Made by a program: the position numbers and the translations under genes. A DNA stretch of 33,772 nucleotides from a virus. Positions 1 to 33,772 of the stretch are shown one piece after another. The notes beneath the pieces are model-generated. The model had not been told where the DNA came from, made no database searches, and saw nothing but the letters and a program-made list of their open reading frames with translations. The first letter of the stretch is position 1. Each line of letters begins with the position of its first letter. The stretch is taken from positions 1 to 33,772 of IMG/VR virus record IMGVR_UViG_3300035698_027778; one strand, given 5' to 3'.

Positions 1-345
1 AGTCAAGTCACCGACGACGGTTGAGATGCCGGCCGATGCACCCTCGACTGAGACGGCACCGGTCAAGTCACCGACGACGGTTGAGGTGCCGGCCGATGCA
101 CCCTCGACTGAGACGGCACCGACCAAGTCACCGACGACGGTTGAGATGCCGGCCGATGCACCCTCGACCGCCAATGCACCGACCAAATCACCGACGACAG
201 TTGAGGAGCCTGCCGATTCGCCCTCAGACCCAATTACGGCCGTGAGGTCACCGACGACTGTTGAGGTGCCGGCCGATGCACCCTCGACTGAGACGGCACC
301 AGTCAAATCGCCAACGACGGTTGAGATGCCGGCCGATGCACCTTC
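1..345. repeat. 60-bp tandem repeat, about 5.7 copies
   Basis: The period is exactly 60 bp, visible as near-identical consecutive blocks containing CCGACGACGGTTGAG and GCCGGCCGATGCACC. The copy at about 181-240 is the most diverged and the copy at 301-345 decays into unique sequence. The period is a multiple of three and the changes mostly keep the minus-strand 20-residue pattern, which fits selection on the fibre protein. There are no unique spacers, so it is not a CRISPR array. Confidence 0.9.
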
Positions 346-507
346 TATCTCAACAATCGACGTTATATTGATTATGCCATCATCAAAAAGATGATAAATA
401 CCACCCGCGATATGTGGTAAAAATTTACCAGGAACTACGGCGGGAGAAGGAATTGAAGAAGGGGTCGAAGCAATGGGGCTCGACGATATTGGGCCAAAAC
501 CGAGCAT
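1..507 (-). CDS. Repeat-containing tail fibre/adhesin, 3' end beyond window
   Basis: The frame begins with ATG at 507-505, overlapping the stop of the upstream minus-strand gene as TGATG, and stays open to base 1, giving at least 169 residues with no stop. The N-terminus MLGFGPISSSPIAS is the short LGFG/APIAS-type start often seen in phage structural and fibre proteins. Next come a Ser/Pro stretch and a segment reading AGGIYHLFDDGIINIT. About 5.7 copies of a 20-residue repeat follow (GASAGISTVVGDLTGAVSVE and variants), a beta-rich Gly/Val/Thr pattern typical of a fibrous shaft. The gene is the third of a minus-strand operon whose neighbours are also fibre-like, so a host-recognition or decorating role is inferred. 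Frames on the plus strand across the repeats are also open, but only because a 60-bp repeat keeps every frame in register. C-terminus and true length are unknown. Confidence 0.75.
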   Translation of the reverse strand, partial: MLGFGPISSSPIASTPSSIPSPAVVPGKFLPHIAGGIYHLFDDGIINITSIVEIEGASAGISTVVGDLTGAVSVEGASAGTSTVVGDLTAVIGSEGESAGSSTVVGDLVGALAVEGASAGISTVVGDLVGAVSVEGASAGTSTVVGDLTGAVSVEGASAGISTVVGDLT

Positions 508-1922
508 CAGAACGTACCCGAATGCGCGTCTATCTTACGTAGTTGTATCGTTTCTGAGCGCTCTTGGTCCATAACATATGACGTGGAGTGTGGCCGGTAC
601 CCATCCGCATAAACCACTACATTATGCGATGTTCCATTAGAATCATCTGACCAGTACTCAATATCTGTTGTTTTACTGTTGCCGTATTGGTGTATATTGC
701 TCAGTAAAGCCACGGTTAGATCGTGGTCGTTCATCATCTTGCCGTCAGAACCGGTATTGAAGACAAATTTCTCCTTACCCTGAGACTGTTCAATCATCAC
801 AACGGCGCCTTCTAAAGGATCGCCATTTTCGTCATTTATGGTCAGTTCTAAACCATATACCCATTGAATAGCACCGTTATAATCGAGGTCATAATATTCT
901 CGGCCGCCCGTAAAGGTATTACCGGTCCACATCATCACCACAGCACCATACGCAACCTGAATAGAATCGCCGGCGTCGTGCTTCCACTCAGTATCCTTGA
1001 TAAGGATCATTGAATTGTATTGAGCAAGCACACAGCTCTTGTTATTATAATTCCCAAATTCACACCCCTCTACATATAGAAACTTCTGCCCATTGTCATG
1101 CTCTGTATTAAAATCATAACTCCTGACCATTTTTAATCCAATTGGTGCTCCCGTTCCATAACATAGAAGTTTCCAGGAAGCTGTAGTATTAAAAACACAA
1201 TCTTTTAAATGTGGTCTTCCGCTTGTCCCATAAAAACCATAGTTGCCTATGTCTTCGAACGTTAGGCCCTCGAAAGTAATGTTTCGAATCCCAGTCAAAT
1301 CATAAGGAATCCTTAGGGCATAAAAATTGAAACCCTTACCATAAGACTTATCAAAAATGATGTTCTTAAAGGAATGATTCCTGACCTTACCTATGGTATT
1401 AAAATATATAGCATAATAATTGGTAATACAGGCGGACCCAATAATCATGCCGTCTATATCCCAAATATCATCAACATATGTGTTGTTATTCTGTCGCTCA
1501 TAAAAATAAAGCCTCTGATAATTCTGCCATATAGGCTTGTAAGTTTCATTGCCGCGAATATATAAAGCCCCATAGATATACGTATAATATGATCGTTGCG
1601 TTCCAACAAACCAATCGATAGTGGTGTCGCCATATTGTTCTAATCTACCACCAGCGTCAACATAAAATCTTATCTCATTGGCCACATCATTGTCAAATTC
1701 AAATGTTTCATTTACAGAATAGTCTGTAGAATCACCTATTATTAATGTTCCACCATTCCGGATGCGAACGTATCGGAGCGCCCCACCTTTAACAGTATAA
1801 ATATCCGGGCTGGTTGAAGTTTTCTCAATAAAAGTAGAATCAGCAATATCTGTCGTTATTGAGGCTAAGGTATTTCCAGAGCCTGTGATATAAATACTAT
1901 TACCTGATTTGGCAGCGGGCAT
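507..1922 (-). CDS. Tail fibre/appendage protein, probable beta-helix with C-terminal Ig-like domain
   Basis: This is a 471-residue protein whose start is coupled to the upstream gene (TAATG, 1-bp overlap). Residues about 1-340 are rich in Asn, Gly, Tyr, Thr and aromatic residues, with short recurring strand-turn units, as expected for a right-handed beta-helix or beta-solenoid such as those of phage fibres and tailspikes. Residues about 355-470 (ELTINDENGDPLEGAVVMIE ... VVVYADGYRPHS ... ETIQLRKID) resemble the carboxypeptidase-regulatory/Ig-like beta-sandwich fold common in extracellular proteins. No signal peptide or membrane segment is visible. Position between two other fibre-like genes supports a receptor-binding or appendage role. 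Base composition is more A/T-rich than the sheath gene. No enzymatic motif was recognised, so depolymerase activity cannot be claimed. Confidence 0.65.
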   Translation of the reverse strand: MPAAKSGNSIYITGSGNTLASITTDIADSTFIEKTSTSPDIYTVKGGALRYVRIRNGGTLIIGDSTDYSVNETFEFDNDVANEIRFYVDAGGRLEQYGDTTIDWFVGTQRSYYTYIYGALYIRGNETYKPIWQNYQRLYFYERQNNNTYVDDIWDIDGMIIGSACITNYYAIYFNTIGKVRNHSFKNIIFDKSYGKGFNFYALRIPYDLTGIRNITFEGLTFEDIGNYGFYGTSGRPHLKDCVFNTTASWKLLCYGTGAPIGLKMVRSYDFNTEHDNGQKFLYVEGCEFGNYNNKSCVLAQYNSMILIKDTEWKHDAGDSIQVAYGAVVMMWTGNTFTGGREYYDLDYNGAIQWVYGLELTINDENGDPLEGAVVMIEQSQGKEKFVFNTGSDGKMMNDHDLTVALLSNIHQYGNSKTTDIEYWSDDSNGTSHNVVVYADGYRPHSTSYVMDQERSETIQLRKIDAHSGTF

Positions 1923-2578
1923 TACTTAATCACTTTCAGAGTTAAGGTGCATCTGGTGATTGTAGAGCAAGAGTCTATATTAAATCTCAAAATGTCTCCA
2001 GCGCTTATTGAAACAGTCCATCCTGATAGGGTTGTGTCTTGTGATTTTGCTGCAGTGCTTATGGTTGGTGGCGCTGCAGCAGTGATGGAATCAGCATCTG
2101 TTGGCGGAAAGTTAGCGTAAGTATCATTCCAAATATCAATAACTATTGAACCACTCTGATCGGCCAGCATCGTAGCTTCTATGATTGTGCAATCAAACGG
2201 TACAGTTAGATCGCCTTTTATTCCTGTTGTTATCACACCCCCGCCACCATCTATCGTAATACCGAATCTTTCATGGGTAATAGCTTTAGCTGGAATTACA
2301 ATGAACACATCTTTACTGCCAGCGGCCCAATCTACAGCTGCATCAGCATTACTCGAGGTAATGATTGTAGTTCTGGCCAAAGTTGTCCCAGCAGTTGTAA
2401 AAGTACCGAGCCCAACTTCCCAATCGGTGTCGTCAGTAATTGTATAATAACAAGTATCGCCATTTGACAACACGTCAGCAAAAGCCTGGAACCCCGTTTC
2501 TGCCCCAGCGAGAGTGACGGTTCCTGTGCCAGTCGTTGTAGTGGTCTCCTTAACTCTGTCTCCATAGATCAATGCCAT
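1922..2578 (-). CDS. Phage tail fibre/collar-type protein
   Basis: The protein has 218 residues. Its N-terminus (MALIYGDRVKETTTTTGTGT, followed by VTLAGAETGFQAFAD) matches a widespread phage module that begins with RVKETTTTTGTG, continues with a pattern like FADVLSNGDTCYYTITD and W-E-V-G-x-G-T, and is found in tail-fibre and virion proteins. The C-terminal half (about 110-218) is a Thr/Ser/Ile-rich beta region (TLSGWTVSISAGDILRFNID) similar to viral or phage head-fibre domains. The ATG is preceded on the minus strand by GGGGA at good spacing. It is the first substantial gene of the minus operon, transcribed away from the palindrome at 2654-2672. Confidence 0.65.
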   Translation of the reverse strand: MALIYGDRVKETTTTTGTGTVTLAGAETGFQAFADVLSNGDTCYYTITDDTDWEVGLGTFTTAGTTLARTTIITSSNADAAVDWAAGSKDVFIVIPAKAITHERFGITIDGGGGVITTGIKGDLTVPFDCTIIEATMLADQSGSIVIDIWNDTYANFPPTDADSITAAAPPTISTAAKSQDTTLSGWTVSISAGDILRFNIDSCSTITRCTLTLKVIK

Positions 2579-2639
2579 CGATGGTCCCCGTTATATCCCT
2601 GCTGCCAAAGTTGCTGGTTGTGATATTAATGCAGGACAT
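2550..2639 (-). CDS. Possible 29-residue leader ORF
   Basis: A short frame (MSCINITTSNFGSRDITG...) begins 14 bp downstream of the minus-strand TAAATATA and has a good ribosome-binding site (GAGGACAACA before ATG). It ends 29 bp inside the following fibre gene in another frame. Either it is a translated leader coupled to the fibre gene, or the ribosome-binding site is coincidental. No similarity was recognised. Confidence 0.22.
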   Translation of the reverse strand: MSCINITTSNFGSRDITGTIDGIDLWRQS

Positions 2640-2653
2640 TGTTGTCCTCAATT

Positions 2654-2672
2654 TATATTTAGCGTAAATATA
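2654..2672. promoter_or_regulatory. Divergent promoter/operator palindrome TATATTTA-GCG-TAAATATA
   Basis: Two copies of the octamer TAAATATA, one per strand (minus 2654-2661, plus 2665-2672), face outward with a 3-bp centre and form a perfect 19-bp palindrome. The plus copy ends 6 bp before the ATG at 2679. The minus copy lies 14 bp before the ATG at 2639 and about 75 bp before the fibre gene. The octamer recurs at 8175, 14543 and 19446, always upstream of a gene. A bidirectional late promoter is inferred; a regulator-binding site is the alternative. Confidence 0.6.
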
Positions 2673-2678
2673 TTATAG

Positions 2679-3107
2679 ATGTCAGTTTCCAGCCATACCA
2701 TCACCGTACAAAACCGCCTAGAAGTCCGCCCGGGCAATGTAATTTTAGTTCCTGGGTGCGAACCGACGTCGGCATTTACTTCTCCGACCCTAGCGGCCAA
2801 CCAGGACTGCCAGGGGTCGATAGTGACATTGGCCGCCGTTCTGGCCAATATCCCCGGCGCCAAGGTGACCCAGCTCTACAATGGGGGTGGCGCTCACGTC
2901 AAAATGTATGTGATACTTCCAAGCGGCCCTGCACCATCTCCAAATCGCTGTAATACCGACACCTCAACTCCGTCGTGTATTCCCGATTGGTATGCAATTC
3001 TCAGAGAGCTTGCAGAACCAATCGCGTCGGACGATGATGAAGAGTCTCAGACCGTTGAACAAATCTGTGAGCGTTATTCGATACAAACACGCTGCGGAAT
3101 TCTGTAA
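2679..3107 (+). CDS. Hypothetical Cys-containing protein
   Basis: The protein has 142 residues and was not recognised. The first half (ITVQNRLEVRPGNVILVPGC) looks like beta strands. Six cysteines occur, including pairs near residues 27/43, a CNTDTSTPSC stretch and two near the C-terminus (ICERYSIQTRCGIL). The middle contains a Pro/Ser segment. The ATG lies 6 bp after a TAAATATA element with no Shine-Dalgarno sequence, so transcription and translation may start almost together, or the true start could be further in. The stop overlaps the next ATG (TAATG), so translation of the two is coupled. Confidence 0.6.
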   Translation: MSVSSHTITVQNRLEVRPGNVILVPGCEPTSAFTSPTLAANQDCQGSIVTLAAVLANIPGAKVTQLYNGGGAHVKMYVILPSGPAPSPNRCNTDTSTPSCIPDWYAILRELAEPIASDDDEESQTVEQICERYSIQTRCGIL

Positions 3108-6100
3108 TGTTCGAAGACAGGCTCAATAAAGCCCTCAATATAATCGACGAGTCTGTCTTATCTGAAGATGTGGCCGATGAAGTAATTATATTCTTGGATG
3201 TGCCATACACACTTGGCACTGCCGATGACAGATATTCAATCATTCGCGTGTATTCGAGCAGAGATTCGTCAGGTCCAATGGCCCACAGCACTGGCGGGAC
3301 TGCTGATGGGATGGAATGGAAATATTTGTCGGTCTCGGGCGATCATGACCAGACACCTGAGAGCAGCGGGATGCTGCCGGATTACTATAATCAACCTGAG
3401 CCTGGTGCGTTACAGACCCGAGTGAAATGGATTACTAAATTAAAAGGGCATGCTGCCCTTATGAATAATGAGAATGTCAATAGGCCAGTCGCCTACCAAC
3501 GGTTCAAGTCAAGCCCAATATTCAGGACAATCTCCTCGGCACTCGAGAAGTGGAGTACGCGAGGAGAGTTATTTGAATTTCCGGAGCTGAGCGGTGATGA
3601 TTCAGGTGCGTTCGCCAAATATGTCGCGGATTTAGGAGCATTAATTAAACGCCTGAATTCGCTTGCCGTATTCAATCGCGGCGCTGATCGAAAACAGGCA
3701 CGTTATCGCTCGCCGGCCAAGCTTTTTATCGACTGGTTGACTAATGTGCTGCAGAATCCTCCGTTCGATCTGAGTGGCTATTGGGTGGACAAAATCCCAA
3801 ACAAACCCATCGATATCGACCCAAACTTGGCCAGGCGAGATCCTGGTGCTAAACAACAGTTAGAAAAGCATTATAATTCGGGAAGCACAAAATATAAAAC
3901 GAAATATGGCGTCTATGACGATCTTATCAGTGGTGAATCCGCGTGGACCCCACAGCTCATTTATAATGCGATGCGTCGTGCCAGCACTGAGAATACTTCT
4001 AAAGAAGTTGCATCGAGAATCAACAGACTCGAGAGAGACCCAGAATATGGTCTAAAAAAATTACGGCGGATGGAGATAGCGCTCGCGCGCAAAATCTTAA
4101 GAACGAATCCTGGAATCCCAAAGAAGAAGGACGATCCGGATGTTTTGGCTCATAATGAGCTCTTAAATAAAATCGATGATCTTGAACAAGAGCTTGGCGA
4201 ATTAAAAAAACTTGGAAGCAGCACGCATTTCAATCCGACGATTAAAGATTATTGCGATTGGTTTGAGGCCGACCCGAATTCTACCCCGGAGGATGTTGTC
4301 TTTGATGGCGTAGTTAATCAGCGCGCTGTAGCTCAATGGGTGTTAGACAACAAATTGCCGTTCTTAGAATGGAAAGAAAAAGAAGTCGGTGTTGGGGCTG
4401 CTACTCGTGGAGATGATTTAATCGCATCAGATTTTATCATATCAACAAACCCAGATACCGACGAAAAACGCTCTCTTGGGCCCATTTCAAATACTGCAGA
4501 ATTATTTGAATTTTTAGAGATAGTCCAAAAAAGCCCAGCTGCATTGCGATGGGCGATAATTGACTTCGCCAAGGGCGTCGGCAAGGACAAACACGGCAGG
4601 CAGCATGAAGATGGCAATATCATCATCAAAACACGCGTTGAAACAACCGGTATTGTTAGTGACGATGATGTAGTTGATCTGTCGCAATTTGAACTCGATG
4701 CTAGAAAATCAGAAGCAACTCAGGCCGACCTCGGCCTTGTTGAGCCAGACATGGTTCATATAGGCATGCGCTCGAAGCTTGAAGTCACCGACCCAGATTA
4801 TATCGGTGCTCGTACGTATTCAGTACGGCCGTCCGATGAAACTATTATCAAACATTCCTATACTATGCGTGTGTGTGGTGACCCATTGGTTATATATAAT
4901 AAACGCCGAGAAGGAACTCTGACCAATACCAGTGTAATTTATGTCTATACAACATCCCCGAACATTAAACTGTCTGAAGAAGGGGATGACGTAGTAACCG
5001 CCTCGACGTTTGTTGGTGACAATGAGAAGACTTTATGCAAACTCTTCAGTTATTCACAACTACCGGAGAAATTAAGGGCGGTTGTAATTGATCATGCCGG
5101 TGTTGCTTCTAACATCAGGTCTGGAGGACAATTGCCTGGATGTTATCTTTGTTCTCTTTATGACGACGAAGGCAAGATTGTAGAGCTCCAACCAGGGACG
5201 ACGATTCCACCTGGACATGAAGCAATACACCATAAATTGGACCGCGATCAAGTAAATCTGCCGTCTGGCGCAGTAGTTCCGGCCAGTTACTTTCAGGAAG
5301 TTAAAAAAGCCCTCAAGCGGTTTTCTAAAGTTCGAGCCGCAGCCTGGTCGAGGAGGTCGGAAGCAGCTGGCGCCTCGAGAGGCAAACGTGTTCTAGACGA
5401 ATATATCAAAGAGTTTGCTGAGATCATCGACCAGGCTGTTAAAGATGGCGCCAGGTTTAGCGAAAGCCCGGAAGACGTCAAAGCAGCAATAACTAGGTGG
5501 CTCCAACAATATACTACTCCGCGCAGGTATGGTGTGAATGCTGAAGATCCGACCTCCATCGGTCGGATTCGGAGTGATGGAGAACTTACTGGGACGATGA
5601 AAGATACCATCATCAACGACATCATGAAGATGAATCGCGAAGGGAAATACGACAATATTTCTGGCGATGAAAATGATATTAGGACATTAGTTATTATTGC
5701 TGCACATATCGTCGACACGCATGGCAATCGAGTCCCAGACGCCGCTGAGATTGCAAATATTGCCAACAAATCTGGCGAGCACCTTGCTCCAGAGCACGCC
5801 ACAGCAATCAAGCGCATATTGGACGACGCTGTGGAACAATATATGGATGGTATGAATTCGCGTGAACGGAAAAATCTTATTGATCTAATTCGTGGCAAGA
5901 CTTATATCACTACCTTCGGTCGGTTTAGTCCACAAAATGACCAACGTTCCACCGATGACGAATTTGCAATCGAGCCAGAAGGGTGGGACGATGATGACGC
6001 GCTTGAATTTGTAAACGACCAAGCAATGGTTTCAGATATCGCGGATGAATTTATCAGAGACGCACGTTTTGTCATGCGAGAGAACCCAGACCTTTACGCT

Positions 6101-6391
6101 GCTTATTTGGCGTCTAAAGGGCACGGTTTCGCGGAAATCCAACAAATTCTTGCGGAGTCATCAATATTATTGACTGTTGACCAAGACGATCTCAGCAGCA
6201 TAAAGGTCCTTGGCGAGGCTGTTGGTGATGAACATTTATCTTTATTGAGTTTGGCCACGACGCATTATTCAACAGGTCTCGTCTGCATCAATGAGATGCT
6301 TCGCAGTTGGTGTATTCTTGACGAACGCGGGCAATATGCGAAGGCCAAAATCATCGATACTGATGGGACATTGGTATCAAATATTTTATAG
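3107..6391 (+). CDS. 1094-residue orphan protein, probably virion-associated
   Basis: No family was recognised for this long soluble protein. It begins with an acidic segment (MFEDRLNKALNIIDESV), then a beta-like stretch. Residues about 290-370 are charged and helical, with a likely coiled coil (KIDDLEQELGELKKLG). Residues about 500-740 are mixed alpha/beta. A long helical C-terminal half follows from about 740, containing a basic patch (KRFSKVRAAAWSRRSEAAG). No signal peptide, membrane helix, nucleotide-binding loop or protease motif is visible. It is co-translated with its upstream neighbour and abuts the neck/tail genes, with the next ATG directly after its stop. That context suggests a structural or injected virion protein, but no function should be assigned. 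Confidence 0.75.
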   Translation: MFEDRLNKALNIIDESVLSEDVADEVIIFLDVPYTLGTADDRYSIIRVYSSRDSSGPMAHSTGGTADGMEWKYLSVSGDHDQTPESSGMLPDYYNQPEPGALQTRVKWITKLKGHAALMNNENVNRPVAYQRFKSSPIFRTISSALEKWSTRGELFEFPELSGDDSGAFAKYVADLGALIKRLNSLAVFNRGADRKQARYRSPAKLFIDWLTNVLQNPPFDLSGYWVDKIPNKPIDIDPNLARRDPGAKQQLEKHYNSGSTKYKTKYGVYDDLISGESAWTPQLIYNAMRRASTENTSKEVASRINRLERDPEYGLKKLRRMEIALARKILRTNPGIPKKKDDPDVLAHNELLNKIDDLEQELGELKKLGSSTHFNPTIKDYCDWFEADPNSTPEDVVFDGVVNQRAVAQWVLDNKLPFLEWKEKEVGVGAATRGDDLIASDFIISTNPDTDEKRSLGPISNTAELFEFLEIVQKSPAALRWAIIDFAKGVGKDKHGRQHEDGNIIIKTRVETTGIVSDDDVVDLSQFELDARKSEATQADLGLVEPDMVHIGMRSKLEVTDPDYIGARTYSVRPSDETIIKHSYTMRVCGDPLVIYNKRREGTLTNTSVIYVYTTSPNIKLSEEGDDVVTASTFVGDNEKTLCKLFSYSQLPEKLRAVVIDHAGVASNIRSGGQLPGCYLCSLYDDEGKIVELQPGTTIPPGHEAIHHKLDRDQVNLPSGAVVPASYFQEVKKALKRFSKVRAAAWSRRSEAAGASRGKRVLDEYIKEFAEIIDQAVKDGARFSESPEDVKAAITRWLQQYTTPRRYGVNAEDPTSIGRIRSDGELTGTMKDTIINDIMKMNREGKYDNISGDENDIRTLVIIAAHIVDTHGNRVPDAAEIANIANKSGEHLAPEHATAIKRILDDAVEQYMDGMNSRERKNLIDLIRGKTYITTFGRFSPQNDQRSTDDEFAIEPEGWDDDDALEFVNDQAMVSDIADEFIRDARFVMRENPDLYAAYLASKGHGFAEIQQILAESSILLTVDQDDLSSIKVLGEAVGDEHLSLLSLATTHYSTGLVCINEMLRSWCILDERGQYAKAKIIDTDGTLVSNIL

Positions 6392-6982
6392 ATGACCATT
6401 CACCAATTTGGACCGCAGTTCGGGCCGGCTCGAAAACAAAAATTCGAGACCATAGATGACGTCCCTGATTTTAGGAACGACCCCGAAAAAACTCAATCCT
6501 TAGTTTCGGTCTATAACCATGATAAGGTCGATATTTCTTTGGTCGAGCGATGGACCGAAGAAGTCACCAACATTAGTGGGGCGTGGGTTAAGCTTTATCT
6601 CAAACAGACGACAAAAACCGACGATGTGTGGGAAGAGGATCCTGACCCGGTTTTCTCGGATGCCATTAATATCAAAGCATTCTTTAAACCAGAGCCGCGC
6701 CTGATCGAACTGACTAGATGGGGAATCGATGCCCCGCTAAAGCTCACTATCGTTTTTCATCGGGCTACTCTTCTGAAGAATCCAATTATAGGTGAGAGGT
6801 TAATAATTCCTGGCGATATTGTGGTCGCCCCATACAACCATGTCACCGAATCACATGATCCGCTGCAACTTAGGGTTCTGAACGCTACACCTGACGGTAA
6901 CTGGCATTATCGTTTCATGTATCACAAAGCGGTTTGCGAGGTCGTACCCTCCGATGCGACAATCAAGGTGAAGCATGACTGA
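6392..6982 (+). CDS. Putative neck/head-completion protein
   Basis: The 196-residue protein starts immediately after the stop of the 1094-residue gene. Its C-terminal half (ERLIIPGDIVVAPYNHV ... QLRVLNATPDGNWHYRFMYH) has the pattern of a connector protein with a beta-rich fold: a permissive start-of-strand GDI, then a domain describing 'value on changing frame' loops, as in phage neck and connector subunits. It sits upstream of a gp15-like completion gene and the sheath, where T4-like phages keep neck genes gp13/gp14. The assignment is by position and pattern only. An alternative is a baseplate or LysM-like structural protein. Confidence 0.4.
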   Translation: MTIHQFGPQFGPARKQKFETIDDVPDFRNDPEKTQSLVSVYNHDKVDISLVERWTEEVTNISGAWVKLYLKQTTKTDDVWEEDPDPVFSDAINIKAFFKPEPRLIELTRWGIDAPLKLTIVFHRATLLKNPIIGERLIIPGDIVVAPYNHVTESHDPLQLRVLNATPDGNWHYRFMYHKAVCEVVPSDATIKVKHD

Positions 6983-7349
6983 TAATATTGATGAGCAGAT
7001 GCCCGGCTTAATCGCCGCCATACAGGCCCAGGCCGATCGCACAATTAAAAAGACAGTGGCCCATATGGCTGAATTTGTGGCTAGAGATATTGCTAAAAGA
7101 TATGAGAACATGGAGGCTCCTTTAGAGGTTCATGGCGAAATGGTGTCTGATTATCCAACTGAGGATATCGCAGCAGCAGTTACTTATACAGTCACTAATA
7201 ATACTGCCACCATTTATCTCGACAAGGATGAGGCCGTCGAAGCCGCCCAAAAATATGCGGCATATATGGTGGCCGGCAACCCATTCCTCAAAGTGAGGAC
7301 CAAGTTGCGGGATCTACCTGAATTTAGACAAAGATATGCTGGGCTGTAA
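6975..7349 (+). CDS. Putative tail-completion/connector protein
   Basis: The protein has 124 residues. Its start overlaps the previous gene by 8 bp with AAGGTG upstream. Residues 1-50 are a long amphipathic helix (PGLIAAIQAQADRTIKKTVA ...). These are followed by short strands and a C-terminal helix. The size and helix-plus-beta layout resemble HK97-gp10-like or tail-terminator connector proteins, which usually lie between neck and sheath genes. Its stop overlaps the next start as TAATG. The family assignment is weak. Confidence 0.4.
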   Translation: MTDNIDEQMPGLIAAIQAQADRTIKKTVAHMAEFVARDIAKRYENMEAPLEVHGEMVSDYPTEDIAAAVTYTVTNNTATIYLDKDEAVEAAQKYAAYMVAGNPFLKVRTKLRDLPEFRQRYAGL

Positions 7350-8206
7350 TGATATATAATTTTCAGTTTATCCCAAGGCATAATGTTCTACACGCTGGTG
7401 GCGTAGTTCCCGAAAAGAAGCCATCAATAGCTACGGGCGTATTGACGGCCATGACAGCTCAGGCCAAGCCGACGAGGGAATTATATGACGATACCAACGT
7501 TAATGTTGGCGAGGAAATAAGGACAGTAGTCGAGCCAGCTTTTTATCATCACGACGCGGCCGTGAAGGCATATTTTGAGGGCATTCAAATCCCGACAAAA
7601 GATAGCGTTAAGAAGATGAAGGTTAAAATTGCCGGCGGAGATAAATCCCTATTGTTTTGGGATAAAGATATCGAGCGGGTGCGTGTTGCGCTTCCTGTCA
7701 TGTCTATCGTCAGAGAAGACGCCGAATTCAATCCAGAAAAATTCACGCCGGCCTATATGCCAGCTGCCAGGCGTTTTGCCCAAAACGACGGTGGTCGTAT
7801 GGTCTTGACCTACCGGCCGTTCCCCGTATTAATCCAGTATACTTTGGCGATTTGGGCCGAGTACAAACGAGACATTGGCATTATTCAACAAAATATTATG
7901 CCAAGATTCCATGGTGGGCTTGCAGAGATCCAAGCAGATCTTGGGCAAGTTACTGGGACTCTAATACTTAAGTATAACAGCATGACTGACAATAGTGAAG
8001 TTGATAAAGAAGCTGAGGCGATGCAGCTTAGGCGAATCGACATAAGTTTGACGGTAGAAGGATGGATACCGCTGCCCGAAAAGATTGTCCCGACGGTTCT
8101 TGGAAAAGTTACAACCATTAATGAATATGTGACAGGCGAATTCTTAGATGTAGCTGAACGGGGCATATCAGCAATAAATATATTAGAGCACGATGCCCCA
8201 CGCTAG
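7349..8206 (+). CDS. gp15-like tail completion/sheath stabiliser protein
   Basis: The protein has 285 residues. The central segment YRPFPVLIQYTLAIWAEYKR, followed by DIGIIQQNIMPRF and then a strand-rich LILKYNSMTD, matches the pattern 'pyP..i.y.l.i.a.. ..d..qi.eqilp.f.p' of T4 gp15/gp3-type tail terminator proteins. These cap the tail tube and sheath and join the tail to the neck. A VALPVMSIVREDAEFNPEKF segment sits before it, as expected for 'lP.isv......d..r' in that family. It is directly upstream of the sheath block, consistent with the T4-like order. Its last 36 bp contain a TAAATATA element serving the next gene. Confidence 0.55.
   Translation: MIYNFQFIPRHNVLHAGGVVPEKKPSIATGVLTAMTAQAKPTRELYDDTNVNVGEEIRTVVEPAFYHHDAAVKAYFEGIQIPTKDSVKKMKVKIAGGDKSLLFWDKDIERVRVALPVMSIVREDAEFNPEKFTPAYMPAARRFAQNDGGRMVLTYRPFPVLIQYTLAIWAEYKRDIGIIQQNIMPRFHGGLAEIQADLGQVTGTLILKYNSMTDNSEVDKEAEAMQLRRIDISLTVEGWIPLPEKIVPTVLGKVTTINEYVTGEFLDVAERGISAINILEHDAPR
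8175..8182 (+). promoter_or_regulatory. TAAATATA promoter-like element
   Basis: TAAATATATTAGAG lies 33 bp upstream of the ATG at 8215 and matches the copy at 2665 (TAAATATATTATAG) over 12 of 14 positions. It lies inside the 3' end of the preceding gene. An AGGAG ribosome-binding site follows it. A phage late promoter is inferred. Confidence 0.5.
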
Positions 8207-8214
8207 GAGCTAGA

Positions 8215-8499
8215 ATGGCAAAGCGCAACCTTTCACAGGCCGAGATCGCGGCACGCCAAAAGGCTGTCGACCAAGGCGACATACTCATTGAGAATACTAG
8301 TAATCAATTGGTGCAAATACAGCTTAAATCGCCGTATACTAAGGATGCTTCAAAGCGTCTGGATTTCTTCGTCGGTGAACAATCTGTGAGCCTTGGGCCG
8401 ACCAAATCGGCACGGTTCCCGAAGAATCGCCTATATATGGACCAGATCAACAATCTGCAGAAGCGAGGCCAGCTTCGGATACGCGGCGCGAAAACTTAA
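8215..8499 (+). CDS. Small basic protein upstream of sheath
   Basis: The 94-residue protein has a strong ribosome-binding site (AGGAG, 6 bp before ATG). A helical, charged N-terminus (LSQAEIAARQKAVDQGD) precedes a beta-like domain (ILIENTSNQLVQIQLKSP) and a basic tail (KRGQLRIRGAKT). The family was not recognised. It has its own promoter-like element and stands just before the sheath gene, so a small virion component or tail assembly factor is plausible. The 76 bp after it hold no further gene. Confidence 0.65.
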   Translation: MAKRNLSQAEIAARQKAVDQGDILIENTSNQLVQIQLKSPYTKDASKRLDFFVGEQSVSLGPTKSARFPKNRLYMDQINNLQKRGQLRIRGAKT

Positions 8500-8532
8500 A
8501 AAAGACCCCTATCTGGGGCCCTGACATTGAGC

Positions 8533-8546
8533 AAATATAATATAAT
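8533..8546 (+). promoter_or_regulatory. Candidate sheath promoter (CAAATATA plus overlapping TATAAT boxes)
   Basis: CAAATATAATATAAT contains a one-mismatch copy of the TAAATATA octamer and two overlapping perfect TATAAT hexamers (8536-8541 and 8541-8546). No good -35 hexamer sits 16-18 bp upstream. It lies 30 bp before the sheath ATG with a GGAG in between. Confidence 0.4.
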
Positions 8547-8575
8547 TAGGCACCATTAAGTTGGAGACGTAGCTG

Positions 8576-11431
8576 ATGGCACTTTACCTGTCTCCGGGCG
8601 TATTCCCGCGCGAGATAGATCTTTCTATCCTCGCAACGCTTTCAAGCGGGATTACGCCTGCGTTTATCGGCACCGCGCAAAAAGGCCCTGTAAACGACCC
8701 CACGTTCGTTTCTACGCCAGAACAGTTTATCGATGAGTTTGGTGAGCCATTCACCGACTCTAACCTCGGGTACGCAGTCCTTGCATACATGGAGGAAGGT
8801 AACCGGGCATGGATCATGAGGATCGGTGTTGAATGTGAAGAGGGACAGGTGTCCGCACTTGCCTCGATTTGTATTGATACATCTGGTGCTATGGAAGATG
8901 GTTGGGGCAGGATTGCGCTGTTCCAGGGGATCGATTTCGGAAAAGTCAGTCTTCGAGTGCCTACGACGACTGATATATTCGATTTCCACCCCGCCGGTGT
9001 TGATGACATTGATTACACCGACATTGACGTCTCTTCGTCGGATGGTGCCACCAACGCCACACTAGATTTTTCGTGCGGCACATGTACAGAGGAATATAAC
9101 GGCGCGATTGATGACAGTTTCACTGTCTTAGTTACTGCTTCACCCGATCCGTCATCTGGGTCGACTGTTGAGGGCGCAACATTCGAGATTATTCGTCAGA
9201 GCGACGGATCGGTTGTTGAGGATGGGACGTTTGGTGAAAGTGCTGTTCCCGGCACCTCGAACACGATTACCATCGGCACGACCGGTTTGTCATTTCGTGT
9301 TGTGGTTACGGGATCATCACCAATTGAGGAAGACGACACATTCACGTTCAGCGTTCAGCCCGAGAACCGTTACTTTGCGTTCCAGGTTGAGGGTAGAGCT
9401 GCGCCAGATGTTTATCAGATGCCGACGGCGACATATACGACAGCTGACACATTTGTGACGGCGTTCAATGACCTGCTTCCCGGCAACGAAGATTATATCG
9501 CGATTAATTCTGGCGGGGAACTTTATATTCGCACCGATACGGCTGGCGAACGTATCCAGTTGGTAGGAAATCCAATCACCGATATTAGCGCTGGTGAAGA
9601 TTCTGAGGGTTGGGCCCTCGAGGTTGGCAGTGCGAAATGGACGATCGACATTCCTCGCTCGTATATTATTGGTGACGACACTGGTCCGTATGCCATTACG
9701 TCCCAGAATCAAGACCTCACATTCCGGGTCGTTGGTCAAACCGCTTCGGTTGAGCTCGAGATGACGATAGCCGCTTCGTTGGCGGCTACAGCGACTTCGG
9801 TCGCCGCACAGATTCATGCCAGTAGTATCTCGAGTGGCACTCGTTATATGGATTCGTTTGCCATTTATACTTCTGATACCGAGAAGAAGGTGGTTATTGC
9901 GACGGATCAGACTCACCAGCTCTGGCAGATGAGGCTCCTGGCCGATTTCTCTCACATTGAGTCGTTGCGTTTTGCCGAAGTGCTCGAAATTCCTTATCCG
10001 TACACACGTGCATATCAAGGATTTTACGATTCACGAGTTGAAGAGCCAACACCAAGCACCGCAGATGCCTCAATTCCGGCTTCATGCGATGCCGCCGATG
10101 GCGGGGACCCCTCGGGTGCCTCATGTGCCGCTGATACGGCATATTACGCCAACATCGTCGGATATATTGTTGCGAAGTCGTCTGGAACTTGGATCGACAG
10201 TTTCAATCTGACGTTGGAACAATTCAATGACGATCCTGGTAGGTTTACGATTCTAATCAAAGACTCATCGGCGATCCTGCAAGAACGTATTGACGACCTG
10301 AGCTTCGATTCAAGCGCCACACGTTATATCGCGAATGTGATTAATGAAGGTTCGTCGATCGGTGGCACAAACGGCAATAGCTGGATCCAGTGGGTCGAAA
10401 GGGCTGTTGGCACAACCGAGGATCGCGATCCTGGGTCCCGCAATGCGACGTCCTTCAGCGGCGCGGCGAACGGTATTCCGACTAGTGCCGTGTACTCATC
10501 TGAGATCGATCGCGCAATTATCGGCAACCCGAGCGCGGCGTCTGGATTCTACGCCTTCAGCAACCCGGAGACGATCGATATCTCCCTGCTGGTGGTGCCG
10601 GGCAACTCGTCGGGTTCAGTTATCGCCCAAGGCTTGCAGCTTTGCGAAGGGCGGGGTGACTGCCATTACATCATCGATCCTCCGTACGGGCTCCGTCCGC
10701 AGCAGGTGGTCGACTGGCACAATGGCATGTTGAACTCTGACCTTACTGCGGCGATTAATAGCAGCTATGGTGCTCTTTACTGGAGCTGGCTGAAGATTTT
10801 CGATCAGTTCAGTGCTGAAGAGATTTACGTCCCGCCGTCCGGCCACATCGCTGCGGTTTACGCAAGGACCGAGCGTGAAAGCGAAATGTGGTACGCCCCG
10901 GCGGGTCTGAACAGAGGACGCCTGCTAACAGCCAAGGATGTCGAATATAGCCCGACGTCTGGAGAGCGCGATCTGCTCTATGGCTACAACAACGCGGTCA
11001 ACCCCATTGTGAACTTCCCGCAAGATGGTATCACAGTCTGGGGTCAGCGCACATTACAGCGCGCGGATTCGGCTCTCGATAGGGTCAACGTCCGGATGCT
11101 GCTCATTGCACTCAAGAAATCCCTGATTCCGCTACTACGCAACTACGTCTTCGAGCAGAACGATAGATTCTTGTGGTCGCAGGTGCGCGGAGCGATCAGG
11201 CCACTTCTAGCGGACATCGCCGCACGGCGCGGTCTAACAGCATATAAGGTGGTGTGTGATGAGACCAATAACACACCGCAACGAATCGATCGCAACGAAC
11301 TCTGGGTGAGCGTCTACATCAAGCCGACTCGCGTGGCAGAGTTCATCGTTCTCAATCTAGTTGTGATGCGCAGCGATCAGAGCTTTGCATCTGAGGAAGT
11401 CCTACAAGCCGGTGGCGTTGTTGGTGCTTAA
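8576..11431 (+). CDS. Tail sheath protein (gp18-like)
   Basis: This is the contractile tail sheath subunit, which polymerises around the tube and contracts to drive it into the cell. The N-terminus (LSPGVFPREIDLS ... ITPAFIGTAQKGPVNDPTFV) is the hallmark 'PGVyvrEid.s......t..a.vG.a.kGP' of sheath proteins. The C-terminus (GITVWGQRTLQRADSALDRV, then VRMLLIALKKSLIPLLRNYV) and the stretch ending in FIVLNLVVMRSDQSFASEEV match the conserved sheath C-terminal domain. At 951 residues it is about half as long again as T4 gp18 (659). The extra length lies in the middle (about 130-620), beta-rich and Thr/Ser/Asp-rich, probably surface-exposed insertion domains. Ribosome-binding site GGAG is upstream. 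The stretch is richer in G/C and in common codons than its neighbours, as expected for an abundant protein. Confidence 0.95.
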   Translation: MALYLSPGVFPREIDLSILATLSSGITPAFIGTAQKGPVNDPTFVSTPEQFIDEFGEPFTDSNLGYAVLAYMEEGNRAWIMRIGVECEEGQVSALASICIDTSGAMEDGWGRIALFQGIDFGKVSLRVPTTTDIFDFHPAGVDDIDYTDIDVSSSDGATNATLDFSCGTCTEEYNGAIDDSFTVLVTASPDPSSGSTVEGATFEIIRQSDGSVVEDGTFGESAVPGTSNTITIGTTGLSFRVVVTGSSPIEEDDTFTFSVQPENRYFAFQVEGRAAPDVYQMPTATYTTADTFVTAFNDLLPGNEDYIAINSGGELYIRTDTAGERIQLVGNPITDISAGEDSEGWALEVGSAKWTIDIPRSYIIGDDTGPYAITSQNQDLTFRVVGQTASVELEMTIAASLAATATSVAAQIHASSISSGTRYMDSFAIYTSDTEKKVVIATDQTHQLWQMRLLADFSHIESLRFAEVLEIPYPYTRAYQGFYDSRVEEPTPSTADASIPASCDAADGGDPSGASCAADTAYYANIVGYIVAKSSGTWIDSFNLTLEQFNDDPGRFTILIKDSSAILQERIDDLSFDSSATRYIANVINEGSSIGGTNGNSWIQWVERAVGTTEDRDPGSRNATSFSGAANGIPTSAVYSSEIDRAIIGNPSAASGFYAFSNPETIDISLLVVPGNSSGSVIAQGLQLCEGRGDCHYIIDPPYGLRPQQVVDWHNGMLNSDLTAAINSSYGALYWSWLKIFDQFSAEEIYVPPSGHIAAVYARTERESEMWYAPAGLNRGRLLTAKDVEYSPTSGERDLLYGYNNAVNPIVNFPQDGITVWGQRTLQRADSALDRVNVRMLLIALKKSLIPLLRNYVFEQNDRFLWSQVRGAIRPLLADIAARRGLTAYKVVCDETNNTPQRIDRNELWVSVYIKPTRVAEFIVLNLVVMRSDQSFASEEVLQAGGVVGA

Positions 11432-11444
11432 GGGAGTTTGAATA

Positions 11445-11978
11445 ATGCCGGGTTTTAATATTGGCGGAACAGCTGATCCCCAGCGTCAGAAAAGCAACAT
11501 CTCAGAGCCACGGCGCAAGCACCGTTGGTTGGTAAGTGAGCTGGGTGGTGTTCTAAAGAGGGAAGAGCTTGTATATTTGCAGAGCTGCTCACGCCCGAAT
11601 TTCAAGTACTCGCCTGCTGAAATGCACCATGACCAGGAAGTAGCATACTTCGCTGGGAAGCAGGAGTGGGATCCGATCGATTTCACTTTCTACGACATGG
11701 AGCAGGATGTAGATGTATCAGCCAAGCTCAAGGAATGGGTCACTGCGGTCACGACAAGTTGGGCTAATGTCGGAGATTTGACCACAGTCGCACTGCCTTC
11801 TGCGTACAAGAAGGACGGCGTTATCGAAATGACGCAGGGCGACGGTGAATCGTCTGAGACATGGCGTCTGCTTGGCATTTGGCCGATGGAAACCAACTGG
11901 AACGAGTTAGATTATACCAGCAACGACATTGCGTTAGTTGTTGTCAAAGCGAGGATTGATAGGGCGGTTCCTGAGTAA
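11445..11978 (+). CDS. Tail tube protein (gp19-like), copy 1
   Basis: The protein has 177 residues and lies 13 bp after the sheath gene with a GGGAG ribosome-binding site. The pattern (RKHRWLVSE ... RPNFKYSPAEMHHDQEVAYF ... WDPIDFTFYDMEQDVDVSAKL ... LLGIWPMETNWNELDYTSND) is that of T4 gp19-family tube subunits. These form hexameric rings inside the sheath. It shares the N-terminal MPGFNIxGT and overall layout with the next gene, so the two are tandem paralogues. This copy is the likely main tube subunit because it directly follows the sheath gene. Confidence 0.85.
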   Translation: MPGFNIGGTADPQRQKSNISEPRRKHRWLVSELGGVLKREELVYLQSCSRPNFKYSPAEMHHDQEVAYFAGKQEWDPIDFTFYDMEQDVDVSAKLKEWVTAVTTSWANVGDLTTVALPSAYKKDGVIEMTQGDGESSETWRLLGIWPMETNWNELDYTSNDIALVVVKARIDRAVPE

Positions 11979-11991
11979 TAATTGGTGATCA

Positions 11992-12540
11992 ATGCCTGGT
12001 TTTAATATTTCTGGCACAAAGGCCGATGGTTTCTCTATGGGAACCAACACGCTCGCAGATGTGGGTGATGCACATAGAAACCATAGATGGCGTGTGGAAG
12101 CACTTCCAATTCGTGCGAGCAACAAGGAGGTCATTAAGCTTCTGCCGTACGCCAAATCGGTCACGCTGCCGGATGTAGAATTCGAAGAAGTGCCAATAGA
12201 TGGCTCCACGATAACTTACAAATTTGCCGGCCGCCCCAAATTCGCGGATACCACTATCGAATTTTATGATGTATATGGCCTATATAATGAATTATATAGG
12301 GTTCAGGAAAATATTTGGAACCAATACTCTGGGTTAAATACGGGCTTTAATTATAAGGGCATTACTGAAGTCGTATTGACTTCCGGTGATGGGTCTGATA
12401 TTTCACGATACAGTCTTAAGAATTCATGGATTAAAAAGTTTTCCCACAGCCCGCTTTCTTATGACAATAGTGATTTCAAGCTTTTAATCTTAACTATTTC
12501 GTGTGATTGGATCGAGGCCGGTTTTCCAAAGGTGCCGTGA
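11992..12540 (+). CDS. Tail tube-like protein, copy 2
   Basis: The 182-residue protein is a paralogue of the preceding gene: MPGFNI start, HRNHRWRVE, a strand DVEFEEVPIDGSTITYKFAG, DTTIEFYDVYG and a C-terminal SYDNSDFKLLILTISCDW. It is diverged enough to have a separate role. In T4-like tails, gp48 and gp54 are tube-like initiator proteins, so this copy could be a baseplate-proximal or distal tube ring, or an alternative subunit. The stop is followed by a 72-bp gap without a gene. Confidence 0.75.
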   Translation: MPGFNISGTKADGFSMGTNTLADVGDAHRNHRWRVEALPIRASNKEVIKLLPYAKSVTLPDVEFEEVPIDGSTITYKFAGRPKFADTTIEFYDVYGLYNELYRVQENIWNQYSGLNTGFNYKGITEVVLTSGDGSDISRYSLKNSWIKKFSHSPLSYDNSDFKLLILTISCDWIEAGFPKVP

Positions 12541-12612
12541 TCCGCTTCAAAGTTTATGTCTTAGTCGCTATCTAACCGAATTTTGAGCGTATATACTTCT
12601 ACGGAGATCAAA

Positions 12613-13644
12613 ATGTCTGACGATGTACAACCTGAAGATAGTGTTGAAAGAGCCCTTAAGGCCGAGGGCGAATCTACGATCCCCGAAAAATACCGCAAGT
12701 TAGACTTTAGTGCTAGGGACTTTAATGTTCCTGTGGCTGATGGTGATGGTAAGAGTATCATCCATTCAATCATCTCCAGGCCGGAAAGCGATTTCTTACC
12801 CTGGGAGGATGTAACTCTTCCTAGTGAGGGTTTGTATTATGATGGCGAAGTCCCTGGTGGTTTGATCCAGGTTCGTCCAATGGGCATGGATGCCGATAAG
12901 ATTATGGCCACGCAGCGCTTGGCGCAATCGGGCAAGGCGCTCGACTACCTATATCGCAAGTGTGTACGGCTTCCGGGTGATTTCGATCCGCTGAACCTTT
13001 TAATTGGCGATCGTATGTTCCTATTGTACTACCTTCGCGGTATTACTCATGGCAATAATTACGAATTCATCATTGAATGTACGAATCGTGATTGCAAGAT
13101 GTCCAGCACGTGGGATTATGATCTTAATGATTTGAGGGCCAATATTTCAGGCCCAGATGCATCTCTTGGTGTTGAACCGTTTAAGATTGTTCTACCGCAG
13201 ATTAGCGCCGCGACGAAAGCAGAAGTATGGATCCAGGCCCGCTTCATGCGCGGATATGATATTTTGTACTCGTCACAAAAGCGTTCTGATCGCCGTGCAC
13301 GATCAACTGCTGGCGCCCGCTCGAGTGGCGGCAATGAAAATACTGGCAAGTCGTTGTCGATTGATGATACTCTAGTAAAGAATCTGAGCCGGCTGGTTAT
13401 TGCCATCGGAAGTGGGGATCACAATGATCCGAAAAACGTGGAAGATAATAAGCTCGCGATCACTCAGTTTGTTGATAGGCTGCATTCTAGCGACCACGCA
13501 GAGATTCGCCAATTCTTAAACAATAGCGCTCCCGGTATCGATCCATCGATCAAACTCGAGTGCCCTCACTGTGGCACAACCATGACGATGGAGGTACCCG
13601 TGACCGACAGCTTCTTTCGTCGCACGGAACAAATGGACGACTGA
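12613..13644 (+). CDS. gp26-like baseplate hub assembly protein
   Basis: The protein has 343 residues when started at the ATG preceded by ACGGAGATCAAA; an upstream TTG at 12583 has no ribosome-binding site. The segment WEDVTLPSEGLYYDGEVPGG, followed by LIQVRPMGMDADKIM, is the signature 'lPS.G.fY..g.v.vrpmt..de' of the T4 gp26 baseplate-hub family. Two Cys pairs, C-TNRDC in the middle and CPHCG near the end, look like zinc-binding knuckles. The mid region (ARSTAGARSSGGNENTGKS) is low-complexity. It follows the tube genes and precedes a small chaperone-like frame, the usual place for tape-measure/hub assembly factors. Confidence 0.7.
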   Translation: MSDDVQPEDSVERALKAEGESTIPEKYRKLDFSARDFNVPVADGDGKSIIHSIISRPESDFLPWEDVTLPSEGLYYDGEVPGGLIQVRPMGMDADKIMATQRLAQSGKALDYLYRKCVRLPGDFDPLNLLIGDRMFLLYYLRGITHGNNYEFIIECTNRDCKMSSTWDYDLNDLRANISGPDASLGVEPFKIVLPQISAATKAEVWIQARFMRGYDILYSSQKRSDRRARSTAGARSSGGNENTGKSLSIDDTLVKNLSRLVIAIGSGDHNDPKNVEDNKLAITQFVDRLHSSDHAEIRQFLNNSAPGIDPSIKLECPHCGTTMTMEVPVTDSFFRRTEQMDD

Positions 13645-13690
13645 CGACGCCGGAAACCTAGTCCCGGATTATGAGTCGGCCGGGAAAGCC

Positions 13691-13864
13691 ATGGAAGCCG
13701 AATGGAATGATTTGATGGAGCAGCAATATATTCTATCAACTCGTGGTGATTTGAATATATTCGAGCAATCTTTAATGACTGCCGAGGAGCGCGCCTGGTG
13801 GATTCAGAGGCTGCGCAAGGATAATGAAGCAGAGAAGCAGGCCATGAATAAAGCTAAGGGTTAG
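13691..13864 (+). CDS. Small tail-assembly/hub chaperone-like protein
   Basis: The frame encodes 57 residues (MEAEWNDLMEQQYILSTRGD ... AEERAWWIQRLRKDNEAEKQ ...). The pattern of an N-terminal helix, 'EER.W.i.Rl.kd.eae...M.K' and a basic end resembles the small partner proteins that follow gp26-like genes in T4-like phages (the gp51 position). Its ATG lies 47 bp after the gp26-like stop, with GGGAA upstream. The frame is +1 relative to the gp26-like gene and is open back into its 3' end (to about 13603) without another start codon. It could be translated alone or by a +1 shift. It ends AAG-GGT-TAG at 13862-13864. Confidence 0.6.
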   Translation: MEAEWNDLMEQQYILSTRGDLNIFEQSLMTAEERAWWIQRLRKDNEAEKQAMNKAKG

Positions 13865-14010
13865 GAAGTCCACGACCTGAAGATATTGATTTTGCGTTCC
13901 ATGGCTCTTGTTGGATTCTGATATATCCAGTCGGCTATAACTCTTCGTACTCTTTAATTAAATCCATACATTATGTTTGGTCGGATATTACCGCTAAAAC
14001 AACATGCTAA
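13861..14010 (+). other. Start-less open frame, possible -1 frameshift extension
   Basis: From TTA at 13861 a frame of 49 codons runs to TAA at 14008-14010 (LGSPRPEDIDFAFHGS...). It has a protein-like composition but contains no ATG, GTG or TTG. It is the -1 frame of the 57-residue ORF, entered by re-reading the last T of GGT at the sequence G-GGT-TAG. Its stop overlaps by two bases the stop of the convergent minus-strand gene, which argues that it is coding to its end. Fused, the product would have about 106 residues. Alternatives are an ATT start near 13885, a decayed gene, or an indel error. Confidence 0.4.
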
Positions 14011-14534
14011 GCCGGACGGTTTCTTTCGTAATATCCCCCCGACGAAGACGGGCCAATAATCGGCTTATTGAATGGGGCGCCATCAATAGGTGTTGCGCCG
14101 GCCGGGGTTGGGTCGAAGCCAGCCTCGTGTGCGCCAAGCACATCAATGACGAATTCTATAATCTCTTTGGCGGTATGCTCTGGTTCAGAAGCAGACTTAT
14201 TCTCGGAAATCTGCCCATTTTGAACATTTTTCAGTTCGGCAAGACTCGAGTGAATGGTCTTCCCGAGGTGCATACTATTGGTGCCGAGTACGAATAGGTT
14301 CCAACCGAGCTTCGTCCTACCGGACGTGGGCTCGATCTCTTCTACGTACGGAGTGACCTCGACCTTCCCGAATAATTCCGGGATCACGCCGCCCAGATCA
14401 GCGACTGCCGGCGGGTACACTAGAGATCCATAATCGTCTTCGAAACCCTTCTTGTCGAAATATACCATTAACTGGCGTCTGGTAATTTCTTTCGTCAGGG
14501 CGCGTTTTACGGCTTTGGCTAATTTTGCGTGCAT
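14007..14534 (-). CDS. Antisense-oriented hypothetical gene within tail operon
   Basis: The protein has 175 residues if started at the ATG at 14534; GTG at 14540 is also in frame. Residues 1-45 are basic and helical (MHAKLAKAVKRALTKEITRR). A beta region follows (VTPYVEEIEPTSGRTKLGWN, then LFVLGTNSMHLG), then a helix near EHTAKEIIEFVIDVLG. The Pro/Gly-rich tail ends SSGGYYERNRPA. No family was recognised. It is the only minus-strand gene inside the tail block and has its own TAAATATA element 8 bp upstream of the ATG, with essentially no 5' leader. The longer frame extending to 14738 overlaps the next plus gene and is unlikely. Confidence 0.6.
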   Translation of the reverse strand: MHAKLAKAVKRALTKEITRRQLMVYFDKKGFEDDYGSLVYPPAVADLGGVIPELFGKVEVTPYVEEIEPTSGRTKLGWNLFVLGTNSMHLGKTIHSSLAELKNVQNGQISENKSASEPEHTAKEIIEFVIDVLGAHEAGFDPTPAGATPIDGAPFNKPIIGPSSSGGYYERNRPA

Positions 14535-14542
14535 GGGCACAT

Positions 14543-14550
14543 TATATTTA
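14543..14550 (-). promoter_or_regulatory. TAAATATA promoter-like element (minus strand)
   Basis: On the minus strand TAAATATA is followed by ATGTGCCC and the ATG at 14534. It lies in the 49-bp gap between the divergent starts at 14534 and 14584. This mirrors the arrangement at 2654-2672, though here only the minus copy is exact; the plus side shows GATATTATAG instead. Confidence 0.5.
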
Positions 14551-14583
14551 CCCAAAGATATTATAGCAGCATTGGAGTTCAGT

Positions 14584-15363
14584 ATGCCATATCCTAGGAT
14601 GTCTGGGCGCAAGGGCGCGACAATACGTCTAAACGCCGATTTCTTCGCCAATGGTGTTCTGACCGACCCATATGCCATACGAAGAATTGATATATATAAA
14701 CAAAGCAAGGCCACGGAGAACCTTGTAGCCCAGATCACGGTTGGCGATCCAGATTCCTCTGGCTACCCTGAGCCGCTAATTCAGACTGCTGCTGGGCGGT
14801 ATTATGTGGACTGGGAAGTGCCGGACGATCTCGAGGCACCTGCAGTATATCTTGATGACTGGCAATTCATCGGAGATGAGCTGGTTGCCAGCAGTGGCAG
14901 CGCGGTAGATCTGGACGACGAGGACCTTTGGGATTCGTACTGCAACACATTCTGGCTTGTGGCAGCAAGTAGCTGGTACATTGACGATGCATTGTATACC
15001 TACGATTTCGGTTTCGACCCGCTTGACCGAGATATCACGAAGCCTGAAAAAAGGTCGATCGAAATTGGGATTATGCCGCTCCCGCTGTATGATTTCGATT
15101 ACAATAGGGTGGCCCCTTTGATGGCCCACTTAACGGCGACAATTACAATTTCGACAATGAATCACGAAACTCTCGTTGACGGAGCTGCTATGACCATGGG
15201 CCTGCGGCACGGAGCACATCGTGTCAACCCATTCGTGGCTCGTTATTTGGTCGACTCGAGTACTGCCGTTTATCGAAAGGGAACGTATAGGTATTTCGTC
15301 AGTCTAGCATTACCCAATGGTGAAACACGGAACAGTCCGTACTTCACGTTCTCGGTGAACTAA
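14584..15363 (+). CDS. Hypothetical virion structural protein
   Basis: The protein has 259 residues. The ATG has GGAG at good spacing, so this start is preferred to the upstream TTG at 14452, which would overlap the divergent gene. The sequence is beta-rich: an opening strand GATIRLNADFFANGVLTDPY, a segment IRRIDIYK, and a C-terminal YFVSLALPNGETRNSPYFTF typical of an Ig-like sandwich end. A conserved-looking HGAHRVNPFVARYLV stretch lies near residue 215. The family was not recognised. Its location among tube, hub and tape measure genes supports a tail or baseplate component. Its stop overlaps the next ATG (TAATG). Confidence 0.65.
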   Translation: MPYPRMSGRKGATIRLNADFFANGVLTDPYAIRRIDIYKQSKATENLVAQITVGDPDSSGYPEPLIQTAAGRYYVDWEVPDDLEAPAVYLDDWQFIGDELVASSGSAVDLDDEDLWDSYCNTFWLVAASSWYIDDALYTYDFGFDPLDRDITKPEKRSIEIGIMPLPLYDFDYNRVAPLMAHLTATITISTMNHETLVDGAAMTMGLRHGAHRVNPFVARYLVDSSTAVYRKGTYRYFVSLALPNGETRNSPYFTFSVN

Positions 15364-15689
15364 TGAGATTATCCCAGCTACATGAAGGATGGCTCGACAA
15401 GTTGGAGCAATGGACTCCATCAAACGACCCGGATATTCCTGTGATTGACGATTTTACGACATGGGTATCGAAAACTTTGGGGCTTCAACGTGTTCCAGAT
15501 GACGAAGAGGAACAAGAGGAAGAATCCGAAGAAGAATTGAGTGATGTAGATATTAGAAAGAAGGACGCGGCAGAGAAAATAATCAAACCGATCACATCCA
15601 TGGCTGTCGGCGGCACTGTTCCGCCGGGTCAGGGAAAACATCGTGGCCCGCCCGGAGCCGGCGCTTTTGGCTTAGCGCCAACGAGGTAA
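15363..15689 (+). CDS. Small acidic hypothetical protein
   Basis: The protein has 108 residues, coupled to the previous gene by TAATG. An amphipathic N-terminus (MRLSQLHEGWLDKLEQWTP) precedes a Glu-rich stretch (DDEEEQEEESEEELSD) and a Gly/Pro-rich tail (VPPGQGKHRGPPGAGAFG). It looks like a disordered adaptor. The 'RLSQLHEGW' opening recalls short N-termini of many T4-like virion proteins, but no function is recognised. Confidence 0.6.
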   Translation: MRLSQLHEGWLDKLEQWTPSNDPDIPVIDDFTTWVSKTLGLQRVPDDEEEQEEESEEELSDVDIRKKDAAEKIIKPITSMAVGGTVPPGQGKHRGPPGAGAFGLAPTR

Positions 15690-15690
15690 T

Positions 15691-15981
15691 ATGAAGCTGG
15701 CATGGATAAGGTATGGGAGTGGTGAAGAGAAAAAGCATATGCTTATGCTTAGACTTGGCCAACCGACTGGAAAATTTGTCGGTCTGATATCAGAGAAAAT
15801 CCCAAACGAAGTAATAAAGGCCATACGTGTCTATGCCGAAGAGCTCGACAAGATGGATGTAAAAGCCAGGGTTGCGTGGATAAAAGAAATCTGGCCGGGA
15901 TATTCTTCCGCATATCGTGAGATAAAGACGTCAAATATGGTTATTGAAAAAACTCTCGATTTGGAACCAATAAGTGTCTGA
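15691..15981 (+). CDS. Hypothetical protein
   Basis: The 96-residue protein starts 1 bp after the previous stop. N-terminal strands (MKLAWIRYGSGEEKKHMLML) lead to helices rich in Lys/Glu (VIKAIRVYAEELDKMDVKAR). It overlaps the following hub gene by 8 bp, so the two are co-translated. The family is unknown; context suggests a hub accessory protein. Confidence 0.6.
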   Translation: MKLAWIRYGSGEEKKHMLMLRLGQPTGKFVGLISEKIPNEVIKAIRVYAEELDKMDVKARVAWIKEIWPGYSSAYREIKTSNMVIEKTLDLEPISV

Positions 15982-17284
15982 TACAGCAGAAGCTCTAGAC
16001 ACCTCTGCAGCGATCGCGCCTGCAGCTGCAGTCATGATCGCGGGTGGCGACGATCTAGGAAAGAATATCCAAACTTTCCAATGGTCCTCGTTTGTGAATT
16101 CTGGATATATTGTGCGGTGCAAATTCCGCGACCCAAACCACGCTGTCTTAAGGTCTGTAGTGTCTGGTGATGATAGCACGACAAAATATTTGGAAGAGGG
16201 CCGTCGCAGGCCTGTAGAGATTAAGTTCAAATTAGTCAAGACCGGGAAGCTTGAGACCGACGAGCGCCTAGCCTATCTTACTAACATCAAAGCGTATGGA
16301 ACGGCCGAAAACGGGTATACTGAGTTTATTGGCATCGATCCCCCGAGTTTTCTACTTAATGCCGGTACGGCGGACGGCGGCGCCTACAAGGGCAAGGTGT
16401 CCGAAGTCATAAAAAATGTGATCAAGAAATTTACCGACTTGAAAGTCACCGACGGCCCGGATAGCGAAGTTAACATCACCACGACCCAGGACAACGCCGA
16501 GAACATACACTGGATGAACCGGATGGACCCGAAGACGTTCATCAGTTCATTGCTAGAATGGTCCTCGCCATTCACCCCCAAAAAGTCGAAATGGATTGTT
16601 TCGAGCCGAGATCGGGCATTTAACATTAAAGAGGAGGCGGAATTAAAGGGCAAGGATTTTGGTGTGGTATATGTCACCGCTCGTGACGGCAGAGCAACAG
16701 ATACCATGCAGTGGGATGCCGAATTAAATAACTTCGTGTCGGTATTCCAAACAAAATTGGCTACTGGTGGGATTTCCAGTGTATCCGGTAAGTATTATGA
16801 TCCAGTCACTGCGCCCGATCAGGTCATCATTGATGACGCCAACACCATGGCTAAGGTAAACAGTCTTGAAAAGTCGGATAAGGGCCGATCATTCGCAAAA
16901 CCTGGGCCCAGCGACAACTGGCCGGCTGGTGTTCCTATGACGTTTATTCGGCCGATACCTGAATATGGTAGCGCTGGCGACCTTGGTAAACCATATGGTG
17001 AATATATATCTGGTCGCGCGCGCCAGCTCTTCATGAGCATGGTGAATATGGTAATGCGGGTTGTGGTCGAAGTAAAGGGCGCGCACGAGCTTGACGACAG
17101 CGATCTACTTGGAGTTAGTACATGCACTCTGAGCTGGAAGTCAAATGGTGTTGAGGAGGGGCATTTTCTACATGGTAGATGGATTATTTATGGATTCAGG
17201 CATAATCTGACTAAGCACAAGGGCTGGCGCACACAATTATACCTATATCGTATTGATTATGATGCTGAGGCAACTAAGATCTAA
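15974..17284 (+). CDS. Baseplate hub-like protein (gp27/gpD type)
   Basis: The protein has 436 residues with a GTG start at 15974 and GGAA upstream. The layout fits hub proteins that form the trimer seating the spike: a beta-rich N-domain (FVNSGYIVRCKFRDPNHAVL), a helix-forming insertion (GKVSEVIKNVIKKFTDLKVT), a segment with KWIVSSRDRAF, and a C-terminal HGRWIIYGFRHNLTKHKGWR, then TQLYLYRID. The last pattern, 'G.w.v.g..H.l....g..T.l.l.R', is characteristic of gpD/gp27-type hubs. The spike gene lies 6.4 kb downstream, after the cassette and tape measure. Confidence is moderate because hub families diverge strongly. Confidence 0.55.
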   Translation: MSDTAEALDTSAAIAPAAAVMIAGGDDLGKNIQTFQWSSFVNSGYIVRCKFRDPNHAVLRSVVSGDDSTTKYLEEGRRRPVEIKFKLVKTGKLETDERLAYLTNIKAYGTAENGYTEFIGIDPPSFLLNAGTADGGAYKGKVSEVIKNVIKKFTDLKVTDGPDSEVNITTTQDNAENIHWMNRMDPKTFISSLLEWSSPFTPKKSKWIVSSRDRAFNIKEEAELKGKDFGVVYVTARDGRATDTMQWDAELNNFVSVFQTKLATGGISSVSGKYYDPVTAPDQVIIDDANTMAKVNSLEKSDKGRSFAKPGPSDNWPAGVPMTFIRPIPEYGSAGDLGKPYGEYISGRARQLFMSMVNMVMRVVVEVKGAHELDDSDLLGVSTCTLSWKSNGVEEGHFLHGRWIIYGFRHNLTKHKGWRTQLYLYRIDYDAEATKI

Positions 17285-17288
17285 GTAT

Positions 17289-17317
17289 TTGACAAAAAGG
17301 CTTCTTTGTGATACAAT
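17289..17317 (+). promoter_or_regulatory. Consensus sigma70-type promoter
   Basis: TTGACA (17289-17294), a 17-bp spacer and TACAAT (17312-17317) form a near-perfect host housekeeping promoter starting 5 bp after the hub stop codon. The predicted start of transcription is near 17324, just before GGAGC and the ATG at 17337. It is the best sigma70 match I saw in the window, unlike the AT-rich octamer used by the tail genes. Confidence 0.75.
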
Positions 17318-17336
17318 CCCAGTATGGAGCGCTGAT

Positions 17337-17651
17337 ATGAGTGAAAACAATGGCGCCAAAGCGCTTGGTTATCTTCTTCTTCTATTTGTACTAGTTTACA
17401 CGTTTATTCGTTGGTTCTATGGTGGCCCAAGGACCTTTCTAAAGGTCTTTCTTTTTAATCTGTGGATCATAGCATCCTGGTATTTGGGGTTCGCTGACGA
17501 CCCGGTTTATGGATATGGCCCAGGTTGTGCTTCCTCGATCGTGTTTATAATTCTCTTTGTGCCGATTATGTTCTATACGACTTTCGTTTGGCAGGGTTAT
17601 TGTTGGTCTGAAGAAGAGGTATTTGAGAACGGTGAAGAAACCGTTCATTAA
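17337..17651 (+). CDS. Small membrane protein with three TM helices
   Basis: The protein has 104 residues from the ATG with GGAGC 6 bp upstream; the longer upstream frame crosses the promoter and is rejected. Three hydrophobic segments are clear: about 9-27 (ALGYLLLLFVLVYTFIRWF), 33-52 (TFLKVFLFNLWIIASWYLGF) and 65-85 (ASSIVFIILFVPIMFYTTF). The C-terminal tail is acidic (SEEEVFENGEE). It is the first gene of the sigma70-driven cassette and overlaps the primase start. It is not recognised as a holin or superinfection-exclusion protein, though either is compatible with its size and early promoter. Confidence 0.7.
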   Translation: MSENNGAKALGYLLLLFVLVYTFIRWFYGGPRTFLKVFLFNLWIIASWYLGFADDPVYGYGPGCASSIVFIILFVPIMFYTTFVWQGYCWSEEEVFENGEETVH

Positions 17652-18711
17652 ACCGTCTCAATCGCAGATTGAGACATGGATTAAAACCAATATCCGGGAC
17701 TATAATACGCGCAATAGTTCCGCGCGTGGTATGATATATCTAATCGATAACCCGGCGATCCCGGGCGATTCTGGGCATCATCTCGGGATAAGTCCGTCTG
17801 AAGGCTGGTGTCGCGACTTCCGCCCGCACTACAGCGACTGGAATGTTTCATTCCTCAAATTCGTGAGCAAGGTCCGTAATTGCTCGTTCCACGAGGCGAT
17901 CAAGGAAGTATGCGGCAATAAGGCGACTCTCAAAGCACTCATCGCTGAAGTCAAGCGTGCTGAAGAAGAAATAGATGAAGAGCCCGAGGAGGTTTTTGCA
18001 CTCCCAGATAACGTCAAGACCATTGGTGTTGGAGAAGGCGCGGCATGGAAGATTGCCACGAATTATCTCAAACGCCGCCAAATTTCAGTGGAAGAAGCCA
18101 CTAGATTAGACATTCGCTATAACGTCACTAGCTTGTGCTTCCCATATTATGAATATGGGATGGTCGTTTATTATCAAACTAGAGACATGATGGCCAAACG
18201 CTTTTATTTCCCGACGGTCGATGCGGCCGGTGAGAAATCCAATGCGTTCCTGTACGGTTTCGATGACGTCGAGCCAATGACGCCGGCAATTATCACGGAA
18301 GCAATATTCGATTCGATCATGATTGGCGAAGGTGGCCTGGCGACAGGCGGGGCGACTTTCAAGCGCAAGCAAATTAGTAAGCTCAGAGCATTAAACCCAT
18401 CGAAGGTCGTGCTCGCCCCAGACAACGATAATGCCGGCTTGATCTCACTGCGTTCAAATTATGACCTTCTCGAGCCACATTTCGGAGGGCGATTATATCA
18501 TTGCCTGCCACCACAGGAACACAAGGATTGGAACGCATTCGCCCAAGCCATCAGCCGCATAAATAAGCCAACAGCAGTTAGGGATTGGATCGATGATAGG
18601 ATTGAGCCACTCGATTCGTTTAGTGTTTTGAAATTGACGGATCAGGCTGTTGATGAAGTTGAACAAGGCATGAAGAACCGCCGCAAGCTCGGCAGATATC
18701 TTAGGGGCTAA
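17632..18711 (+). CDS. DNA primase, DnaG/Toprim type
   Basis: This primase would synthesise RNA primers for phage DNA replication. The protein has 359 residues if started at GTG 17632; a TTG nine bases upstream is possible. Residues about 30-100 resemble a primase N-terminal domain (GMIYLIDNPAIPG ... GWCRDF) but lack the usual CHC2 zinc-finger cysteine set. Residues about 125-200 form the linker before the core. The Toprim core follows: TEAIFDSIM with Glu223, a GGLATGGATFKRKQISKLRA segment, and APDNDNAGL with Asp264/Asp266. These acidic residues bind catalytic Mg2+. No helicase Walker motif is present. It is the only replication gene in this stretch, lies in the early-type cassette and is 2 bp from the next gene. 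Confidence 0.75.
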   Translation: MKKPFIKPSQSQIETWIKTNIRDYNTRNSSARGMIYLIDNPAIPGDSGHHLGISPSEGWCRDFRPHYSDWNVSFLKFVSKVRNCSFHEAIKEVCGNKATLKALIAEVKRAEEEIDEEPEEVFALPDNVKTIGVGEGAAWKIATNYLKRRQISVEEATRLDIRYNVTSLCFPYYEYGMVVYYQTRDMMAKRFYFPTVDAAGEKSNAFLYGFDDVEPMTPAIITEAIFDSIMIGEGGLATGGATFKRKQISKLRALNPSKVVLAPDNDNAGLISLRSNYDLLEPHFGGRLYHCLPPQEHKDWNAFAQAISRINKPTAVRDWIDDRIEPLDSFSVLKLTDQAVDEVEQGMKNRRKLGRYLRG

Positions 18712-18713
18712 AT

Positions 18714-19253
18714 ATGACATGTATTATTGGTATTGTCGGTAAAGATCGTGTCTGGATGGCGGCGGATTCTATTGGCTCCAATGGCTGGAACAAGGCACAT
18801 CGCACAGATGCGAAATTGTTTCGTAATGGTCCGTTCCTTATTGGATTCACGTCGTCATATCGAATGGGTCAGCTCATTCGATATGACTTCAAACCGCCGC
18901 AACCCAGCGGCGACCCACATAGGTTTATGGTGTCTAAATTCATCCCGGGGGTTAGAAAATGTCTCAAAGATGGGGGATTCCTGACAACCAAGGATGGCGT
19001 CGACCAAGGTGGTGAATTCCTGGTTGCTGTGGGATCTAAGATATTCCATATTCAATCTGATTTCCAAGTTGGGGAATCAAGCGACGGATTTGACGCCTGC
19101 GGGTCTGGAAGCGATTTTGCCCTTGGGTCTTTGTGGACCTCCACAGGGACCGAACGCTTTAGACTTAAATTGGCTCTTGAGGCCGCTGAGAGATATATTA
19201 TTACTGTCGGCGGACCTTTCGTCTATCGAAGCCAGAAAATCAAAAGTACTTAA
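18714..19253 (+). CDS. Proteasome/HslV-like Ntn-hydrolase peptidase
   Basis: The protein has 179 residues. After removal of Met1 the N-terminus is Thr (TCIIGIVGKDRVWMAADSIG), and numbering from that Thr puts Asp at 17 and Lys at 33 (AHRTDAKLFR). These are exactly the Thr1/Asp17/Lys33 catalytic set of proteasome beta subunits and HslV. The GFTSS stretch near 46 matches the 'GfaG' turn, and CGSGSDFALGSL near 125 matches the conserved GSG-(S/G)-x-(Y/F)-A element that carries the oxyanion/Ser129 region. Family members form ring-shaped peptidases fed by AAA+ ATPases. No partner ATPase (HslU-like) is in the window, so host unfoldase use or ATP-independent action is inferred. The gene sits 2 bp after the primase. 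Confidence 0.85.
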   Translation: MTCIIGIVGKDRVWMAADSIGSNGWNKAHRTDAKLFRNGPFLIGFTSSYRMGQLIRYDFKPPQPSGDPHRFMVSKFIPGVRKCLKDGGFLTTKDGVDQGGEFLVAVGSKIFHIQSDFQVGESSDGFDACGSGSDFALGSLWTSTGTERFRLKLALEAAERYIITVGGPFVYRSQKIKST

Positions 19254-19313
19254 GATAATGTCATTGCGGGCCACCACCAACGATCGAATATGAAGCCGCA
19301 ACAGCGGTAGCGT

Positions 19314-19387
19314 TGGCCCGTGGCCGAAGGGTGAGGCTCCGTCCTTATAAGACGGAAAACTGGGTTCGAGTCCCAGCGGGCCTACCA
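19314..19387 (+). tRNA. tRNA-Ile, anticodon UAU, CCA encoded
   Basis: A cloverleaf can be folded by eye. The acceptor is TGGCCCG/CGGGCCT with six good pairs and a T1-T72 mismatch. U8 is present and a three-pair D stem is GCC/GGC. The anticodon stem CCGTC/GACGG is perfect, with loop CTTATAA (anticodon TAT, A37 as expected for A-starting codons). The variable loop is AAAA, and the T arm is CTGGG-TTCGAGT-CCCAG. The discriminator is A and CCA is genome-encoded. The anticodon reads AUA isoleucine codons, which occur in several genes of the window. It lies 60 bp after the peptidase gene and before an intrinsic terminator. Confidence 0.85.
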
Positions 19388-19395
19388 TTTTCTCT

Positions 19396-19432
19396 GGCCG
19401 GTGGTTCCATGTAAGGGCCTCCGGCCATTTTT
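19396..19432 (+). terminator. Intrinsic terminator after the tRNA
   Basis: A nine-position stem (GGCCGGTGG, 19396-19404, with CCTCCGGCC, 19418-19426) has eight G/C pairs and one T-T mismatch. It encloses a 13-nt loop and is followed by A and TTTTT (19428-19432). It would end transcription from the cassette promoter at 17289 just before the promoter element of the tape measure gene. Confidence 0.75.
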
Positions 19433-19445
19433 ATGCATATCCCGG

Positions 19446-19453
19446 TAAATATA
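19446..19453 (+). promoter_or_regulatory. TAAATATA promoter-like element
   Basis: TAAATATATAAAG lies 38 bp before the tape measure ATG and 13 bp after the terminator T-tract. It matches the other plus-strand copies over the first nine bases. It would restart late transcription after the cassette. A 12-bp palindrome GGATAGGTATCC lies between it and the gene, overlapping the weak ribosome-binding region. Confidence 0.5.
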
Positions 19454-19491
19454 TAAAGACAGAATCGATACGCTGGATAGGTATCCATTAG

Positions 19492-22400
19492 ATGGACCAA
19501 GACGCTGCCGCTCTAAGAGTCAACCTCCAGGTTATGGCCACCGGCATAACTGAGGCCGTTGTGATGATCGGCCAGTCTATGAAAAAAGTCGAGGAATCCA
19601 TAGAACGGATCTCCACAAAGGCCGGCGGCATGAAGCTTGGTGGAACTAGCGAATCCCTTGCGGACGCTTTGGTCGAAGCCCCAGCAATGCTGCAAGAAAT
19701 TGCTGGCAAGTATAAGGGGGCCGAAGAAGAACAGCGTAAATTGCTTGCTGGATCAAAGCAGCTAACGGCAGCCATGAGTGGGTCGAACTGGGAAAGCCTA
19801 CTTGGCGACCTAGACACCTTTAAAACGCTTGGTGATGACGCGCGATCTAGCCAAATTGCTTTTACTAAAGTGTGGAAAGATCTTAAAAAGGAAACGAAGG
19901 AACTCTACCCGAAAGATTTCCGGGATCAGATGGATTATTGGGTTGAGAATCTTCCGGAAATGGAAAGGCAGTCGGAGGCGCTTAGCGCCGCTATGAAGGA
20001 CCTGAAGACCATCAGCGGGCATTTGTCGACCAAATTGGGCTCTGTCGGAGAAATGGTAGGGCGCTTCGCCAATTTCGGGCTTGCGGCCGCCGGCATATAT
20101 GCTGTTGCAGATGCGTTTAAGAGCCTTATTGATGCCCAGGAAGCATATGCTCAATCGACTATGCGTTCCGCTGGATCGATGCATAATCTGATAAGGCAAG
20201 AAACAAAACTAAACATTGGTCTGGGGGTAACGACCGATGAAGCTCGCGCCACAGTGGCGGCCCTGGCCCAAAGTGGCGTAACGGCTAACCTGAGTTCGGA
20301 AGATTTCGCCGCGCTCGCGGATGCCAACGTCAAGGCCTCGGTTGCGTTGGGCGTTTCTGCTGACCAAGCCGCTGGTCTGCAGAGGTCAATGATTGGCGCT
20401 GGCGGCACTGTACAAGACGCAACCGATGTGATGAATATGATGGCTTTCGCCCAGGAAGAGATGGGCCTTAGTGCGCAGGAAACCGGCGCGTTGATGGACA
20501 CCTTGGCTAAAGATATGATTGCTGTCCAAGGCGCTATGGGATACGATGGCGCGGCCAAGGAATTCGCCACCCATATGACAATGGCCTCTGGCGTTGCCAA
20601 GGAGGTCGGCGGTGATGTTGCGGCGATCCAGGAGATGATCAGCAAGATTGCTAAGAGCCCGCTTGATATGGCAGCTCTACTCGGCCCAACTATTGTCGGC
20701 ACACTTGCCGAGCGTATGAAGCACGTAAACAATGTTTCGATGCCGGCGCTGATTGAAAGAATGAAGGGCCTGCCTCAAGTTGCGCGCCAGGCAATGATGT
20801 CGGCCTATGGCGTCACAGAATCGATGGTTCGAAATCATAAGTTGATGGCCGAGAAAGCCAAAGACGCGCACATGGAACTTAATGATTACATTAAGATGAA
20901 CGCGGAGGAATCGAAGAAAAAAGAAAGATTAGATTCCGCCTTCAACGAGGCCATGGACACCACAGTCCGCAATCTGCAGCAGCTGTTGCTACCAGCTTTG
21001 AAACTGGTTATGGCTATTCTGACCCCAATCGTTGCGGCATTCACGCTCCTGCTACAGGGCGTTGAAAAAATCATAAGACCGTTTACGTGGCTTCACGAAC
21101 AGTTTATGAAACTTGGTCTTTTTGCCGAAATAGTCAGCGGGATTGTTGGTGTGATTCTTGTTGCGGCCTTACTTTCGGCTACCGGTGCTAGCATCAGATT
21201 AATTGCTGGAATATCGAAACTTGGCTCAGTTGCAAGAGATACTGGCAAAGCAATAATTAGTATCACTAAAAATGCATGGGGCTTTGCCAAAGCATTGCCG
21301 GGCGGGGCGGGCGGTATCAAAAAGTGGGCCGAGTCCCTGAGGGGCACTGGTAAAGCAGCCGAAGTGTCGACAAAGGCCACCGAAGGACTGAAGAAGTCGC
21401 AAGAAGGCTTTAAAAAGGGAGCTAAGGGGGGCAGCGGGATTGTCTCATTCTTTAGGAATTTGAAGGCAGCTTTTCTTGTCTTTGCTAAAAGTTCTGGGCA
21501 GATTCTCAAAGGTGCCGCCACATTCGCACTTGCTCTAACGCTTATGCTTTTGCCGATGTTGTTGTTCATTGGCGTGATTTCGGCTATGGGCATAAGCACC
21601 GACGAATTATTGATAATCGCCGGCGTAATGTTGGCCACCATGTTGGTGATGACTTTGGCTATATATGTAGCAGCTGGGGCTGGTGCTGCCGCGGCTGCCG
21701 CCATGCCACTTCTATTGGTGTTTGCCTTAGCGATGGTAATAATAGGCGCTGCTTTTCTTGTTGGAGCCATTGCATTTAGAATCTTTGCTGGTGCAGCTCT
21801 TAAACTTAGCGAAGTTGATCTGATAAGTCTTGCGGTAGGGGTGCTGGTGCTGTCTGTCGCCATATTGGCCCTGGCCACAGCTGCCTTCGCCTTTGCGGTT
21901 GGCGCGGCTGCGATGTTGGTTGGAGCAGGTACTTTCGGGCTAGCGGCTATTGTTTTTGGCTTAGCGGTATTTGGGTTTGCGGTTGCGATGGCGTTGTTCC
22001 CAACTACTAATTTCACCAATATGGCAAATGCGATGGAAACATTCTCGGCGGCTTTGCAGAGATTGCCCGATGTTGGCGGTTCTCTTGGCAAGATAAAACA
22101 GGTTATGAGCGCTCTCGACGAGCTCGAGGATTATGGCGTTGGTTCTTTGTATAGCATATTGGCCGGGATGGCGATCATGAGCAGGATGGGCAAAATGTTT
22201 GCTCCTGCTGCTGATCCAATGGCTTCATTTGCTGATTCTCTGCAGAGAATAGCCGCCGTTGACATATTCCAGTCGTTGGCTGGTGGCGTGATTGATAAAG
22301 AAGCCAAGTTTGCTCGAGCCGCCGAAATTATTGGGACATATGCCAGCAATGTGTCGGAGAGCTTGTCCAGTATGCATGGGCACCTTGATGGTGCGGCCGA

Positions 22401-22686
22401 AATGATAACGGCTTTCGATGCAGCATCCACAGGTGTTGCAAGTATGCCGCAACCGAGTGTAATCCCAACAGCTCGGACCGCTGGCATCGATACGGTTACT
22501 GATAAAAAAGACAATGAGGAAACAATCGGCATCCTGAAAGCACAACTCGCTGAACTCAAACGAATTGATACTTCTGACCAGGAGAACAAGATTTCCGTTG
22601 ATAGAATCATTAAGAAGCTGGATACATTAATCGAAACTGTTGAGTTCAGGCCACTCTCTGGCGACACAAGCCAGAATTGGACATAA
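19492..22686 (+). CDS. Tape measure protein
   Basis: This 1064-residue protein sets tail length and is expected to run through the tube lumen. Residues 1-180 are helical and charged (KKVEESIERISTKAGGMKLG). About 180-480 resembles the conserved phage tail tape measure domain with Ala/Gly-rich helices and 'GvTtdeArat.aalaq.G' (GLGVTTDEARATVAALAQSG). From about 490 to 850 there are multiple long hydrophobic helices (LPALKLVMAILTPIVAAFTL; ALTLMLLPMLLFIGVISAMG; AILALATAAFAFAVGAAAML), typical of the membrane-inserting part of tape measures. The C-terminus is a coiled-coil-like segment (ETIGILKAQLAELKRID). If it follows the usual relation of about 0.15 nm per residue, the tail would be near 160 nm, which is an estimate only. 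Confidence 0.9.
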   Translation: MDQDAAALRVNLQVMATGITEAVVMIGQSMKKVEESIERISTKAGGMKLGGTSESLADALVEAPAMLQEIAGKYKGAEEEQRKLLAGSKQLTAAMSGSNWESLLGDLDTFKTLGDDARSSQIAFTKVWKDLKKETKELYPKDFRDQMDYWVENLPEMERQSEALSAAMKDLKTISGHLSTKLGSVGEMVGRFANFGLAAAGIYAVADAFKSLIDAQEAYAQSTMRSAGSMHNLIRQETKLNIGLGVTTDEARATVAALAQSGVTANLSSEDFAALADANVKASVALGVSADQAAGLQRSMIGAGGTVQDATDVMNMMAFAQEEMGLSAQETGALMDTLAKDMIAVQGAMGYDGAAKEFATHMTMASGVAKEVGGDVAAIQEMISKIAKSPLDMAALLGPTIVGTLAERMKHVNNVSMPALIERMKGLPQVARQAMMSAYGVTESMVRNHKLMAEKAKDAHMELNDYIKMNAEESKKKERLDSAFNEAMDTTVRNLQQLLLPALKLVMAILTPIVAAFTLLLQGVEKIIRPFTWLHEQFMKLGLFAEIVSGIVGVILVAALLSATGASIRLIAGISKLGSVARDTGKAIISITKNAWGFAKALPGGAGGIKKWAESLRGTGKAAEVSTKATEGLKKSQEGFKKGAKGGSGIVSFFRNLKAAFLVFAKSSGQILKGAATFALALTLMLLPMLLFIGVISAMGISTDELLIIAGVMLATMLVMTLAIYVAAGAGAAAAAAMPLLLVFALAMVIIGAAFLVGAIAFRIFAGAALKLSEVDLISLAVGVLVLSVAILALATAAFAFAVGAAAMLVGAGTFGLAAIVFGLAVFGFAVAMALFPTTNFTNMANAMETFSAALQRLPDVGGSLGKIKQVMSALDELEDYGVGSLYSILAGMAIMSRMGKMFAPAADPMASFADSLQRIAAVDIFQSLAGGVIDKEAKFARAAEIIGTYASNVSESLSSMHGHLDGAAEMITAFDAASTGVASMPQPSVIPTARTAGIDTVTDKKDNEETIGILKAQLAELKRIDTSDQENKISVDRIIKKLDTLIETVEFRPLSGDTSQNWT

Positions 22687-22687
22687 T

Positions 22688-23332
22688 ATGTCTGTTGAGT
22701 ATACAAGAGCAGACGCCGATATTATTGAAAATACTACATTCATAATCAATGAATTGCCAGTGATTATTAATGCCGCCACAAATAAACCCAAACTTCTGCT
22801 TGGCGAGAAGATACCACTGCAATTTCCGCCCAGAATAACTACTGACACGAAAAAAGCTGAATGGCAAGAAACAAATGCTACATTCTATGAGCCCATTGCC
22901 ATCTTTGCTGGGTCGTCGTCCAGGAATCTTGGTCTCGAGTTTGATTATATAATTGATGGTGGGGCTGTCTGGACTGGTGAATATATCGCAAAAATCACTT
23001 CCACTATCAAAGCCTATTTCTACAGGACATTGTCAGATGCCACGTCTGGGGAGAAAAAGGGCGATGGCCAAATTCTGGCGCCAATAGTCACGATCCAATC
23101 TTTATATGGTGCGGTTCGCGCAATATCTACGTGGCGAATGTTGGATGCTGGGATTACTTGGGGGGACATCTCGATCATGCAAGGTGGGAAGCCGTGGAAC
23201 TTATCCGCGAAGATCACGATGAATCTTGCTTCGATATCACAAATCTTCGACGATGATAAACAAGGCAGTAGCGAAAAGGGCGCACAGATCGCCACAAACG
23301 CATCCAAAACTATTTATGCGGAATGGTTCTAA
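22688..23332 (+). CDS. Baseplate/tube-initiator-like structural protein
   Basis: The protein has 214 residues starting 1 bp after the tape measure stop. The central segment FYEPIAIFAGSSSRNLGLEF, then DYIIDGGAVWTGEYIAKITS, and the later SLYGAVRAISTWRMLDAGI fit the beta-rich pattern of baseplate proteins just downstream of tape measures (the gp48/gp54 or LysM-containing class). No lytic motif is seen. It ends with a TAATG overlap to the gp53-like gene. The precise equivalent in T4 is uncertain. Confidence 0.5.
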   Translation: MSVEYTRADADIIENTTFIINELPVIINAATNKPKLLLGEKIPLQFPPRITTDTKKAEWQETNATFYEPIAIFAGSSSRNLGLEFDYIIDGGAVWTGEYIAKITSTIKAYFYRTLSDATSGEKKGDGQILAPIVTIQSLYGAVRAISTWRMLDAGITWGDISIMQGGKPWNLSAKITMNLASISQIFDDDKQGSSEKGAQIATNASKTIYAEWF

Positions 23333-23646
23333 TGGCATTCAGTGGCCCCAGTTCAAGATTCAAGCTTAGCGATCCAGTTATGTCGGCGGATGGCCACCCC
23401 ACTTATGGGATAATGAAGAAATTCAAATTCCTGGATCCAGAGCAAGTTGGTAGTAGATATATAAAGTTCGAGGTAAGTCCGAGGTTTGCGTTTAGACCAG
23501 ACAAAATCGCTGAGTCGGTATATAATCGGCCAGGGTTTGGCTGGGTTGTTATCATGTTTAACAAACCAAAAAATCCATTTGATTGGCCGGAGATAGGCGA
23601 CATCATTAAGCTTCCATCGCCAACTTTGGTAATACCTAATTTATGA
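23332..23646 (+). CDS. gp53-like baseplate wedge protein
   Basis: The protein has 104 residues. The ATG at 23332 overlaps the previous stop; a start 9 bp upstream is also in frame. The C-terminal half (YNRPGFGWVVIMFNKPKNPF, then DWPEIGDIIKLPSP) is the gp53/LysM-like pattern 'Y..p..ww.i...N.i.dP.....G..i.iP' found in T4 gp53 and short tail LysM proteins. In T4, gp53 completes the wedge. Placement directly before the spike gene is consistent. Confidence 0.7.
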   Translation: MAFSGPSSRFKLSDPVMSADGHPTYGIMKKFKFLDPEQVGSRYIKFEVSPRFAFRPDKIAESVYNRPGFGWVVIMFNKPKNPFDWPEIGDIIKLPSPTLVIPNL

Positions 23647-23653
23647 GGTTTTT

Positions 23654-25882
23654 ATGTCTGACCAAGATTCGATAAGCTCCGTATGGGGCCGATTTAGGCA
23701 AGAGCGCGAACAAGGAATTTTCTCACGCTTCAGCGGCATGTATCGAGCTGAAATCGTTGAGACAAACGACCCATTGCAAATGCAACGCGTGCGTTTCAAA
23801 ATGCCGCACATGCACAATTATGGATTGTCGGCTGAACAATTGCCATGGGCGGCCCCAGCTCCGTGGTTTGGTGGAAAAGGGTCTGGGTCCTGGGTTAGCC
23901 CGTCTATTGGTGACCAAATTTGGATCGCGTTCGAAGACAACAATCCATATGCTCCGATCTGGTTTGGATATGCTGACGCCACCAGGCGCAAGATGTATTC
24001 GCATCAATCTGTGCATGGAAAAACGCCGCTATCAGTAGATGACGAAGGAAAGACGGCGGACAGCCCCCAAGACTACGATGAACAATATCTGCCAAAGGAT
24101 AATCGCCCCATGAGCATGGGGTGGCGCGATCGGTACGGCAGCTTCCTCATGCTTTCGTCTGTCGGGTTCTTCCCGTCTGAACATGCGGCCAAGCCAGCAC
24201 CACTTGGCTCTGACCCGTCCGGCGGAGCAGAAAGCAAGCCGAAAGAATTTGAGGGGGCTAATGATGAGCCGATTGAGAACGACCCGGACGTCAAGCACAT
24301 CTCATTAGTCACTAAATATGGCAATATGGCCGTATTCAGCGACACCGGATTTGACTGGAAGAAAGAATTTGACGGCAACTTTGTTGATGACCAAGAATTC
24401 GAAATAAAAAGGTCGAAATACTTACAAGAGTTCTTAAATGAATCGAAGCCAAAAGAAAGAGATCAGCGCCGGATAGAATTCCGTACTCGAGCAGGGCACA
24501 AGATCGAGATGCGCGATGTTGGGTGGAATAAATCAAGAGAAGGCGAATACGACACCCGCGAGGACATCTCGAAGACAGATAAAGACGAGCGCTGGATTAA
24601 GATTCGGACAAAGGGCGGGCACAGGTTGTGGATGTCCGATGTTGGTTTTGATCCAAAGCAAGACTTGTATTATAAGCGCCTGAACAAAACAGAGGTTAAT
24701 ACAGCTACAGAAAACGAAACTGACGAGTTTGGGGAAGATGATTCGAGAGTTGTGATGCTGCAAACCAGATATGGTTTCCAGCTTATTATGGACGATCGTG
24801 GGTCAGATGCTAAGGACGCAGAGGGCAAGGAAGAGCCGCGCGGCGTTGGTGTTGCTATGAAGGGCCGCCGCGCTGGCCCGGATGGTGAAGAGCGTGGTTT
24901 TGTGATGGGTTTCAATGAACGAGATGAAGTAAATGCCGCTATAGTAACCACACCCCGCGGTCAGACTGTAGTCCTGAATGACAAATTACAATATACTGCC
25001 ATGTCGACGGAAACATCGGAGCCGTTGTCAGAGAAGCGCGCAACACATTTTGGATTCTTTTGGTGGATTAAGACTCTTCTCGGGCTTGACTTCGAACGTA
25101 ATACGAACCACCTGAAACTGGACCATAAAAATAAATATGTGCGTTTGAAAACTGCGAAGCGCCAGGGTGTGGAATTCCGGGATCGTGGTGCCAGGAGCTC
25201 TTGTAATAAGGCTTGGGCTGAATTCCGAGACCAGGACGACCGCGGTTTTTGGATCAATTCGGACGGCGAATATGCAGTTTGGCGCAGCAAACCAGACAAG
25301 ACAACCAAGAGGTCGAAGCAGTGGGTTGCCATTGATGAGAAAGCCAAGGTTATCGTAATTCGGAATGAAGACAAAGAGGCCAAGATCCAACTTTATTCAG
25401 CGGGCGATGTCGATATTAGGGGCGAAAACATCTGGCTCCACGCTGAGAAGAAGATCGGGATGAAGGTCGACCAGCAGGAGATCGCGTTCGAGGTTCCCGG
25501 AAATACTGCAGTACTGAATAGCAGCCAACTAGCGACGAAGAACAACCTCAGCTGTAACGATATGGATGGTAAGCACAACGGGATTATTTATGAACCAGGC
25601 CCGAAGACATCACCAACGGCTGGTGGCGGATCTGAAGCGAAAAAGGTCGAGACCCAATCGGTGATGGAAGAGGATAAAGGCGACGAGCCGCAACGCCCCG
25701 GCGATGAGGAATCCGAATGTGCTGGTCCGACTGCCGAGGAAGCCGAGAAGGCTGCCAAGGAATGGGAAGATAACGCCGATAAGCGCGAGGAAGCAGCTGA
25801 CAAGCGAGAAGCAGAAGCCGTAGAAGCCGAGACGGCCGCCCAAGCCGCTGAGAAGGCGTATGCAGACTCGAAGGCCAAATAG
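23654..25882 (+). CDS. gp5-like baseplate spike protein, with repeats and C-terminal coiled coil
   Basis: The protein has 742 residues. Residues about 25-110 (GMYRAEIVETNDPLQMQRVR ... GDQIWIAFEDNNPYAPIWFG) are the OB-fold of gp5/VgrG/gpV spikes. Five copies of a motif like 'R(T)..G....m.D.G' follow near 157, 215, 273, 313 and 365, suggesting stacked beta units. A strand-rich stretch near 570-610 (IQLYSAGDVDIRGENIWLHA) is the start of the beta-helix. There is no T4-type lysozyme domain. The last 60 residues are an Ala/Glu/Lys coiled coil (EEAEKAAKEWEDNADKREEA). The spike pierces the outer membrane during contraction. It is followed 2 bp later by another coiled-coil gene. Confidence 0.8.
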   Translation: MSDQDSISSVWGRFRQEREQGIFSRFSGMYRAEIVETNDPLQMQRVRFKMPHMHNYGLSAEQLPWAAPAPWFGGKGSGSWVSPSIGDQIWIAFEDNNPYAPIWFGYADATRRKMYSHQSVHGKTPLSVDDEGKTADSPQDYDEQYLPKDNRPMSMGWRDRYGSFLMLSSVGFFPSEHAAKPAPLGSDPSGGAESKPKEFEGANDEPIENDPDVKHISLVTKYGNMAVFSDTGFDWKKEFDGNFVDDQEFEIKRSKYLQEFLNESKPKERDQRRIEFRTRAGHKIEMRDVGWNKSREGEYDTREDISKTDKDERWIKIRTKGGHRLWMSDVGFDPKQDLYYKRLNKTEVNTATENETDEFGEDDSRVVMLQTRYGFQLIMDDRGSDAKDAEGKEEPRGVGVAMKGRRAGPDGEERGFVMGFNERDEVNAAIVTTPRGQTVVLNDKLQYTAMSTETSEPLSEKRATHFGFFWWIKTLLGLDFERNTNHLKLDHKNKYVRLKTAKRQGVEFRDRGARSSCNKAWAEFRDQDDRGFWINSDGEYAVWRSKPDKTTKRSKQWVAIDEKAKVIVIRNEDKEAKIQLYSAGDVDIRGENIWLHAEKKIGMKVDQQEIAFEVPGNTAVLNSSQLATKNNLSCNDMDGKHNGIIYEPGPKTSPTAGGGSEAKKVETQSVMEEDKGDEPQRPGDEESECAGPTAEEAEKAAKEWEDNADKREEAADKREAEAVEAETAAQAAEKAYADSKAK

Positions 25883-25884
25883 AA

Positions 25885-26952
25885 ATGGCTGACCTAAAGA
25901 AAGAAGCGGAAGCCGCTCGAGCGACAGCAGATGCGGCATCAACCAGGGCCGAGGCCCAACGCGCCCATGCAACAGAGGGGCGAAGTACTGCCGAATCCGT
26001 AAGAGCAGTTGCTGATGCCACCGCAAAGTCCGAAGCATCAGGAAAGACCGCTGCCGAATCACGCCAGGCAGCAGATACCTCAAAATCAGCCGCCGAGAAG
26101 GCCCAGAATTCTGCAGATAAAGCTGCCAAAAAGGCTAAGGATTCAGGCGATCCGGCTGACCAGAAAACGGCTGATGATGCCCAAAAAGCGGCCGACGAAG
26201 CCAAGGAGAAGGCCGATGAGGATGAGAAAAAGGCTGAGGAAGATGAAGATAAGGCTGAGGAAGATGAAGAGGCCGCTGAAAAAGCATGTGAAGATTCGCC
26301 AGCCTGTGAGCCAACGAACGAAGATTGTAAGTACCCCAATCGTGGATGCGTGAAAAACAAAAGTCAGGGTGGTCCGGTACCGCAGCCAGGGCCTGGGGGA
26401 GGCCCCGGGGGCGGCACGCCGCCACAGCCGACGAGTGACCTGCCTCCTGACGACGAACCGCCTCCCGCGCCATCCCCGGACGTTCCGGAGGGTCCTTCGT
26501 ACGATCCGCCGCCGCCGTACGAACCTCCCGAGAACGACGAGATCGAAGAATTCGGTCCCGGATGCCTTTGGTACGGCACCACAGACCTATTTAGGGTTGA
26601 AATTGAGTCGGTAGGCTTGAAGCTGAACGGGACGTTGGCGAACAATTTCAACACCCCAGAAAATATTGATGACGAAACCCTAGAGCGTAAGATAATCCTA
26701 ACGAACGATTTGGACTTATCTCGTGGCGACGAATTCGCTAGATTGGCTCAGAAACGATATGGTGGGCTGGCGCTGATTATCCGAATAATCAACGTCGACG
26801 AACCAGACAAGCTCGCCTTCAGTTCTGAGGATATATCCTTGGTCGAATATATAGGGGACGTTATTGACCCAAAGTATATCGAAGTATTCGAGCTAGGGAC
26901 GGAAATTCTTTCGGTGCCACCAGCATTCACGATCCCAGAACAATCAGAATGA
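25885..26952 (+). CDS. Coiled-coil / Cys / Pro-Gly-rich baseplate-associated protein
   Basis: The protein has 355 residues and a strongly modular sequence. Residues 1-134 are an Ala/Glu/Lys/Asp coiled coil (KKEAEAARATADAASTRAEA). Residues 135-155 hold four cysteines at about seven-residue spacing (C135, C141, C148, C155). Residues 160-225 are a Pro/Gly-rich flexible linker. Residues 226-355 form a globular domain (CLWYGTTDLFRVEIESVGLK ... SRGDEFARLAQKRYGGLALI). No family was recognised. It lies between the spike and gp25, continuing the coiled-coil composition of the spike C-terminus, so it may bind there or trimerise like a fibre. Its stop overlaps the next gene by ATGA. Confidence 0.65.
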   Translation: MADLKKEAEAARATADAASTRAEAQRAHATEGRSTAESVRAVADATAKSEASGKTAAESRQAADTSKSAAEKAQNSADKAAKKAKDSGDPADQKTADDAQKAADEAKEKADEDEKKAEEDEDKAEEDEEAAEKACEDSPACEPTNEDCKYPNRGCVKNKSQGGPVPQPGPGGGPGGGTPPQPTSDLPPDDEPPPAPSPDVPEGPSYDPPPPYEPPENDEIEEFGPGCLWYGTTDLFRVEIESVGLKLNGTLANNFNTPENIDDETLERKIILTNDLDLSRGDEFARLAQKRYGGLALIIRIINVDEPDKLAFSSEDISLVEYIGDVIDPKYIEVFELGTEILSVPPAFTIPEQSE

Positions 26953-27674
26953 TAATCCTCGCCCCCACCGGCTTCTATAAGAAAGTCCTGCCTTCGGACC
27001 CATCCGATAGTACACCGGTCACCTATACAATATCGAACAACACGCCGCCGCCGGTAGCGAATGTTCGGATCGTCCAGCTTCCGGTGGCGCAAGAAAAACG
27101 GAAATTGCCGAAGATGGTGTCGCGCCGTGAAGTGTACGGCGATCGGCTCTATACCGTCTCATCGGGCCGGCGCTCAGTAGCTGGTTCTGCCCGTAAATTA
27201 TATGAGGTCGGTGAATATATTGAATTCTCCGATGATGTGCAGCCTACAGTAAACCCGTTGTCTGTGCCGGACGAAGTCTATATCCAGCACAACACAAACG
27301 TGCCCGATTTGTCGCAGTCAGGATTGACTGACGCAGAATTATCCGAATTGTTGGCTGTCGCTGAAACAAAGCGAAGCACCCTCAGGGCTGACCTAGCAAC
27401 AGCGCAAGTACAAGTAGATAATCTCCGTACAGAAATCACTGAGAATCAAAAGGGTATTAATGAGACCTTAAAGATCCGCCGCTCTGCTGCTGTGGCATAT
27501 GGTATTGAGGATGGTGCAATCAATACAGGCAATGTGATCTATGATAAATTGAATACACAACATACAGAACAGGTTGCAGCAAACAAAACGTTGATTGAAA
27601 ATGTAAATGTTCTCAATGGCCAGATGGCGACAATACGAGATAACCTTGTGAAGGTGTCGGAGGTTGTAAGATGA
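26949..27674 (+). CDS. Hypothetical baseplate protein with coiled coil
   Basis: The protein has 241 residues. The N-terminal half is basic and beta-like (VANVRIVQLPVAQEKRKLPK, then a segment with VSRREVYGDRLYTVSSGRRS). The C-terminal half is a heptad coiled coil (LTDAELSELLAVAETKRSTL ... VDNLRTEITENQKGINETL). It overlaps both neighbours by ATGA and sits just before gp25, so it is co-translated with baseplate wedge genes. The family is not recognised. Confidence 0.6.
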   Translation: MIILAPTGFYKKVLPSDPSDSTPVTYTISNNTPPPVANVRIVQLPVAQEKRKLPKMVSRREVYGDRLYTVSSGRRSVAGSARKLYEVGEYIEFSDDVQPTVNPLSVPDEVYIQHNTNVPDLSQSGLTDAELSELLAVAETKRSTLRADLATAQVQVDNLRTEITENQKGINETLKIRRSAAVAYGIEDGAINTGNVIYDKLNTQHTEQVAANKTLIENVNVLNGQMATIRDNLVKVSEVVR

Positions 27675-28081
27675 CGACCCCGACATACTTTGGCTACAAC
27701 TTTCCATTCGTGCAGGGCGATGTTGTTTTGCCGCAACAATCAGATGAGAGGCTTGTCAAGAACGATTTATTACAGCTGCTTCTCACGGAACCTGGAGAAA
27801 GAATTCAGCGACCCGATTACGGCACAAATCTTAGATCATTTGTTTTCGAACTGGCCGATGCCCTTAGCCTAGAACGACTCAAAGCCAGTATTCAGTCGGC
27901 TATTGACACTTACGAGCCTCGAGTAATCGTCAAGCAGATTGAAATCCAATCAGATGACGAAAATACGCTGAACATTAAATTGTATGCTGCATTATCGATC
28001 AGGCCAAATAATGATTTCTTGATTCAACTAAACATTGACACAAACACCGGAAACCCGGCGGTGGTAAGACCCAATGACTGA
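27671..28081 (+). CDS. gp25-like baseplate wedge protein
   Basis: The protein has 136 residues. Residues 38-52 read LTEPGERIQRPDYGT, the diagnostic 'l.t.pGer...p.yG' of the gp25/GpW baseplate family, with the Pro-Gly-Glu-Arg and the Asp-Tyr-Gly seen in essentially all members. The rest (SFVFELADALSLERLKASIQ, then SAIDTYEPRVIVKQIEI) matches the family's C-terminal helix and strands. It joins the gp6 ring to the sheath start. It overlaps the gp6-like gene by 8 bp. Confidence 0.9.
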   Translation: MTTPTYFGYNFPFVQGDVVLPQQSDERLVKNDLLQLLLTEPGERIQRPDYGTNLRSFVFELADALSLERLKASIQSAIDTYEPRVIVKQIEIQSDDENTLNIKLYAALSIRPNNDFLIQLNIDTNTGNPAVVRPND

Positions 28082-29654
28082 CGAAACATATTTTGAATTA
28101 CCCAACGATCCAGAGGAATTCGGCGTTGTCCTGCCGCCGGCCAATCTTCGGCGTATTGACTTCTCGGCCCTTGAATTTGATACATTGCGGCGTGCGGTCA
28201 TTGAATATGTTAAAACATATTATCCGGATCTTTTTAATGATTTTGTAGCCAACAATGGCGCCATAATGTTCTTCGAACTCCTAGCATATGTTGGTTCTGT
28301 GTTGGGTGTTCGGCAAGATGTTCTGGCCGACGAAACATTCATTGCTACAGCTCAAAGCCGTGAATCGGTACGCCAGCACTTAAAATTAATTAATCGCCCA
28401 TTGCGCAGACAGACGCCGGCCATTGTTGATGTTTCAGTTAGTGTACCATTTATTATTGCATCGACACTAAGTATCGATCCGGGTATTAAATTCAACCTAT
28501 TGGGCCCAGATGGTGGCACAGTTGTTTACGAGCTTTATCGAGCCCCAAGTGATTACACCTCGCTTATTGAAATTCCGCCCGGCAAACGCGGCGTGGTTGT
28601 TTTTGGTATTGAAGGTGAATTCGCTTCGCCATTCACAGCTACTTCGGCTGGCGGTCTAGATCAGGTAATATCAATAGCTAGTACAGATATTCTTGAAAGC
28701 CCAATATATGTTGATGTGAATTCTGGTAACAATACGGCGCGCTGGAAGCAGACCGCAGCGATTGAAACGGCAGAAGCCAATGACGAGGTTTTTGAGGCAC
28801 GATTCACAGATGAAGGCATGAGTATTGTATTTGGCAATAACGTGAATGGCAAAGCGCCGATCTCCGGCCAAACAATAGCAATTAATTATCGAACAGGTGG
28901 TGGTGTGCGCGGCCGAGTGGGCGCTAGCGCAATTAATGAATCTAGATTCATAACACCACAATCACCAGCAGGCGCTCCTGTTGAGGTTACATTTCGTAAT
29001 CTTCTTCCGTCGTCTGGCGGGCAGAATGAAGAAAATATCGAGACTGCAAAGAAAGTTGGGCCCAAAGAAGCTGCGACATTGTATTCGGCCACGACCGGTG
29101 AAGATTATGCTGTTTTGGCCAAAAACTTCAATCATCCAGTCTTTGGGTCTGTTCTAAAGGCCGTTGCGACTGTTAGGACGTCGCTGAATGCCAACATTGT
29201 CGAATTATATCTTCTTGCCGAAGGACCGGACGACATCCCGATCCAGCCAAGCCTTGGGCTCAAGCGTGGTATTGAGGCATTTTTCAGCGATATTCAAGTG
29301 CTTACTGATGAAATTCGAGCTCTAGATGGTCAATTGAAATCAGTAGACCTAGATATGCAGGTTGTTGTCTCGAGAAATGCAGACCCGGACGTCACACGCC
29401 AATCAGTGAATGCGGCAATTAGTGATTTCTTTGATGTAGACAATCGCGATATGGGCGAAGGGTTGTATGTCAGCAATCTCTATGAGCGAGTAAACAAGAT
29501 TGATGGCGTTACCTATGCTAACATATTCGCGCCGGTTGATGATTTACCAGGGCTTGATGTTGGCGACACTGATACCAACGGTGTCGCATTCAATGAATTA
29601 ATTGTTCTCGGCACTAAGAAGGTCGATTTCTTCTTTGAGCGTACGAAACGATAG
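28074..29654 (+). CDS. gp6-like baseplate wedge protein (gpJ family)
   Basis: The protein has 526 residues. The N-terminal part (IDFSALEFDTLRRAVIEYVK, then TYYPDLFNDFVANNGAIMFF and ELLAYVGSVLGVRQDVLADE) is the hallmark of gp6/baseplate J-like wedge subunits. The strand-rich middle (SVSVPFIIASTLSIDPGIKF ... GNNVNGKAPISGQTIAINYR) and a C-terminal domain ending DGVTYANIFAPVDDLPGLDV complete the layout. It forms the ring that triggers sheath contraction. T4 gp6 has 660 residues, so this copy is somewhat shorter. It is the last recognisable baseplate gene; no gp7/gp8 follows within the window. Confidence 0.85.
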   Translation: MTDETYFELPNDPEEFGVVLPPANLRRIDFSALEFDTLRRAVIEYVKTYYPDLFNDFVANNGAIMFFELLAYVGSVLGVRQDVLADETFIATAQSRESVRQHLKLINRPLRRQTPAIVDVSVSVPFIIASTLSIDPGIKFNLLGPDGGTVVYELYRAPSDYTSLIEIPPGKRGVVVFGIEGEFASPFTATSAGGLDQVISIASTDILESPIYVDVNSGNNTARWKQTAAIETAEANDEVFEARFTDEGMSIVFGNNVNGKAPISGQTIAINYRTGGGVRGRVGASAINESRFITPQSPAGAPVEVTFRNLLPSSGGQNEENIETAKKVGPKEAATLYSATTGEDYAVLAKNFNHPVFGSVLKAVATVRTSLNANIVELYLLAEGPDDIPIQPSLGLKRGIEAFFSDIQVLTDEIRALDGQLKSVDLDMQVVVSRNADPDVTRQSVNAAISDFFDVDNRDMGEGLYVSNLYERVNKIDGVTYANIFAPVDDLPGLDVGDTDTNGVAFNELIVLGTKKVDFFFERTKR

Positions 29655-29692
29655 CTCGGAGCCGCTCGTTTGACGCCGAGACGCGTGTGTTG

Positions 29693-29938
29693 TTAAGACA
29701 TTGCGGACGATAGTCCTATGTGGGTACGCCAAGTGACAAGGCACGTGTGGTCTTCCCCGTCGTGCCCCCAAAAAATCTCATGAAGTTGATAAGCATTCGT
29801 CGGTTGTATTGCACCAATTCCTTGTAACCCCATCCATATACTACTTGATTTGCGATCTTCTGCCGAACCCATCACTTTATCATGTTCAGAATCCGTCAGC
29901 CAAAAGCGTTTTGACAATAGGACTGTTGATTGCCGCAT
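29693..29938 (-). CDS. Possible 81-residue hypothetical protein
   Basis: The frame begins with ATG and reads MRQSTVLLSKRFWLTDSEHD, later IWMGLQGIGAIQP and a segment EIFWGHDGEDHTCLVTWRTH. The composition is plausible for a small folded protein (five Trp), but there is no ribosome-binding site and no recognised family. Of the two antisense frames in this gap it is the better candidate. It would be downstream of the minus gene at 30078-30344, with 139 bp between them. Confidence 0.33.
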   Translation of the reverse strand: MRQSTVLLSKRFWLTDSEHDKVMGSAEDRKSSSIWMGLQGIGAIQPTNAYQLHEIFWGHDGEDHTCLVTWRTHIGLSSAMS

Positions 29939-30012
29939 GTTGCATGAAATACATTACCAGAAGATATTCTAGAGATCATGTACAATTAACATTGGCTATG
30001 ATATCAGGAGGG

Positions 30013-30027
30013 CACGTTTAGAACGTG
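30013..30027. other. Perfect inverted repeat CACGTTTAGAACGTG
   Basis: Six-bp arms (CACGTT/AACGTG) flank a 3-bp centre. The plus strand continues ATTTTGG, so a weak terminator is possible, but the loop is short and the T-tract poor. An operator is equally possible. Confidence 0.4.
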
Positions 30028-30077
30028 ATTTTGGCGTCTTTTCTTGTGTACTTGTCTGCATACAAACCTATGCGTGG

Positions 30078-30344
30078 TTATATGATGCCACCAAGATCGT
30101 CAGACATCGCCGCCCGAACCTGCTTAGTGCATTTACTCAGCGTCTTCGCGACATCATAGATATGACCAGCATACCAGAATGCAACGTTATTTTCGTCGGT
30201 AGGTGAGGGAAATGCCAGCAAGCAGGTTTCAATTCCGAGCTCCTTCAATTCTGCGCCATAGCGGTCGCACAATTCGGCATATTTCTCGAGCATCTCAATT
30301 TCAGCCGGTTCGGGGTTTTCGGGGCGCTCTTCGTCAGGATTCAT
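30078..30344 (-). CDS. Small acidic hypothetical protein
   Basis: The protein has 88 residues starting at MNPDEERPENPEPAEIEMLE, the ATG nearest to AAGAAG/GGAGC. A 17-residue longer form overlaps the divergent gene. A Pro/Glu N-terminus precedes a helix (LEKYAELCDRYGAELKELGI) and a beta strand (ETCLLAFPSPTDENNVAFWY). The last part (AGHIYDVAKTLSKCTKQVRA) is a basic helix. No family was recognised. The gene is divergent from the gene at 30370 with only 25 bp between the starts, so any promoters must lie inside the opposite genes. Confidence 0.6.
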   Translation of the reverse strand: MNPDEERPENPEPAEIEMLEKYAELCDRYGAELKELGIETCLLAFPSPTDENNVAFWYAGHIYDVAKTLSKCTKQVRAAMSDDLGGII

Positions 30345-30369
30345 CTTCTTCTTGCTCCGGTATTTAACG

Positions 30370-31044
30370 ATGCCCGTGGCTGAAGTTACACACAATGATG
30401 TTCTTCTTATTTACGAGCGATTTAGAAAATCTATGAATAGGACCGGCCACGGGATATCATTCCCGAAGCACACCGACCCAAAAAAGACCTATCAGTACAG
30501 ATCATATCAAAAATTTGCCGATACGGCCCTGAATGTTTGGGGCTTCGACTGGGAAATGATTGGCCAACTCATTGACGCTGTTGTTGAATATGCCATTGCT
30601 AAAAAATTGTTGAGTAAGAAAAGCACGTTGCTCAGCATGAAGACAGTGCTCGACATCTGCGCCGATAGGCTCGAGCGCAAGGCATCGGTTGGTGAGACCG
30701 TAGTCCAGAGAGTCAAGGACTGTTCGCAATATCTTAAGGATGAGGAATTATATAGCATCGAAGCTCTGATACAACCGCGCTCATTCGGTGGGTTGAGTAC
30801 TGTTGCATTTCTATCAGAATCCGGGAGGATGCCACAGGTTTTTGTGGCCGTATCCAAAGTGGCGTATATCGCAGTAAATAAGCTTCCGAGCGATGAGCGC
30901 AGCATGTTTCCAGATAACATGAAACTGCTAAAATTGCGCGCCAGGGTCCTCGGAAATGACACAATCAGAACACAATTTGAAGAATTATTAGGCCGGGATT
31001 TGAACCGTGTCGGCCTAGTAGGAGTTGGAAATGCAGGTGCGTGA
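30370..31044 (+). CDS. Hypothetical protein upstream of ribonucleotide reductase
   Basis: The protein has 224 residues from the ATG; a TTG 18 bp upstream is also in frame. It is mostly helical: NDVLLIYERFRKSMNRTGHG, QKFADTALNVWGFDWEMIGQ, then a Lys-rich stretch AIAKKLLSKKSTLLSMKTVL, and a C-terminal RARVLGNDTIRTQFEELLGR. The basic patches would suit a nucleic-acid-binding protein, but no domain was recognised. It overlaps the reductase gene by 14 bp, so the two are translationally coupled and may act in the same nucleotide/DNA metabolism stage. Confidence 0.7.
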   Translation: MPVAEVTHNDVLLIYERFRKSMNRTGHGISFPKHTDPKKTYQYRSYQKFADTALNVWGFDWEMIGQLIDAVVEYAIAKKLLSKKSTLLSMKTVLDICADRLERKASVGETVVQRVKDCSQYLKDEELYSIEALIQPRSFGGLSTVAFLSESGRMPQVFVAVSKVAYIAVNKLPSDERSMFPDNMKLLKLRARVLGNDTIRTQFEELLGRDLNRVGLVGVGNAGA

Positions 31045-33421
31045 GCAAGCCCGGGCCAAAGCGGCCACTCAAACATATAGTCGCGAAGAAGTTACGAAGT
31101 CATCGGTTGACTGGTTCGGTGGCGACACGATGGCCGCCAATGTTTGGGCTAGCAAATACGCACTGCAGATCGCCAAAGGTAAATTTATAGAGCGCACGCC
31201 CGATGATATGTTCAAGCGGATGGCGCGGGCCTTGGCGGATGTCGAGCCCAAAGACCAAGATGAGTGGTATAACAATTATCTCGAGCAGATGGGCGGGTTC
31301 AAGAAGGTCGTGATGCAGGGCTCCCCGATGATGGGCCTCGGCAACGAATTCTTTCGCACTACTCTATCGAACTGTTATGTTGTTCCGCTGAAGACTGATT
31401 CACTTCGTGGTGTCTTTGATGCGCTCTTTGAGATGGCTCAGATTCAGGCCCTGCGCGGCGGCGTCGGAATTGATATCAGCCCGCTGCGTCCCGAGGGAGC
31501 TACGGTAAACAACGCGGCTCTGACATCAACCGGCGCTTGGAGTTGGTGCGATATTTTCTCGCGCGTCTCCAAGAAGGTCGGCCAAAATGGGCGCCAAGGC
31601 GCGCTAATGTTGACACTCGACGTTAGCCACCCTGATATCGATAGTTTCGTCTCGATGAAGAGCGATCTTGGCCTCGTGGAGGGAGCCAACGTCTCGGTCA
31701 AGCTGACTGACGCCTTTATGGAAGCAGTCAAGGCCGATTCCGAGTTTGAGCTTTCGTACAAGTTCGATAACGGCGAATACAGCAATATCTCTAGAAAGGT
31801 CTCGGCACGCGCGGTCTGGGATAAGATTATACATAACGCCACAAAATTTGCCGAGCCTGGCCTGTTGATGTGGGATACAATCATCCGCCGATCGCCAGCC
31901 GACTGCTACGACAACTTCCGGACTATTTGCACCAATCCGTGTTCCGAAATACCTCTATCAGCATATGATAGTTGTCGTCTCACGTCGCTGAATCTCACTG
32001 GTTTCGTTAGCAATCCCTATACTGACGATGCGTCTTTCGATTACGACGGATTTGGTGATTCTATCGGCTACGGAATCAGGATGCTCGACAACATGGTCGA
32101 TATCGATGTCGAGCGCCAACCATTTGAGGGCCAAAAAGAGGCAGCTCGCCTAGGGCGCCGCCTTGGTCTTGGCACACACGGCCTTGGCGATATGCTGGCA
32201 ATGCTTCAATTGAAGTATGACACCGACGAAGCTATCGAGTTCGTCAGCACTTTATATGGGTTCTTCAGAGACCACGCATATCGCGCTAGCGTGGACCTTG
32301 CCAAGGAACGTGGGCCGTTCCCGTTGTGGGATTGGGAACTTGAGAAGCATCACGAATATCTCAACGAGCTCCCGGCCAATCTGATAGCAGATATGAAGTC
32401 GTACGGCCGGCGCAACGTCGCCATGCTGACGTGCGCCCCGACCGGTTCGGTGAGTGTGCTGTGTCAAACCAGTTCAGGCATCGAGCCGATCTACGCTATT
32501 ATGTATAAGCGTCGGGTGCGCCTGCTGGGCGAGGACATCAAGGATGCGACCGAAGTTAAGAACGGTGAATACTTCCAGTCGTACCCGGTATTCCACCATG
32601 CATTCGCGAGACGCCATCCTCACGTTGTGGAGCAATTGGAAAACTTATCATTTGAGGAAGCAGTTGAATCGCCGTTGATTGCGGACGTAATCGTAAAAGA
32701 GCCGTATTGGACCGTTGCAACAAATATCAATTGGCGAAAGCGCGTCGACATGCAGGGGATCATCACCGAGAAACTCGACCACGCGAGCTCGAGCACAATC
32801 AATTTGCCTGAGGATACGACAGAAGAAACAGTCGGCAACATCTACATGTATGCTTGGGAACGCGGCCTAAAAGGTGTTACCGTTTACAGGGACGGTGCGA
32901 GGGACGGCATCTTAACGACCAAACAGGCCGGCAAGCGCCCCAAAGAGCTTGATGCACGTGCTCACGTTATCGGGAGCAATGGCAGTCGATACACAGTATT
33001 TGTCAGCCTGAAGGACGAAGTACCGTACGAGGTTTTCTGCTGCCAACATTTGGTGGCCGGAGTCAGCGACGAGATCGACGGTAAGATTGTTCGTGTAAAA
33101 CATGGCGAGTACAATTTTGAAGCCGGCCCGATGCTGGTGCGCAAGATCAACGAAGATGAAGACGACGAAGCATCCACATTCACGCGCGTCATATCCACAG
33201 CCCTGCGCAATGGCGTCCCGCTCGAAGAACTGAACGAGCAGCTCGAAAAATCTCGCGGTAGTTTGTCGTCAATAGGCAAATCTATCAATCGGGTGTTGGC
33301 AAAATATGTTGGAACTGTCACCGGCCGGCGATGCAGTGAATGTGGCGGCACGAATACGATCTATGAAGAAGGATGCACGCGCTGTCTCGACCCGGAGTGC
33401 GGCAGTTCCAAATGCGGATAG
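31031..33421 (+). CDS. nrdJ: Class II (adenosylcobalamin-dependent) ribonucleotide reductase
   Basis: This enzyme reduces ribonucleotides to deoxyribonucleotides for phage DNA synthesis using a B12-derived radical and needs no oxygen. It has 796 residues; the ATG with AGGAG 6 bp upstream is preferred to a TTG two codons earlier. Key residues seen: Cys115 in SNCYV (redox pair), the RGGVGIDISPLRPEGA segment near 142, QNGRQGALMLTLDVSHPDI near 185, and NPCSE at 302-306 with thiyl-radical Cys304, Asn302 and Glu306. Cys315 (SCRLTSLNL) is the likely partner of Cys115. TGSVSVLCQTSSGIEPIYAI is typical of class II. The C-terminus has six cysteines in CxxC-type pairs (RRCSECGG ... GCTRCLDPECG) that re-reduce the active site. 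No small NrdB subunit is present, as expected. Confidence 0.93.
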   Translation: MQVREQARAKAATQTYSREEVTKSSVDWFGGDTMAANVWASKYALQIAKGKFIERTPDDMFKRMARALADVEPKDQDEWYNNYLEQMGGFKKVVMQGSPMMGLGNEFFRTTLSNCYVVPLKTDSLRGVFDALFEMAQIQALRGGVGIDISPLRPEGATVNNAALTSTGAWSWCDIFSRVSKKVGQNGRQGALMLTLDVSHPDIDSFVSMKSDLGLVEGANVSVKLTDAFMEAVKADSEFELSYKFDNGEYSNISRKVSARAVWDKIIHNATKFAEPGLLMWDTIIRRSPADCYDNFRTICTNPCSEIPLSAYDSCRLTSLNLTGFVSNPYTDDASFDYDGFGDSIGYGIRMLDNMVDIDVERQPFEGQKEAARLGRRLGLGTHGLGDMLAMLQLKYDTDEAIEFVSTLYGFFRDHAYRASVDLAKERGPFPLWDWELEKHHEYLNELPANLIADMKSYGRRNVAMLTCAPTGSVSVLCQTSSGIEPIYAIMYKRRVRLLGEDIKDATEVKNGEYFQSYPVFHHAFARRHPHVVEQLENLSFEEAVESPLIADVIVKEPYWTVATNINWRKRVDMQGIITEKLDHASSSTINLPEDTTEETVGNIYMYAWERGLKGVTVYRDGARDGILTTKQAGKRPKELDARAHVIGSNGSRYTVFVSLKDEVPYEVFCCQHLVAGVSDEIDGKIVRVKHGEYNFEAGPMLVRKINEDEDDEASTFTRVISTALRNGVPLEELNEQLEKSRGSLSSIGKSINRVLAKYVGTVTGRRCSECGGTNTIYEEGCTRCLDPECGSSKCG

Positions 33422-33495
33422 TATTTGAATTATGTGTACGACCCCGTTGATGCTAAAAAACTAAGCAGATGGTTCATTTGGCGCGCTGGGTATAG

Positions 33496-33772
33496 AGAAT
33501 ATCGGTTAGAAATGGCCAGGGGTTCGCGCTCCAAGCAAAAACGCGAATTGGTTCTGTTTCTTGCTTCTTGTATTTTCTTATTGCATTTTGCGTGTCCGCA
33601 ATACAAGCGACGTTTTATCTGTCAGGCTGGGCCATTTGGTTCAAAATATCATATATAGCCGTGCTGGTCCTCGCTATTGGGAGTAATGCATATCTATTTA
33701 TGCACAATGCGTGGTCGCGGTACTTAATTTCGCCGCATACAATTTCCAAGTGTTCCATACATTATCTAACTG
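33496..33772 (+). CDS. Possible membrane protein, open to the right edge, start unclear
   Basis: From 33496 one plus-strand frame is open to the window end. It contains two hydrophobic stretches (CFLYFLIAFCVSAIQATFYL and ISYIAVLVLAIGSNAYLFM) separated by SGWAIWFK, which looks like a two-helix membrane protein. No ATG precedes the first helix; TTG at 33568 or GTG at 33592 are possible but lack a ribosome-binding site. Another frame (33425-33658) overlaps it and is less protein-like. The region 33422-33495 shows nothing else. A frameshift or indel could have separated the start. Confidence 0.3.

Follow-up and report, generated by a model that had tools for sequence, protein, structure and literature searches.

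The window, which is the whole stretch of viral DNA analyzed here (33,772 nucleotides), carries boxes of the forms TAAATATA, CAAATATA, and CAAAGATA, and those considered below are given with their neighboring genes, with start positions predicted from the spacing to the box.

2654..2661, minus strand: box TAAATATA, 75 bases before the minus-strand gene 1922-2578; predicted start A at 2648
2665..2672, plus strand: box TAAATATA, 6 bp before gene 2679-3107; predicted start G at 2678, immediately ahead of the ATG
7329..7336, plus strand: box CAAAGATA, 12 bp before gene 7349-8206; predicted start G at 7342
7349-8206, plus strand: gene for a T4 gp15-like tail sheath stabilizer
8175..8182, plus strand: box TAAATATA, within the 3' end of gene 7349-8206 and 32 bp before gene 8215-8499; predicted start G at 8188
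8532..8539, plus strand: box CAAATATA, 36 bp before the tail sheath gene; predicted start A at 8545
8576..11431, plus strand: tail sheath gene (PHROG 23, E 1e-83)
14543..14550, minus strand: box TAAATATA, 8 bp before the ATG at 14534 of the minus-strand ORF 14007-14534
14553..14560, plus strand: box CAAAGATA, 23 bp before gene 14584-15363 and back-to-back with the box at 14543; predicted start G at 14566
14584..15363, plus strand: gene of the tail cluster without assigned function, preceded by a box across the clade
19314-19387: tRNA-Ile, preceding the box at 19446
19446..19453, plus strand: box TAAATATA, 38 bp before gene 19492-22686; predicted start A at 19459
31031..33421, plus strand: ribonucleotide reductase large subunit (PF02867, E 7e-95), the last complete gene of the window

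Five exact copies of TAAATATA were found in the window, at 2654(-), 2665(+), 8175(+), 14543(-), and 19446(+), while ~1.17 copies are expected by chance. An earlier note on this DNA had listed these copies as the only ones, each standing 6-75 bp upstream of a gene in the matching orientation, and our positions agree on all of these points (75, 6, 32, 8, and 38 bases to the start codon in the above order). The note also described a one-mismatch form before the sheath gene, which we identified as CAAATATA at 8532. The longer form it gave for the plus copies, TAAATATAT(T/A)A, was seen as well, and what it reflects is a T/A-rich run up to a purine at box position +13. Not all copies are intergenic: the one at 8175 falls within the 3' end of the gene before it. 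The octamer was rightly set apart from the T4 late box TATAAATA, as the consensus in the relatives is (C/T)AAA(T/A/G)ATA; the T4-type word occurs twice in the window (1796 and 1889), both times within a gene. No match was obtained when 12 kb of the window was compared with phages by megablast.

The individual boxes differed in how often they recurred before orthologous genes. Orthologues of gene 14584-15363 were preceded by a box in 11 of 14 cases; the gene itself matched nothing in Pfam or PHROG and, searched in GTDB genomes with a host in mind, was found in none. Among the orthologues of the sheath stabilizer gene, those in three relatives (G002, G006, and L024) bear a (C/T)AAAGATA box 13-28 bp upstream, but only 5/35 have any box. 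One of the two orthologues of gene 19492-22686 (that in G002) retains TAAATATA. No box was detected before the orthologues of the minus-strand gene starting at 2578 (0/3), of gene 2679-3107 (0/14), or of gene 8215-8499 (0/18). Because none of the 14 orthologues of gene 2679-3107 has a box, the copy at 2665 is either specific to the phage of the window or a doubtful promoter. The copy at 14543 is regarded as the weakest, since ORF 14007-14534 has no known relatives; the base at its predicted start, 14537, is C and not a purine. A single-sequence scan with the gp6-like gene at 28074 found no relatives.

Enumeration of all 7-mers and 8-mers in the relatives recovered (C/T)AAA(T/A/G)ATA, with C preferred, as the main upstream signal. 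In unbiased counts over ten pooled contigs, this element was first among the 7/8-mers, and CAAATATA was upstream in 23/36 cases (1.6 expected). The top word in 71 sigma-bearing loci was AAATATA (102 vs 15, p 2e-52), and the element also ranked first in three individual contigs (G018, G021, and G013), the last of which has a GC content of 59.5%. TAAATATA is thus one variant of a broader element and not its consensus: the forms beginning with C are commoner and better conserved in the relatives. Nothing relevant emerged when the literature was searched for CAAATATA in the role of a phage promoter. Of 23 distinct close relatives, 19 had the element before the tail sheath gene (0.5 expected), as against one of 33 outgroup relatives (0.7 expected). 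LR756511, considered as a near relative, was set aside, as its 41-kb piece displayed no clear enrichment of the box. The reversed word and the opposite strand showed much less or no enrichment. The earlier note had named as a refutation an equal frequency of the octamer within genes or in the wrong orientation; this is not the case for the element in the relatives, where it concentrates upstream of genes in the right orientation.

The boxes favor genes of the virion. A box was found before 28/76 homologues of virion genes and before 1/27 homologues of DNA-metabolism genes (p 4e-4), and the bias persisted with the sheath gene left out (14/61 vs 1/27, p 0.02). Only ~37% of the virion-gene homologues have a box of their own, and many of these genes lie inside operons.

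We analyzed the flanks by direct counting, which replaced the fitting of a 34-nt motif on the sigma loci (note that the latter drifted to codon periodicity). Across 346 sites, no base was favored in the interval between 8 and 35 bases ahead of the box, i.e., there was no sign of a -35 partner. The position 6 nt downstream of the box (+13 relative to the box start) held a purine in 74% of the sites (51% in the comparison). In T4, analyzed as the control, the same offset after TATAAATA was occupied by a purine in 82%, and the new element was not enriched.

The phage sigma factor, for which the earlier note had proposed to search, was found encoded in the relatives. The scan yielded 71 loci on contigs up to 408 kb. 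The proteins are of ~250-350 aa, lack Pfam and PHROG assignments, and constitute a family without usable family assignment that was previously unannotated; no match to it was detected in 50,697 public phage records. Their predicted architecture comprises a sigma domain 2 resembling that of gp55, a C-terminal helical domain, and a hydrophobic-acidic tail. The predicted fold was best matched by T4 gp55 (7d7c_F), with a Z of 12.9 and an rmsd of 6.0 over 125 residues, albeit the model is mostly helical and helical bundles can attain a Z of about 13 by chance. Region 2 of E. coli sigma-32 was superimposed with an rmsd of 2.2 over 94 residues, and all of the 50 structure matches listed were sigma factors. 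On these models, the family is predicted to possess the sigma domain 2 fold. No link to gp55 was detected at the sequence level: hhalign against seven gp55 sequences gave a probability of 0.3%, phmmer with T4 gp55 gave no hit, and searches with phrog_234 (T4 gp55) and phrog_12791 found none in G001-G008 and two hits only in the distant LR756511. In the most syntenic relative, the sigma gene lies ~1.8 kb past the point at which the window is truncated, and in G003 ~1.85 kb separate the end of the ribonucleotide reductase orthologue from the sigma gene. Given this synteny, the sigma gene of the window's own phage is expected just beyond the right end at base 33772.

Hydrophobic-acidic C-terminal tails occur in many members of the family, and such a tail could bind a sliding clamp. 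The gp45 clamp (phrog_223 and PF02916) was not matched in the relatives, and the controls gave no match either. The RNA polymerase beta subunit (PF00562) was not matched in ten contigs up to 408 kb, which are possibly incomplete, while all 14 control genomes were matched in this search.

Altogether, the earlier reading of the octamer as a late promoter element that is specific to the phage and differs from TATAAATA is supported by the upstream enrichment, the bias toward virion over DNA-metabolism genes, and the purine at the T4-like start position, and we strongly infer from these sequence patterns that the element is a promoter and a late one. We propose, as the probable explanation, a single-box promoter system akin to that of the T4 late genes, with a consensus and a sigma family of its own, which would use the host RNA polymerase and serve mainly virion genes. 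The single box (G/T)(C/T)AAA(T/A/G)ATA would lie at about -13 to -6 with no -35 element, and transcription would start at the purine 6 nt downstream. Its targets would be chiefly virion (late) genes of a broad jumbo myovirus clade that includes this fragment, and it would most likely be recognized by host RNA polymerase bound to a phage-encoded sigma, probably of the family described above; a clamp may take part. Against this explanation stand the lack of a profile link between the family and gp55, the region-4 sigmas present in some of the contigs, the boxes at 2665 and 8175, which are not kept before orthologous genes, the low share (~37%) of virion-gene homologues with a box, and the absence of the sigma gene from the window.

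The reader of the box might instead be a second, conventional phage sigma of ~270-350 aa with region 4. Such matches were indeed found in G002, G012, G013, G015, G016, G018, and G019, and G002 and G006 encode a fusion of 540-680 aa that includes a second sigma-like protein. Nevertheless, no region-4 sigma was found in G001, G014, or G021 (341 kb), which are possibly incomplete but strongly enriched in the box, and the -35 element usually needed by a region-4 sigma is missing; we thus regard this reader as unlikely. The fused protein was rejected as the reader in its own right, being confined to those two contigs among the ORFs searched. Less probable is that the box serves as the -10 element of promoters used by host RNA polymerase and a host sigma without phage factors. 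An A/T-rich word at promoter distance and a purine at the start position would suit such a promoter, but TATAAT was not enriched upstream (8, 13, and 11 vs 7.3, 17.1, and 14.1 expected in G012, G018, and G015, respectively), no -35 signal (TTGACA) was seen, the box favors virion genes, and one word is shared by contigs spanning 32% to 60% GC, which probably infect different hosts.

The proximity of the boxes to start codons, with a median distance of 30 bases, could also be accommodated by an element acting at the RNA level, as a translation signal or a processing site. The spread of this distance is wide (10th-90th percentile, 14-66), ribosome-binding-like GGAG words occur separately after the box, and the purine stands at a fixed distance from the box as in T4, all of which renders an action on RNA very improbable. 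That an A/T-rich word merely clusters by chance between genes is the least credible of the readings. Five copies per window are only moderately rare, being matched in 1/100 dinucleotide shuffles, but the element recurs in many independent contigs, one of them of 59.5% GC, is weak or absent as the reversed word or on the opposite strand, and is kept before orthologous genes.

The proposed single-box system resembles the T4 late system in having no -35 element, in standing before virion genes with a purine 6 nt after the box, and in the pairing of a phage sigma of sigma-domain-2 fold and hydrophobic-acidic C-terminal tail with no phage RNA polymerase found. It differs in the word, (C/T)AAA(T/A/G)ATA instead of TATAAATA, and in the sigma, which shows no detectable sequence relationship to gp55, exceeds it in length, and carries an additional helical domain at the C-terminus. 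T4 divides the roles between gp55, which recognizes the promoter, and gp33, which contacts the flap and the clamp. We entertain, as a speculative extension, that the sigma family is an independent late factor that unites sigma domain 2, a C-terminal domain of flap-binding or HTH type, and a tail for clamp binding in a single chain and reads the box CAAANATA across a large uncultured jumbo-phage lineage. Such a fusion of gp55 and gp33 roles, if true, would bear directly on the evolution of clamp-activated transcription.

A late box can drift, as seen in the Aeromonas phage Aeh1, whose late promoter is CTAAATA, a T4-related variant with C replacing A at -12 (PMC1524935); the box here is CAAANATA and, unlike the phages studied here, Aeh1 is a T4-like phage with a recognized gp55. 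Group 2 jumbo phages have no RNA polymerase of their own but carry genes for sigma factors, and recruitment of the host enzyme is assumed for them (PMC7824862). The present phages are similar as sigma-encoding jumbo phages, but the sigmas described in that paper are HTH-only minimal and RpoD-like versions, whereas those found here combine sigma domain 2 with a separate C-terminal domain. Phages of the phiKZ/AR9 type are likewise jumbo phages with short late promoter motifs but possess multisubunit RNA polymerases, of which the beta subunit was not matched in our ten contigs.

The proposed promoter and sigma pair is now testable for a wide group of jumbo phages, late transcription units would become predictable in metagenomic phage contigs, and the family lends itself to comparisons of how promoter specificity shifts among gp55-type sigmas. 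As a minor observation, the boxes at 2654(-) and 2665(+) stand back-to-back, and CAAAGATA at 14553(+) forms a divergent pair with TAAATATA at 14543(-). As a general rule, this arrangement was rejected, the enrichment being only mild (14 pairs in 427 upstream sites vs 13 non-overlapping pairs in 798 in-gene sites).

The 33,772-base window contains five exact copies of the octamer TAAATATA, one spelling of the box (C/T)AAA(T/A/G)ATA, against 1.17 expected; 1 of 100 dinucleotide shuffles attained that count. The positions agree with those of an earlier note, which had proposed a phage-specific late promoter element. As claimed there, every copy is aimed at a gene start in the matching orientation, at a measured distance of 6-75 bases, and the sheath gene carries a one-mismatch form. 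The sites discussed here, including two of a wider form, are as follows.

Boxes in the window
7329, plus strand: wider-form box CAAAGATA, preceding a gene
8175: box TAAATATA, within the 3' part of the preceding gene
8532: box CAAATATA, upstream of the sheath gene
14543, minus strand: box TAAATATA, aimed at the ATG at 14534 of ORF 14007-14534
14553, plus strand: wider-form box CAAAGATA, preceding a gene

ORF 14007-14534 occupies a gap otherwise devoid of genes. A purine was found at the predicted start for seven of eight window boxes. Two divergent pairs (2654/2665 and 14543/14553) stand back to back with a spacing of only 2-3 bases, an arrangement only mildly enriched clade-wide. A lone tRNA-Ile gene (anticodon TAT; 19314-19387) lies directly 5' of the box at 19446.

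Searching with the sheath protein gave approximately 30 close relatives, most of them 46-60% identical, and approximately 50 more distant ones. The box was found 8-75 bases upstream of the sheath gene in 19 of the 23 distinct close relatives (0.5 expected), and among 33 outgroup relatives it was found once (0.7 expected). Orthologues of gene 14584 possessed it in 11 of 14 cases, and those of genes 2679 and 8215 lacked it. Eleven related contigs were fetched and subjected to a simple, unpublished in-house gene caller, and all upstream 7-mers and 8-mers were counted with no motif supplied. In ten contigs pooled, AAATATA ranked at the top together with CAAATATA, for which 23 of 36 copies were upstream (1.6 expected), and CAAAAATA (25 of 51; 2.3 expected); CAAAGATA followed closely (10 of 19; 0.9 expected). 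The motif search suggested in the earlier note, run on the relatives as a free fit, returned gtCAAAtATAatttag at approximately 30% of genes. That note had also considered equal frequency in the wrong orientation; in the relatives' contigs, enrichment was much weaker on the opposite strand, and the reversed word showed little or none in most contigs.

The box was the strongest upstream element, or among the strongest, in the large contigs G018 (CAAAAATA, 16 of 33 copies upstream; 1.7 expected), G012, G021 (top word CAAATATA, 19 of 44; 2.3 expected) and G013 (59.5% GC; CAAAGATA, 7 of 9; 0.4 expected). In the 408-kb contig G015, CAAAWATA was upstream in 16 of 31 copies (1.7 expected) and was outranked by the contig's own dispersed intergenic repeats. 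The latter contain TTAACGGGG, CTCGCAACA and GGGCAGACGATTCCCC, are very strongly concentrated 5' of genes (TTAACGGG, 24 of 30; 1.7 expected), and may constitute an early promoter or else a family of repeats. A second word class, possibly a further promoter class, precedes genes in G012 (GTAT(T/C)TGA, 20 of 49; 2.8 expected), G014 and G021 (both TGTATTTAA-like).

The box preceded 28 of 76 homologues of T4 virion genes versus 1 of 27 homologues of T4 DNA-metabolism genes (Fisher p 4e-4; 0.02 with the sheath left out). In G015, the box was present at 13 of 64 genes in the 0-60 kb stretch, where the terminase, portal, capsid and sheath homologues are located, and at 0 of ~235 genes between 160 and 280 kb. 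Judged from gene homology, this distribution fits late genes.

Comparing 346 upstream with 652 in-gene sites, we found C at box position 1 in 64% versus 28%, G or T preceding the upstream boxes, and a purine 6 nt downstream of the box (+13 relative to its first base) in 74% versus 51% (p 2e-18). No base signal was detected 8-35 bases before the box, and we therefore assign it no -35 element. With the identical pipeline, 123 kb of T4 gave TATAAATA as the top word, 16 of its 25 copies being upstream. At the +13 offset a purine stood in 82% of cases, and the new element was barely in evidence (12 versus 7.7 expected); nor was the latter enriched in outgroup phages (14 versus 10.9 expected). The earlier distinction from the T4 late box thus holds. 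T4 late promoters occupy -13 to -6 (PMC1524935), and their sequence at -35 is not conserved (PMC2988020). The shared purine offset, this placement and the absence of a -35 element therefore indicate a T4-late geometry with a different word.

The host sigma-70 word TATAAT was not enriched upstream in G012, G018 or G015; a ribosome signal is disfavoured because the distance from box to start codon varies. A conventional region-4 sigma could in principle read the box, as such matches occur in 7 of 10 large contigs, but none was found in G001, G014 or G021, all with a strong box, and the boxes lack a -35 signal. A second sigma-like protein (region 4, E 9e-7) is embedded in a 540-680 aa protein, possibly a virion protein, within the tail gene cluster (G006:24415-26028 and G002:80906-82840).

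We regard another sigma family as the likely reader of the box. The phage sigma factor search that the earlier note proposed found it in relatives, through a weak region-2 match (E 0.002) in G003, the relative most syntenic with the window; it is also present in G001, G002, G006 and G008. PHROG and Pfam gave no useful assignment. Scanning the collection with an alignment of four members yielded 71 loci on contigs up to 408 kb, in which the top words of unbiased upstream counts again belonged to the box: AAATATA 102 times (15 expected; p 2e-52) and CAAATATA 44 times (3.9 expected). The best structural match of the AlphaFold model (pLDDT 80.5) was T4 gp55 in a promoter complex (7d7c_F; Z 12.9, 125 residues), and 50 of the 50 matches listed were sigma factors. 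We do not class the family as gp55, since sequence profiles failed to link the two (hhalign probability 0.3%). Many members bear a hydrophobic-acidic C-terminal tail (e.g., IDFDEE, EDFFYVDQDQ), which may be likened, as a resemblance only, to the tail segment through which T4 gp55 binds the clamp (PMC2988020). Ten large contigs were screened for an RNA polymerase beta subunit, and none gave a match. Collinearity of G003 with the window extends through gene 31031-33421, and in G003 the sigma gene starts ~1.85 kb after the orthologue of that gene; by synteny, the window should stop short of the expected sigma gene place.

In about a dozen sigma genes (L130, L161, L162, L164, L168, L176, L179, L186, L190/L191, L195/L196 and L197), sigma domain 2 is interrupted in frame, at two different positions, by large inserts of some 330-450 aa. 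Pfam detected intein splicing and LAGLIDADG endonuclease domains in the five that were checked; it seems unusual for a candidate late sigma factor to contain inteins. Many members (L146-L151 and L155-L192; e.g., G001:26453-27379 and G008:27857-28717) have a zinc-ribbon-like insert of 50-60 aa with paired CxxC motifs just N-terminal to the conserved FN(M/L)WSQ stretch of domain 2. The only relative in a GTDB genome, L299 (JAJDEN010000008.1; 432-kb contig, 62.5% GC, MAG labelled Planctomycetota), shares 42% identity over 200 aa. As its neighbours matched no phage protein of the comparison set, L299 could belong to the host, to an integrated element or to a misbinned phage.

Single-box late promoters with a phage sigma reader are already known as a kind. 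What appears new is the word, the sigma family and the pairing: two family members had no match among 50,697 phage records, and a search of mainly freely accessible papers gave nothing relevant on the word as a phage promoter.

The window is an entire IMG/VR record and a linear fragment; for 12 kb of it, a search of public phages gave no close DNA match. It encodes the sheath, two tube proteins, baseplate hub and wedge proteins, and a primase-like protein; genes for an HslV-family peptidase (18714-19253) and the ribonucleotide reductase large subunit (31031-33421) lie within or next to the genes for tail and baseplate. At 1-350, 60-base tandem repeats, seen by eye, fall within a left-end minus-strand ORF, which probably encodes a repetitive fibre or surface protein.

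Follow-up and report, generated by a model that had tools for sequence, protein, structure and literature searches.

The ORF at 18714–19253 (+ strand) of the window, by which we mean the whole 33,772-base stretch of viral DNA that was analysed, is a real gene. Profile alignments and the predicted structure place its product in the proteasome-like Ntn-hydrolase family (group I), with an intact catalytic register. The protein is probably an ATPase-independent compartmental threonine peptidase of the AAH type made together with a phage operon, for which we infer the ring, the activity and the substrate. This best explanation is supported by a match to phrog_1040, a family profile with the catalytic residues in register, AlphaFold2 and PDB fold matches, invariant residues, the rarity of Clp/HslU-type ATPase genes in phages that carry the family, the published lack of AAA+ partners, and an operon-like position with a Shine-Dalgarno sequence. 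The features of the locus are as follows:

17650–18711, +, DnaG-like primase with Toprim domain (Toprim_2 E 1.2e-6; phrog_47 DNA primase E 1e-21), immediately upstream and in the same operon direction
18702–18707, +, Shine-Dalgarno-like sequence with AGGGG, read from the sequence; it overlaps the primase ORF at its 3′ end
18714–19253, +, HslV/BPH-like N-terminal-threonine peptidase gene, AAH-type, 179 aa, propeptide absent (phrog_1040, AlphaFold2, BPH fold match, phage homologs)
18717–18719, +, Thr2 codon, mature Thr1, the predicted nucleophile once Met1 is gone (74 of 74 rows; aligned with the Thr of BPH 5ovu)
18765–18767, +, Asp18 codon, mature Asp17 (invariant in the 74-row alignment and a divergent 17-phage alignment)
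18813–18815, +, Lys34 codon, mature Lys33 (invariant in the same two alignments)
18852–18854, +, Ser47 codon, at the oxyanion-hole glycine position (BPH Gly50, proteasome Gly47), from column counts and alignment register
19101–19109, +, Gly130-Ser131-Gly132, counterpart of the proteasome Ser129 element (aligned with the GSG of BPH)
19314–19387, +, tRNA-Ile (anticodon TAT; ARAGORN), just downstream of the peptidase gene

The gene and its genomic setting

The peptidase ORF runs from an ATG at 18714 to a TAA at 19253 and encodes a protein that begins with Met-Thr and lacks a propeptide. Two bases separate the end of the primase ORF from the ATG, and the AGGGG ribosome-binding-like sequence is found six bases 5′ of it. 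The GC content of the gene (0.474; GC3 0.46) resembles that of the remainder of the window. A chance ORF was rejected on the basis of phrog_1040 (E 2.3e-23), tblastn matches in phages (E ~1e-40) and in-register profile matches.

The window is a virus record without end repeats and is probably a genome fragment. Its contractile-tail genes encode a sheath, two tail-tube paralogs, a baseplate hub, a gp25-like wedge and a base_V hub, and it also carries the DnaG/Toprim primase, the tRNA-Ile and an adenosylcobalamin-type ribonucleotide reductase gene. The peptidase gene is followed by the tRNA-Ile gene and then by a 1064-aa gene that, by position, length and hydrophobic character, is a probable tape measure gene; no family match above threshold was found for it in Pfam or PHROG. 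The initial annotation had thus correctly placed the peptidase gene inside a tail block, adjoining a primase. Three IMG/VR scans, one for the primase, one for the probable tape measure protein and one for an upstream ORF of 436 aa, gave no close relatives.

Several other observations were made in the window. The tail sheath (8576–11431, 951 aa) is matched by named phage sheaths over less than half of its length, mostly in the C-terminal part; a full-length relative was found in two short IMG/VR sister contigs (50–56% identity), neither of which reaches the peptidase gene. The two tail-tube-like genes (11445–11978 and 11992–12540) both match phrog_4542 and their products show 24% identity over their length (E 2e-13), and on this comparison they are taken to be tandemly duplicated, diverged paralogs. 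A 1094-aa ORF beside the tail genes (3107–6391) gave no Pfam or clear PHROG match. A tandem 60-base unit in 5.7 copies at the window edge (2–342) encodes repeats of the PADAPSTETAP.KSPTTVE type. The anticodon TAT of the tRNA-Ile reads ATA, which makes up about 17% of the Ile codons (84/485) in the other ORFs of the window. The ribonucleotide reductase of this contractile-tailed phage (31061–33421) is of the adenosylcobalamin-dependent class II type, NrdJ_Z, with its nearest phage matches in crAss-like and huge phages (~37% identity).

Family, fold and catalytic centre

The protein matched phrog_1040, "peptidase HslV family", over residues 1–174, and tblastn matches in phages extended from residue 1 to about residue 175 with 43–45% identity. 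The Pfam Proteasome profile PF00227 gave E 0.27 (11.3 bits compared to a cut-off of 22.4), and only 5 of 74 relatives reached E 0.01. This cut-off is a detection threshold and not a structural feature, and many of these proteasome-homolog subfamilies show low pairwise similarity (Fuchs et al., 2021; PMC8665760). Homology therefore rests on family-level profiles and structure. A phmmer search of the PDB with the protein alone gave BPH as the sole, weak match (E 0.45); a profile built from 74 relatives matched solved BPH (E 1.5e-5) and also HslV and proteasome beta chains, and in these alignments Thr, Asp and Lys fall on the solved catalytic residues.

AlphaFold2 with the 74-row alignment gave a model with pLDDT 96.4 and pTM 0.91; a model from the single sequence (pLDDT 30) was discarded. 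The retained model shows helices at residues 49–57, 68–86, 133–142 and 147–161, followed by one strand. A Foldseek search of the PDB with this model gave BPH as the best match (TM 0.82, E 5e-11), followed by Cupriavidus BPH, HslV (TM 0.72) and proteasome beta, and the alpha-beta-beta-alpha proteasome beta fold is present in the model. The proteasome/HslV-like family and fold proposed at the outset are thus supported by profile, predicted structure and PDB fold search. Two outcomes had been named beforehand as counting against the proposal, the lack of an Ntn-hydrolase profile match and a wrong fold; both were looked for, neither was found, and the claim survived.

The solved proteins closest in fold, BPH of Thiobacillus denitrificans (5ovs/5ovt) and Cupriavidus metallidurans (5ovu), also lack a propeptide and have their catalytic residues in register with those of the window protein. 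They differ from it in showing only about 22% identity and in having Gly50 where the window protein has Ser47. HslV is similar in fold (TM about 0.7), in its Thr nucleophile and in catalytic register, but shows 16–18% identity, and its partner HslU was not found among the scanned window proteins.

Among the 74 aligned relatives, Thr2, Asp18, Lys34, Gly44, Gly130 and Gly132 were found to be invariant, and position 131 is Cys or Ser. The relatives were collected with search peptides around residues 48–55 and 102–112; because Thr2, Asp18, Lys34, Gly130 and Gly132 lie outside these peptides, their invariance is not a search artefact, and the invariance of Ser48, Arg50, Met51 and Gln53, which lie inside them, was left out of the evidence. 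In the divergent set of 17 phages, Asp18, Lys34, Gly130 and Gly132 were still invariant and Thr2 was replaced once, by Ser. All collected relatives begin with Met-Thr, or an equivalent start codon, without a propeptide. Alignment with solved structures and invariance in the 74 relatives also bear out the proposal that Thr1, Asp17 and Lys33, numbered after removal of Met, fall at the positions known from proteasome beta subunits and HslV.

The string GSGSDFALG (residues 130–138) had been taken for the oxyanion region, which was shown to be wrong. From the BPH numbering (Thr1, Asp17, Lys37, Gly50 and Ser139; PMC5777263) and the family-profile alignment it follows that the GSG at 130–132 is the Ser129/Ser139 element and that the oxyanion-glycine position holds Ser47. 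Relatives have Ser, Thr or Gly at this position, rarely Asp or Ala, and the backbone NH of Ser47 may still be able to serve as oxyanion hole. The correction is without consequence for the family call.

Relatives, subfamily and gene context

Relatives were found in at least 207 GenBank phage records (tblastn), many of them already annotated as "peptidase HslV family" or "proteasome", and in IMG/VR and bacterial genomes alignment-seeded scans counted at least 587 and 182 stretches, respectively. The bacterial matches listed are mostly from alpha-proteobacteria and Actinobacteria; among 80 of these, Azospirillum, Rhizobiales, Streptomyces, Dactylosporangium and Frankia predominate. A single-sequence scan of IMG/VR with the window protein found no close relative. 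Family members are also encoded by 26 plasmids, mostly rhizobial; the AAH-type genes on large, mostly conjugative rhizobial plasmids are annotated as hypothetical proteins.

No AAA_2 (Clp/HslU-type) match was found in 18 of 21 phage records carrying the family, while the same search gave a match in 14 of 14 control genomes. No AAA+ unfoldase was found among the scanned window proteins either, the window being a 33.8-kb fragment of a genome that may encode an ATPase elsewhere. The locus had been called unusual for having a self-compartmentalising peptidase inside a tail block, beside a primase and with no ATPase partner. This is not supported, as many phages carry the family, the literature has already given it names, and absence of the partner is the rule; phage proteasome homologs are common and structurally clear, and the surprise was not upheld for a family that is already known. 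Fuchs, Alva and Lupas (2021; PMC8665760) described 22 new proteasome homologs including AAH and PPH, both present in phages, and reported AAH and PPH to be without a co-occurring AAA+ partner and their gene context to be uninformative.

The window protein fits AAH on three features, namely its length, its helix H2 and the hosts in which its relatives occur, and is placed there on these. Shared with AAH are a compact single-domain proteasome-like fold (H1–H4, with the C-terminal S12/H5 extensions absent in the model), the Met-Thr start, Thr1/Asp17/Lys33, and relatives in phages, alpha-proteobacteria and Actinobacteria. It differs in being about 45–50% identical to the nearest relatives compared and in branching deeply, at a point of some uncertainty. 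A maximum-likelihood tree of 117 proteins placed it just outside a large radiation of temperate-phage and bacterial proteins, and its grouping with Geobacillus phage E3 and a 340-kb viral contig was weak. PPH is likewise a phage-borne group I proteasome homolog, but is about 140 aa long and lacks helix H2; membership was rejected for the window protein, which has 179 aa and a 19-residue helix at 68–86.

The catalytic register was also found in homologs from the phages Psychrobacter D'Alembert, Moorella MTATph1, Geobacillus E3, Ochrobactrum OC and Escherichia 121Q. In these and in the Salmonella jumbo phage pSal-SNUABM-04, which has two HslV genes but lacks HslU (PMC7823757), the gene neighbourhoods differ from that of the window, and none of the GenBank phage regions examined shares its tail-block setting. 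The annotated start of the MTATph1 homolog (OR602862.1, 8001–8558) lies 14 codons downstream of the conserved Met-Thr, and the annotation therefore omits the catalytic Thr. The family has three members in Aeromonas phage 2L372X (NC_048770.1), a tandem pair among them, and two each in 121Q and SCTP-2. Phage ct2KA10 (OX376640.1, 5698–8036) contains an unannotated, GTG-started homolog directly 3′ of a 594-aa probable portal gene, assigned as such from gene order only.

In large lytic phages the family gene is often found among nucleotide-metabolism, PhoH, dCMP deaminase, RNR and thymidylate synthase genes. In temperate-type IMG/VR contigs, terminase or portal genes adjoin it in 16 of 40 loci, while random same-strand ORFs would give about 8 (P ~0.001, a value uncorrected for shared ancestry of the loci). 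A few other loci place it beside helicase-primase, DNA polymerase or ribonucleotide reductase genes. A head maturation protease (S78 or other) was found within 5 kb in at least 18 of 80 loci, by which replacement of the head maturation protease by the family gene was rejected. This variation from phage to phage fits a mobile accessory gene that is expressed from whichever operon it has entered.

Proposed function and alternatives

Removal of Met1 by methionine aminopeptidase before Thr is an established rule. The Met-Thr start and the relatives without propeptide suggest that the host enzyme would free Thr1 in this way, and alignment and predicted fold point to Thr1, Asp17 and Lys33 as the catalytic centre. 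By likeness to BPH and HslV, the subunits would probably assemble as a double ring with the active sites inside, and be produced along with the products of the phage replication and tail genes. A dedicated AAA+ partner is probably not needed by such a ring, which would cut unstructured or specific small substrates during infection. BPH forms a double heptameric ring that binds epoxomicin through Thr1, but in purified form it showed no activity towards casein or standard peptides (PMC5777263). It may plausibly accept few substrates or have lacked an activator, and peptidase activity of the window protein is not assured.

The same inertness would suit an enzyme that uses the fold for something other than proteolysis, such as a specific protein ligase of the connectase kind. 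Connectase shows that a proteasome-like protein can act as a monomeric ligase (PMC8665760), and it shares the catalytic centre that all members of the family conserve. However, connectase lacks both H1 and H2, which are present in the model (helices 49–57 and 68–86), the connectase insertion is absent from the window protein, and the closest folds are those of ring-forming BPH and HslV; a ligase is therefore considered very improbable. Somewhat less remote, though unlikely, is the recruitment of host HslU or ClpX by the protein as peptidase subunit, by which host proteolysis would be redirected in the course of infection. HslU is the working partner of HslV proper, and most phages carrying the family are without a Clp/HslU-type ATPase of their own; against this, BPH has lost the HslU-contact residues and pulled down no ATPase partner (PMC5777263), and Fuchs et al. 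found no co-occurring AAA+ (PMC8665760). Counter-defence, host takeover and virion maturation may each be a role of the protein; direct support was found for none of them, nor was specific evidence found for the first or for the takeover of an unfoldase, both raised in the initial annotation.

A role in morphogenesis, with the peptidase processing a structural or scaffold protein of the phage at a late stage of infection, would agree with the excess of terminase and portal neighbours in temperate loci and with the position of the window gene, which has tail genes on one side and the probable tape measure gene on the other. The dedicated head maturation proteases close to many family genes, the location near nucleotide-metabolism and PhoH genes in large lytic phages and the free shifting of the gene among phages speak against it, and we hold it to be improbable. 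The ATPase-free AAH-type peptidase, our preferred reading, could itself belong to a late assembly programme in which the threonine-peptidase ring processes or clears phage structural proteins. This is a doubtful extension; if true, it would explain both the repeated arrival of the gene beside terminase and portal genes in temperate phages and its tail-block position in the window.

The window gene is a clean example of the family, with its catalytic residues intact, from a poorly sampled lineage of contractile-tailed phages, and it agrees with the general picture in which phages mostly lack a Clp/HslU-type partner. The recurrent placement beside packaging genes is a testable lead. The functional question is common to the whole family, and the substrate of any one member would tell what viruses do with a proteasome-like enzyme.
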